Below are positions 1 through 64,000 of a stretch of DNA of 64,000 nucleotides, piece by piece; within the stretch, counting starts at the first letter, position 1; each line of letters begins with the position of its first letter. The translations under genes were made by a program, and so were the position numbers. Source of the DNA: Thelephora terrestris (taxonomy: Eukaryota; Basidiomycota; Agaricomycetes; Thelephorales; Thelephoraceae); assembly GCA_015956445.1 (NCBI GenBank), contig WIUZ02000009.1:434001-498000 (forward strand), in the 5' to 3' direction. The notes beneath the pieces were generated by a model, which did not search any database, was not told the DNA's origin, and saw only the letters and a list, made by a program, of their open reading frames with translations.

Positions 1-1480
1 GGCGCAATTAATGTGCGCGGGATGGCTTTCCGTAGGAGGTGTGCATTGTGGAGTGAATTTGTGTTGACCACGTACTCATCCACTGGCTTGTGCATCAGTG
101 AACTTCTCACAAGCCCAAATAAGTGGAAAAAGCAACGCGCATCGAACAAAATAAGTGTGGGAATACTATCATGTAGGCAGAAGAGGTAATCACATGAGAA
201 GCGGTAATCTCCAACTCCCACTCATAGCACCTGTACGGCGGCCCCCAAAAAAATTAGGTGACTAAAACAATATGATCTATACATACCTATCAATTTAGAT
301 TCATTAGTTATGTTCATGGGCTGGGGGGAGCCTCTGCTTTGCGTCATAAAATGCTCTTTTTGGATGTAAATCACTTCGGGTTAATGTTCTACTGTTTCAA
401 TAAACATTAAATTCCCAGCATGCATTATACCACCATGGGTCAGACTACAAGCAAACCATGATGTCAATACTACAAAGGTGGGACAATATATGACCATCGG
501 AACATCTCTTTGACCTCGGTGTGACGAAAATGTGACATGAAGCCACCAAACCGCCCATTCATTCCAGTGTGACGTCGCTGTGACCCCCAGCCAAATAATT
601 TCAAATCATTACCGCTTCTACAAGCAGAAAAACTCGCTGAGTGTGACCGCTGTATTGGGCCGTTCACTGCAAGACTTTTTGAGAAGTAAGTATGGGGTCC
701 TAGCTTTCTTGTGGTAACGTTTTTGCAATACAGAACCAAGGGTGAGACTCACGGGAATTTTTCCAAAGTGGCAGTTGATTTCGTTACCTCTTCTGCCTAC
801 ATGATAGTAAGTGTAAATAAGTGGAAAAAGCAAAAAAGCGGTCACGGACCCTGGCTTAAATAAGTAATACTTATGGCACTTTTTGGTACTTATTGGCACT
901 TATTTCGCTTTTTTGATCGAAATCTATGTTGACTGATGACTGCACGATTGCCGGTTCGGTTGCATAGAGCACAAGCCATTCTTGTTGACACGGAACATGG
1001 TGGCTGTTGGTGCACTCGGCAGTGACACAATCGTGTTGTGCATTGAATGAAAATTGGATGGACTGTCCAAGTATCAGCTTTCAACATAGCTAGATCTCAG
1101 GGTAAGTACACACACCTTGGCTGGAACAATGACGTGTGAAGTCTGTCCCGATGACCTTGCCAAGACTGGCATACTGAAAAGTGAGTGACGAGCTGCCTTG
1201 AGGTCAAATACATCGAGGACAACAACTGCATGAGCAGTGTCGGTCTCAGACAGAGTGAGGATTTCAGTAATCCGCCCGTAAATACATCTCCCTGAGTCCT
1301 GTGAGTCCGGTTATTGTCAGCACATATCTTCTGTGCAAAACTATGGCACGTACATCATGTTGTGAGTGGGCTACAACCCATGAGTCCACCTGGCACAAAT
1401 CAGATGATGCCGAAACCAGATTTTGAGCGGTATATAGCAGGCCACTGTGTAGATCAGGGTAGGAGGTAGAGTTTTCAGCA
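1..1480. other. AT-rich region without a supported gene
   Basis: No open frame here shows a recognisable domain or codon pattern. The stretch holds short direct repeats such as AAATAAGTGGAAAAAGCAA near 115-133 and 815-833, and one inverted repeat listed separately. It reads as decayed repeat DNA. Confidence 0.5.
164..809. repeat. 26-bp inverted repeat pair flanking 0.6 kb
   Basis: Positions 164-189 and 784-809 are perfect inverted copies of a 26-bp sequence beginning TACTATCATGTAGGC. This suggests the remains of a small terminal-inverted-repeat element. No convincing target duplication lies outside the arms. Confidence 0.6.
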
Positions 1481-1481
1481 T

Positions 1482-1967
1482 GTGATGCATTTGTTTGATC
1501 CCATGGAACACTGGGCCGACTTCTGGGAACAAAAGATCAGCCAGGTAGTTAATGAAATTCGTGCCATCAAGACCCATCAAAGCAGCCTGAGGGCAGTAAG
1601 TGGTTCAGCAGGAAATGAGAGAGTGTCAGGTGATCAGAAGATGTCAGGTGATCAGAAGATGTCAGGTGATCAGAATATGTCAGGTGATGGGAATATGTCA
1701 GGTGATGGGAATATGTCAGGTGATGGGAATATGTCAGGTGATGGGAATATGTCAGGTGATGGGAATATGTCAGGTGATGGGAATATGTCAGGTGATGGGA
1801 ATATGTCAGGTGATGGGAATATGTCAGGTGATGGGAATATGTCAGGTGATGGGAGCATGATCAAGGCTATGTGTGGAAACCCATCATGTGACTTATCACA
1901 TGATTTGTTGCCCAACCAAACAAGGCCAAAGACAGATGACCAAATAGTATCAAATAGTATCATGTGA
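1482..1967 (+). CDS. Repeat-derived open frame, 161 aa, doubtful gene
   Basis: The frame starts at ATG 1482 and contains 13 copies of a six-residue unit of the form MSGDGN or MSGDQK. Residues 48-125 are entirely repeat; the flanks have no recognised domain. Because the DNA unit is 18 bp, any open phase stays open on both strands, so the frame may be a by-product of repeat expansion. A TATA-like run lies downstream at 1983-1993, not upstream, which does not favour a promoter for this frame. Confidence 0.2.
   Translation: MMHLFDPMEHWADFWEQKISQVVNEIRAIKTHQSSLRAVSGSAGNERVSGDQKMSGDQKMSGDQNMSGDGNMSGDGNMSGDGNMSGDGNMSGDGNMSGDGNMSGDGNMSGDGNMSGDGNMSGDGSMIKAMCGNPSCDLSHDLLPNQTRPKTDDQIVSNSIM
1623..1856 (+). 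repeat. 18-bp tandem repeat, 13 units
   Basis: The unit is ATGTCAGGTGATGGGAAT. The first three units carry a GATCAG variant and the next nine are essentially identical, which indicates recent expansion from the 3' side. Copies of TCATGTGAC lie just downstream at about 1885 and 1961. Confidence 0.95.
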
Positions 1968-2965
1968 CTTGTTGGATGGGAATATATATAAGGAAAGGTG
2001 TCTCAGACCTTTCTCTTTTCCCATCCTCAATCTTCTTTGTAATCACTATCATTAGTTTCAATATATCAGAGAGTATAAATCATACTCTATTCTCACCCTT
2101 CTATTCATTTGATGGGCAAATCAATTGCCTGGAGTGTGAACCCTCAATACACCCCCAACATCTTCTCATAGGTTACAGGTATTAACCAAGAGAACAAACC
2201 CCTCTAACCCCACATCCATCTCCCTCTGCCCCTACACACTAACACCCTAAACATCTCCTCCAACACCCTTTCCATCCCAAACACTGATCCTCTGACATCA
2301 GAACAAGCTTAGGCTGGTAACCCTGACATTTGCTGTCTTCATTGGGTCCAATTGGACCCTTCCTGTGTGGAAATATTGAATGAAGAACATGATAATAAAT
2401 GAAATGATACAGACCAGGTTCCATTGGTTTCTGTGATGACCACCCCAGGTGTTCGAGAAATGAATGTTTGTCAAGAGCAAAACATTTCACTGCTGTCCCA
2501 GCTTGAACCCACTTGCCCTCATTGGATTCCCACCACCCACCAGATGCTCGATGCTTGAAGCCCTCCTGCTTTCCCAGCTGGTTGGCGATATCACGGCTTG
2601 GTGCCTGGCGGTGTCGTGCTCATGGGTGGTGTAGTGTTATGTTCTATACAGAAGATAACTAGACCCAGTTGGTTTGCTTAGAGACTAAGTGTATAGAAGC
2701 TAAGCAGGCTGGTTGGGTAGTCTATGAACGCGACTAACAACTCCACAGGGTGAGCGGGGTTCCTCTTTCCGGCTCTTGGACCTGATGAGTTCGCTGAGGG
2801 ATCTACTCTGTGAGTGTGTCCTTCAGTATTATTCCAAGGGAATCAGACATACTATATCACTCAGTTGTCCCTGTTCCTTGATTAGACACTTATCTGGTGT
2901 GTGGGGGTTTGGTGGTGATTTGATGGGAATGGAGTTCCTGATCTAAGGGGAGATCAAGGAGCCCC
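1968..2965. other. Non-coding stretch with TATA-like box and pyrimidine-rich leader
   Basis: TATATATAAGG at 1983-1993 is followed by a CT-rich segment, a pattern typical of fungal promoters or LTR U3/R junctions. I could not find a matching second copy in the window to prove an LTR. The rest, to the foldback at 2966, has no supported gene. Confidence 0.35.
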
Positions 2966-3057
2966 TTCAGCTATCTTTTCTCCATGGGTCATGGACCATA
3001 CATTGTGACAATTCTCCATGGGTCATGGGCCATGCAACGTTGTACAACCCATGACCC

Positions 3058-3770
3058 ATGGGTAATGGAATAGTATCTGTTGCCCATGCCCCATGGGTTG
3101 TACAATGGTATCTGATCTGTTGCCCATTCCCCATGGGTTGTACAACACTATCTGTTCCCCATGGGGCATGGATTGTACAACGCTATCCGTTCCCCATGCC
3201 TCATGGGTTGTACAACGCTATCCAATTCCCATGCCCCATGGGTTGTACAACGCTATCCAATTCCCATGCTCCATGGGTTGTACAACACTATCTGTTCCCC
3301 ATGGGGCATGGATTGTACAACGCTATCCGTTCCCCATGCCTCATGGGTTGTACAACGCTATCCATTCTCCATGGGGCATGGGTTGTACAACACTATTCAT
3401 TCTCCATGGGGCATGGGTTGTACAACGCTATCCATTTCCCATGGGTCATGGGTTATACAACACTATCCATTTCCCATGCCCCATGGGTTGTACAACGCTA
3501 TCCAATTCCCATGCCCCATGGGTTGTACAACACTATCCATTCTCCATGGTGCATGGGTTGTACAACACTATCTATTTTCCATGCCCCATGGGTTGTACAA
3601 TGCTATCCAATTCCCATGCCCCATGGGTTGTACAATGCTATCCAATTCCCATGCCCCATGGGTTGTACATCACTATCCAATTCCCATGCACCATGGGTTG
3701 TACAACAGCATCTTGTGCCCATGGGGCATCAGTTGCAGAATGGTGTCCTTTCTCCATGTCCCATGGATTA
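3058..3770 (+). repeat. 35-bp minisatellite, left arm of TF1
   Basis: Units carry CCCATGGGTTGTACAAC and CTATCC with small variants. The unit is about 35 bp, mostly without stops, so all three plus-strand frames stay open for 660-830 bp. The open frames have no independent support as genes. Each unit contains two short palindromes, CCATGG and TTGTACAA. Confidence 0.9.
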
Positions 3771-3884
3771 TATCACTATTCCAGGAAAGGAGATACTTTA
3801 TAAATCAACCATTAGCTGTGTGAATTTGAAAAAATTAGACTCTGTTTGTATGCATGATAGACCATATATCAGTTTGTGGCTCTA

Positions 3885-4108
3885 ACCTAATGGAAACTAA
3901 ACTTAACCTGATAATAGCCACAACCTAATCCTCAATCTAACCTGAGCCAATGTAAACTTGACCCATGAACCTAAGCCTAACCTAATCCTAAACCTGGTCT
4001 AATCCCAAATCTAACCCTAACCTGACCTGACCTAACCTAACCTAGCCTAACCTATACCTAAACCAACCTATACCTATACTAACCTATACCTAACCTAACC
4101 TGGTATGG
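3885..4108 (+). repeat. Degenerate CCTAA telomere-like array (TF1 left)
   Basis: Repeated CCTAACC and CCTAAACC variants resemble degraded telomeric sequence but lack regular CCCTAA phase. The array is mirrored at 4738-4960 in the other arm. Confidence 0.8.
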
Positions 4109-4737
4109 GCAAACCTAACCTACCTATCATGACCTGTTTCAGCCTAATGTCATGTATGCCAGCCAAGACTAACTTCACCCAGTTGCAAACATATGACTTG
4201 GGTCACAGGACCATAAAGCAAACTGCAGTCCCCTCACTCTGTGCCCAACCATCCCATAAGCCCACAGATGCACATATATATCATCAGCAACCCAGCATCA
4301 TGCTTATCACCCATGTTCAACCACAAACCACTCTCACCCTTTGTTCTGTGCCATCTCACAGACAAACCACAACTCAAGTTCATCCACCTCCTTGGGCCCA
4401 CAAGCAAGTGGCCTACAAACATATGGTTTATAGACTTATAACATATTCCACACAAGGATTAATATGGGTGGGTGAGCTAGAGTTATGGTTAGGCTTTGAG
4501 ATAGCACAGAACAAAGGGTGAGAGTGGTTTGTGGTTGAACATGGGTGATAAGCATGATGCTGGGTTGCTGATGATATATATGTGCATCTGTGGGCTTATG
4601 GGATGGTTGGGCACAGAGTGAGGGGACTGCAGTTTGCTTTATGGTCCTGTGACCCAAGTCATATGTTTGCAACTGGGTGAAGTTAGTCTTGGCTGGCATA
4701 CATGACATTAGGCTGAAACAGGTCATGATAGGTAGGT

Positions 4738-4960
4738 TAGGTTTGCCCATACCAGGTTAGGTTAGGTATAGGTTAGTATAGGTATAGGTTGGTTTAGGTA
4801 TAGGTTAGGCTAGGTTAGGTTAGGTCAGGTCAGGTTAGGGTTAGATTTGGGATTAGACCAGGTTTAGGATTAGGTTAGGCTTAGGTTCATGGGTCAAGTT
4901 TACATTGGCTCAGGTTAGATTGAGGATTAGGTTGTGGCTATTATCAGGTTAAGTTTAGTT
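4738..4960 (-). repeat. Degenerate TTAGG telomere-like array (TF1 right)
   Basis: Inverted partner of the array at 3885-4108, reading GGTTAGG on the plus strand. Confidence 0.8.
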
Positions 4961-5084
4961 TCCATTAGGTTAGAGCCACAAACTGATATATGGTCTATCA
5001 TGCATACAAACAGAGTCTAATTTTTTCAAATTCACACAGCTAATGGTTGATTTATAAAGTATCTCCTTTCCTGGAATAGTGATA

Positions 5085-6072
5085 TAATCCATGGGACATG
5101 GAGAAAGGACACCATTCTGCAACTGATGCCCCATGGGCACAAGATGCTGTTGTACAACCCATGGTGCATGGGAATTGGATAGTGATGTACAACCCATGGG
5201 GCATGGGAATTGGATAGCATTGTACAACCCACGGGGCATGGGAATTGGATAGCATTGTACAACCCATGGGGCATGGAAAATAGATAGAGTTGTACAACCC
5301 ATGCACCATGGGGAATGGATAGTGTTGTACAACCCATGGGGCATGGGAATTGGATAGTGTTGTACAACCCATGGGGCATGGAGAATGGGTAGTGTTGTAC
5401 AACCCATGCCCCATGGGGAAAGAATAGTGTTGTACAACCCATGCCCCATGGAGAAAGGATAGCATTGTACAACCCATGGGGCATGGGAAATGGATAGCGT
5501 TGTACAACCCATGACCCATGGGGAACAGATAGTGTTGTACAACCCATGACCCATGGGGAACGGATAGCGTTGTACAACCCATGAGGCATGGGGAATGGAT
5601 AGCGTTGTACAATCCATGCCCCATGGGGAACAGATAGTGTTGTACAACCCATGGAGCATGGGAATTGGATAGGGTTGTACAACCCATGACCCATGGGAAC
5701 TGGATAGTGTTGTACAACCCATGCCCCATGGAGAATGGATAGTGTTGTACAACCCATGCCCCATGGAGAAAGGATAGCGTTGTACAACCCATGACCCATG
5801 GGGAACGGATAGTGTTGTACAACCCATGGGGCATGGGAATTGGATAGTGTTGTACAACCCATGAGGCATGGGAAATGGATAGTGTTGTACAACCCATGGG
5901 GCATGGGAATTGGATAGCATTGTACAACCCATGCCCCATGGGGAAAGGATAGCGTTGTACAATCCATGCCCCATGGGGAACAGATAGTGTTGTACAACCC
6001 ATGGGGAATGGGCAACAGATACCATTGTACAACCCATGGGGCATGGGCAACGGATACTATTCCATTACCCAT
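5085..6072 (-). repeat. 35-bp minisatellite, right arm of TF1
   Basis: This is the inverted counterpart of the left-arm array, with more units. The difference in copy number shows that the arms have changed length independently since the palindrome formed. All three minus-strand frames are open for about 1 kb, as expected from the unit composition. Confidence 0.9.
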
Positions 6073-6176
6073 GGGTCATGGGTTGTACAACACGTTGTAC
6101 AACGTTGCATGGCCCATGACCCATGGAGAATTGTCACGATGTATGGTCCATGACCCATGGAGAAAAGATAGCTGAA

Positions 6177-6415
6177 CCCTGTGGATCAAGAGTGGAGGGG
6201 ATGATCTACTGGGGTAGACCAAAGGGGAGGGTCTTTGCTGGCTCTCTTGTGTTCGATGCTAAAGGACCAGATATGTATTTGTATGTACCGTAGCTAACAA
6301 GTGTTGATGAATGAGAGTACTGGGTGAAAGCCCGAAGGGCTTCCAGGCCGAGGGACTCAGGTGTTAGAGACCAGCTGCATTACCCAGGTGTTAGGAAGGC
6401 CTGTCGACGCAAGAG
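6177..6415. other. Spacer between TF1 and the DIRS-like element, with a hairpin
   Basis: A perfect 6-bp stem with GAA loop (AAGCCCGAAGGGCTT) lies at 6328-6342. It sits just beyond the 3' coding end of the minus-strand retroelement and could be part of that element's terminal region. No gene is seen. Confidence 0.35.
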
Positions 6416-6467
6416 TCAGTTGTTGGCTCTAACCTGAGTATTAGTCGGCAGCTCTCTGTTACTCACT

Positions 6468-7403
6468 TTAGCGGACGGGCAGCATGGCATAGCAGACAAG
6501 AGTTTCGTAGGCTTGAGGGTTTGCCTGGATGTAAGGGGCCATGATTTGCGCGTGTTTGCGTAGGTAAGCTCTGAATGCTTTGCTCTTCCACCTCCCTTTG
6601 GTTTTGACGACGTCAAAGGGGACTCCTCGTAAGAGGTATTCCAGGGTGAAGCCAATCCGTATGCCGTGTCCCGAGAGTTTGGTCAAGTTCTTGTCAGCGA
6701 CGATCTTGTGGATGCCGTTCATGAAGACGGCATGACTCATGGGGCGCGTGGTTTTCCCGTGTTTGTGGGAGAAGAGGTGTTGGTCGGAGGAGGGTTTGTT
6801 GACCTCTAGGTGGTTTAAGAGGGCGGCTAAGGGATCTGTGATCCCCTCCTGCTTCGCCCAGACAATCTCTTTGCCTTTGTTTTTGGCGGCTTTGGTCCAA
6901 GGGATGAAGATTGATGTCTGTTCGAGGAGGTTTCAGTCTCGCTGGTTGAACTTTACGGTCGAGGGTTTGATGTGGGTGGTGGGCTTGAAGCCATCGAGTT
7001 TGGGGACGGTTACCTCGTCTAGCCGTGCGGTGCCCCAGAAGGCGGTGGTGAGACACGCTAGGACTGCGGCGTCTATCGGGTCACTGGGAACGAGGGCTTT
7101 GCAGATTTCTTCGACATATGCCAAGGTCCAGGGCTCTTTCTCTTTCTTTTTTGATTCCTGTGGAGCCCATTTGTTACCTGCTTCAAATAGTGTTTTTACC
7201 TCCACCTTGTTGACCTTCCACTCTAGCCCATGTATGATGTGCCAAGCTCGGATTCCGTAGACGTAGTTTCTGATTGCTGTGCCGCCGTAGGTCCCGATGA
7301 GGAAGGTGATGAAGGAGGCGAGAACATTTCGGTTGACGGGGGCTCGATGATCCTCGGGGATGTCCTTGAAGTCGCAAAAGAAGTGAAAGGAAAACAATCC
7401 CAT
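6468..7403 (-). CDS. Tyrosine recombinase part of DIRS-like fossil
   Basis: The C-terminal block (6468-6740) shows the catalytic GHGIRIG (H-x-x-R type) and a YLRKHAQIMAPYI segment with the expected C-terminal tyrosine region. The upstream block (6933-7403) has the core-binding fold and the first catalytic arginine context in FWGTARLDEVTVP. This enzyme would integrate circular element DNA into chromosomes. It belongs with the reverse transcriptase immediately upstream on the minus strand. Confidence 0.75.
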
Positions 7404-7662
7404 GCCATAGACATTTCTGGTGTTGGAAGCGTAGGTGTCGTCGAGTGCTTCCTTGACTCATTGCAAGTCTGCCTCGTCCAGGTTTGTTGGCAAACCTTTC
7501 TCGTCTAGGGTAACGCGAGAGTTGATCGGGGTCCATCTTTTCAGACGCTCTCCTGGGTCACAGTCGGGGCGAAGTGGGGAGGGTTTTAGACAAGGGAGTC
7601 CTTTTTCCTCAAAAAGGTGCGCGGTGGATTCGGTATGGGGCGTGGAGGCCTTGTGTAGCGCT

Positions 7663-9526
7663 TCAACTAGACGGGGACGCTTCTGGGGCTTCGTGGGATT
7701 GCTCGTCGGCATCGGTGTTGGCCCGATGTTGGCGTTGGCGTTCGGCTGAGGAAATGATCTCTTTGGGAGCTTTAGGAAGGCATTGATGAAAATCTCGTTC
7801 GCATCGCTGGGGCAGGGCGTCAAAATCAACGACGAAGAGTCGGATTTCTTCAGGGATGTCAATCGGGGGAAGGAGGTGTTGTCTTGGAGGGTAAACACCC
7901 CTGGAAGGACCATCAGCTGGGTTGCGACTGGTGTGGACGTAACGAGTGGTGAGGTATGAGTCGCGGCTTTCCAGTACTTCGTGAATTCGTTTGAAGACTC
8001 TGTTAGTTTCTGTGTTTTGGCTTCTGCCTGTCCACCAGCCTTCAATGACCCCGGTGTTGTCTCCATGCACATTGATTCCTGGGAGGGGGTGTTGTTGAAG
8101 AATGGAGAGGACGAGGAGCTCCATGCCAACGGCTGCGGCCCAGCCAATGTCTCTCCCTGATGTTTTCCAACCTGGGAGTAGTCTCCAAGCCCACCATTTT
8201 TCGCCGATCGTAATGCCAATACCAACGGATGAGCTTGCATCCGAGAAGGCATGGAAGTCAAAAATCGGCCTTTTGCCTGGGATTTTGCAGGATAGGGTGG
8301 GACGGGTGAGGAGATTTAGCCACCACGTCAGATCTTCGACGAGGAGTTTGGGCGGGTGCCATGGGACAAAGGGGCGGTCGTGGAAGGTTCCCATCATCTT
8401 TTCCAGATTGGTTAAGTAAGCCCAACCTCGAGGCACAACGTGACAGGCGTAAAGTAATTTTCCGTATAACCTTCTCACATCCTCGAGGGTGTGTGTCGCT
8501 CTGCCCAGCCATTCTACGATAGCCGTTGTGTACTTTCCCCTCTTCGAGTCGGGTAGTCCTACCCTCTTTCCTTTCAAATCCCAGGCCAGGCCTGCAAATA
8601 TAACCATTGAATTGAACGCCGTGTCTTTCAAAAGTTCCCACAGGATTCTGAGAGGTGCCGAGACCTGGTCTATCTCCTCAAACCCGTAGGGGTAGACTAC
8701 GCCCCCATCTGCGTGTGCCTTGATGTGGTGAATGGGGAAAACTAGGTCTTCAGCAAAATGTTCTGCTCCCGAGTCTGCTCTTGTCTTCCCTTTGTACCAG
8801 AGCCGGCCCCTGTTCTTCAATGGCCCTCCGTTGCCAAGGGTGCTCTGGCGGTTGACCTCGCAGTTGATATTGTATTGTTTGATGTCTTCTCGTGGGATCC
8901 TGACAAAGAGGAAGTCGTTGACCCATTTCAGGATCGGACCAATCCCTCTTGCTCTTAGGAGGTCTGCGAGAGCATCACCGAAGATGCTGAAGAACCCGCC
9001 TGTGGTGGCGCACCCAAAGCTATTGCTTGTGTTCAGCGTGAACAGTGCTGGGTCGTTGGAGATGCGTACTACGACGCCCGCCCATTGATTTTCGTGTAGG
9101 GGAATGATGCGGTATGCTTCCGCGATGTCCCGGGTCGCAGCTTGAGCGTTTTTCGGGAGACCTCGTATCAACGTGCACATGGTGCGGAAGGTTCCCCAGG
9201 TGCATGGAAACTCGTCGGGATTTAGGTGGGAGTTGATGGAGGGGACTGGGAGGTTCGTGTGGGGGTAGGAGAGATTTTGTATGAGGCAGAACTTGCCTGG
9301 TTTCCCAGATTTCGGGACAAGGGATAGGGGGGAAGACTGAAAAGGGCCTATTTCCTTTTCTAGTTCGTCCTGCGAAAAAGGGCCAATGTATCTTCCCTTA
9401 TTAAATTTGATCTGTATTATTTCATTAAACGCGTCTGACAATGCTTCGGTAGAGTCTCTATTAAGGGGAACGAAAGAGCGGAAGATCTGAGGGATGCCGG
9501 CACAGGTGCCGTTCCTTATGAACAGG
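7663..9526 (-). CDS. Reverse transcriptase / RNase H part of DIRS-like fossil
   Basis: The frame contains RT blocks SSPLSLVPKSGKPGKFCLI, ATRDIAEAYRIIPL, a YVDD-box equivalent within WVNDFLFV, and a C-terminal RNase H region with DNTGVIEGWW and NPADGPSRG. This block order matches DIRS-type RTs. It is cut at its upstream end by the CACTG element at 9527-10366. Confidence 0.8.
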
Positions 9527-10366
9527 CACTGGGGGCAGGGGGCCACTTACCCAGCAGATACATTGTGATTACATTGTGATTTTTTAGACAATGCGTCCAG
9601 CCTGTGGCCAGGAGGTACATGCTGAGTGCTTTTACAAAGTACCCATCAATGCGACCACAATGTGGCCAGTGGGTCCATCTTGATCACTTTTACAAAGTGC
9701 CCATCAATTCGATCACAATGTGCCCTGTGGGTCCATGCAGGATACATTGTAAAAGTATCCATAAAAGTGGCCACTGGGCACTTTGTGAGAGAAACCCCTG
9801 GGTTCTTTCACAATTTTGTTCACAATGTATCCTACTGAGTGCCTGAGCCACTCATTGAGAGTTCTTTCAAGAAGTACCCAGCAATGCAACCACAATGTCC
9901 CCAGGGGGTTCTTCTTAATGTTTTCACAATGAACTCTCAATGTGGTTGGATTTCACAACAAACTCCCAAAGAAACCATTGAGTATCTGGTTGAATACTTT
10001 GTGGACACATTGCTGGATATTTTCTGAAAGAACTCTCAATGAGTGGCTCAGGTGTATGCTGGACACTTTGTGAACAAAATTGTGAAAGAACTCAGGGGTT
10101 TCTTTCACAAAGTGCCCAGTGGCCACTTTTATGGATACTTTTACAATGTATCCTGCATGGACCCACAGGGCACATTGTGATCGAATTGATGGGCACTTTG
10201 TAAAAGTGATCAAGATGGACCCACTGGCCACATTGTGGTCACATTGATAGGTACTTTGTAAAAGCACTCAGCATGTACCTCCTGGCCACAGGCTGGACAC
10301 ATTGTCTAAAAAATCACAATGTAATCACAGTGTATCTGCTGGATAAGTGACCCCTTGCCCCCAGTG
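9527..10366. mobile_element. CACTG element, subfamily a (3-bp TSD AGG)
   Basis: It starts CACTGGGGGCA and ends TGCCCCCAGTG. The target duplication AGG is at 9524-9526 and 10367-10369. The two halves are inverted copies around a centre near 9945, so the 840-bp element is a foldback. It has no coding capacity and lies within the RT region of the DIRS-like fossil. CACTG ends with 3-bp duplications point to mobilisation by a CACTA-type transposase elsewhere in the genome. Confidence 0.9.
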
Positions 10367-11072
10367 AGGGGGATCTGGGGATATTTGCAGAGGAGAAGAA
10401 AAGATGAGAGGGCATGGTACCATTGGTCAGCGGCTAGGGGTGTGAGAGGATGGCGCCTTCTCTGCGCGACTGCATTGCTGAGCACCGTGGGAGGTTTTAC
10501 CACAGCCTGAACATTCATGGATATGTTTTGCTGTTTGGTTGGTGCAACCGATGACCTGGTTCCAATTGTTGCAGAGGATTCTTCCCTCCTCATCGACGAT
10601 GCGGCCATCGTCTGCTCAGTGGCAGCGAGTCTTGTGCTTCTTGTCCCAGGTTTGGGAAGCTTGGCACTGTCGAATTGGGATTGAGTGTTGTCTGCGACTG
10701 AGGCATATGGGGCATGCTGAGCGGGCGAACGCCTCCGTGTCGGGGCTGGCCTTCCAAAACGCACAGTTTGGGGCTCGGTCTCTCAGGGATCTGGATCTCG
10801 AAGATCTCTGTCGACCCGTGCCTCGGTCTCGTCGCGAGCTGCGCCCCCTATCCCTGGTGCCACCCCATGAACCTGACGCCTCCCTGTGGTTGTCCATGAG
10901 CGCCACCTGTGGGGGTGGTGTCATACCAGGGAAGTGCGTGGTTGTGGGAGGGATGGTGGGCGTTGCGTGGGGGGGAAGCCGAGACCGAGGGTGTGGCATA
11001 GTGTAGCGTCGCGTTGAGTTTGAAAGGGAAGGGGGTGAGGGAGAGCGCATGTGGGGAGAAGAGAGCAACCAA
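10367..11072 (-). CDS. Cys-rich knuckle segment of DIRS-like fossil
   Basis: Minus-strand blocks here encode CPICLSRRQHSIPIRQC, a knuckle typical of the nucleic-acid-binding region that precedes RT in Agaricomycete DIRS elements. It is followed by a Ser/Thr-rich linker that leads to the CACTG insertion. Several frames carry the signal. Confidence 0.5.
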
Positions 11073-11077
11073 TCATG

Positions 11078-11908
11078 TTAGCGTGCTGCTAGCATGTGGG
11101 AAAGAAAGCAGATATTACTTGCCTTTCTCTGGAGTTCTTCGTGGTCGTGGTCCCAAATTTGGTTCTCGAGGTCAGTGAGAAGGGTGAGGTTGATTTGGTT
11201 GATGTTGAAGCGTTTGGTTCCAGGTTTGGGGGGTTTGTGCCACTGCCTGCAAACAACTGCATGGTAGAGGATTAAGGTGCGAGGATTCTTGCCTTGGGCC
11301 TTCAGACTCTCGAGGTTGATGTAGAATTCCGCTAGGGACTGGATTCTCGGAGGGGACCAACCGGCCTTGAGAGCCAGGGTGATGAAAGTGTGCCTCGCTG
11401 TCATGATTTGTTCCCAAGACAGGTGTTCGTCTGTGATCGTGTTTTTTGAGGGCTTCGTGGCGTTGACAGGCTGAAAGGAAAACCCAGACCCAGTGTTGAG
11501 CCAATTGTATTTGTTTGTTGTGGTCGGAACGGTTCAGCTGGCTTCCCTGCAACCTTCCATGGTGAAATACCATAGATCAACATATTCCTTGGCATCCAGC
11601 TTTTTTGTGGCGAAGACGAGCAGGTTGAGCGGGATGTTATCACCTACCATCGCATCGTCATCAAAGTCCGAGTCGTTGTTCTCGTCAGTCGTGTTTTGGG
11701 CAATTTCAGCCGGAGGATTGGGTGGGGGAGTGGGTGGATTTTGGGGAGGGGGAGGAGGGTCTTGTAGGAGGGTCTGGACAGCACCATCCAAAGTGGCCTG
11801 TAGCCTTGTGGAGGCCTCCTCCTCTGAGCATTGGAAGTGATCCATTATGGATTGTCTCATCTGATTGATGTGTTCGCCATTCCAAACCCCGGCTGCCGGC
11901 TCAGGCAT
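11078..11908 (-). CDS. N-terminal ORF of DIRS-like fossil
   Basis: The block at 11534-11908 begins MPEPAAGVWNGEHINQMRQ and has a proline-rich stretch (QDPPPPPQNPPTPPPNPP) and an acidic run. The block at 11078-11404 begins MTARHTFITLALKAGW. Position upstream of the knuckle and RT segments suggests a gag-like first ORF. No specific domain is recognised. Confidence 0.45.
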
Positions 11909-12000
11909 AAGTGAAGCTGGAAGGTGAGGTAAGGTCTAGCTGTAGGCTTGGGAGAGAGGTGCCGTCACCTCTAACGACTTGAGATGACGGAGTTGCGGGG

Positions 12001-13000
12001 GATGTCTTGAGCAACGAGAGTGTGCGCTAGCGGGTGGGAGCGAGGAGAACGAGCAGAGCACGAGCGGAGAGAGGAAAAAGAAAGAGGAAATGGTGAAGGG
12101 GGAGCCCGATGGCGAGGAGGAGATGGTGGTGTCCTCGGAAGAGGAGCACGTGCCGGATCACATTCCGAGCCGCAAAGACATTATTCTCTTTGCTTCGGTT
12201 ATTCTTCCCTTCGCCGAGACCGGCAAGAAAAGAGGGGGATGCTCAAAGGGTGTGTTTGAGGCTGAATTCCTAAGGCTGTGCTTTGATGCTGTGCTTAGGG
12301 CTGTGCTTAGGGCTATGTATTGAGGCTGTGTATTGATGCTGTGCTTAGGGCTGTGCCTAAGGCTGTGTTGAGGCTGTGTCGTGTGACTAGACCTAAAAAG
12401 GAAGGTGTACACTTACACCTGGGGCTGTGCTAGATATGTTGTAAAGGTGACAAGATATGTCATAAAACTGGGAGGGTATAACTGATACCCTAAACTTTGC
12501 TGCAGATGACGTCTAGTACGTCTAACTGATATGTCTTCAATAATCTTCAGATAATAAACCTATGTCGTAAAATATGTTGTAAGTCCTTGTGGTACTGCTA
12601 AATCTGGCTGTCACTCAGTCAGTCACTTCTCTGAGGTGGAGGGTTATCTGCCTGAAGTTTCAGACTTCAGTACTAACAGATACCAAATACTCCAATGTCT
12701 CAAGTGTACTAAGCTTATTCAGTTCTTCTGACTTAGAACTTCTTCTCACAGAGGGTAGGGCTAAATATGGTATGTGATTGCTCAAAATCACTCAACCACA
12801 CAGTCCTAAGGGAATTGAGGCAGATACTTTAGAGGGTAGATGTAGAGAGAGAGGGGTAGATGTAAAGTGGGGGGGAAAGAGACACTGAGCAAAAAGATGC
12901 TCAGCTGATGTGAGGATAGAGCAAACTGTGCTTTTCTCCTGAGCAGTAGGTACCTGTTTTTCTCTTAGAAGTGGGGTTGAGGTCTATATATACTATTTTA
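12001..13000. other. Non-coding stretch with short GGCTGTGCTTAG repeats
   Basis: At 12250-12375 there are tandem variants of GGCTGTGCTTAG. A plus-strand frame at 12090-12323 is acidic (EPDGEEEMVVSSEEEH) but has no recognised domain and runs into the repeats. 12420-13000 shows nothing I can support. Confidence 0.4.
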
Positions 13001-13007
13001 CACAAGA

Positions 13008-13196
13008 ATGTTCCAGAACATTCCAGCACTTTCCACAATGTTCCATAATATTCTGTCATGTTCCATCAGCTTCCATAACATTCTAGGTGTGACAAATCAT
13101 CACATTTGTGATGTTCTGTCACCTTCTAGAATGTTCCAGCACTTTCCAGCATGTTCCAGGAAGTTCCATGATGTTCTAGGGCTTTCCATGGCTATC
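13008..13196. repeat. 10-bp-phased TTCCA/TTCTA array (heat-shock-element-like)
   Basis: TTCCA, TTCTG or TTCTA recurs every 10 bp in two blocks, 13010-13085 and about 13115-13190, with variable 5-bp spacers. Two places read TTC-nn-GAA-nn-TTC (TTCCAGAACATTC and TTCTAGAATGTTC), the consensus of a heat-shock factor site. It could be a phased protein-binding array or a decameric satellite. Confidence 0.7.
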
Positions 13197-13223
13197 TGAT
13201 CTCTTGATCTAATCCCTAGGATC

Positions 13224-13225
13224 CT

Positions 13226-13256
<31 letters not shown>
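13224..13256 (+). repeat. CTTAT microsatellite
   Basis: About six tandem copies of the 5-bp unit CTTAT. A similar run lies at 17617-17656 in the palindromic element. Confidence 0.9.
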
Positions 13257-13329
13257 GAATGTATTATAATTAGACTTTCTGTTATCTAATCTTATCTGGC
13301 TTAAATAATTCTTTAATCATTTAAATAAT

Positions 13330-15884
13330 CCATTGTTCAACTTGTTGACTATAAATTGTGCGTAAAATCATAAATAAATAATGATAATCCTGGGGTCCGA
13401 CAGCGGTTTGACAAGATAGAACATGTGCGAAAGACAGCATTGAAACACTCGAAGATCTCACTTGCTGAACCAACCATGGGGCCAAACCGGCGAATATCAG
13501 CCCACAGATGCCCAAGGATGTGAAGTTTGACCTTTGATATCATCTTTGTAGGGTCAATGAGCATGAAACCATCAAGCACATTGCTTGCTGCAATGTTGAC
13601 GTCATCCTACAAGCAACAAACTCTTGTTAGTTGTCAGTGATGATCAAAGGGAAGACAAACTAGGTATTGTTCAAGGTTATCAATCTCTGGCATCCATAAC
13701 AATGCAGTGAGTTCACCAATTGCTTTCCAAAGGTAGAAGGTGTATGGATCACAGATGTTGTGGGTGTGGAATGTGTTTGTTTGTATGATGGATTTGAATT
13801 GCCTCCCAATAAATGACCCAGCATACTGCATGATGTATCCTGCACGAATAGGGGGGATGTTCAGTCCATCAATATTTGTGGATTGCAATTGAACCGCATA
13901 TTTTTTCTTCTGTTCAGTTGTCCACTTGGTATGACTGAAGTGCCAGTTGTACTTCACAATCCCAAGCAGGATTGTGTGGAGGATTTCAATAGGTGAGTCT
14001 TGTGTGGGGTCAAAGCCTATTGGCAATATCAGATAATATGCTGGGAGTAAACAATGACTCACATACCTTTCAGGGTAAAAATCTTGTTTGTGGTGAGGGA
14101 CTGGTTCTCATCAACCCAGTTGCTGAGCTCTTGCTCAATCTCTGCCACAGCTGTTCCCTCATTCTTCATGGTCTGGGCACGCTCTAGCAGCTGGTCAATC
14201 CAATACTGGGTATAGCTGTCCTTTATCCCAGTTGTGCTCTGCTCTTTCAGGACCCTTGCCTTTATGCCCGAACATGCAAGTTTGAGTTGCCTCTGGAGGC
14301 TCTCAACAATCTCGCAGGAACATCGAGGCTCCCCTGGCTAAGATATTAGTCAGAAAAATATTGGGAGAATCAACAATTTGCCCACAAACCATGAAAAGTT
14401 TGTGATATCTCTCATCTGTCTCCTTCTCAAGCATGGTACCTCTAGCCTTGCACTTCGACAGAGAAAATTTCCCTTTCCTCCTATGTGACCTGCAACCTCA
14501 CTTTGCATAGGATTGTCAGAGGGGTCTGCATTCAGTTGGAGGTGGACCTTAGCCAGCCCATGAGTGCTGGCATCATAGACAGTGATTGGGTTTGCATGTG
14601 TATCCCTTCAGCATGGTTAAAGCTTGGCAATGCAACTGAAGGACTTGGAGCAAAGGACATACTCAACAGTATCAACAAATGCTTGCAACTGTTCAGGGAT
14701 TGTGGCATTGGGACTTGAGGATAGAAAATGGACGTGAAATTCTTGCTGCAGTAGCTTTCGGGGAAGGTTGCGATGGGAAGCATAGGAGTTCCAATGTTTT
14801 TTCCAGGCTTTTGAGCGATTTCCTGACACATCATCACCAAAGTAATTGATGAAGTTTGTATACAATGGAAGACCCCCAGCGATCTCTCAGTCAGGATTAG
14901 GCATCTGGGCTGAGATAACTTTTGAGTCATCTGTCTCTTGTCAGCAAAAAAATAACACGAGCAGAATTAAAAAAATTACCGTCACAACACACAGGAACCA
15001 ACCCTTGGTCCATGAGTTCAGGATAGGTGTCCTGAAATTCACAGGCATCAATCTGTGCTGTTTGACTGCCATCAATGGACACAGTGCCATCCGGAAACTT
15101 TTTGACCTGGAAAACATCTGCCTTGACACGTCCCTTGTAAGTTAGCCACCATGCTGGGACAACAAAGTCTCCATTCTTCAGGCATGCAAACTCCAGGACA
15201 TAGTAGTGGCGTGCGCCATCTGCATACATTGGGCTCAGGAGTCCTAAGTCCATCTCCTTTCGCCACTTCTCTGCATGCCAGATTTCTGTGATAGGACCAT
15301 CAGGGGTTTCAGGATAAATTCGGATATGCGGGCAGACAAGGGGGTTGGCGTAATCCTGGGGTGAGAAATATCAATGAGACTCAAAAGAGCAGAAATTGTG
15401 GCTCAACTAACATTAGTGATAATTTTCCTGATGTCATTCATGTAGAACAAGTTTCCATGGGCCGACTTGTACAGTTTCGAGGGGGTACCAGAGGTTTCAC
15501 AAAGTTTTGCCTGAGTGTCTCGCAGCTGCCTGAACGATGGTACACTTTGGACCCCACTCTCTTTGAGAACCCAGAGAAAAACCTTCATGAGGGAATCTGA
15601 TACATGCAACCGAGGCATGCTATCCAGTGTATCGAGCAGAAACATCTACTCAAAGACATCAGCACTCTAACCCACAACCAAACCGATGTGACATACTGTC
15701 TTGCTCTCATATGGATACCATTCTGTCTCCCTATCTGGAAATGGCTTTCTGAACGCAACACTCTCAAACTTGTCCAGTGGCATTGATGAATCTAGTAGAC
15801 ATCAATGAGAAATGTTGTAATGTTGTGTGTTCCGGCTGATAATTAAAGGACATACATGCAGTGTTCATTAGTGGTTACCAGGGA
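13330..15884 (-). pseudogene. Transposon-type protein ([12 protein letters not shown] family), body
   Basis: Read on the minus strand, conserved blocks of a large Agaricomycete transposon-associated family occur in order: KFESVAFRKPFPDR, LDSMPRLHVSDSLMKVFLWV and NLFYMNDI (15780-15410); YYVLEFACLKNGDFVVPAWW (15200); [15 protein letters not shown] and [15 protein letters not shown] (14840-14740); KCKARGTMLEKETDERYHKLF (14460-14400); SYTQYWIDQLLERAQ (14200); [20 protein letters not shown] (14005); and KVKLHILGHLWADIRRFG with SEIFECFNAVFR (13550-13440). Introns with GT-AG ends separate some blocks. A stop or frame change between some blocks, near 14700-14500, suggests decay. The family is recalled from fungal genomes, usually annotated only as hypothetical or transposase-like. 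The N-terminus lies at 20573-21155, beyond the inserted palindrome. Confidence 0.7.
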
Positions 15885-15894
15885 TTTACATAAA
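15885..15894 (+). repeat. 10-bp target duplication, left
   Basis: TTTACATAAA, repeated exactly at 20563-20572 on the other side of the palindromic element. Confidence 0.9.
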
Positions 15895-17212
15895 AAGTGT
15901 GGCAAGGGTGCCATTTTATGACAGTTAATCAGTGGGAAGGATTTGACAATAAATGTGTGGGAAGCACAAAGGGGTGGTCAAGTAGCGTTTGGGGCCTAAT
16001 CGGGACATATTTGGGCCTGATGGGATTACATAACAGGAGCATCAGTAGGAACAGAATTGGTCGTGTGAGGGGGTCATGTGACCAGATGATGTTGGCAGAC
16101 GGGGTTTTGACGTTAAATCTGTGGGAAGCACAAAGGGGTGGTCAAGTAGCATTGGGGGCCTAATCGGAATATATTTGGACCTAATGGGGGTATATGACAG
16201 GGGCATCAGTGGGTCCGTGATGGATTGTGCAAGAAGGTCATGTGACATGGCCAGGAAAGGGAATTCCAAAAGGGGAAGTTTTTATGGCTTATATAAGCAA
16301 TGATGGAGAGGTGTTGTGAGGGAATATTCCAAATGGAGATATTTTGATGGCCAACATAAGCTGGTCATGTGATGTATGAGTGAGAGAGGATTATGTAAGC
16401 AAGTCATGTGACTGACCAGAAAAGGAAATTTTTGATGGCTTACATAAGCAACTCAAAAATGATTTTGGCATTGAATTTCCTTTTTGGGAAATTTTGATAG
16501 CTGACATAAGCAGATCATGTGACTGAAAAAGTGGGTGTTGCTTATGTAATCAGGTCATGTGACCGACCAAAAAAGGAAAGTTTTGATGGCTTACATAAGT
16601 GTCTGAAAAATGCTTTTGGAGGGTTCTTTCCCAAAAAGGAAATTCCTTTTTAGGAAATATTTGATGGATTACCAAAAAAAGAAAATTTGATTGCTTACAT
16701 AAGCAACTCAAAATGAGATTTCCCAAACAGGAAATTTCCTTTTTAGGAAAGACTTTCCAAAATAGGCAATTTTGATGGCTTACATAAGCAACTCAAAAAT
16801 GGTACTGGAAATAATTACCAAAAAAGAAAATTTTCTAAAAAGGAAATTATATGTTAGAAATTTTGGAAAAATGCCAGAAAAATACTGAAAAAATACTGAA
16901 AAAATTCCCACGGATCTAGAAAGTCCCAAAAAATGCAAATAAATCCCACAAATATCCAAATAATTTGTTTTTCTGGCTGGAAAAATCAGGAAAAAATCTG
17001 AAGTAATTTCCAAAAAATCCAGAATATAGATAAATATTTTATAAAAGTTATTTCGATTTTTTTTGTTCATTAAATAGCCTATAATTTTGATATCAATGTA
17101 TTTTCTGCCCACAAAATTCATAGAAATCCTAAAAAGGTAATTGAAAATTAAAAATGACAATTATATCTAAAATATTCATTATATCATAAAGTTCAGATCT
17201 GTTTGTAGTCAT

Positions 17213-17720
17213 AACCTAACCCTAAACCTGTCCCTAACCCTAAACCTAAACCTGCCCTAAACCTAAACCTACCCTAAACCTCAATCTAATGCTAAACCTA
17301 ACCTGCCCTAAACCTAACCTGCCCTAAACCTAACCTGCCCTAAACCTAACCTGCCCTAAACCTAACCTGCCCTAAACCTAAACCTAAACCTAAACCTAAA
17401 CCTAACCTAACCTCAACATAACCTAAACCTAAACCTAAACCTAACCACCCTAAACCTAACCCATCTCAAACCTAACCTGCCCTAATCCTAGCCTGCCCTA
17501 AACCTAACCTAACCTAACCTAACCTAACCTAAACCTAAACCTAAACCCAACCTGTCCTAAACCTAACCCAATTCTAACCTCACCTAGTCCTAACCCTGAC
17601 CTGGCCTAGTTTGGCCTTATCTTATCTTATCTTATCTTATCTTATCTTATCTTATCCTATTTACGTAGCCTAAACCTAACCTAACCCAGCCTAGCCTAAC
17701 CCAATGTAGTCCACTTAACC
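17213..17720 (+). repeat. Degenerate CCTAAA telomere-like array (P2 left)
   Basis: Runs of CCTAAACCTAACC and CCTGCCCTAAA, including tandem CTAACCTGCCCTAAAC units at 17300-17370. Confidence 0.85.
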
Positions 17721-18569
17721 TAGTCCACCACAGATCACCCAACCTAACCTAAAGTGGTCCACCTGACCTAGCCTGATGCAACTTGACCTGATCTTATCTA
17801 ATCAGCTGTCATCTTATCTAACCTTAATCTAAATACCCTAGCTAACCAACATCTAACCCAACCTCACCTGGCTCACCAGCACATGACTGAGTTACAGGAA
17901 CAAACGGTAAGCTGTACCATCCCATATCCTGTATCCAACCGTCACTCAAGCACATCAACTGTGGTGGACCTACAAGTCAGTGGACCTATAAGCCCACAGA
18001 CCCACACCCACAGACTGCTCACTCAGTAGTGACATCTGTTATCCAATCTCGCCCACATACCACCCTCACCCTGTGTGTTCTGTGCCAGACTGCAACTTCA
18101 CCACAACTCAAGTCCAACCACCTGGCTGAACCTGCAAGCCAGACTGATATAGGCTACAAGTTATGCATCCATGGATTTGTAGACCTGAGAATACATGGTT
18201 TCAGCCAGGTGGCTGAACTTGGGTTGTGGTGAAGTTGCAGTCTGGCACAGAATACAGGGTGAGGGTGGTACATGGGTGAGGTTGAATAATAGATGTCTCT
18301 ACTGAGTGAGCAGTCTACAGTTATGGGTCTGTGGGCTTGTGGGCCCACTAACTTGTAGGTCCACCACAGTTGTTGTGCTTGGGTGACAGATGGATATAGG
18401 ATTGGATGGTGCAGCTCACAGTGTGTTCCTGCAACCCAGTCATATGCTGGTGAGCCAGGTGAGGTTGGGTTAGATGTTGGTTAGCTAGGGTATTTAGATT
18501 GAGGTTAGATAAGATGACAGCTGATTAGATAAGATCAAGTCAAGTTGCATCAGGCTAGGTCAGGTGGAC

Positions 18570-19240
18570 CACTTTAGGTTAGGTTGGGTGATCTGTGGTA
18601 GACTAGGTTAAGTGGACTATGTCAGGTTAGGCTAGGCTGGATTAGGTTAGATTTAGGGTGGGTGAGATAGGATAAGACAAGATAAGGCCAAACTAGGCCA
18701 GGTCAGGGTAGGACTAGGTGAGGTTAGAATTGGGTTAGGTTTAGAGCAGGTTGGGTTTAGGTTTAGATTTAGGTTTAGGTTAGGTTAGGTTAGGTTAGGT
18801 TAGGTTTAGGGCAGGTTAGGTTTAGGGCAGGTTAGGTTTAGGGTGGGTTAGGTTTAGGATTAGGTTAGGTTAGGTTAGGTTTAGGGCAGGCTAGGATTAG
18901 GGTAGGTTAGGTTTGGGATGGGTTAGGTTTAGGTTAGGGTTAGGTTGAGGTTAGGTTAAGTTGTTAGGTTGAGGTTAGGTTAGGTTTAGTGTTAAGTTTA
19001 GGTTTAGGGCAGGTTTAGGGTTAGGTTTAGGTTTAGTGTTGGATTAAGGTTTAGGGCAGGTTTAGGTTTAGGTTTAGGTTTGGTGCTAGGTTAGGTTTGG
19101 TGCTAGGTTAGGTTTGGTGCTAGGTTAGGTTTGGGGTTAGGTTAGGTTAGGTTAGGTTAGGTTTAGGTTTAGGGTTAGGTTTAAGTTTAGGTTAGGTTTA
19201 AGTTTAGGTTAGGTTAGGTCCAGGACTAGGTTTAGGGCTA
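18570..19240 (-). repeat. Degenerate TTTAGG telomere-like array (P2 right)
   Basis: Inverted partner of 17213-17720. It is longer and differs in repeat order, so the arrays have diverged faster than the flanking arm sequence. Confidence 0.85.
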
Positions 19241-20572
19241 GTTTATGACCACGACCCGTTCTGTACTGTATGATATAATGAATATTATAGATTTATTTGT
19301 ATTTTCCTATTTTTATTTATTTTTCTGGGAATTTTATGGATTTTTTGGGGCAAAAAATACATTAATATTGGAATTATAGGCTATTTAATGAACAAAAAAA
19401 ATCGAAATAACTTTTATAAAATATTTATCTATATTCTGGATTTTTTGGAAATTACTTCAGATTCTTTCCTGATTTTTCCAGCCAGAAAAACAAATTATTT
19501 GGATATTTGTGGGATTTATTTGCATTTTTTGGGACTTTCTAGATCCGTGGGAATTTTTTCAGTATTTTTTCAGTATTTTTCTGGCATTTTTCCAAAATTT
19601 CTAACATATAATTTCCTTTTTAGAAAATTTTCTTTTTTGGTAATTATTTCCAGTACCATTTTGAGTTGCTTATGTAAGCCATCAAAATCGCCTATTTTGG
19701 AAAGTCTTTCCTAAAAAGGAAATTTCCTGTTTGGGAAATCTCATTTTGAGTTGCTTATGTAAGCAATCAAATTTTCTTTTTTTGGTAATCCATCAAATAT
19801 TTCCTAAAAAGGAATTTCCTTTTTGGGAAAGAACCCTCCAAAAGCATTTTTCAGACACTTATGTAAGCCATCAAAACTTTCCTTTTTTGGTCGGTCACAT
19901 GACCTGATTACATAAGCAACACCCACTTTTTCAGTCACATGATCTGCTTATGTCAGCTATCAAAATTTCCCAAAAAGGAAATTCAATGCCAAAATCATTT
20001 TTGAGTTGCTTATGTAAGCCATCAAAAATTTCCTTTTCTGGTCAGTCACATGACTTGCTTACATAATCCTCTCTCACTCATACATCACATGACCAGCTTA
20101 TGTTGGCCATCAAAATATCTCCATTTGGAATATTCCCTCACAACACCTCTCCATCATTGCTTATATAAGCCATAAAAACTTCCCCTTTTGGAATTCCCTT
20201 TCCTGGCCATGTCACATGACCTTCTTGCACAATCCATCACGGACCCACTGATGCCCCTGTCATATACCCCCATTAGGTCCAAATATATTCCGATTAGGCC
20301 CCCAATGCTACTTGACCACCCCTTTGTGCTTCCCACAGATTTAACGTCAAAACCCCGTCTGCCAACATCATCTGGTCACATGACCCCCTCACACGACCAA
20401 TTCTGTTCCTACTGATGCTCCTGTTATGTAATCCCATCAGGCCCAAATATGTCCCGATTAGGCCCCAAACGCTACTTGACCACCCCTTTGTGCTTCCCAC
20501 ACATTTATTGTCAAATCCTTCCCACTGATTAACTGTCATAAAATGGCACCCTTGCCACACTTTTTACATAAA

Positions 20573-21155
20573 TGGTTGTCACCACAGCTGCAGTGTTTAG
20601 CACATTTGGTACAGTCTCATCCTCGTCTTGACCTAGCAGAAGGGCTTCGCCAAATGTGGTCAAAAGCCATTCATCGAGAGATCGGTCACGTCCATCGGTC
20701 CTGGAACACGAGGCGTCTTCGGTCTGATTGATGAAATCTTGAAGCCATTCAGTTTGCCCATGATCCTCTTCAATCAATACAGGACGAGCAGGGGCTAATG
20801 TCTCTCGAGCGTTCACCTGGATAGAAGGAATTGCCTCTGGAGTGAGAAATTCATCCCACATAGTGGTGGACTGCTCAGCCTCGCGATGGAAGTTTTGACA
20901 CAATCGCTCCTGCGTCTTGTCATACCGCTTCTTTGTGGTTTCGCATTCGTGATGGTGCTTGCTTCTGAGGTGAGCGTGAGCACTCGACCAGAGAATCCAG
21001 GGCTCGTTGCTGCTCCCAGCGAGACACGTTTGACAGCGAACCTTCCCAGTTTCACTGGAGATCTCAAATTCTGATTTATAAATGTACGTTAGCCGAATGA
21101 CACTCATCCCCGAGTTGGACTTACCAAGGGGCAACTCTTTCTTAGGGGTAGGCAT
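20573..21155 (-). CDS. Zinc-finger N-terminus of the interrupted transposon-type gene
   Basis: A start at 21155 gives MPTPKKELPL, then a 54-nt intron (21124-21071) with GTAAGT donor, CTAAC branch motif and CAG acceptor, then a frame to 20573. Early in the second exon a BED/C2H2-like finger is visible: VRCQTC, then HLRSKHHHEC. An acidic linker follows (EEDHGQTEWLQDFINQTED). The downstream family blocks lie at 13.3-15.9 kb, on the far side of P2. The 10-bp target site covers the donor site of an intron that would start GTAAAT, so P2 separates the N-terminus from the body at an exon/intron junction. Confidence 0.6.
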
Positions 21156-21326
21156 TCTCAAGGCGTGCAGGAACGAAAAATTGACAAGTCCCAGCAAGAC
21201 TAATCCTGTGGGAGCCGGGTGCAAAACATTTTCCAACCCATTTCGTGGTGTTCCGCCGTTTCTCTCCCCCAACCATCTCTTAGTCCACCCTTTGAAGCTT
21301 GCCAAATCTGACAAGACAAATGGCAT

Positions 21327-21977
21327 CAGTTGCAGACTTCCAAGCGCGTGTGAGGGCTCAAGCAATGCAGGCAAACCGCAACACGCCTGAAATTACGATG
21401 AACGACGGGCCCAACCCACCGGAAAACAAATGAGACAACGGGTCCGACAACAAGCTCATCGAGAATGACACAGATACTGCGGTCAATGAAGCCACTCACC
21501 CGATGACCACTGTTCAGCATGGGGATCTTACCCTTGACAACGTCACTTGCCTCATCCAGCATCACAACTTGCCCGAAGCCATCATCTCAGATGTACGGAA
21601 TTTTCAGCAGGTATTCCCTTGAGTCTCTGGCACAAGCAAAGCTGACTTATCACCTGCAGCTGCCTCCCTCTGCACAAATGGTTCGCATTTTTCTCGGTCT
21701 ACAAGAAATCCATGTGTTCATGGCCACGTTACCGCGACCGGACGAACGGTGGCAAGTCACGGCTTCGTTCAAAGCAAGTCTCTGTGAACGCGCCGCCAAT
21801 GACTTTTCTCACGTCGGCTGTCATTTAGAAGAACGTCAAGACTTACACAAAGGCCGTCTTCATTCAAGCAGCAGCAAAAGATTACCAGTCCAACATGATT
21901 GTCAGTTATGTTGAGGTATGTGTCAATGGAAGCTTTCTTCTCATGTCTCATCACTGTCCCAGGTCATCATCAAGCAC
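21327..21977 (+). pseudogene. Unknown gene, 5' part, interrupted by D#1
   Basis: The plus strand from ATG 21327 reads MASVADFQARVRAQAMQANR. Later blocks include a VQHGDLTLDNVTCLIQHHN region at about 21510 and an IQAAAKDYQSNMIVSYV segment ending near 21913, followed by a GT-AG intron (gtatgt to cccag, 21914-21962). I do not recognise the family. D#1 is inserted just after the intron, and plausible coding resumes at 25426. Stops between blocks suggest a decayed gene or unseen introns. Confidence 0.35.
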
Positions 21978-22914
21978 CTTTGTGTCAGGGCCACTCTTCG
22001 CCCTTCAGGTACCAGTGCTGTTGGTGAGTCGCAACTCCAACCAACAAGAAACAATGGGGCAAAGGGGGAACGACTTCCCTATATCCACCCAAAGTCTACG
22101 TGGTCCAAAACGCGATGGACGAGCGTTCTCCGGTAGGTTGTCCGAATTCACAACAGGAGTGCCGAGCCTCTATCAGGTAAATCCCTATCGTCTTCTGAGG
22201 GCAGATACAAGAGCCCGAGGATGGCGCCTCAAACTGATGACTTGATCCAAAGAGCAGTGCGGAACTCGATGTCGTGTCCGAGCTCGCTTCAAACACCGGT
22301 TAGGGATCAAGACTGAGTGAGAGAGGAGAGCGAACGGTTCAAGGAGTTACTCGATAAGCTCTTCAGTGGCCTACAGCAAATACACCGATGCTGCAAGGAG
22401 AAGAGGACTTCCCGAGATATCAAAGATGGGGAGTCCTCAGCTACTCTACTGGTACCTATATAGGAGAGTGGCCGGGACATAGATAACCCTATCTAATAAT
22501 AACTCGGAGCAAAGAAGGGCCGAGAGTAAGCACGAACAGTAAGCGGCCCGGAGTATAGAATTGAAATGATAAGGGAGTGACTAATGGGTCAGGGTTCGTG
22601 AGAGAATAAGAAAGGGGTCATGACGTCGTGTGGGAAAGGAATGACAAAGGATAATATCACATGCAAGGACGAACCAATGAGAGGACGACGCGTCAGCTCG
22701 TCCGATCGGGACAATCAAAAGACCGAGTGGGACTTGAATGTCGAGGGCGAATGTATGAGGAGTCTGGGTCGGTGAAACAATGGACCGATCCAATGGCGAA
22801 TAGGACGCGAGCGCTGTCGATGGTCGAATAAAGCGTAGCGCGAACCGGTCGTTGGATCCATCAAACTCCCTTCTTCCTAAACCAACAATCCCACCAACCA
22901 ACTACTCATCCACT

Positions 22915-24666
22915 ATGCCCATGATCTCCGATCGAGTCTTCCGTGCTGAGAACAGCACCGCTACCATCGAGTCTGCGGACCCGCGCTCCGTGCAGAACAA
23001 GAGTTACTTCCTTCCGAACGCCAACATGGCGTACCCCAGTTATCGCGAGGTGCGACGTCACGTGTCGCCGTTTGCTGGCAACAACTGACATCGCATCGTA
23101 GATCTTCGCGGTTGCCGACAAGGTGGATGCTCGACAACTGGAGGCCACGATCGCCAGGCCTCCCCACTACTTGACCATAGATGACGAGTTGTGGTATCAC
23201 AACTTGATTGACCACAAGTTGCAGGAGTCTATGCGCGGGGTCACGTTCGACACCGAGTTGTGTATGCCATGGGAGACTCCGGTGGCGTCATCGTTGTGGG
23301 GTCTTCTGAAGATGGGGATCTACGATCTGGGGAATGGAGAAGGAAGATGGCCTGGAGCGACTCGCTCCCAACACTATACAGCAGCCGTCGGTCACCGCCT
23401 TTGGTTCCTATTGAGGACGGAACAGAAAGCGGTGAGTCGGTCTGTGCATCCCGCTTGTGGGATGACACTGATTGACTTCTTAGAATGAGCGGCTGAAGCG
23501 TGAGGTGAAGGAGGCGAAGGACGACGCCCGTAGGATGTACTCGGAGGCGTTGGACATGAAGAAAACGCTCCTCCTTATGAACGACACTCTTCGGGTGACG
23601 TTTGAGAGCGAGATGCTGGCAATGCGCGAGGAACACAACCGGTTGGTTGAGTCCTTGAAGGAACGGGACGACACCATCCAACGAGACCTGATCGAGGTCG
23701 ACCGACGGCTCAACCGTCATAGAAGGGCTCTGAATGAGCTCGACACCAAGGTCGGTGCGACTTCTCCTGGTCTTTACCCAAGAGAGCTCACGCCACTTCT
23801 AGGTTGACACGTTGGACGACGCCTTGCCATTGCTGGGTGCTCGGGTCGAGTCCATGAGCGAGCGGTTGTGCCATTGCCGCACTCGTTCGGTGGCTGCGGT
23901 TCGCAACGAGTCCGGAGACGAGTCGATTCCTGATCGGATGGCTTCTCCCATAGGTGGGATGTCGGTTGACATATTTGGCTTGTCCACTGACATCCCTTCT
24001 TAGCTTCCGATGGGTCGTACCGCACACCTGCGCATACTGATGGCGGGGAGGAGGTCGTTCGCAAGACGTCCGAGGAGACGGCGGTTAACCCGGTCAGCAG
24101 TTCTCCGGAGTTGGAGTATGCGGGGGAGAACGAGGTAGCCGTTCCGGTTCCGCCTCCATCGATCTCTCCGGTGCGTGGGCAGCGTTCCATCCGTGCTCGT
24201 CGGTGGGTTCCTTATCGTGGGGCGCTTCGTCCAGCGCACCGCATGCGTCCCAGCAATCCCAACATTGTCCGCCAGGGTGGAGACATTGAGTCCACCGTCC
24301 TATTCCGATGCGACGATGCTACAGTGTCGCGTGGATCGCGGCGAGCTGATTCCAGTGGAGTCCGTCGACGTGAACGGCTTAACCGACCTTACGCTCTTGT
24401 CAGTCCAGCGTGCAGCGGAGGCCGTTCGCCTGGTGGCTCAACTGACCGAGAGAGTGGAGGGTTGGTCAGTCCAGAGGACTCTGGATCAGACTATGGTCGA
24501 TTCAGCGAGGAACCGCCTTCGCGCCGAGGTTCAGCTGGCCGTAGCTCATCGTCTGGAGGAAGCTCGGGTCGTCGAGATGGTCGATGAGGAAGTCGACGAG
24601 AGTGCCTCGGAGGGGATGGAGGAGGAGGTTGCCAGTGCTGAGGAGTACTGGCAGACTAGGTCTTGA
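22915..24666 (+). CDS. D protein: coiled-coil protein of unknown function, 493 aa
   Basis: Exons 22915-23049, 23102-23431, 23484-23750, 23803-23953, 24004-24170 and 24235-24666 join in phase with GT-AG introns of 50-64 nt and give 493 aa. The second ATG at 22921 is also possible. Exon 2 has LTIDDELWYHNLIDHKL; exon 3 is a charged helix typical of a coiled coil (ERLKREVKEAKDDARRM, MREEHNRLVESLKERDDTIQ); exon 4 has a Cys pair (LCHCRTR); the C-terminus is a Glu-rich helix ending EEYWQTRS. It is a paralogue of the C protein (same order DDELW, ERLxREVKEAK, CxC, and same last intron). No catalytic motif is seen. Function unknown; an RNA- or DNA-packaging or regulatory role would be guesswork. Confidence 0.75.
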
Positions 24667-24683
24667 CGACTAGGGTTTGTACA

Positions 24684-25184
24684 CACTGGGGGCAGGGGCA
24701 CCTGGAATTGGTGATTACATCTTGATTATATGGTGAGTTCATGTGCACTTTTCAATAATTGTAATTGCTGATTCCAGGTTGATTACATTTCAAATGTTAC
24801 CTTGTCATGTAATCTAGCCAATGTCCACCAATTCCATTTGAAATGTTCTCAAAAAATGTTACTGGGATGTTTTTTACCTGTCGGCAAAAATGATACTGCA
24901 ATGTAGTCAACATGTTCTTCAATCGTCTGAGATGTAATCTAAATGCGCTCAAAAACATGAGATGTTTTTACAATGTACCCACTGGGCACATTCAGGAAAC
25001 ATTGCTTGGGAACATTTTGAGAAAATATAAAATGGAGTTGGTGGCAACAGTTGAATTACATGTCAAGGTAACATTTGAAATGTAATTAACCTGGAATTGG
25101 CATTTACAATTATTGAAAAGTGCACATGAACTCATCATGTAATCAAGATGTAATCACCGATTTCAGGCGCCCATGCCCCCAGTG
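24684..25184. mobile_element. CACTG element, subfamily c (3-bp TSD ACA)
   Basis: 501 bp with CACTGGGGGCA and TGCCCCCAGTG ends and inverted halves. ACA flanks it at 24681-24683 and 25185-25187. The same position in D#2 (34505-34530) is uninterrupted (GGGTTTGTGCGCCTTAG) and acts as an empty site, confirming the 3-bp duplication. It lies 17 bp beyond the stop codon of the D gene. Confidence 0.95.
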
Positions 25185-25425
25185 ACACCTTGGTCCTCGT
25201 TCATAGAGTCCGGGCGGATTCAACTCTGTCGGTTTGGTAGTCCTGTGTCTTCGCTGCGCGCCGTGTGTAATATCATCAGTGTCCTTGTCTGTGTTCCTTG
25301 ATGACGTGTGAGTCGTGATACGGAAATGATAAAAATAAGAAAGGGGTATAGGTAAGGAAAGTGGGCGAAAGTTGGGTGTAAAAATGGTTCAAAAAGGGAA
25401 TAAAATTCAGCACGCTGACACTTTG

Positions 25426-25986
25426 TTGGGGTCTTCCCACCAATGCCGAGAATAACCCAGTTCTTTGGGCGGAAATCATGGGATTGATTCAAACCAATCA
25501 CGAAACAGTCTCTAAAAGCATTTTTAAATAGATTATAGCTAGCATCAAGTCCAAAATACACGTCACTGAGATTGCATCCACACTGACGTCGTCCGTTGAC
25601 AGGTTCAAGCCTGATGGGCCATTCCTCATTCGCATTGCAGTTCTTGTGGGTGCTTTGGTTGCTGTTTCGGCCGTCTCTCAAATATCATTTGTTACAGTGA
25701 ACCGTCTGCATGAGAGATAGCAGTAGCGCATACTGGTGTCTCGTTGCAAAGGAACTGGAAGACATCTGGAGCTGCGAGAACCCCAATCAGTGAGCGTGTT
25801 TTTCATTTGGTGACATTTGCACATGATGATAGCTGGGCCTACAGAGTGCTTGCAGAATACTTTCTCAACGACCAAGCTACATACCCCCAGCCCGGCGCAA
25901 TGCCCATCAATGTGAACTTTACTCCAACAGCATCGAAGAGCTTGATCGTACAAGCTGCCAGGCGATTAATGGGCTCTCGTGTTTAA
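25426..25986 (+). pseudogene. Unknown gene, 3' part, beyond D#1
   Basis: The plus strand shows a block AENNPVLWAEIMGLIQTNHE at 25443-25500, a hydrophobic block FLIRIAVLVGALVAVSAVS at about 25620-25680, and a final block with FHLVTFAHDDSWAYRVLAEY ending at a stop near 25986. These lie in more than one frame, so the copy is decayed or has introns I cannot place. It continues the gene at 21327. Family not recognised. Confidence 0.35.
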
Positions 25987-26660
25987 TTTCTACATATACT
26001 CTGTAGTATGTATATATATTTTATAATAAGAAACATATCTAGCCATTCCGGCGAGGACCAGAGCGATGAAACGGGGTGTGCCGTGGGTGCCACAATATGC
26101 GGCCGTCGGCACTCACCAGCTGGAATCCAGGGGCTCGTCAGGCTGGGTCCCAGCTTGAGGTGGAAGCCAGATGGAATTGATTCTCTTAATCAGCCGTGTT
26201 TCAGCTGGACAGAAAAACGGATCCACCCCTTGCTGATCTGTCGACCTGGTCCCGATTCCCACCCGGGATCCAGTGATCATGGAACTCATGGTGTACGTTC
26301 AACTTGTGGCGGAAAGTTGATCGATCACAGATTTGGCCATTTGCGGCAACCCGCGAGAGCCTGCATCAGCAAAACAGTATTTTTCGTGAAGTAGAAAAGT
26401 TGAATAAGGCTCAAAAAGTGGCCACAAGAGCAAAAAAATTAAGCCAAAAGACACTTATGGGCGCCTATTACCAGAAGACCAGTTTGGGCGCTTAATGGAT
26501 CCAAAGATCCAAAGTGATCAAAAGGGCCGACAGGTCCAAGTGCTTTTAAAAAAATAATGGGTCCAAGCTCTCATTGACAACCGGCTTTGGGTTCTGTGAG
26601 GGCCACATCATCATCTCGGGAAAAAAAACAAGTATTGGATTTCACATGGTGGCTATGACA
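25987..26660. other. No gene seen
   Basis: Mixed-composition DNA between two decayed genes. It would include the 3' side of the minus-strand CxC-type gene, but no conserved block could be read. Confidence 0.4.
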
Positions 26661-27260
26661 TTACAAATCATTCAGGAAGTAGTAGAGATCCTTATCGAAA
26701 AACTGGTTTGAGTAAAACTCCATGCTAAATTCCACACTATTATGAGACCTCAGAGGGTATAACGCAGGAACTCCCATGGGCATGGCCGAGTTGGAAAGTG
26801 GCACCGAGGTCTCAAAGTGATATTCCTGCAAAGTGGGTTCCAGTCCAAATCTAAGAGAAGTATCAGCGCCCATGCAAGGTTTCAGTGATACTCCTAGATT
26901 ACCTGTGGGCAATGGAATGGTTCGTGGCGGTGGAACAAGAGAAGAGATCCTCGAAAAAAAAAAGGGAATGCAAAACAGTTAGTACAACGGAGGGTGGCTT
27001 GAGGCATGGCACAGCTGGCACATTCTGGGAGACACGTCAGCTGAGCAGAACACTACAAGCAGGCATATTCATCCATAAATTCATCTTGATATTGAAGCCA
27101 GTCTTCCAGCAATGTCTGTTAGTTGAATTAGAATGTAGGAGGAAGGGGGAAGAGACGAGCGAGTATGAGGGGGCACTTACGCTGACGGAACGACTTGTGC
27201 CCTTCCTTTCATTTTTTGTTGCTTTCTCCAAGAGTTCCTCATCGACATTGGAGCACAGGG
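26661..27260 (-). pseudogene. CxC/KDZ-type transposon gene, middle part
   Basis: Read on the minus strand from the TF2 insertion point: an exon with VDEELLEKATKNERKG (27260-27181), a GTAAGT-to-AACAG intron, an exon LLEDWLQYQDEFMDEY (27115-27056), then decayed sequence with a DLGATFQLGHAHG block near 26830-26770. The QYxDEFxDEY and LGATFQLGH blocks are the hallmark of the cysteine-cluster region upstream of KDZ transposases in Agaricomycetes (recalled). Stops lie between blocks and the transposase core is not present, so this is a truncated relic. Confidence 0.55.
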
Positions 27261-27609
27261 TTCAGCTATTTTTTATCCATGGGTCATGGGGCGTGCAACG
27301 TTGTACAACGGTATTGGTTCCCTATGCTGGGTTGCCCAAGGGTATAGGTTTCCCATGGGTCATGGGTTGTACAACGCTATAGATTCCCCATGGGTCATGG
27401 GTTGTACAAGAGCATGGGTTGTACAGGGGTGTTTGTTCTCCCTGGGGCATGGCACATATGCCTATTCCAGGAAGGGTTATCTTTCGTGAATCACCTAACA
27501 AGAACATCTTTGATGGATTCCCAAAATAGAAAGGTTTCCTGGGTTACATAACAAGCTGTGGACTTTGAGAGTAATCCACTGTTTGTATGCCCAATAGAAT
27601 ATCTCTATT

Positions 27610-27795
27610 TTGGGTCCTGACCCAACCTAAACCTAACCCAACCTAAACCTAAACCTAAACCTAAACCTAAACCCAAATCTGAACTTAAACTTAAACCTAA
27701 CCTGAACATAAACCTAACCTAACCTAACCTAACCTAACCTAACCTAAACTTACCTAACCTAACCTTACCTAACCTAAGCCTAAAGCTAACCTGGC
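27610..27795 (+). repeat. Telomere-like CCTAA array (TF2 left)
   Basis: Repeats of CCTAAACCTAA and CCTAACCTAA. The mirror copy lies at 35130-35280. Confidence 0.85.
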
Positions 27796-28093
27796 CTAAC
27801 ACAAAGTAGCCCAGCCAACTTAAGCTGAAGTAGTCCATCTAACCTAACACCTACCTAATATGCCCTGTTTCCACCCAACTCCATGTATGCCAGCTTAAGC
27901 TAATTTTCCCAGCTACCAACACATGAGTTGTGTCAGGGCCACTCTTCGCCCTTCAGGTACCAGTGCTGTTGGTGAGTCGCAACTCCAACCAACAAGAGTC
28001 AATGGGGCAAAGGGGGAACAACTTCCCTATATCCACCCAAAGTCTACGTGGTCCAAAACACGATGGACGAGCGTTCTCCGGTAGGTTGTCCGA

Positions 28094-29068
28094 TGACCCG
28101 CCGCCTATTTGCGCGACCTTTGAATCTAGTGCTAGTCCCCAGTCCCTACCTCCCTACCCCGCTAGCTACTGACTACGCGAGCCAACGACCCCTCGATTGG
28201 TCACAGGAGGGTCACGTCCACTTGACATCCCGATCATCGAGCCATTCCCACAATCCCTTCGACGCACGTCATCGCACGCTGTTTCTGCCTCCGTGGCCGT
28301 CCTTCCCGAACAGCACGTGATGTTGTGATCGGCCGATGTCTCCCGATCCCTTATCTTGTCGAGATGACGTGTCCCCTCCCTCGGTCCGGTTCCCTTCAAG
28401 TCTAGACACGTGTCAACTCGTTCCCTCTCGCTCGCCAATCATCTTTGACTGCTCCCGCTCTCCCACCTGGTTACGATCTTTTGATCTCGAACCTGTAGAC
28501 TTCCCCTTTCGGTTCTGTTTCTCACGATCGCTCCATCCTCTCGGTAAGTCCTGTCCCAGCCTCGTTCCGGCCTCCCGATGAACCATTTGTCTCCCTACCC
28601 TGCATCGGACTCTCGTTTATCCCCTTCTATCTACCTGTTCTTATTCTCCCACCGTTTCTCCATTTGTTCGCTACTTTTCCCATCTCTTTTGCGTAGATCA
28701 CACTGTCTTTACCTATAAATACCCTGTACTAGCTAGTTGAACGAACAAGAAACCCCCGGGGCCTCTTCACACCTCTTCTCCCTTCTGCCTGAACGACCTG
28801 ATCATCGAAAACCTCCAGCTCCTCGCTCTGACATCGATTCCACTAGCCCCATAGTTCCAATAGCCCCCTAGCCCATCATCATCGTCTAGCAGGAGTTTGC
28901 TAGTACGGAGTTCTCCCTTCTCGTCCCGACAACGTCACGACCTACCGTGGTTCCCTCTCCTCTGTCTAGCTTCTCTCCCCTTCCCGACCTCTGCACAACC
29001 GGCGACCCCTCACCCCCACTTCTGCTATTCTGGTCGTGTCCCGACTCCACCCGGATAGTAGCAGTTCA
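28094..29068 (+). mobile_element. Solo-LTR-like insert (TG...CA, 4-bp TSD CCGA)
   Basis: Compared with D#1, D#2 has 975 extra bases that begin TGACCCG and end GCAGTTCA, flanked by CCGA at 28090-28093 and 29069-29072. Inside, TATAAATACC at about 28715 is followed by a CT-rich leader, the layout of an LTR U3-R-U5. No internal retroelement region is present, so it would be a solo LTR. Confidence 0.55.
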
Positions 29069-29079
29069 CCGAATTCACA

Positions 29080-30032
29080 CACTGGGGGCAAGGGGTCAAA
29101 TACCTGGTGGGTACATGCTGAACACATTGTGATCACAGTCAACAAGTGATCGCAATGTGCCCAGTGGGGGAAATTTGAATACATTCAAAATGCGCCCGGC
29201 CATGTGAGTCCAATGTGCCCAGTAGGCACATTTTGATTGTGATCACAATGTACCCATCAATGTGATCTCAATGTGCCCACTGGGGACATTTTGATTGCGA
29301 TCACAATGTACACATCAATGTGAACTCAATGTGCCTGCTGTGCACATTTTAATTTCTTTCACAATGTTCCCATCAATGTGTTCCCAATGTACCCAGCTCA
29401 TTACATAATAGTTTCTTTCACAATGTTGTCCACAATGTGTCCAGCATGTGGCTGAGCCACTCATTCAAAATTCTTTCACAAAGTATCCAGTGATGTGTAC
29501 ATAATGTCCCCAGGGGGTTCTTTTTGAAGTAATCACAATGCAATCACAATATTGTTCAATTTCACCATGAACTTTCAAAGAAATCACTATGTGTATGGCT
29601 GTGCACATTCTAGACACATCACTGGGTAATCTTTAAAAGAATTTTGAATGAGTGGCTCAGCCACATGCTGGACACATTGTGGACAACATTGTGAAAGAAA
29701 CTATTATGTAATGAGCTGGGTACATTGGGAACACATTGATGGGAACATTGTGAAAGAAATTAAAATGTGCACAGCAGGCACATTGAGTTCACATTGATGT
29801 GTACATTGTGATCGCAATCAAAATGTCCCCAGTGGGCACATTGAGATCACATTGATGGGTACATTGTGATCACAATCAAAATGTGCCTACTGGGCACATT
29901 GGACTCACATGGCCAGGCACATTTTGAATGTATTCAAATTTCCCCCACTGGGCACATTGCGATCACTTGTTGACTGTGATCACAATGTGTTCAGCATGTA
30001 CCCACCGGGTATTTGACCCCTTGCCCCCAGTG
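29080..30032. mobile_element. CACTG element, subfamily b
   Basis: 953 bp, ends CACTGGGGGCAAGGGGTC and its complement, with inverted halves rich in CACATTGTGATCACA-type motifs. The expected 3-bp duplication is not visible (ACA left, TTT right), in keeping with loss of target DNA at the right side. A close copy lies at 51931-52813. Confidence 0.85.
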
Positions 30033-30427
30033 TTTGTAGAATGAGCATTTGAAGCGCGAGGTGAAGGAAGCGAAGGACGATGCTCGCAGGATGTACTCGG
30101 AGATGCTGGACACCAAAAAGACTCTCCTCTTGATGAACGACACGCTTCGGGTGACGTTCGAGAGTGAGATGCTGGCGATGCGGGAGGAACACAACCGACT
30201 GGTCGAGTCGTTGAAGGAACAAGACGACACCATTCAGAGAGACTGTCAGGAACATGGTATTTTTAAACTTTTTATAATACGCTCTTTCTTCGAACACTTC
30301 TTATCACTTCTTATGTTTTGAATGCTTCACACTCCTTATCCTTCACACCAATCATTCGAAACACACACACGCGCGTACTATCCGCAGCGAAGCCACAACG
30401 AGCTATACAAGTGCTATCCTAATCCCA

Positions 30428-32167
30428 TCAAAAGTCGACTCTATCTACGGCAGGCCTGAAGGTCATCAACTGTCCATCCCGGAGATCGTAGTGCTGGCCC
30501 CTCCTCGCAAGAACCTCCCCGAACATGGCGTCACCATCTTCAGCACTCAGCTGAACGACTAGTTCAAGCCGATAGGAAGAGATGCCTTCGAGCGGACCGA
30601 TCAGCCTCCCAGATGTCACCGAACTGCTGAACACCTGGTCCCACATCTCCATCACCGGGTGACTGCTCGACAGAACTGTCGACGTAGTCGGCAAGCGACC
30701 CTCCGTCTCCCTCGTCGGACCCCTGGGTGGGATCCTGAATTGCGAGTCTACGCTGGTGGCGAAGCTGGATCTCCGACTTGACTTGTCGGTAGGGACGGTT
30801 GACCCGATAGCGGAACTCTCGTCCCCTATCTCGACCAGACTGGTCACCATCCGACTCAACTGGACGCGGGTATGGGTAAGCCGATGGAGCCATGCGATGA
30901 GCAGGACGGCGTCGAGAGCGTTTGCAACGTTGCCCCTTAGTCACCGGACGTACCTCAGCGACCCTCGGAGCATCTTCAGCTCGGTCCACCTCCATGACCT
31001 CATCCTCGATCTTCACCAACTGATGGATCGGCTGCAAGACACAGCGCCCACAGTTCTCCTTGTCGGAAGCGGCCAACGTAGAAGCCGGAGCCGGAGTCGG
31101 AACGGGAACCGAGTTCTCGATCGGAGGCGTCGCATAGGACGACGGGTTAGGCGATGGGATTACCACCTCGTCGGCGTACTCCAGCTCGAACGGAACATCG
31201 GCTGTTCCCTGACCAACCAATTTGGGACCCTCCTTACAGTTGCAAGTTCTGTCCTGCAAGGACTCAACCTGTGCTGTCAACACAGCCACCACGTTCTCAA
31301 GTTCTTCGGTCTAGGAAATGTCAGCTTCCATCATTCTAAGCAAATGATGAAAGCGGCATTACCTTTTCATCCCTCCTGGCCAACGCCCCCTTGATGTTGT
31401 TATCCCTAACCTTCAACCCGGCGATCAACTCTTGATGGTTGGCGACCATTGCCTCCAACGCCTCGTTCGTCCCCTGCTGGAAGGCAGCCAAGGTCTCCTT
31501 CAATTGAAGACCCTCTGCTGACAGACGAAGGACGTCTGCCTTCGCCTCCTTCACTTCGCGCTCCAATCGTTCAACCTAGGCAGTCTGATTAGTCGAGAGT
31601 CATACTCGAATATTCAGACGGAAAACCTACCCGGCTTTCTCCCTCCCGAACGAGCGACCACAAAAGGCTAGTGGAAGCGGTAGCATGGCGGACGGCCCGA
31701 GGAACAGTAGCTCCGTGTTCCAATAGGTCCTGATCGTAGATTCCCCTTTGCAGGGTGTACCAGAGCTCCTTCTTGACTGGATGCTCCAACTCTCCGAACC
31801 TACCCCTCATCTGGAAGGCCACCTTCTCGGCGATGATCGTGCGGACCCAGAGCTCGTCATCCCAGGTCAACCCCCTCAAATGAGGCATCGTCTCCCTGAG
31901 ACGTTCGGCGTCCACTTCCGTGACGACCTCCAAGATCTAGAAGCCGTTAGTTTGACATCAAACGCCAAAAGAACGTTCCTCTACCTAGAGGAAGGCGTTA
32001 GTGCGAACACACGAAGCTCTAGGTCTCCCCCATACCTGGTCATCTGTGGCATAGGGAGTCCCAGCCGCACAGGCATAGGTCTTGCGAGCGGCGGCACGAC
32101 GGTCGATGCGAGAAATGGTGGAGATGCCGTTGGCGACCTTATAGGTATGGTTGTTGGGGAAGGACAT
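30428..32167 (-). CDS. C protein: coiled-coil protein of unknown function, 479 aa
   Basis: Exons on the minus strand: 32167-32036, 31936-31631, 31575-31363, 31310-30954 and 30859-30428, with GT-AG introns, all in phase, giving 479 aa. Start MSFPNNHTYKVANG. Exon 2 contains LTWDDELWVR; exon 3 is a coiled coil (RLEREVKEAKADVLRLS); exon 4 has CNC and CGRC cysteine pairs and a Pro/Val-rich linker (ENSVPVPTPAPAST); the last exon has SSHPVMEMWDQVFSSS and LELVVQLSAEDGDAMFGE. Without the last intron, two overlapping open frames appear; splicing explains both. A TATA-like CTATAAGAAGG lies upstream of the start (32231-32241). No known fold recognised. Confidence 0.75.
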
Positions 32168-33115
32168 GTTTTGGTAAGATGATGGGGAAGTTGTTGGTGT
32201 TGCTGATCAAGGATGGCTCCAAGAAGACGTCCTTCTTATAGCCTAGATCGGTGATCCTTCACGTGACCTACCTCGACGAACCTCATTGGTCCGGGTCACA
32301 TCAACTTCCGCCCCTGTACCATCATCGTTGGCTTACTACATCAAGCTGACACCTCGGCCCGCGGGACGGCCTTGGAAGAACTTCGTTCCGGAACGCCTAG
32401 AACGCGCGCGCACTAAAAATAGGTCTCATGACCTTGACGACCCCTTTACGAACCCCCTTTATGACCCTGATGACTCATTTATGACATCATGATAACGACC
32501 AACCCTGGACCCTGGAACACACACGTGGGCACGGGGTATCAACATTTGGACACTGTGCTTCTAATCGGATAGTAACCCTACCTGATCTAGTTGTGCTTTG
32601 GAAGCAGAGTAAGCCTGAGCCGAGAACGGCGGCCGAAGAATATAATCCCTGGTGCCACTTAGGAAGAACGATATTCCCAGGTGCTATGCCTAATCAAGAC
32701 TGGGTCTGATCAAGTGATTACGGCTGCAACTCCCAGGTTACTGCCTGTCCGTTGGTATTATACCACCTACCGACAACAAGGGATGTGTAGAGTTCCTTCG
32801 ATCTCTAGCCAATCACAGAAGCTCAGAGATGGTGCTCACCTGACCCTTGGGTGTGGTCTAGATTCAGGTACGAACTTTCATGACCCATGCCCCCTTTTTC
32901 TTTTAGGACTAGTGTTATCTTTGCCCCTATGTTTCATGCGGACTATTGTTATCTTTTTATGCAATCCTTCACACGCTAGTAAGGCCCTTTGTCCTTTATT
33001 TCCCCACGTGTCGTATTTGTTCGCTTCCCTTACTTAGCGTTCTCACACTCCTTATCTCCCTTTGTTCTGGACTTGATAAGGGTATATTAGGGTATTGATG
33101 TCATGGCCACTCCAT

Positions 33116-33126
33116 AGTATAAGTAG
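33116..33126 (+). promoter_or_regulatory. Outward TATA-like box of C#3
   Basis: AGTATAAGTAG lies 450 bp from the TGACA end and is conserved at the same distance in C#1 (44063-44073) and C#2 (about 45041-45050, reverse strand). It points away from the C gene, out of the element. Confidence 0.45.
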
Positions 33127-35129
33127 CAACTGTGGCTGTATCGTAGTACCTTAGTTTTGTTACCTCAGGAAATCCTCTGCCCTTCTCAGCCCAGTTGCAG
33201 TTAAGGACAAGTCAGAGTTTCTTGTTTGATCCAAGACATCCCCATCTGCTCTCCCTCCCGCTCTGCGCGTCAACTGCGCCTCGTAACTATAGACTCCCAG
33301 CAGTCATATTAGAACACCTCGAGCGTCCAGTCAATCAACTGGTGGAGTCATCAATCCTGTTGTAGGGATCAACCCTTGCTTGTTAAACCGAACGAAGTGC
33401 GGTTTAGGTTGGGTTTCTCTTTAGGATTTCGACCTGACTTGTAGTGACCTCGGACAACCTACCGGAAGAATAGAGACGTGATCGTTCTCTCACAAGCTAG
33501 TTGGACTAGTGAGTACTCTGCGGAGTCGGCTCAGTGGACTGGTAGTTGTTGGGGTAGAGTGGCCCTGACAGAGACTTGATCAAGGTTGACTGACGGCTCA
33601 ACCGTCATAGAAGGGCTTTGAACAAGTTGGACACCAAGGTTGGCGTGATGTTCCCCCGTAGTTATCGGAGGAAACTCATTCCACTTCTTAGGTTGACACG
33701 TTGGATGACGCCTTGCCCTTGCTGGGTGCTTGGGTCGAGTCCATGAGCGAGCAGTTGTGCCATTGCCACACTCGTTCGGTGGCCGCGGTTCGCAACAAGT
33801 CCGATGACAAGTCGATTCCGGACAGGATGGCTTCACCAGCCTCTGGCGGTTTGTACCATACACCGGCGCGTACCGATGGCGGGGAGGAGGTCGTCCGTGA
33901 GACGTCTGAGGAGACGGCGGTCAACCAAATTAGCAGTTCGCCCGAGTTGGAGTACGCGGGGGAGAATGAGGTGGCCATTCCGGTTCTGCCTCCTTCAATC
34001 TCTCCGGTACGTGGACAGCGTTCCATTCGTGCCCGTCGATGGGTTCCTTACAACGGTGCTTGTCGTCCAGCCCATTGAATGTGTCCCAGCAATTCCGACG
34101 TCGTCCAACAGGGAGGAGACATCGAATCCACCGTCCTATTCCGACGCGACGATGTTGCAGTGTCGCCTGGATCGCGGTGAGCTAATCCCCGTGGAGTCCG
34201 TGGACGTGAACGAATTAACGAGCCTTATGCTCTCGTCGGTCCTGCGTGCAGCGGAGGCCGTGAGGTTGGTGACTCAACTGACCGAGAGAGTGGAGGGCTG
34301 GTCAGCGCAGAGGACTTGGGATCAGACTATGGTCGATTCAGCGAGGAGCCACCTTCACGCCGAAGTTCAGCTGGCTGTGGCTCATCATCTGGAGGAAGCT
34401 CGAGTCGTCGAGATGGTCAACGAGGAAGTCGTTGAGAGTGCCTCAGAGGGGACGGAGGAGGAGGAGGTTGCCAGTGCTGAGGAGTACTGGCAGACTAGAT
34501 CTTGACGACTAGGGTTTGTGCGCCTTAGTCCTCGTCCATAGAGTCCGTGCGGATTCAACTCTGTCAGCTGGTCGTCTCGTGTCTTCGCCGTAGTCGTGTC
34601 GTGTAATATCATCAGCGTTGTTCCTTCCTATGACCTGTGGGTCGTGAATGAAGAAACTGATAGGAGAAAGGGGTATGGGTAAGGAAAGTGAGCGAAAGTT
34701 GGGTGTGAAAATGGTTCAAAAAGAGGGTAAAATTCAGCACTCTGACAAGTTGGCTAACAGAAACATAAAGCAAACTGTAGGCCTCCTCCCCCTCAAACAT
34801 CCTGTGCACAATCATTACTCAAGCAAACCAGGGAAAAGATCTAGTGGACCTATAATCTCAGTGGTTGAACTTGGCCGACAAGCATGCTTGCTGAGTTATT
34901 GTGATACATATGTGTGCCTGTGGGCTTGCAGATCCACTAAATTGTCAGTCTAGGTAGATTTGAGTAGTGATTGTGCAGAGCGTGGGGGGGCTGCAGTTTA
35001 CTTTATGTTTCTGTGACCCAGTTCACATTTTTGTAACTGGAACAAGGTAGCTTAGGCTGGCATACATTAGGTTAGGTTGAAATAGGGAATGTTAGGTAGG
35101 TGTTAGGTTAGATGGACTACTTCAGGTTA

Positions 35130-35280
35130 AGTTGACTGGGCTACTTTGTGTTAGGCCAGATTAGCTTCAGGCTTAGGTTAGGTTAGGTAAGGTTAGGTTA
35201 GGTTTAGGTTAGGTTAGGTTTAGGTTGGGTTAGGTTTGGGTTGGGTTAGGTTAGGTTAGGTTAGGTTATGTTAGGACCCC
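35130..35280 (-). repeat. Telomere-like TTAGG array (TF2 right)
   Basis: Inverted partner of 27610-27795, shorter and with different repeat order. Confidence 0.8.
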
Positions 35281-35606
35281 AAATAGAAATATTCTATTGG
35301 GCATACAAACAGTGGATTACTCTCAAAGTCGACAGCCTGTTATGTAACCCAGGAAACTTTCCTATTTTTGGAATCAATCAAAGATGACCTTTCCTGGAAC
35401 AGGCATATGTCCCATGCCCCAGGGAGAACAGAAACTCCTGTACAACCCATGCTCTTGTACAACCCATGACCCATGGGGATTCAATAGTGTTGTACAACCC
35501 ATGACCCATGGGGAATCTATAGCGTTGTACAACCCATGACCCATGGGGTACCAATACCGTTGTACAACGTTGCACGCCCATGAGCCATGGAGAAAAAATC
35601 GCTGAA

Positions 35607-35817
35607 GGGGCTCATCGGAGTACAGCTGGTTGCCTGTAAGATCATCTGGGGGTTCGCGAGCTATCTGGGGAACGAGAGGGACGGATGACCTTGAGGTGGT
35701 CGATGTGAGACGGGATTGTGACGATCGCTTGAACTCCTGAGTTTTGACAGCTGCTGACGGGACCACAGGTATGTGCCGATGGATAATTGGTTTCGCCTTC
35801 CTCTTTGAAGTAGACAT
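35607..35817 (-). pseudogene. CxC/KDZ-type transposon gene, N-terminal part
   Basis: From ATG 35817 the minus strand reads MSTSKRKAKPIIHRHIPVVP, then a Ser/Arg-rich segment and QIAREPPDDLTGNQLY before the TF2 junction. Basic, Ser-rich N-termini of this sort precede the CxC cluster in KDZ-linked proteins. It continues at 27260 on the far side of TF2. Confidence 0.5.
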
Positions 35818-36308
35818 TGCAGTGTCAGGGAAAGGGGGGATGCCTCCACACATGCTAGATAGGACCTTATATATAAAAATACACATTGAAAACACACAAT
35901 GCTTGCATTCCATGATGATCTGATGTGAGCGTTGAGATATCCCAGAATTTCTTGAATCAATCTGTTAGTTGGCCAACACTGGACAAAGGGTAAATATTGA
36001 AAATGAAATCACCAGCTCAGCAATGAATATTGAACGTTGACTAATGTGAATTGCAGGTATTAATTAGCAGATAGGTCCCAAAAATTAGGTTCACAATCTG
36101 AAATGCGCACATGAGACCTTATGGATTTCAATCATTGAATTATAGATTATCGGATTATTGCTTATCCCCTTCTGGCTGCAATGTGCACCTGGAATCAATA
36201 ATCCCTTTGTTACCCTGTCAGAACTAAGGTTTGTTCACCAGGATGTACATAGTTTGCATTAAGTCCAGTGAATGTGATATGTTGCAGCGTTATACAGGGT
36301 GCACCAGA
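35818..36308. other. No gene seen; upstream region of the CxC-type gene
   Basis: AT-rich DNA with TATATAAAAAT on the minus-strand side near 35871, which could have been the promoter of the interrupted gene. Nothing else is supported. Confidence 0.3.
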
Positions 36309-37000
36309 CACTGGGGGCAGATCCCCACTTACCCGGCAGGCAAATTGAGGGTTTGAGTGTTTCAACAATTTACTCAGATTCTACCCAGTGAGTTAATTGT
36401 GAACAACTTCAAAACTTACCCACCACTTTCCCCACACTTTGATCAGTGGGTAAGTTTTGAATTTGTTTTGAGCAAGCTCATCAGTTTGCCCGTCAGGCAC
36501 TTCTTTGACAAAGCTCCAAGGGTTCTTTCACAAATTACCCAGAAATTTGCCCACAACATGTTCAATCATGTACACAGTGGGATTGTTGAGAGTTTGTCAA
36601 GAAATTGGGCATATTGAGAGTTTTTTGTGATTACATCAAAGAAAACTCGGTGGGTATGTTACTGAGTATGTTGTGAGCAAGTTTTGAAAGAACTCTTGAT
36701 AAGTGGCTCAGAGCATGTGGTGGGTACATTTGGTGCAATTTGTGAAAGAACCCTTGGAGCTTGTCAGGAACATGGTATTTTTAAACTTTTTATGACACGC
36801 TCTTTCTTCGAACTCTTCTTACCATTTCTTATTGTTTGAATGCTTCACACTCCCTTTCCTTTGTTCCATCATTCGAACACACAAACGCGCAATACATTCA
36901 AGCCAAACTGGAACCACAAGGCTATACTACAATGCTTATAAATGTCCTATCAAAAGTCGATCCTATATACGGCAGGCACCTGTCAGGGTTGAAGGCCTGC

Positions 37001-37624
37001 TTACTGTTTGTGGGGCGCTAGAGGATTAGCGGGGTAGGGTGTATTGGGACGGGGTTTGGAGAAGGGAGTTCCTGGAGTGGAGACAAGAGGAGGAGGGATA
37101 TCAAGAGCGAGTGGTGACTCGAATTGATAAGGATGGATGGGGGAGTTGTAGTCACTGCAGAATTCAACTAGATGTTGAATGAATGGCTCGAAGTCTTGAT
37201 CACTGAGTTGCTTGAAGCTGCTGAGATATTCTATAACAGCAAAAAGTAGGTCAGTTGGTATGTCCCACCAAAGAACGATGATAGCTGGGCAATGAGTGTG
37301 GATGTTGGTAGTCAGATGAATTTGGGGAGTAGGGAAGTAAAAGGCTGGACTGATACTGAAGTAAACAGTGGCTAGCACGCTCTCAGTAAAGTCGGATTTC
37401 CAGAGGAACTGATGATCAGCTCCGAGTAGAAATGGAGGAGTGGTAACACCGGCGTCGAGGGCAGCGAAGGGACAATAACAAGGGTGATGAGCTAATAGAC
37501 TGGAGGTCCTATTAAGCTGAAGGCTTCTGATGAGTTTGTACTCCCAGATGGAACACCGAGCGTCAGGTATGACCGGTCGTTGGATAGGACTAGTAGAAGG
37601 GAAAGGATTAGGGGTACTGAACAT
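37001..37624 (-). CDS. A protein, copy 1, 207 aa, unknown function
   Basis: Single coding exon starting MFSTPNPFPSTSPIQRP. Shared blocks with the other copies include IWEYKLIRSLQ, FLLGADHQFLW, TESVLATVYFSISPAF and IIVLWWDIPTDL, then a Pro-rich tail. The reading frame is open throughout, although this copy is the most diverged, which suggests past selection on the protein. No signal peptide or membrane helix is clear. Confidence 0.75.
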   Translation of the reverse strand: MFSTPNPFPSTSPIQRPVIPDARCSIWEYKLIRSLQLNRTSSLLAHHPCYCPFAALDAGVTTPPFLLGADHQFLWKSDFTESVLATVYFSISPAFYFPTPQIHLTTNIHTHCPAIIVLWWDIPTDLLFAVIEYLSSFKQLSDQDFEPFIQHLVEFCSDYNSPIHPYQFESPLALDIPPPLVSTPGTPFSKPRPNTPYPANPLAPHKQ

Positions 37625-38248
37625 ACACTGACAGGAGGATTCCTGCTTGAATGAGTCAGATAAGAGTAAGGCGTGAGGAGAATTTCTTCAGCTTACTTTT
37701 GTTTTATTGAGCAGTTGGTAGGAGAGTACAGAAGAGATTGAGAATGGGGAAAAGAAGGAGTGAATGCTCTTCCTTATATACCCAATCCTTTACATGCTTA
37801 GTAATCCTACAATGAGTCAAATGAGAATCAACATGGTCTGTGTGTAGTTTAGGGCAGGGTGACTGAGTCAGAGAAGTGGGACTTAGGACGACTGATGGTA
37901 AATACAAATAGGGGAACAATAGGAGATGAGTCAATAGGAGTGCAATGGGGATTTCCCGTGATCGGTGGGGATTTCTTAGGTTTCATGGTGGTATTAGAAG
38001 GGTGATGGGGATTTCCCGTGATCGGTGGGGATTTCTCCCAGAATTGATGGGACCGATTGGGGTTGAGGGTTATTTATCCCTTTTGGGACAATAATGAATA
38101 ATGGTGCATTGTTGTTACCCTTTTGGGCGTCCCATTGATCTGGACGTATTTAGGCTGGGGGACGTCTTGGACTTTTCCTCTTCATTGTCTCTTTTCCACT
38201 CCCACCAATCTACAATAACTCTCCCCCTCGCAAAAAACTTTTGCTACT

Positions 38249-38645
38249 ATGTCTCTCAATGCTGCCACCACCCCCTTTGTCTCTGCTTCCCCTTATGAGG
38301 CCGACACCCCTTATGACGTCGAGCAGCACTTATACGACACCCTGGCCAACATCGCCTTCAATAACCGAGTTGCTCAAGAGTTCCTCACTGTTCACAACGC
38401 TCCTCCCCACTTTTGGGATCAAGCTGGGTACGATGACCCCAACCGAACCGTCATGCGTCGTCCTGGTGTTACTCCTTTGGTGGACGCCATAGAGAGGGAA
38501 AGGGAGAATATGATTGTGAAGCTGGAGAAACAATTGGACCTTCTGTATGTGGTCGTGAACAGTCTGAATGATGACTTTACTCATTTTGCCTTGGAACATT
38601 GGGGACCTTTCCAGGCATCTCTCTTCTGATATTTCGGACGCCAAT
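38249..38645 (+). pseudogene. B protein, copy 1, 5' part, cut by A/B#2
   Basis: Starts MSLNAATTPFVSASPYEADT with a first exon to 38544, then a 70-nt intron (38545-38614, GTATGT to TTTCCAG). The second exon is cut by A/B#2; its far side lies at 40938-41411 and ends in VDPFLLV. Exon 1 holds the coiled-coil ERERENMIVKLEKQLDLL. Confidence 0.7.
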
Positions 38646-38665
38646 TGTCAGGGTTGTAGGCCTGC

Positions 38666-39289
38666 TTACTGTTTGTGGGACGCTAGAGGATTAGCAGCGG
38701 GGTGAGGGGTATCGGGTCTGGTTTTGAAGGGGGTTCCGGGTGTGGAGACGAGGGGAGGGGGGATATCGAGAGAGAGGGGTGACTCGGTTTGATAAGGGTG
38801 AACGGGCGAGTGGTAGTCTTGGCAGAACTGATTGAGTTGCTGCACAAACGGCTCGAAGTCTTGATTGCTAAGACGTTCGAAGTTGACGAGATATTCTATG
38901 ACAGAATAAGGTAATTCAGTTGGGATCTCCCACCAAAGAACGATAATAGCAGGGGAATGGGTGTGGATATTAGTCGTAAGATGAACACGTGGAGAGGGGA
39001 AGTAAAAGGCCGGACTGATACTGAAGTAGACGGTCGCAAGGACGCTCTCAGTAAGATCTGAATTCCAAAGGAATTGATGATCAGCCCCTAGTAGAAATGG
39101 AGGAGTAGTGACTCCGGCGTCGAGAGCTGCGAAGGGTCGGTAGTAAGGAAAATGGGTAAGTAAACCGGTGGTTCGGTTTACTTGAAGACTTCTGATGAGC
39201 TTATACTCCCAGATAGATCTTCTGGCGTCAGGGATGACTGGTTGCTGGACTGGACTGGTAGAGGGGAACGGGTTAGGGGCACTGAACAT
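38666..39289 (-). CDS. A protein, copy 2, 207 aa, unknown function
   Basis: Starts MFSAPNPFPSTSPVQQP. Blocks IWEYKLIRSLQVNRTTG, FAALDAGVTTPPFLLGADHQ, SVLATVYFSISPAFYFPSP, NIHTHSPAIIVLWWEIP and DQDFEPFVQQLNQF; the last 50 residues are Pro-rich (SLDIPPPLVSTPGTP). A short 5'-UTR intron (as at 57471-57519 in copy 4) likely precedes the start. Aromatic-rich core suggests a compact globular fold, but no family is recognised. Confidence 0.8.
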   Translation of the reverse strand: MFSAPNPFPSTSPVQQPVIPDARRSIWEYKLIRSLQVNRTTGLLTHFPYYRPFAALDAGVTTPPFLLGADHQFLWNSDLTESVLATVYFSISPAFYFPSPRVHLTTNIHTHSPAIIVLWWEIPTELPYSVIEYLVNFERLSNQDFEPFVQQLNQFCQDYHSPVHPYQTESPLSLDIPPPLVSTPGTPFKTRPDTPHPAANPLASHKQ

Positions 39290-39923
39290 ACACTGGCAGG
39301 AGGATTCCTGCTGATATGAGTTAGAAAAGGTAAGTTGTGAGAAGAATTCCTCAGCTTACTTTTATTCAGGTTGTGGGTAGAGAAGTACAGAAGAGATTGA
39401 GAATGGGGAAAAGAAGGAGCGAACGCTCTTCCTTATATACCCAATTCTCTACAGGAGTCATTATTCTACAACGAGTCAAACAAGAGTCAACATGGTCTGT
39501 GCGTAGTTTAGGGTAGGGTAGATGAGTCAGAATGAGGGGACTTAGGACGACCGATAGTAATTACTCATACAGGAACAATAGGGGCGCGGGTCAATGGAAG
39601 CATTCAGGGATTTCTCGTGTTTCGTGGTAGCAATAGAAGCGTGATGGGGATTTCTCTGGATCCATGGCAGCAATAGAAGCGTGGTGGGGATTTCTCCTGA
39701 TCGATGGGGATTTCTCTGAATTGATGGGATCTCGATTGGGGTTGAGGGTTCGTTTACCCTAATGGGGACGTTAATGGATAATGGGTTTTTTTTTTGTTTT
39801 CCCTTTCTGGTTTTCTTTGAGTCAGGATGTATTTAAGTCAGGGGGATTAATGATCGTTTCCCTCATCGTCTCTTTTCCACTCCCACCAAACACCAGTACT
39901 ATCTTCTCCCATCCTCTGCTACT

Positions 39924-40827
39924 ATGTCTGCTTTTGCTGCCGCCAATGTCGTCCTCAACGCTGCCGCCACCCCCTTCACTCCGTCCTTTGAGACGGATGC
40001 TCCCTACAACGTGGAGCAACACTTGTACGATACTCCCGCCAACATCGCCCACGACAATCAGGTCGCCGTCGACTTCCTTACCGCCCATAACGCTTCTGCC
40101 GAGTTCTGGGAACAGGCCGGTTTCGAAGATCCCAGACTTTCTGGGCCTGTGGTCCGGGCTCTACACCCTGGAGCCGTTCAGTTATTGGACGTCATGGAGA
40201 GGGATAGGGAGGATAGGATCGCGAAATTGGAGAAGCGGGTGGACCTCATGTACGTCATCATGAACAGCTTGAATGATGACTTCTCTCACTTTGCTTTGGA
40301 ACATTGGGGACCTTTCCAGGCATCTCTCTTCCGATATTTCGGACACCAATGTCACGGGACTTATTGCACCGACCCCCCTTGCAAGTCCCCAGTCGTCCCT
40401 TCGCCACCGCCAGGATCAGGGCGTTCCTCTCCCTCCATCCCCTCCCTGGAGTCCTGCCCCAGTTCGCCAGATGGTGGAGAGGTCCCAGAGGAAGAAGACC
40501 CGCAAGAGTCCGATGACTCGTTCTGGTCAACGTTGTCGTCCCTCCGACAAGTCACGTCAGGTGAGGATGAAGTTGAAGGTGGAGGTGGCGGGTCTCCAAG
40601 ACCGCTATGGGTTCGCATTAGTGAGCGAGGCCTTGTCGGACGTGCGGCGAGAGATGTATGATAGTTTATCTCATGATGTGTTGGGGTGTAGGGAGTGTTG
40701 GCAGGATCCGGTGACGCGAGCGTGGTCTTACTGTCCTGAAAGTATTCACAACCCTCACCACTTCGCTCATTGTTGCCCTCTTCCTCAGAACTGTTCCTGT
40801 GATATCGACCCGTTTGTTCTTGTCTGA
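39924..40827 (+). CDS. B protein, copy 2, 277 aa, unknown function
   Basis: Exon 1 39924-40249, 70-nt intron 40250-40319 (GTACGT donor, TTTCCAG acceptor), exon 2 40320-40827. Unspliced, the DNA shows two overlapping long frames; splicing joins them. The N-terminus is helical (VEQHLYDTPANIAHDNQVAV), then a coiled coil (MERDREDRIAKLEKRVDLM), then a basic Ser/Pro-rich segment (KKTRKSPMTRSGQRCRPSDK), and a Cys/His-rich C-terminus (GCRECWQDP, YCPESIHNPHHFAHCCP, CSCDIDPF) that may bind zinc. Confidence 0.75.
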
Positions 40828-40937
40828 GTTTGTAGTTCCTTTTAGTCACCTTTGTATTATTATTACTGCGAATGAGACCAATGTCTTGAATTATTTGTGA
40901 GATCTTGGCTACTATGTCACGCGTTCGTGACACCAAT

Positions 40938-41411
40938 GTCGGGGTACCTACTGCACCGACCCCCCCCAGTCCTCCCCCGTTGTCCCTCCGACTCCACCAG
41001 GATCGGGGTGTTTCTCTCCCTCAATCCCCTCCCTGGAGTCCTGCTCCAGTTCTTCAGATGGTGGAAAGGACCTCGAAGAAGCCGCGCAAGAGTCCGATGA
41101 CTTGTTCTGGACAGCGGTGTCGCCCATCGAGCAAGGCTCACCAAGTTTGCATGCGGCTGAAGCTGGAGGTAGTGAGTCTTCAGGACAAGTATGGGTTCAA
41201 GTTAGTGAGTGAAGGACTGGCAGATGTAAGACAGGAGATGTATGCGGGTTGTCAGCATGATGTGTTGGGATGTCGAGATTGCTGGCAGGATCCAGTAACG
41301 AGGAATTACTTGTATTGTCCTCAGAGTGTATATAACCCCTTTCATTTCGCTCATTGTTGTCCCTATGATCAGGAATGTGTTTGTAACGTAGATCCTTTCC
41401 TCCTTGTGTAA
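40938..41411 (+). pseudogene. B protein, copy 1, 3' part beyond A/B#2
   Basis: Contains VERTSKKPRKSPM, YGFKLVSEGLADVRQEMY, GCRDCWQDPVTRNY, NPFHFAHCCPYDQECVCN. All Cys/His positions of the other copies are kept although much of the DNA differs, which supports selection on this domain before the insertion. Confidence 0.7.
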
Positions 41412-41515
41412 CTTTCATACCGGCTTGTTTTGTTTTTGTATAACTACGAATAAGACCAATGTCTTGGATAACCTGTGTGATTTTCCTCATTATGTCACGC
41501 ATTCGTGACAGCACC

Positions 41516-43215
41516 CAATGCTCGAGCTGTCCATCCTGGTTGAACCACTGGCCTCTCCTAGTGAGCATCTCTCCGAACATGGCATCTCCATCCTCCGCAC
41601 TCAACGAAACGACTAGTTCAAGTTGATACAAAGAGAACCCTTCGAAGGGACCCACCAGCCGCCCAGAGGTCACTGAACTTTGGAACACCTGGTTCCACAT
41701 CTCCATCACCGGGTGACTGCTCGGCAGTGCTGTCGATGTAGTCAAAGAGAGACCCTCCGTCTCCCTCATCAGAGGCCTGGGTGGGATCCTGTACTGCGAG
41801 TCGAGTGAGGTGCCTATGCTGGACCTCCGACTCGACCTGTCGGTTGGGACAGTTGATCCGGTATCGGAACCGTCTTCCCTCATCTCGACCAGACTGGTCA
41901 CCATCCGACTCAACTAGACGCAGGTAAGGGTAAGACAAGGGTGCCATGTGATGCGCGATATGGCGTCGGGAGTGTTTACAACACTGCCCCTTAGTCACCA
42001 GACGTACCTCGGCAACCCTCGGAGCATCTTTGGCCTTGTCAACGACCATCGCCTCAATCGGCACCAACTGATTGATTGGCTGCATCGGGCAGCGCCCACA
42101 GTTCTCCTTGTCGGAATTGGCCAGAGTGGAAGCTGGAGCCAGAGTCGGGATGGGAGCCTCGTTCTCTACCGGAGACGTGGTGTAGGACAACAGATTGGGA
42201 GATGGGATTACCACCTCATCGGCGTACTCCAACTTGAAGGGAACATTGGCTGAACCCTGGCCCACCAAGCGTGGCGACTTGTCACAGCAACAGATCTTGT
42301 CCTGCAAGGACTCAATCTGCGCAGTCAGAACAGTGACTTTATCCTCAAGTTCATCAACCTAGTGAACGTTAGTCCCTCTCACAAAAGAGAGCGTACTTCG
42401 GATCACTCACCCGAGTGCTCTCCTCGTCGATCTTCTTGGAATGTCTGTCCAGGTGAGTATCCCACCTATCAAAGGCCCCTGTCATGTTCTCATCCCGAAT
42501 GCCCAAGCCAGCAACCAAGTCCTGATGGTTAGCTACCATCACCTCCAACGCTTCATTTGTCTTTCTCTGGAACTCGGCCATGGTCTCCTTCATCAAGAGA
42601 CCTTCGGAGGACAATCAAAGGACATCTGCCTTCACCTCCTTCACCTCCCTCTCCAAACGCTCGACCTACGGAAGCTATGGTTAACGAGAGTCATACTTGG
42701 AACAACCTAGCAACCCACCTTGCTATCTCCTTCTCGCACCAGTGACCAGAGCAGGGTGGTAGACGTAGTGGTGTGGCGAACGGCCCGAGGAACAGTTGCT
42801 CCATGCTCCAGCAGGTCCTGATCGTAGACGCCTCTCACCAAGGTGTACCACAACTCCTTCTTGATAGGGTGTTTCAACTCTCCGAACCGACCCCTCATCT
42901 GATGAATCACCTTCTCAGCGATCATAGAGCGGACCCAGAGCTCGTCATCCCAGGTCAACCCCATCAAATGAGGAATCGTCTCCCTGAGACGTTCAGCATC
43001 AACTCTCCTGACAACCTCCAAGATCTAGAAGTGGCTGGTCAATTTCTTGGGTTAAACCCCGAGAGATGAAGCCAACCTCTTCATCGGTACGGTATGGAAC
43101 TCCCGCCTCACAGGCGTAGGTCTTGCGAGCGGCGGCACGGTGGTCGATACGGGAAATGGTGGAGATCCCTTAGGCAACCTTGTAGGTATAGTTGTTGGGG
43201 AAAGACATGTTGGTA
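41516..43215 (-). pseudogene. C protein gene of C#1, broken
   Basis: Minus-strand blocks match C#3: LTWDDELWVRSMIAEKV (42960-42890), a coiled-coil block, KENCGRCPMQP (42105-42070) and LELVVSLSAEDGDAMFGE (about 41630-41570). The 3' end is on the other side of A/B#1. The copy is clearly degraded, with several breaks. Confidence 0.7.
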
Positions 43216-44592
43216 AGATGATGGGGAAGTTGTTGGTGTTGCTGATCAAGGATGGCTCCAAGAAGATGTCCTTCTTATAGCCTAGATTGGTGATCCTTCA
43301 CGTGACCTACCTCGACGCACCTCATCGGTCCAGGTCACATCAACTTCTGCCACTGTACCATTATTGTTGGCTTACTACATCAAGCTGACACCTCGGCCCG
43401 CAGGACGGCCTTGGAAGAACTTTGTTCCAGAACGCCTAGAACACCCGCGCACTAAGAATAGGTCTCATGACCCTGACAAACTCTTTACGAACCCCTTTAC
43501 GACCCTGATGACTCATCACGATAACAACCAACCCTGGACCCTGATCACACACGTGGACAGTCACATCACAGTCTCCTAACCGGAGGAAGGAATCACTGCT
43601 ACTTGGAAGAATCGCCTTAGGATCCTTCTGGTTAGCTCAGTGAATGTGGAAGTAGCCGTTAGCGTGAAACACCGGCGAAGCATGTAATCCCTCATGTCCC
43701 ATGAGTCTAGGCCCAACCTCCTTATGTTCGGACGTACATTGAGGTTGCCACTAGTCTGTGATGCTGTATGGATCCTGATCTCGGAGCTGCTCGAAAATTG
43801 CACGAAGCAATGAGACATTTCCACCTGACCCTTGGGTGTGGTCCCGAGGTACGAACTTTCATGACCCCATGCCCCCCTTTCTTTTAGGACTAGTGTTATC
43901 TCTTATGCATTCCTTCACACGCTAGTAAGGCCCTTTGTCCTTTATTCTCCCACGTGTCATATTTGTTCGCTTCCCTTACTTAGCGTTCTCACACTCCTTA
44001 TCTCCCTTTGTTCTATCTTGATAAGGGTATATTAGGGTTGCTGATGTCATGGCCACTCCATTAGTATAAGTAGCAACTGTGGCTGTATCGCAGTATCTTA
44101 GTTTTGTTACCTCAGGAAATCCTCTGCCCTTCTCAGCCCAGTTGCAGTTAAGGACAAGTCAGAGTTTCTTGTTTGATCCAAGACATCCCCCATCTGCTCT
44201 CCCTCCCGCTCTGCGCGTCAACTGCACCTCGTAACTATAGAACCCCAGCGTTCATATTAGAACACCTCGAGCATCCAGTCGATCGCCTGGTGGAGTCATC
44301 AATCCTGTTGTAGGGATAAACGCTTGCTTGATAAACCGAACGAAGTACGGTTTAGGTTGGGTTTCCCTTTAGGATTTCGACCTGACTTGCAGCGACCTTG
44401 GACAACCTACCGGAAGAATAGAGGTGTGACCATCCTCTCACAACTAGTTGGACTAGTGAGTACTCTGTGGAGTCGGCTCAGTGCACTGGTAGTTGTTGGG
44501 GTAGAGTGGCCCTGACAGAGCTTTGTCAAAGAAGTACCTCATGGGCAAACTGATGAGCTTGCTCAGAACAAATTCAAAAATTACCCACTGAT

Positions 44593-47500
44593 TGTCAGGG
44601 CCACTCTACCCCAACAACTACCAGTGCACTGAGCCAACTCCGCAGGGTACTCACTAGTCCAACTAGTTTGTGAGAGAACGATCACGTCTCTATTCTTCCG
44701 GTAGGTTGTCCGAGGTCACTACAAGTCAGGTCGAAATCCTAAAGAGAAACCCAACCTAAACCGTACTTCGTTCGGTTTATCAAGCAAGCGTTTATCCCTA
44801 CAACAGGATTGATGACTCCACCAGGCGATCGACTGGATGCTCGAGGTGTTCTAATATGAACGCTGGGGTTCTATAGTTACGAGGTGCAGTTGACGCGCAG
44901 AGCGGGAGGGAGAGCAGATGGGGGATGTCTTGGATCAAACAAGAAACTCTGACTTGTCCTTAACTGCAACTGGGCTGAGAAGGGCAGAGGATTTCCTGAG
45001 GTAACAAAACTAAGGTACTACGATACAGCCACAGTTGTTACTTATACTAAAGGAGTGGCCATGACGTCAATACCCTAATATACCCTTATCAAGTCCGAAC
45101 AAAGGGAGATAAGGAGTGTGAGAACGCTAAGTAAGGGAAGCGAACAAATATGACGCGTGGGAGAATAAAGGACAAAGGGCCTTACTAGCGTGTGAAGGAT
45201 TGCATAAAAGATAACAAATGTTCACATGAAACATAGGGGTGAAGATAACACTAGTCCAAAAAGAAATGGGGGCATGGGGTTATGAAAGTTCGCACCTGGG
45301 GATCACACCCAAGGGTCAGGTGAGAATCTTCTTGGATGCTTCCTTTGGAGAGGCCAAAGATAGAGACCATGCAGCATCCCTTGTTGTCTGTAGGCGGTAA
45401 CAGCATCACGGACTAGTGGCAACCTCAACGTGCATCCAAACATGAGGAGCGCAGGCCTAGACTCATGGGACATGAGGGATTACAGATTCGCCAGTGTTTC
45501 ACGCTAACGGCTACTCCACATTCGCTGAGCTAAACAAAAGGAGTCTAAGGCACTCCTTCCAAATAACGGTGATTCCTTCCTCTGGTTAGGAGACTGTGAT
45601 CTGACTGTCCACGTGTGTGATCAGGGTCCAGGGTTGATCGTAATTGTAAAGTCATGAGGGGTCGTAAAAGGGGTTCGTGATGTCATAAAGGGGTCATCAG
45701 GGTCTTGAGACCTATTTTTAGTGCGCGCACATTCTAGGCATTCCGGAACAAAGTTCTTCCAAGGCCGTCCCGCGGGCCGAGGTGTCAGCTTGATGTAGTA
45801 AGCCAACAATGATGGTACAGGGGCGGAAGTTGATGTGACCCGGACCAATGAGGTTCGTCGAGGTAGGTCACGTGAAGGATCACCAATCTAGGCTATAAGA
45901 AGGACGTCTTCTTGGAGCCATCCTTGATCAGCAACACCAGCAACTTCCCCATCACCTTACCAAAACATGTCCTTCCCCAACAACCATACCTACAAAGTCG
46001 CCAACGGTATCTCCACCATCTCCCGTATCGACCGCTGTGCCGCCAACCGTAAGACCTATGCCAGTGAAGCGGGGGTTCCCTATACCACGGATGACCAGGT
46101 ATGGGGGAGATCTAGTGCTTTTTGCACTTGCGCTAACTTTTCCCTCTAGGTAGAGGTTACGTTCTTTTTGGCGTTGATGTCAAGCTAACGGCTTCTAGAT
46201 CTTGGAGGTCGTCAAGAAGGTGGACGCCGAACGTCTCAGGGAAACGATTCCTCATTTGATGGGGTTGACCTGGGATGATGAGCTCTGGGTCCGGTCCATG
46301 ATCGCCGAGAAGGTGATCTTCCAGATGAGGGGTAGGTTCGGGGAATTGGAGCATCCGATCAAAAAGGAGCTCTGGTACACCCTGCAGAGGGGGATCTATG
46401 ATCAGGACCTGTTGGAGCACAGGGCGACTGTTCCTCGGGCCATCCGTCATGCCACCGCTTCCACCATGCTGTTGTGGTCGCTCGTTCGAGAGGGGGAAAG
46501 CCGGGTAGGTTTTCCGTTTGGATATTCAAGTATGACTCTCGACTAACCAAACTGCCTAGGTTGAACGATTGGAGCGTGAGGTGAAGGAGGCGAAGGCAGA
46601 CGTCCTTCGTCTGTCAGCAGAGGGTCTTCTGATGAAGGAGACTCTGGCCGCCTTCCAGCAGGGAACAAATGAGGCGTTGGAGGCGATGGTGGCTAACCAT
46701 CAAGAGTTAATCGCCGGTCTGAAGGTCTGAGACAACAACATCAAGGGTGCGTTGGCTAGGAGGGACAATAAGGTACTTTCAGTCTTTGCAGGTATATGCA
46801 ACAACTGAGAGACTTCTTCTAGACTGAACAGGTTGAGGACTTGGTGTCCGTGTTGACGGTGCAGGTCGAGTCCTTGCAGGACAAGACCTGTAACTGTAAG
46901 AAGGGTCCCGTGTTGGTTGGTCAGGGGACTGCCGACATTCCGTTCAAGCTGGAGTACGCCGACGAGGTGGTACTCCCATCGCCTAACCCATCGTCCTATG
47001 CCACTCCTCCGATTGAGAACGTGGTTCCCGTTCCGACTCCAGCTCCAGCTTCCACTCTGGCCAAGTCCGACAAGGAGAACTGTCGGCGTTGCCCGCTGCA
47101 GTCGATCAGTCAGCTGGTCAAGATTGAAGATGAGGTCATGGAAGTTGACCGGGCCGAAGATGCTCCGAGGGCCATGGAGGTACGTCCGGTGACAACAGGG
47201 CAGCGTAGTAAACGCTCTCGATGCCGCGTTGCTCATCGCATGGCTCCCTCGGCTAATCCTTATCCGCGTCCAGTTGAGTCGGATGGTGACCAGTCTGGTC
47301 GAGATGAGGGACGATCCTTCAGATACCGGGTCAACCGTCCCAACCGACAGGTCAAGTCGGAGATCCAGCTCCGACACCAGCTTCGTCTCGCAAGACAGGA
47401 TTCCACCCAGGGGTCCGACGAGGGAGACAGAGGGTCGCTCTTCGACAGCGCTGCCGAGCAGTCACCCGGTGATGGAGATGTGGGACCAGGTGTTCCGCAG

Positions 47501-47882
47501 TTCGGTGACATCTGGGAGGCTGATCGGTCCGCTTGAAGGCATCTCTTCATATCGGCTTGAACTAGTCGTTCAGCTGAGCGCCGAAGATGGTGACACCATG
47601 TTCGGGGAGGTCCTTGCAAGGAGGGGCCGGTTCTTCGATCTCCGGGATGGAACGCTGATGACGATGAGGCCTGCCGTAGATAGAGTTGACTTTTGATGGA
47701 CTTGGATAGCACCATATATAGCCATGTTGTTACGATTCGCTGGGAATGGTACGCGCGTTTGTGTGTTTGAATGATTGGTGTGAAGGATAAGGAGTGTGAA
47801 GCATTCAAAACATAAGAAGTGGTAAGAAGAGTTCAAAGAAAGAGTGTGTTATAAAAAGTTTAAAAATACCATGTTCCTGACA
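44593..47882 (+). mobile_element. TGTCA element C#2 (5-bp TSD CTGAT)
   Basis: Begins TGTCAGGGCCACTC and ends ATGTTCCTGACA, flanked by CTGAT at 44588-44592 and 47883-47887. 3290 bp, in the opposite orientation to C#1 and only 70 bp away from it. One C gene on the plus strand (45967-47696) with TATA-like CTATAAGAAGG at 45893-45903. Confidence 0.9.
45967..47696 (+). pseudogene. C protein gene of C#2, near-intact
   Basis: Exon pattern 45967-46098, 46199-46504, 46560-46772, 46823-47179, 47274-47696, matching C#3 in number and phase. Blocks: MSFPNNHTYKVANG, LTWDDELWVR, RLEREVKEAKADVL, TCNCKKGP, KENCRRC, VMEMWDQVFRSS. It looks broken in about one place, otherwise whole. The last intron (GTACGT to CGTCCAG, 94 nt) sits at the same site as that of D#1. 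Confidence 0.7.
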
Positions 47883-48020
47883 CTGATCAAAGTGTGGGCA
47901 AAGTGGTGGGTAAGTTTTGAATTTGTTCACAATTAACCCACTGGGTAAAATCTGAGTAAATTGTTGAAAAACTCAAACCCTCAATTTGCCTGCTGGGTAA
48001 GTGGGGGTCTGCCCCCAGTG

Positions 48021-48890
48021 AGAAGTGTGATTAACGGTGTCCACTAATTCCAATTTTGGCGTGCAAGAAATTTCACCACTGAGCGCTAAGCACTTAATCA
48101 AATAATTCCCTCAATACATACACATCGCTCAAGAATCAAATCTCTGCAACGTTAAGTCACGCTCTTGTCTATATATATGCTCTATTAACTCTTAAACTTA
48201 AACAAATTTATTTTTAACAATGTAAAGATCCTGACTGCTCTGGGTACTGTGCCATTGACAGCCCAAAATCTCACCTATAGGTGCCACTCTACTTTGCGGA
48301 TATTTAATTGGCAACATTCGGTCCAAAACATATTGTATATAAAGCGCCAGGAGAAAATAACGATTGGTACAGGAGTGGGAGATATTCGGAAGTAACTAAG
48401 GGGAAGGCAGCAACCAGACGCTTCCCAAGACAAGAGCGAGCTGGAATGAGTGGTACGCTTCCATTCTTGTTGGCCAAGAACAGTGAACGGAAAGGCTAAT
48501 ACCTTGAGTAGCCTATTACGATTAGCCTCGAAGCAAGGGATGAAGGTGTTACATAACATGATGCGAAGATGCCAACCTGGGTCCCAGCGATGACGACATA
48601 CCAAAGCCTGGTGGTCACGCCCTTTAATGGCTGATGGATAAAGAAGGGGACATCTAGGGCAGCAGTTGTGTTGACGTAGGAGGGGTCACCCGACCATTCT
48701 GGGCCTGCTTTGATCTGGGTTAACATAGTGTAAATGTCTGTGAGTTACATTAGTCAGTGCAAAACACATTAAACAGCAAGGCTGTACTTACCTTCAGGAG
48801 AATGATAGGCAACACCATCCTCAACCTTGAAATAACCCAACATATCTGTTCTCAAGAGCTGCGGATACAAGAGTGAGAGACACCGGTTAC
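48021..48890 (-). pseudogene. Gene with possible RNase H1-type N-terminal domain, 3' part
   Basis: Read on the minus strand beyond A/B#3: MLGYFKVEDGVAYHSPE (48845-48795), a GTAAGT intron, then IKAGPEWSGDPSYVN (48720) and TTRLWYVVIAGTQVGIF (48615-48565). WYVVxxGxxVGIF resembles the small RNase H1 N-terminal (viroplasmin-like) fold common in Basidiomycete hypothetical proteins. Downstream to 48275 only short frames remain. 48021-48270 shows nothing further. Confidence 0.4.
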
Positions 48891-48914
48891 AGGGTGTCAG
48901 GGTTGTAGGCCTGC

Positions 48915-49538
48915 TTACTGATTGTGGGGCGCTAGAGGATTAGCAGTGGGGTGAGGGGTGTCGGGTCTGGTTTTGAAGGGAGTTCCGGGTGTGGAGATGA
49001 GGGGAGGAGGAATATCAAGTGAGAGGGGTGACTCGGTTTGGTAAGGGTGAACGGGCGAGTGGTAATCTTGACAGAACTGACTAAGTTGCTGCACAAACGG
49101 TTCGAAGTCTTGATCGCTAAGGCGTTCGAAGTTGACGAGATATTCTATGACGGAATAAGGTAATTCAGTTGGAATTTCCCACCAGAGAACGATGATAGCA
49201 GGGGAATGGGTGTGAATGTTAGTCGTGAGATGAACGCGTGGAGAGGGGAAGTAAAAGGCCGGGCTAATACTGAAGTAGACAGTCGCAAGGACGCTCTCAG
49301 TAAGATCTGAATTCCAGAGGAATTGATGATCTGCTCCTAATAGAAATGGAGGAGTGGTGACTCCGGCGTCGAGAGCTGCAAAGGGTCGATAGTATGGAAA
49401 GTGAGTAAGTAAGCCGGCGGTTCGGTTTACTTGAAGACTTCTGATGAGTTTATACTCCCAGATAGACCTTCTGGCGTCAGGGATGTCTGGTCGCTGGATG
49501 GGACTGGTAGAGGGGAAAGGGTTAGGGGCGCTGAACAT
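48915..49538 (-). CDS. A protein, copy 3, 207 aa, unknown function
   Basis: Starts MFSAPNPFPSTSPIQRPDIP, closely similar to copy 2 along its length, with FLLGADHQFLWNSDLTES and NIHTHSPAIIVLWWEIP. The frame is intact and the TATATAAGG box upstream (near 49683-49690, minus strand) is conserved. Confidence 0.8.
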   Translation of the reverse strand: MFSAPNPFPSTSPIQRPDIPDARRSIWEYKLIRSLQVNRTAGLLTHFPYYRPFAALDAGVTTPPFLLGADHQFLWNSDLTESVLATVYFSISPAFYFPSPRVHLTTNIHTHSPAIIVLWWEIPTELPYSVIEYLVNFERLSDQDFEPFVQQLSQFCQDYHSPVHPYQTESPLSLDIPPPLISTPGTPFKTRPDTPHPTANPLAPHNQ

Positions 49539-50133
49539 ACACTGGCAGGAGGATTCCTGCTGAAATGAGTCAGAAGAGGTAAGGCGTGAGGAGAATTCCT
49601 CAGCTTACTTTTATTCAGGTTGTGGGTAGAGGAGTACAGAAGAGATTGAGAATGGGGAAAAGAAGGAGCGGATGCTCTTCCTTATATACCCAATCCTCTA
49701 CAGGAGTCATTATTCTACAACGAGTCAAACAAGAGTCAACATGGTCTGTGCGTAGTTTAGGGTAGGGTAGATGAGTCAGAATGAGGGGACTTAGGACGAC
49801 AGATAGTAATTACTCATACGGGAACAATAGGGGCACGAGTCGATGGAAGCGTTCGGGGATTTCTCGTGTTTCGTGGTAGCAATAGAAGCGTGGTGGGGAT
49901 TTCCCATGATCGATGGGGATTTCTCTGGGTTTGATGGGATCGCGATCAGGGTTAAGGGTTTGTTTACCCTAATTCGGACTTTAATGGATAATGGGTTATT
50001 GTTTTCTCTTTCCGGTTCGCCTTTGAGTCAGGAAGTATTTAAGTCAGGGGGATTAATGATCGTTCCCTCCATCGCCTCTTTTCCACTCCCACCAATCAAT
50101 CCACCACTCTCCTCCTAAACATCTGCTACTATC

Positions 50134-51037
50134 ATGTCTACCTTCGCCGCCAACAATGTTGTTCTCAACGCTGCCGCCGCCCCCTTCACTCCATCCTTCG
50201 AGACGGACGCTCCCTACAACGTGGAGCAACACTTGTACGACACCCCTGCCAACATCGCCCACGATAATCAAGTCGCCGTCAACTTCCTCACCGCTCACGA
50301 TGCTCCCGCTGAGTTCTGGGAGCAAGCTGGCTTCGACGACCCTAGGTTGTCTGGGCCTGTGGTTCAAGCCTTCCACCCTGGAGCCGTCCGGTTGTTGGAC
50401 GCCATGGAGAGGGAGAGGGAGGATAGGATCGCGAAGTTGGAGAAGCGGGTGGACCTCATGTACGTCATCATGAACAGCTTGAATGATGACTTCTCTCACT
50501 TTGCTTTGGAACATTGGGGACCTTTCCAGGCATCTCTCTTCCGATATTTCGGACACCAATGTCACGGGGCTTATTGCACCGACCCCCCTTGCAAGTCCCC
50601 AGTCATCCCTTCGCCACCGCCAGGATCAGGGTGTTCCTCTCCCTCCATCTCCTCCCTGGAGTCCTGCCCCAGTTCGCCAGATGGTGGAGAGGTCCCAGAG
50701 GAAGAAGACCCGCAAGAGTCCGATGACTCGTTCTGGTCAACGTTGTCGTCCCTCCGACAAGTCACGTCAGGTGAGGATGAGGTTGAAGGTGGAGGTGGCG
50801 GGTCTCCAAGACCGCTATGGGTTCGCATTAGTGAGCAAGGCCTTGTCGGACGTGCGACGAGAGATGTATGACAGTCTATCTCACGATGTGTTGGGGTGTA
50901 GGGAGTGTTGGCAGGATCCGGTGACGCGAGATTGGTCCTACTGCCCTGAGAGTATCCATAACCCTCACCACTTCGCTCATCGTTGCCCCCTTCCTCAGCA
51001 CTGTTCATGTGATGTCGACCCGTTTGTTCTTGTCTAA
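50134..51037 (+). CDS. B protein, copy 3, 277 aa, unknown function
   Basis: Exon 1 50134-50459, intron 50460-50529 (70 nt), exon 2 50530-51037. Same length and domain order as copy 2: MEREREDRIAKLEKRVDLM coiled coil, basic Ser/Pro segment, Cys/His-rich end (GCRECWQDP, HNPHHFAHRCP, CSCDVDPF). The intron ends and length are identical in all four copies. Confidence 0.75.
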
Positions 51038-51147
51038 GTTTGTAGTCCCTTTTAGCCACTCTTGTACTATTATTACCGCGAATGAGACCAATGTCTTGAA
51101 TTATTTGTGAGATCTTGGCTACTATGTCACGCGTTCGTGACACAGGG

Positions 51148-51343
51148 CTGTGATCCATTGGAAGGAAGCTGGGCAGGTTGCTGCTGCTGCACATTTGAGG
51201 ATCGGGGTTGTTCAACTGGGTTAGCAGGGCCAGCAGGTGTTTGCACTTTGGGGTGGCAGCTTGATGAAGCAGTAGGGGGCGGAGTGGCAAGCCTGGTTGT
51301 GGTTGGCTGGTTGGCAGGAGGCAGACCTTGAGTATGTGACATA
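51148..51343 (-). pseudogene. Gene with possible RNase H1-type domain, 5' part
   Basis: From ATG 51343 the minus strand reads MSHTQGLPPANQPTTTRLAT, then a Pro/Gln/Ser-rich low-complexity N-terminus (SSNVQQQQPAQLPSNG) to the A/B#3 junction. A CACTG-type element begins immediately upstream and would separate the gene from its promoter. Confidence 0.4.
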
Positions 51344-51344
51344 G

Positions 51345-51882
51345 TACTGAGACTGGGTAAATCCTGAACACTTTTTGAAAGAAAACAAAATATACTAAAT
51401 TGTTGCACAGTACTTTTTAAATGATTCAGTATATTTTGGTTTCTTTCAAGAAGTGTTCAGGATTTACCCAGTCTCAGTACTTTGTGATCCCATTTTCTTT
51501 GAGCCACTCAAGTAAATTTGGACAGATGGGCTCAGGACATTCTAGAAGTACTCAGCATTCACCAGTTTGGTACTTTGTAGTCACATGGCCCAGTAAGTTT
51601 TGATTGAAACCACAATGTGCAGTGCAGGTACTTGTTCACCACTTTCTTTGGGACAATCAAAAAGTACTAAGTGATTACTGATCAGGGACATTGTGGTCAC
51701 ATGACTCAGTGCTCTTTGCCTGTTTCCACAATGTACTGAGCTGGGAAGTAGTAGTTACATTGTTCAGTACATTTTGAAAGAACTCAACTTGTTCTTGCCC
51801 AGAAAAGTTCTGGTACATTGGACATGGAACTACCATGTATTTAAAAAGTACCCAGTCAGTAAGTGGGGGCCTGTCCCCAGTG
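51345..51882. mobile_element. CACTG element, subfamily f, left end missing
   Basis: The right end is GGGGGCCTGTCCCCAGTG at 51882. At 51346-51480 a 45-bp inverted repeat (AGTACTGAGACTGGGTAAATCC and complement) forms a hairpin. The CACTGGGG left end is not found, so the copy is partial. Confidence 0.6.
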
Positions 51883-51930
51883 TTTGTCTTGCTACTCGTG
51901 TTTCTTTCTAAGTCGTTGCGGTCTTCCAGA

Positions 51931-52813
51931 CACTGGGGGAAAGGGGTCAAATACCTGGTGGGTACATGCTGAGCACATTGTGATCACAGTCAACAAGTGA
52001 TCACAATGTGCCCAGTGGTGGAAATTTGAATATATTCAAAATGTGCCTGGCCATGTGAGTCCAATGTACCCATCAATGTGATCTCAATGTGCCCACTGGG
52101 GACATTTTGATTGCGATCACAATGTACACATCAATGTGAACTCAATGTACCTGCTGTGCACATTTTAATTTCTTTCACAATGTTCCCATCAATGTGTTCA
52201 CAATGTACCCAGCTCATTATATAATAGTTCCTTTCACAATGTCGTCCACAATGTGTCCAGCATGTAGCTGAGCCACTCATTCAAACTTCTTTCACAAAAT
52301 ATCCAGTGATGTGTCTAGAATATGTACAGCCATACACATAGTGATTTCTTTGAAAGTTCATGATGAGATTGAACAATATTGTGATTACATTGTGATTACT
52401 CCAAAAAGAACCCCCTGGGGACATTATGGACACATCACTGGGTAATCTTTGAATGAATTTTGAATGAGTGGCTCAGCCACATGCTGGACACATTGTGGAC
52501 GACATTGTGAAAGGAACTATTATGTAATGAGCTGGGTACATTGTGAACACATTGATGGGAACATTGTGAAAGAAATTAAAATGTGCACAGCAGGCACATT
52601 GAGTTCACATTGATGTGTACATTGTGATCGCAATCAAAATGTCCCCAGTGGGCACATTGAGATCACATTGATGGGTACATTGGACTCACATGGCCAGGCA
52701 CATTTTGAATGTATTCAAATTTCCACCACTGGGCACATTGTGATCACTTGTTGACTGTGATCACAATATGTTCAGCATGTACCCACCAGGTATTTGACCC
52801 CTTGCCCCCAGTG
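51931..52813. mobile_element. CACTG element, subfamily b, second copy
   Basis: Begins CACTGGGGGAAAGGGGTC and ends CCCCTTGCCCCCAGTG; nearly the same sequence as 29080-30032 with internal deletions. The 3-bp duplication is unclear (CCAGA left, CCAG right). Confidence 0.85.
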
Positions 52814-52969
52814 CCAGCAATTCTCCAGACTTCTTTGGGCAACTCTGAACAGATCTTCTGTTCCGGTGGTCGTATAGATCCCAACACCCAACTGGTACCT
52901 ACCCCAACTGCTCATTCACTCTATTTGAGGTATCCGACTACCTCGAGTGTTCAGCTAGTTCAGTGCTCA

Positions 52970-53200
52970 AAAATATGAAATGTTTTCACAATGTACCCAC
53001 TGGGCACATTCAGGAAACATTTCTTGGGAACATCTTGAGGAAATTTCGAATGGAGCTGGTGGCAACAGTTGAATTACATGTCAAGGTAACATTTAAAATG
53101 TAATCAACCTGGAATCGGCGATTACAATTATTGAAAAGTGCACATGAACTCACCATGTAATCAAGATGTAATCACTGATTCCAGGTGCCCCTGCCCCCAG
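52970..53200. mobile_element. CACTG element, subfamily c, right half only
   Basis: Matches the right half of 24684-25184 (AATGTACCCACTGGGCACATT to CCTGCCCCCAG). The left half is lost. 52814-52969 to its left is an open stretch without a recognised domain. Confidence 0.8.
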
Positions 53201-53202
53201 TA

Positions 53203-54371
53203 TCACTATCTTCACCAATGGGTCCAGACTCCCTAACAAGAAGAACACTGGTTACCATACTGGATACGCCATCACAGGATATTGCCATATTGTGGAAAAA
53301 AGCAAGCTCAAGAAATGCTTCTCCATTTCAAAACCATACTCCAATTGGGCATTGAACTTTGATGCTAAAATGTTTGCCATTTCACACGGGGCCAGAGGGG
53401 CCCTTCAATACATGAAGAAACACCCTGAAATCAACAACATCAGGATGTGTTGGACAACGGCGAAACCTAGACGTATCGCTGTAAGTGAAAAGCTATCGAC
53501 TGGGTAAGCGAGGGTTCTAGAAAGAGAGAATAAAATATACGCACTCCTCAATCAAGAATAAAGACAATTGAGGAGTTGAAACGAAAATTGACTGATCCTG
53601 TACGCGGTAGCGGTTGTGGGAAGTAACTACTAAAAGCGTAACGAGATAAGGAAAGGTTCGGAAACACGGAAAGTCTAATATTTCAACAGGATGTACTCCG
53701 ACAACTCCAGTGCCATCTCCATCATCTTTGACCCCTCTCCACACCCTTCACAGCAGTCTTCCATCGACTTCTAAAACACTGTCCACGAAATATTTACAAT
53801 CAACCCCGAAGTCACCTTTTCACTGGTCTGGACTCCTGCTCATGGAAGATAGACATCATGGACTGCTTAGCCAAGGCAGGTGTCAAATCCAGACTCAAGC
53901 CAATCCAATCCTTTGCCAGCCTGTCTCACGTCCTATTGGAAATCAGAGAGAAGAACCCAATCAAAAACTGGAAAGAACACATCAAGGACCACCCTATAAA
54001 GGAAAACTCCCTCTTTTTTCAGAAATTCCCAAGCTCTACATCCCTCTCTCAACCACCCTAGTAGTTTAAGAAAGTCAACTGTCCTATCACCTCTTGTCTC
54101 ACCCAGTTCATTACTGGACATGACTACACGTCAGAATACTTTGACCAGTTCAAGATTCCCAATCGAGGAACATGCAATTGCAGCACGACCAGCAACACCC
54201 CTATTCACCAGTCCCCCTTTCAAGAGAACATGTAATTAAAGTGTGTCCCCTCTTCAAAACTGCTCGGGGAGTCCTTCAACGACATGCACCATGAATCGTT
54301 CATCGCAAATGGCCATCATCCAATCTCCTCAAAAAAGATTTTCTTGAACACTTCATCAAATTCCTCAGTGA
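53203..54371 (+). pseudogene. LINE (Tad-like non-LTR) ORF2 3' end: RNase H and C-terminal region
   Basis: Blocks in order: IFTNGSRLPNKKNTGYHTGY (RNase H start, with FTNGS where FTDGS is usual), NFDAKMFAISHGARGALQY, NPEVTFSLVWTPAHG (53800-53845), CPITSCLTQFITGHDY (54080-54125), a CNC...H...C cluster with EHVIKVCPLF (54170-54255). This is the usual 3' end of a Tad1-like Agaricomycete LINE. Blocks fall in different frames, with stops, so the copy is dead; no RT or endonuclease part is present. A CACTG element cuts it at 54372. Confidence 0.7.
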
Positions 54372-55316
54372 CACTGGGGGCAAGGGGTGGTGTTCTGGTC
54401 TGGAACACTGCAAGTTCATCGCAAGGAAATGGATGATGTAACTGGCCAAGACCTACCCAGTACATCAGAAACACATTCTCAATTTTCTGGGCCAATTTCC
54501 TTGCAGTGTTCCAGCACAGAGAATCTTTAGTACATTCTCAGTGTTCCCATTAGGTAATCCATGGGTACATTCTAAATTTTCCCCAAGAAAGTACCCTCAG
54601 TGTCCCTGAGTGGCTCATTCAAAGAAAATTTTCAGTGAACCCTCAGTTTTCCAGATCATGTGACTGCAGTGTTCCGATTAGGTAAACCATGGGAACATCT
54701 TAAATTTTCCCAGAGAAAGTACCTGTGATGTTCCTGAGTGGCTCATTTGCAGTGTACTTTTAGGTTTCCCCAAGTGCAATCACAGTGTTCCTGGTCAGGA
54801 AAACTACAGGAACACTGGAAGAACACCAGAAAAACTTGGAACACTACAAGTTCATTCAAACTGTTCTTTCAGTGTTCCCACAATTTTCCTGACCAGGAAC
54901 ACCATGATTGCACTTTGGGAACACTGCAACGTACACTGCAAGCGAGCCACTCAGGAACATCCCAGGTACTTTCTTTGGGAAAATTTAAGATGTTCCCATG
55001 GTTCACCTAATCGGAACACTGCAATCACATGATCTGGAAAACTGAGGGTTCACTGAAAATTTTCTTTGAATGAGCCACTCAGGGACACTGAAGGTACTTT
55101 CTTTGAGAAAATTTAGAATGTACCCATGGATTACCTAATGGGAACACTGAGAATGTACTAAAGATTCTCTGTGCTGGAACACTGCAAGGAAATTGGCCCA
55201 GAAAATTGAGAATGTGTTTCTGATGTACTGGGTAGGTCTTGGCCAGTTACATCATCCATTCCCTTGCGATGAACTTGGAGTGTTCCAGACCAGAATATTA
55301 CCCCTTGCCCCCAGTG
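54372..55316. mobile_element. CACTG element, subfamily e (3-bp TSD TGA)
   Basis: 945 bp, CACTGGGGGCAAGGGG start and CCCCTTGCCCCCAGTG end, flanked by TGA at 54369-54371 and 55317-55319. The two halves are inverted copies around about 54845, rich in GGAACACTG motifs. Confidence 0.9.
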
Positions 55317-55319
55317 TGA

Positions 55320-55852
55320 ATTAGGCGCTTTTTCCCAGAAGTATTTGACAGCAATAGGTGAGCCCAGACCTTGTGCCAAAAACCAACCAATAACCCCAAA
55401 AATCCATTGGACTCCGACCACCCAACCAGAAGAGTTAGCCCAACAATTATAACAACACGCACATCAGAAGATCACCAAATGGAACAACAGGTGCGACATC
55501 ACTCCGGTCATGGAGATCGTCCGGAATATGGGCTGAGATCCCATCAAATTGAACAACCAATGGTGGACAGACCACCACAACAACCCATACAAATTATCAC
55601 AACCCTTATCCATCCTACCCCAACAATCAGAACCCCATCCATCAACACGCATGGCATGCCCTTTGCCCAGACATGCCCCCAGGGTCATCTCCAATCTCCA
55701 TCAGCCCAATCCTCCTATTGTCCAACCGGAAAGGAGTGGGTTATCCTATAGCCCAAGGACCCCACCACCTGTTCCCACGAGGCTTGATTCCATTGCGGAT
55801 CCCACTCACCCACCCTGCCCCAACTGCTGCACCACGGCAATCACAAAACGTA
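55320..55852 (+). other. Proline-rich open stretch, no recognised gene
   Basis: Two plus-strand frames here are Pro/Gln/His-rich (PTPTIRTPSINTHGM; PRTPPPVPTRLDSIADP). One contains a CPNC pair just before A/B#4 is inserted. It could be a gag-like or linker region of a decayed element. Homology not recognised. Confidence 0.25.
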
Positions 55853-55962
55853 AGAACTGTCACGAACGCGTGACATAGTAGCCAAGATCTCACAAATATT
55901 TCAAGACATTGGTCTCATTCGCAGTAATGATAATACAAAGTCGACTAAAAGGAACTACAAAC

Positions 55963-56866
55963 TCAGACAAGAACAAACGGGTCGATATCACACGAACAGT
56001 TCTGAGGGAGGGGGCAACGATGAGCGAAGTGGTGAGGGTTGTGAATACTTTCAGGACAATAAGACCACACTCGCGTCACCGGATCCTGCCAACACTCCCT
56101 ACACCCCAACACATCATGAGATAAGCTATCATACATCTCTCGCCGCACGTCCGACAAGGCCTCGCTCACTAATGCGAACCCATAGCGGTCTTGGAGACCC
56201 GCCACCTCCACCTTCAACTTCATCCTCACCTGACGTGACTTGTCGGAGGGACGACAACGTTGACCAGAACGAGTCATCGGACTCTTGCGGGTCTTCTTCC
56301 TCTGGGACCTCTCCACCATCTGGCGAACTGGGGCAGGACTCCAGGGAGGGGATGGAGGGAGAGGAACGCCCTGATCCTGGCGGTGGTGAAGGGACGACTG
56401 GGGACTTGCAAGGGGGGTCGGTGCAATAAGTCCCGTGACACTGGTGTCCGAAATATCGGAAGAGAGACGCCTGGAAAGGTCCCCAATGTTCCAAAGCAAA
56501 GTGAGAGAAGTCTTCATTCAAGCTGTTCATGATGACGTACATGAGGTCCACCCGCTTCTCCAATTTCGCAATCCTGTCCTCCCTATCCCTCTCCATGGCG
56601 TCCAACAACTGGACGGCTCCAGGGTGGAAGGCTTGAACCACAGGCCCAGACAACCTAGGGTCGTCGAAGCCAGCTTGCTCCCAGAACTCGGCGGGAGCAT
56701 CGTGAGCGGTGAGGAAGTTGACGGCGACTTGATTATCGTGAGCGATGTTGGCAGGCGTGTCGTACAAATGTTGCTCCACATCGTAGGGAGCGTCCGTCTC
56801 AAAGGATGGAGTAAAGGGGACGGCGGCAGCGTTGAGAACAACGTTGTTGGCGGTGAAAGCAGACAT
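55963..56866 (-). CDS. B protein, copy 4, 277 aa, unknown function
   Basis: Exon 1 56866-56541, intron 56540-56471 (70 nt, GTACGT to TTTCCAG), exon 2 56470-55963. Same domain order as copies 2 and 3. Start MSAFTANNVVLNAAAVPF follows a TATTTAAG-type box on the minus strand near 56960. Confidence 0.75.
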
Positions 56867-57390
56867 GATAATAGCAGATGTTTTAGAGGAGAAAGTGGTG
56901 GTTGATTGGTGGGAGTGGAAAGAGGCGATGGAGGGAACGATCATTAATCTCCCTGACTTAAATACCTCCTGACTCCAAAGCAGACCAGAAAGGAAAACAA
57001 TAACCATTAATCCATGAAAGTCCGAATTAGGATAAACAAACCCTTAACCCTGATCGCGACCCCATCAAACCCCGAGAAATCCCCATTGATCACGAGAAAT
57101 CCCCATTGATCATGGGAAATCCCCAACACGCTTCTATTGCTACCATTGATCCAGAGAAATCCCCATCGGACACGAGAAATCCCCACCATGCTTCTATTGC
57201 TACCACGAAACACGAGAAATCCCCGAATGCTTTCATCGACTCATGCCCCTATTGTTCCCGCACGAGTAATTACTACCTGTCGTCCTAAGTCCCCTCATTC
57301 TGACTCATCCACCCTACCCTAAACTACGCACAGACCATGTTGACTCTTGTTTGACTCGTTGTAAAATAATGACTCCTGTAGAGGGTTGGG

Positions 57391-57400
57391 TATATAAGGA
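57391..57400 (+). promoter_or_regulatory. TATA box of the A gene, copy 4
   Basis: TATATAAGGA, conserved in place before each A gene, followed by a CT-rich leader and a 49-nt 5'-UTR intron at 57471-57519 (GTAAGC donor, CTAAC branch motif, TTTTAG acceptor). Confidence 0.6.
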
Positions 57401-57540
57401 AGAGCGTCCGCTCCTTCTTTTCCCCATTCTCAATCTCTTCTGTACTCCTCTACTCATAACCTGAATACAAGTAAGCTGAGGAATCCTCCTCACGTCTTGC
57501 CTTTTCTAACTCATTTTAGCAGGAATCCTCCTGCTAGTGT

Positions 57541-58164
57541 ATGTTCAACGCCCCTAACCCCTTCCCATCTACAAGTCCCGTTCAGCGGCCAGTTGTCCCA
57601 GACGCTAGGAGATCTATCTGGGAGTATAAGCTCATCAGAAGTCTTCAAGTAAACCGAACTGCCGGTTTACTCACCCATTTCCCTTACTATCGTCCCTTTG
57701 CAGCTCTCGACGCCGGAGTCACTACTCCCCCTTTCTTGCTAGGCGCAGACCATCAGTTCCTTTGGAACTCAGACCTCACTGAGAGTGTCCTAGCAACCGT
57801 CTACTTTTGCGTTAGCCCCGCCTTTTATTTCCCGTCTCCCAAAGTTCACTTAACCACCAACGTTCACACTCACTGCCCTGCTCTCATCGTCCTTTGGTGG
57901 GACATCCCTACTGAACTACCTTATTCGATTATAGAATATCTCGTTCACTTCGAACAACTCAGCGGTCAAGATTTCGAACCGTTCGTTCAGCAACTAAACC
58001 AGTTTTGCCAAGACTATAACTCGCCCGTCCACCCTTATCAGACAGAGTCGCCACTCTCTCTTGATATCCCTCCTCCTCTCACCTCTACGCCCGGAACCCC
58101 TTTCAAAACTCGACCCGACACCCCGCACCCCTCCGCTAATCCTCTAGCGCCCCACAAACAGTAA
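57541..58164 (+). CDS. A protein, copy 4, 207 aa, unknown function
   Basis: Starts MFNAPNPFPSTSPVQRPVVP, 22 bases after a 5'-UTR intron. Blocks IWEYKLIRSLQVNRTAG, FLLGADHQFLW, TESVLATVYFCVSPAF, CPALIVLWWDIPTELPYS, QDFEPFVQQLNQF, and a Pro-rich tail. Open in all four copies at the same 207-aa length, which argues for a functional protein. Confidence 0.8.
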   Translation: MFNAPNPFPSTSPVQRPVVPDARRSIWEYKLIRSLQVNRTAGLLTHFPYYRPFAALDAGVTTPPFLLGADHQFLWNSDLTESVLATVYFCVSPAFYFPSPKVHLTTNVHTHCPALIVLWWDIPTELPYSIIEYLVHFEQLSGQDFEPFVQQLNQFCQDYNSPVHPYQTESPLSLDIPPPLTSTPGTPFKTRPDTPHPSANPLAPHKQ

Positions 58165-58189
58165 GCAGGCCTACAACCCTGACAAGAAC

Positions 58190-59620
58190 CCTAGGGTTCC
58201 AATACATGTTGTCAATGTCTTCCCGGAGGATTTAATCAAAAAATTATTAAAGGAAGCTCAAAACTGTCAACCCACAACTCAGAATCCTCCCCTCCCCTTC
58301 TACAAACACCTTTCACTCCCTCATCAATTCTAATAACAAACACCTATACCTCGCTGGGTTTCGTGTCTCCAAATACACTGCGGTCTACATCTCAGACTGC
58401 TTCCCACTGGCCTTAATCTTTGCATGTTTCATTTTGTTGGCAATCATTGCTGACAAGATCTAACAGCCTTATATCCTCACCTTCCTTTTTTTAATTCTCC
58501 CCATTCCCTTTTATCACCAACCCACCTTCACCAACAGCCCAGAAACACTGACAACAGGAGCTGGCCAACTGGACAACCACAGCATGTAGGAGTCCCGAAG
58601 AAGACACATCAACAACCTTGTCGCATGCATCCTCAACACTGTAAGGCTAGGGAGCCTGCAATGTTATCAATCTATATGACCTGCTCTCTCCCAAACAACC
58701 GCATGGACAAAGATCCACCACTGGCAGCAAGATTCCCTCTCTCCTTCACTTTCTATGCAACTCCCAAACTTGAGTGATATCAACACTGAACCACCTGCCC
58801 CTGACTGAGGGACTGGCAGGACATACAGGAGTTGCTCGATGTCCTACTCATTCCCGCATCTTAATCCTCACCCTTTGCCTCCTTCCCTTCATGAAGCGCA
58901 CCCCAAATTTTTTCCCCACCCCAGCCTCCTTTGCGGAGCACATGCCAGGACCAGTTCCCACTTTCCCTCATATGCCTCCCTCTCCATATTTATGTAGCTC
59001 TAAACCCCGAATTCAGTAGATACATGAACCTTCTCTATTTCTTTCCTGCCCCACACAGCCATTTGGGATGTCAGTCTTGTAGGAGTTGGTATTATTTAGT
59101 TTTTTACCATGTGTTCTGTCCATACGGACAAGTGGTAGGTCAGGAGTTGCTGTAGCACGTTAAATCAGAAATAAATAAACAAAAAATAAATAAACCATGT
59201 ATTTCAGAGGGCCCTCCATGCCTCTCCCCCCCTTGAAGAATTGCAGAGAAACAGCCCAATCCAACAACTTGACCCAGATTACTGGATGCGCTGGTCCCAG
59301 GGATGTCTCCTGCTGCTTGTCTCATATTTTGGGACAATTGTGAGTTTTTCCATCTACCATTCTGAACACTTTTGACCACTTGGGCCTTAGGTTAGAATAT
59401 ACTACAAAGAGTGGAAGTCTGGCAAGTTTTCCAAGATCAAGTTGACCAGTGATAACTACAAGAACCTATTCTACGATGTTCGTAACCGCATAGAATGCGA
59501 CTGGGAGGACACAACCCATAACAATGGCACTAGATTTCACTTCCACAAATGAATAAGGTTGAGCACCATGGTCCTGGTTTAGACTGTCTTTGTTTCCTTT
59601 TCACACATATTTCATTCAGA
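58190..59620 (+). other. Decayed region without a supported gene
   Basis: Immediately right of A/B#4 a plus-strand frame reads VPIHVVNVFPEDLIKKLLKE and soon stops. At 59390-59551 another short frame reads YYKEWKSGKFSKIKLTSDNY and ends at a stop. Neither is recognised. The rest is CT-rich DNA. Confidence 0.3.
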
Positions 59621-59639
59621 CCTTGCACCCTGTGTTTCA

Positions 59640-59831
59640 AATTTTTTGTACCTAAACAAGTAGACCTGATTATTTGGGAAAATTCTGAATGTTTTTAGCT
59701 TAAACATTTTGATTCCATTTCCAGGGATCATTTAAAAAATTTCCCATTTGTAGTTGGCAGGAAAATTGTGAGAAAAGTATACCTGGTCTCACAATTTTTC
59801 CAATGTGTAATAACTTGATTTGCCCCCAGTG
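59640..59831. mobile_element. CACTG element relic, right end only
   Basis: GATTTGCCCCCAGTG at 59817-59831 is the characteristic right end; upstream AAATTTTCC/GGAAAATTGTGAG motifs suggest a decayed foldback arm. The left end is not found and the start given is approximate. Confidence 0.4.
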
Positions 59832-60343
59832 GAGCCAACTTTTTGGTGAGGTAAATCAACATTGGCCATAGTATGGATGGCTGTCGCAAGTTCAAAGTGC
59901 CATCTTTTTTGTTGCAATTGAGATGGCAACAGACTTAAGAGTAGTAATTTTGATTGTTGACATTTCCTGGGGAGCCTTGATAAGATCAATATGAAGATTT
60001 CTGTGACATCTGTGGACCACTGAGGGAGTGCACCTAATTACATAATTCTTTAAATAATAAATTGAAGCGGCTTCAATCTGAGATCACAAAGTGGGCAATT
60101 ATATCTCCCTCTTCCCAATGCAAAGACTCAGATCAAGCATGGTCTTCTTGAAATTTTAAAATGTCTCAAGGACCTCTACAATATTGTGCAAGATGTCAGT
60201 GCTAAAATTGTGGAGCTGGGACAGATACCATAGGTTGAGGAGGGCATGAATCCAGGTGGACAGTCTGCAATTAATTCAAGGATATACTTTTGGATGTCTC
60301 AATGTTTGCAGCCAGTTGACTGCTTTAACAAGGAGATGCCAGA

Positions 60344-60780
60344 CACTGGGAGCAGATCCCTGCTTACCCAGCAGGCAAATCAAGAGTTTTTCAAGAGATT
60401 TTAAACAATTTACTCAGAATTTACCCAGTGGGTCGATTGTGAGAAAATTCAAAACTTACCCACCACTTTGCCCACACTTTGATTGGTGGGTAAGTTTTAA
60501 AATTGTTCTCAAAAAAACTCATCAACTTGGCCGTGACATACTTCTTTGACAAGATTCAAAAAGTCACAAATTGCTAAAAATTTCCCCACTCTATTTTATG
60601 AGCCACACATCAATATTTCTTCCAGAAACAACTGAGTGATTTGCCCACAACATGCTCAATCATATCCACAGAGGATTTGTTGAGAGTTTGCCATAAATTT
60701 GAGAAAATTGAGAGTTTGTTGTAATTAAATCAAAGAGGACCTAGTGGGTATGTTACAGAGTATATGATGGGGTGTTTGGT
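60344..60780. mobile_element. CACTG element relic, subfamily d, left part
   Basis: CACTGGGAGCAGATCCCTGC and the following 400 bp match 36309-36700 with many differences. The right end is missing. Confidence 0.75.
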
Positions 60781-60859
60781 TGTTTTTTGCCTCTTATTCC
60801 CATTGTGTCCTAGGTCAGTCAGGGAGGCCACACATTTCTTCTGGGTTGCTGGTTCCAAG

Positions 60860-62490
60860 GGTTATAATGTTAAAAGAAAGTGATGAGTAACTGGTGCAGC
60901 CAGAGGTTGTGGAATATGGGAAGGGAATGTTGGGTTTAAAACAAGTGCTGCAGTGGGTGGTGTGGTAGCTCCAGCTGTCTGGCCTGAATGGTCACTGGAT
61001 TGCTGGTGGGTTGAATCGCTGACAATGTCAACAAGAACATTTGTGGAACTCTCTGCAAAATTCCATTGCAGTTCTTCATGTATAAAGGGCCACATCTGTT
61101 AAATACCTGTGTGGTATGTTGCACTCTGGATTTCATTAAGCAGTGATTTGATGAGTCCATCACTAGAATCACCATGTGAAGGGGAGGCCAGTCTACAGGC
61201 AAGTTGTTGCTTTGTCCTGAGTGGAACCAGGGGATGTCCTCTGCTCCCAGCCCAATCACGTCATGATACTGCTCACACTACTCACAGACGTCTAAGAGAT
61301 GATGGGAAGTCATCCCCTACAGGATGCCATGCTCATGGGCATAGACCGTATCTGCAATTTTCGACGAATGGGCAGAGATGAGATCGCCAATGTTGTTGCC
61401 ACAAGGGACTCAAAATTCTTCAAAATACTTGTGTTGGAAAGCAATGATGAAGTGTCGGAGGGGGTTGAGACCAAAGGAGACACCAATGTGCTGTCCAGTC
61501 ACTTCTTGCAGGACATTCTAGAACTGTGCTGAAGTCATCCTCTGTCCGTGCTTGAAATAAAGGTCAAGACTGTAGTTTTTGACTTCTGTGGGTCCATCAA
61601 AGACTTCTGCTATAGCCTGTTCCAGCAGCCGTACCACCAGGAGGTAATAGCTGATGAGTTCTGTAAGAACCTGGAGGTGAAAACAGACATGGAATGCATC
61701 AAGGCCACTGGCATGGGTAGTCTTGGTGTGTCTTCAAACTGTCAGCAGGCGTCCAAAGTTGAGATTGAATGTTCTAGGTTTTAAACCATTGAATACCTGG
61801 TCTTCCATTTGCTCTATTCCACAACAGAGTGGGCCTGCACCAATGTGGAGCAATGTAGTGATGAGGCCAACAATTCATGCAAGCTTGCACATGAAGTCAT
61901 GACAAGCACATTTTTTCTACCTGAGGTTCCCCAGCTTTAACCTCTGCAAGCCTAAATGTCTTTCCAGAAGCCATGTTTTAAAATAGTGCATGTTTTTGGG
62001 GTACAGTGTGAGCATGGCAGATCCAAGAGTCCCCATGGGTGGTGGAAGTGAGATCATTTACAAAGTTTTTAGGAATATGGTATTTGATTAGTTGCCCACC
62101 AGAAAATGAGTACAGCCTCGACCTCAAAGCCATGGCCATTTACCTCACTCCACTGGTCAACTTGTGGATTTTTAGGCTGGGAATTGGAATTGAACAATTG
62201 ACACCTCGGGGTTCCAGGTGATTGATGGGGCTACAATCTGGTTGCAGGCCAAGGTCAACACAAATTGCTGCAACTGCCACACATTATCAAAGACAGAAAG
62301 TGTTTTGTCTTCAAGGTGCTCAGGGCAATGTGTTTGAAGCCAGCTGTCATAAATTTTGAGAAGAATTCACAATGAGATTAGTCAAACTGGCATACTTTAA
62401 CATTGTACAGGTCTCTCCCCTGGAAACAAGGCAAGCCTGGTACATGGCTGTGGCTCAAAGCAAGAATTGCCAATTCGTAGGAGAGAAGTC
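60860..62490 (-). pseudogene. Helicase-associated C-terminal region, relic
   Basis: Minus-strand blocks in several frames: LTELISYYLLVVRLLEQAI (61680-61620), VTGQHIGVSFGLNPLRHFII (61500-61440), IGDLISAHSSKIADTVYAHE (61400-61330) and VIGLGAEDIPWFHSGQS (61260-61210). These resemble the recombinase-like tail found at the C-terminus of RecQ/DEAD-type helicase proteins expanded in Agaricomycetes (recalled). No helicase motifs are present and stops interrupt the blocks, so it is a fragment. Confidence 0.4.
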
Positions 62491-62497
62491 ACGGAGG

Positions 62498-62611
62498 GAG
62501 GAGTCACAAACACGTGACATTTTGAGGAAAATCACACAGGTCATTCAAGAGATTTGTATCATTTGTAGTAGTAATAATACAAAGAAAGCTAAAGAAACTA
62601 AACAGAGATAA
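62498..62611 (-). mobile_element. A/B element 3'-end relic
   Basis: GTCACAAACACGTGACATTTTGAGGAAAATCACACAGGT and the following bases to AATAATACAAAG match the inverted 3' end of A/B#1 (41440-41510). No A or B gene remains. Confidence 0.55.
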
Positions 62612-63395
62612 AAGGATTTACTTCGCACATCAGCAAAATCTCCTCCTGCGACACAATGTCACCTGAGGGATACTTAGCCCGGGTAGCAAATATTTTGGGT
62701 GTCTTCATCTGAAAAAAAAACATGTCTTCCTTTGTTGCTCAGAAATATTGCCATGGCTACGCAATTGTTACCCAATGCCATGTCTCTTACGTTAGCAATA
62801 CCTACCCAGATGTTGGTTCTGTTATGTTTTATGAAATGTCACTTTCTTTTCTTTGGCAGCCAGAATGGGAGAAAGAAGCAATTTATTAATTAACAATTAA
62901 AAAGTTGCCAGTAAGGTAAAGAACACAACGATGAGGGACACAACAACTTGTGGCTACAAAGCATAAGGTAACTACTTGTAGTGTAGAAGAATAAAATGAG
63001 GCCTCCAGGGCACACTTCCCTCAACTCATCCGCACAAACTTCTTCCAGTTGCAGGGGAGTTTTGAGTAGCTCCACCTTGGATGGTAGATGATCCTCAGAG
63101 GAGGGATGGATTTGGTTGGAAAGGCTGAAGGAAGGGGGAACAATGTTGTCCTCCTCATGATCAAAAAGTTCCAAGATGTGTCAGAATAGGAGGATTTTTC
63201 TTCCCAGTCCTTGTCCTCTTTTGTGGCTCTATTGCGAGGACCTCCTGTTTCGGTAAATGGGAGGGAGGGGCCGTCAACAGCCATACTGTCTTTGCCCTCC
63301 CTCTCACTGTAATTTCTGTCTTCCTTGTATCTCTCGCCATCCTCCATTTCAAAGTCTTCAATTGGGAGTCCAGATCCTATAAGAGATGATGCAGT
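62612..63395. other. No supported gene
   Basis: Two overlapping minus-strand frames (62890-63347) are charged and Ser/Pro-rich without a domain. Nothing else is visible. Confidence 0.3.
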
Positions 63396-63580
63396 TTGTG
63401 GAAATTCAGTATGTGCTCAGCATGTTTGCAGTTCACTGGGTCATGTGACCACAGTTCACCCATTTAGTAAACCTTGGAAAATTTCACAATTTATTGAACA
63501 AATTTACCAGCAATTTACTGAGCCACTTGCCCAATCAGTATGTTTCCAATTTGCTGAGTGGTTTGATCACAGTTTACTTG

Positions 63581-64000
63581 ACTCAGTAAACTGGAAAAAA
63601 ACCAAGCTTGTTTACTGACGACGTCCCTGATTGTTCAATTTGAAAAATAACTGTAAATTTACCTGGGCGTGTCATTGTCAGTAAACTACAAGTTTTATTT
63701 CAGTAAATTGCAAATACATGTCAGGTAAACTGGGAAAACACGTGACAATTTGATTGTGGTTTACTGGACTCTGTCAGTAAACCAGTTGAGTTTTTTTTTT
63801 AATTAACTGAGTCCAGTAAACCACAATCAAATTGTCACGTGTTTTCCCAGTTTACCTGACATGTATTTGCAATTTACTGAAATAAAACTTGTAGTTTACT
63901 GACAATGACACGCCCAGGTAAATTTACAGTTATTTTTCAAATTGAACAATCAGGGACGTCGTCAGTAAACAAGCTTGGTTTTTTTCCAGTTTACTGAGTC
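63581..64000. repeat. Long perfect palindrome reaching the window edge
   Basis: The arm 63581-63790 beginning GACTCAGTAAACTGG is mirrored from about 63800 to 64000, with a T-rich centre. The sequence from about 63400 (TCATGTGACCACAG, repeated CAGTAAAC) looks like the outer part of the same foldback, so the element continues beyond the window. Confidence 0.9.

Follow-up and report, generated by a model that had tools for sequence, protein, structure and literature searches.

Solo chromovirus LTRs carrying a conserved antisense gene, and a two-gene unit with similar ends, in Thelephora terrestris

Nine nested units in the window

The window analysed here is a stretch of 64,000 nucleotides (contig WIUZ02000009.1, positions 434,001 to 498,000) from the root-associated fungus Thelephora terrestris. 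When it was scanned by script, all nine units with TGTCA...TGACA ends were recovered together with their exact and mutually different 5-bp duplications, as claimed in the initial annotation. Matching 5-bp flanks were found in 12 of 1104 candidate pairs, while 90 control counts with shifted flanks gave 1.06 on average and 4 at most. The three additional pairs (starts 12458, 25061 and 34562) were attributed to chance, as the family ends were not common to them. Inverted identity at the unit ends was limited to 5-8 bp. None of the best 150 of 155 integrase candidates fell within the window, in agreement with the earlier remark that no mobility enzyme was visible.

Both D units have TG...CA ends and 5-bp duplications. 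D#1 (21983..25420, plus strand by cargo-gene orientation, so that the gag-pol sense would be minus; duplication CTTTG) is a solo D LTR with a palindromic insert of about 500 nt (24684-25185) that most D copies lack, and its cargo stretches homologous to the C cargo (23081..23880, plus strand) consist of three blocks with 32-41% identity to P0028. D#2 (27931..34747, plus strand, AGTTG), also a solo D LTR, has a palindromic insert at 29076-30036, and its cargo is partly replaced, with C#3 nested inside the unit. C#3 (30244..33570, minus strand, GAGAC) is a solo C LTR in which the modelled cargo exons 1-4 (455 codons) are open.

The solo C LTR C#1 (36762..44517, minus strand, GAGCT) was the most diverged among the C copies compared, with a cargo gene broken by stops and by the loss of the third splice donor. 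It is interrupted by A/B#1 (36981..41510, plus strand, GCACC), whose gene A (37001-37624, minus strand) is open and whose gene B has a stop and is in turn interrupted by A/B#2 (38646..40932, plus strand, CCAAT). In the latter, gene A (38669-39289, minus strand) and gene B are both open. The third solo C LTR, C#2 (44593..47882, plus strand by cargo orientation, CTGAT), carries model cargo exons 1 (45967..46098), 2 (46199..46504), 3 (46560..46772) and 4 (46832..47537), all on the plus strand; exon 3 has an internal stop at model codon 203, and the second half of exon 4 is open in two frames, a region where public gene models disagree.

Like the two preceding A/B units, the remaining two contain a pair of divergent genes. 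A/B#3 (48895..51142, plus strand, CAGGG) has a single-exon gene A of 207 aa (48915..49538, minus strand) and a gene B modelled on the plus strand as exon 1 (50134..50770) and, after a predicted 61-nt intron, exon 2 (50832..51037). In A/B#4 (55858..58184, minus strand, AGAAC), gene B and gene A (57541-58161, plus strand) are open.

Full-length relatives of the C and D units

The five C and D units of the window are solo LTRs of Ty3/gypsy chromoviruses, because paired copies elsewhere in the genome flank gag-pol and have the 5-bp duplication outside the pair. One C pair, at C1:546891-559509 (labels such as this one, C5 or C23 denote genome loci and are distinct from the window units C#1-C#3), is bordered by GATTA, and its two LTRs differ at 1 of about 2,210 sites compared. 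The D pairs on C5 and C23 are bordered by AACTG and ATGTC, respectively, so that an outer duplication was present in all three full-length elements with outer ends read. The giant solo LTRs with cargo genes suggested in the initial annotation are thus demonstrated for C and D. The junction pattern, the pol search and a search with interior DNA, in which all 14 candidates were scored, agreed on 8 C-type and 3 D-type full elements, whereas no A/B pair around gag-pol was found among those examined. A shared junction motif, a candidate primer region, marks the 8 C and 3 D elements, and purine-rich stretches precede the 3' LTR.

In these elements, gag has a zinc knuckle and Pfam matches in P0001 and P0003 place the pol domains in the order protease-RT-RNase H-integrase-chromodomain, with the rve match scoring 25.5 bits in P0001, below the curated cut-off of 32.6, and 34.3 in P0003; pol also has a Tf2-1-like SH3. 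The pol of C elements is 61-62% identical to that of D elements. The 5-bp duplication was exact at 25 of the 30 C loci read genome-wide, among them C#2 of the window. LTR ends outside full elements stood to full elements at about 401:8 for C and 124:3 for D, ratios that count terminal patterns and not whole units.

The zinc-knuckle gag, the pol order, the chromodomain, the TG...CA ends and the 5-bp duplications are those of fungal Ty3/gypsy chromoviruses and their solo LTRs. Unlike usual chromoviruses of fungi, the C and D elements have LTRs that measure 2.9-3.3 kb and contain a conserved antisense gene of several exons, and about 40-50 LTR ends outside per full element. The unusual feature is the LTR itself, which is very long and carries a conserved antisense gene. 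The chromovirus integrase would insert a full C or D element, after which recombination between the two LTRs would remove gag-pol and leave one LTR with the original duplication. As the gene sits in the LTR, such a deletion leaves the accessory gene behind.

Some arrangements departed from a simple pair. At C23, the positions point to a tandem LTR-interior-LTR-interior-LTR array, which fits unequal LTR recombination. The C pair C12:1300402/1305875 was rejected as a full-length element, since it consists of two solitary units. The LTRs of full-length C elements differ from each other by about 3-9%, compared to pol proteins that are 98-100% identical. At the DNA level, however, the interiors show 95-98% identity, and a single block of the LTR (positions 600-1200) accounts for much of the excess, so that no decoupling of LTRs and interiors is claimed.

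The A/B family and its possible origins

The A/B ends were matched 209 times in the genome. All 15 units with both ends read, including the four of the window, had TG...CA ends and were solitary with their own 5-bp duplication (13 exact, 2 with one mismatch), and none of them formed a pair flanking gag-pol. The junction pattern returned only C and D elements; as it assumes the C/D primer region, an A/B element whose primer site differs would escape it. At the combined C and D ratio, about 4.4 full-length A/B elements would be expected compared to 0 found (P about 0.013, a naive value that assumes equal solo formation). Gene A had a dN/dS of 0.04-0.13.

Several direct pairs of A/B or C copies were considered as full elements, and every unit in them with both ends read had its own duplication: C60:784595/796239, C1:183566/192758, C1:561748/565011, C5:567397/570849, C45:2510896/2514139, C23:1053195/1064229 and C59:619728/630289. 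Units read at one end, which remain candidates, were C1:192758, C5:570849, C59:619728, C2:872468, the lower unit on C45 and three on C23 (2473304, 2484218 and 2495015). A/B copies adjoining integrase matches at C1:3430148 and C2:870605 were also discarded, the frames there being Copia-like.

Most likely, although less certainly than for C and D, the A/B units would be the LTRs of a third, related element that is not present in full length in the assembly; we consider probable the whole picture of solo chromovirus C and D LTRs with an antisense gene and A/B LTRs of a third element. The new non-autonomous class moved by a retroelement-like integrase that was initially proposed need not be invoked for C and D, but may apply to A/B, for which no paired copies around gag-pol were found among those examined. 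A/B would then be an independent mobile unit of two genes, bounded by LTR-like ends and inserted singly, belonging to no gag-pol element and perhaps using the C/D integrase in trans, a reading we regard as rather unlikely. The solitary state of all fully read units speaks for it, as does the lack of any full-length form despite so many terminal matches and 413 candidate gene-A loci, yet the ratio test presumes equal solo formation and, for several units, the reading covered a single end. Of the 150 best-scoring loci, 141 had an open gene A, and dS between 8 copies was 0.34-1.60, indicating diverged lineages that were functional until recently. Same-strand neighbours within 25 kb among 150 loci were not in excess (39 compared to 45 on the opposite strand); spacings of 10.2-11.1 kb were slightly more common on the same strand (7 vs 3), yet two of the seven proved to consist of solitary units when both ends were read, and one was half read. 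Against a self-standing unit stand the ends and the duplication length, which are like those of the C and D LTRs, and the lack of a movement enzyme in the unit; to our knowledge, there is no route by which a lone LTR could be reverse transcribed. A broader version, in which A/B and perhaps some C/D lineages are mobile genes with LTR-type ends and no attached gag-pol, moved by the chromovirus integrase in trans and selected for proteins A and B, seems to us similarly doubtful. If true, A/B would be a hyperparasite of retroelements, stripped down to accessory genes between LTR ends. The family raises the sharp question of how its genes stay open when no full-length partner is seen.

A classification of the units as DNA transposons, of the Ginger or a similar integrase-derived kind, is scarcely credible. 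Ginger elements have integrase-related movement and TGT...ACA-like ends, which, with the short duplications and the inverted ends described above, fit the window units; they also encode their integrase within the unit and end in longer inverted repeats, both absent here. Pfam searches of six cargo ORFs (E up to 1) revealed neither the integrase nor the transposase that a DNA element would have in its interior, and the pairing of C and D copies as direct repeats around gag-pol refutes this reading for both. A capture of host genes by LTRs, with host selection keeping the solo LTRs as a dispersed host gene family, is also improbable, although a little less so. Hundreds of copies, frames mostly open in those examined and strong constraint would suit it, but the C-cargo matches listed (at least 72 protein clusters, all from T. 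terrestris and publicly labelled hypothetical proteins) included no single-copy or non-element relative. Furthermore, C and D cargo have diverged along with their elements (32-43% identity, compared to the pol values given above), and private changes were under weaker constraint than shared ones (N/S 0.43 and 0.22 of neutral expectation, respectively), the pattern expected from selection that acts chiefly on active source copies.

The cargo gene of the C and D LTRs

Each C or D LTR contains a multi-exon gene antisense to gag-pol, and the C and D genes are homologous and in the same orientation. The distance between the end of pol and the LTR is about 23 nt in the C1 element, where the cargo gene lies inside the LTR. 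The internal genes were considered coding because of their codon-position periodicity and of exon lengths that are multiples of three next to introns of variable length. Mean dN/dS of the C cargo was 0.134 over 378 pairs of 28 copies, which demonstrates constraint on the C protein. The internal genes were initially described as intron-containing, but gene A has a single exon. Their description as unlike any known family fits the Pfam (six cargo ORFs without a family at E up to 1, none above cut-off in cargo), PDB-sequence and homologue searches.

Solo LTRs are usually regarded as relics that retain nothing but regulatory sequence. In the present case, a protein gene under selection during the divergence of the lineages is found in hundreds of LTR copies. 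Tentatively, the most likely role for its product would be that of an element-level regulator serving the element in trans, e.g. against silencing or by limiting copy number. Action of solo LTRs in trans on their own family becomes a testable question. Since the gene is antisense to gag-pol, its introns would not be spliced from the genomic RNA and would survive reverse transcription, a layout that naturally mirrors the intron markers used to prove retrotransposition.

Partial parallels exist in other systems. Plant Retand retrotransposons have extra conserved ORFs antisense to gag-pol with a suspected regulatory role, a likeness by description and not by sequence; those ORFs lie between pol and the 3' LTR, a position not occupied by the cargo of the C1 element, whereas C/D cargo is inside the LTR, so that solo LTRs retain it (PMC11963269). 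VANC proteins (PMC10398659) are anti-silencing proteins of plant VANDAL elements and offer, by analogy only, a model of a transposon-encoded regulator acting on its own family, although VANDAL is a DNA transposon and C and D are retrotransposons. A protein-coding gene within an LTR is also found in MMTV, whose accessory gene sag is encoded there (PMC11998498). MMTV is an animal retrovirus, unlike the fungal C and D elements, and the likeness is one of gene location, not of protein comparison. The sag gene is in sense orientation. No report of protein genes inside fungal LTRs was found in the open-licence literature, which is weak evidence of absence, and the passages of PMC7550596 on the T. 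terrestris genome, which that paper treats, make no mention of LTR-borne genes.

Comparison of 31 C copies (and 9 of A/B) revealed a stop within the C cargo model in 7 of the 31, whereas the modelled exons were open in all four LTRs read from full-length elements. The product has a predicted coiled coil. The third splice acceptor of the C model is AA in 13 of the 31 copies and in the four LTRs of full-length elements, and public models of the C cargo place this acceptor a few bases upstream.

C and D units as terminal repeats of gag-pol elements

All nine TGTCA...TGACA units with 5-bp repeats claimed by the initial annotation (A/B#1-4, C#1-3 and D#1-2) were recovered by script, and their repeats were exact. 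Of the 1104 candidate TGTCA/TGACA pairs in the window, 12 were flanked by matching 5-bp sequences, whereas 90 counts with shifted flanks averaged 1.06 and never exceeded 4. A/B#2 is located inside A/B#1, A/B#1 inside C#1, and C#3 inside D#2. Excluding nested units, A/B units span 2.2-2.3 kb, C units 3.2-3.3 kb and D units 3.4-3.5 kb; where the palindromic insert seen in D#1 is absent, D copies measure 2.93 kb.

The window corresponds to C60:434001-498000 in the genome of the ectomycorrhizal basidiomycete Thelephora terrestris (40.6 Mb, 60 contigs). In this genome, D copies were found as direct pairs at C5:1119263-1122194 with C5:1128062-1130993 (outer duplication AACTG) and at C23:1909986-1912916 with C23:1918744-1921674 (ATGTC). 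The paired copies enclose a gag frame containing a CCHC knuckle and a pol frame that encodes protease, RT, RNase H, integrase and chromodomain, both frames on the strand opposite to the multi-exon cargo gene of the LTR. A C pair at C1:546891-559509 (outer duplication GATTA) flanks a gag-pol related to the D type and was recently inserted, because its two LTRs showed 1 difference in ~2,210 sites compared.

Among the 35 of 161 candidates that were scored in a pol search, eight C-type copies were 98-100% identical, three D-type copies 61-62%, and other pol families at most 33%. The C interior, used as a DNA query (14/14 candidates scored), returned the same eight and three and, at that sensitivity, no further interior relics; the junction pattern independently yielded 8 C-type and 3 D-type elements. 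The C-type copy on contig C4 lacks ~0.9 kb of interior, and that on C56 carries one in-frame stop. Two C-type interiors in tandem (G000:C23:1029450-1051400) have, by position, a common middle LTR, consistent with unequal LTR recombination. In the C LTRs L066-L069, two groups from full-length elements are 70-81% identical at positions 600-1200 (cargo orientation) and 89-99% outside this block, which looks as if it had been exchanged by recombination.

Allowing up to 3 mismatches, the terminal patterns matched 416 times for C, 130 for D and 209 for A/B, and the reversed control pattern gave 0 matches for each. After subtracting the LTRs that belong to full elements (15 in C, one being shared in the tandem, and 6 in D), the ratio of LTR ends outside full elements to full elements, counted as ends and not as whole units, was 401:8 for C and 124:3 for D. 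Exact 5-bp duplications were present at 25 of the 30 C loci read; L011, L030 and L038 had no match, the match at L017 ends short of one unit end, and the flank repeat of L023 is 15 bp long. The C and D units, five of the nine, are solo LTRs, ordinary in class and unusual in content, and would have arisen through LTR-LTR recombination.

The cargo gene of the C and D repeats

The C cargo was aligned in 31 copies (29 loci plus C#1 and C#3 of the window; L017 excluded), in which variation tracks codon position and shifts phase at the predicted introns. All exon lengths are multiples of three, with 132 nt for exon 1 and 306 nt for exon 2 in 31/31 copies, 213 nt for exon 3 in 30/31 (234 in one) and 705-714 nt for exon 4. 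Introns 1, 2 and 3 measure 98-101, 55-56 and 58-62 nt, each in 30/31 copies, the deviant copy being C#1. The third splice acceptor of our model reads AA in 13/31 copies and in 4/4 LTRs of full-length elements; public models place an acceptor just upstream of it and, in some cases, have a different last intron. A stop falls inside the model in 7/31 copies, including C#1 and C#2 of the window. Exon 4 (window 46832-47537) can be read in two overlapping open frames, between which public models differ (472 vs 481 aa), suggestive of either alternative splicing or mis-annotation.

Across 378 pairs of 28 equal-length copies (L009, L027 and C#1 dropped), mean dN was 0.044 and mean dS 0.326, a ratio of 0.134. 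Relative to a neutral expectation taken from the same mutation spectrum, N/S was 0.43 for private and 0.22 for shared changes, and stops numbered 5 vs 11.5 expected among the former and 3 vs 15.2 among the latter. Therefore, constraint on the C cargo is mostly ancestral and in part relaxed on the tips.

The D#1 cargo aligned with the C protein in the same orientation over three colinear blocks of 32-41% identity. Pfam returned weak coiled-coil matches, all below cut-off, for the C/D cargo, and a PDB sequence search no match. At least 72 proteins matched the C cargo, all from T. terrestris among the matches listed. Genome-wide, public annotation splits LTR cargo into many separate 'hypothetical proteins', and some models are chimeric across nested elements, such as P0075 and P0069, matched by both C and B queries.

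Both families combine LTR pairing, gag-pol content, duplications and an antisense cargo, with coding constraint shown on the C cargo. Being antisense to the genomic RNA would explain how the cargo gene retains its introns. By analogy with the antisense ORFs of Retand (PMC11963269) and with MMTV sag, a gene encoded in an LTR (PMC11998498), the cargo product may regulate its element.

The A/B units

Genes A and B diverge, pointing outward from the middle of the unit. The internal genes had been described as conserved and intron-containing; gene B (280 aa) has one predicted intron of 61 nt, but gene A (207 aa) is a single exon. Gene A gave dN/dS of 0.04-0.13 at dS 0.34-1.60 (28 pairs from 8 copies, one interrupted copy dropped). 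The gene B model is open in 5/8 copies, with GT in 8/8 and AG in 7/8. Gene A has 413 candidate loci genome-wide, and no stop was found in 141 of the best 150, a scoring biased towards intact copies. Pfam gave no above-cut-off match for A or B, and relatives of both are also present among metagenome proteins.

The four A/B units of the window fit the solo-LTR class by their ends and duplications, and fail the pairing test applied here. The longer relatives envisaged by the initial annotation, with paired copies around gag-pol, exist for C and D but did not appear for A/B, all 15 units with both ends read being solitary (duplications 13 exact, 2 with one mismatch), even though some were picked for a same-strand copy nearby, a choice biased towards pairs. 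Neighbours within 25 kb were 39 on the same strand and 45 on the opposite (best 150 of the 413 loci). No full A/B element was seen, against 4.4 expected for 209 ends if the ratio pooled over C and D applied (P ~0.013, naive). That A/B is a self-standing mobile unit, and not the LTR of a gag-pol element, is considered unlikely. The sense strand of A/B, as deduced from the shared end CCCTGACA, would make A an intronless sense gene and B, with its intron, an antisense one, in agreement with the antisense view of intron persistence.

Three of the 15 A/B units sit within gene B of another A/B unit (window 38646, G000:C23:1053195 and G000:C59:630289), as recognised by flanks reading as gene-B codons. 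Self-targeting is possible, in a sample biased by the two cases outside the window having been picked for closeness to another copy.

Large palindromes in the window

Four large, near-perfect palindromes look like foldback elements. The arms at 3115-4388 and 4467-5740 are 94% complementary, and this palindrome holds a 35-bp minisatellite and telomere-like AACCT/AGGTT arrays. Those at 15884-16798 and 19659-20573 are 100% complementary, those at 29076-29513 and 29599-30036, inside D#2, 97%, and those of the palindrome at 24684-25185, inside D#1, ~75%.
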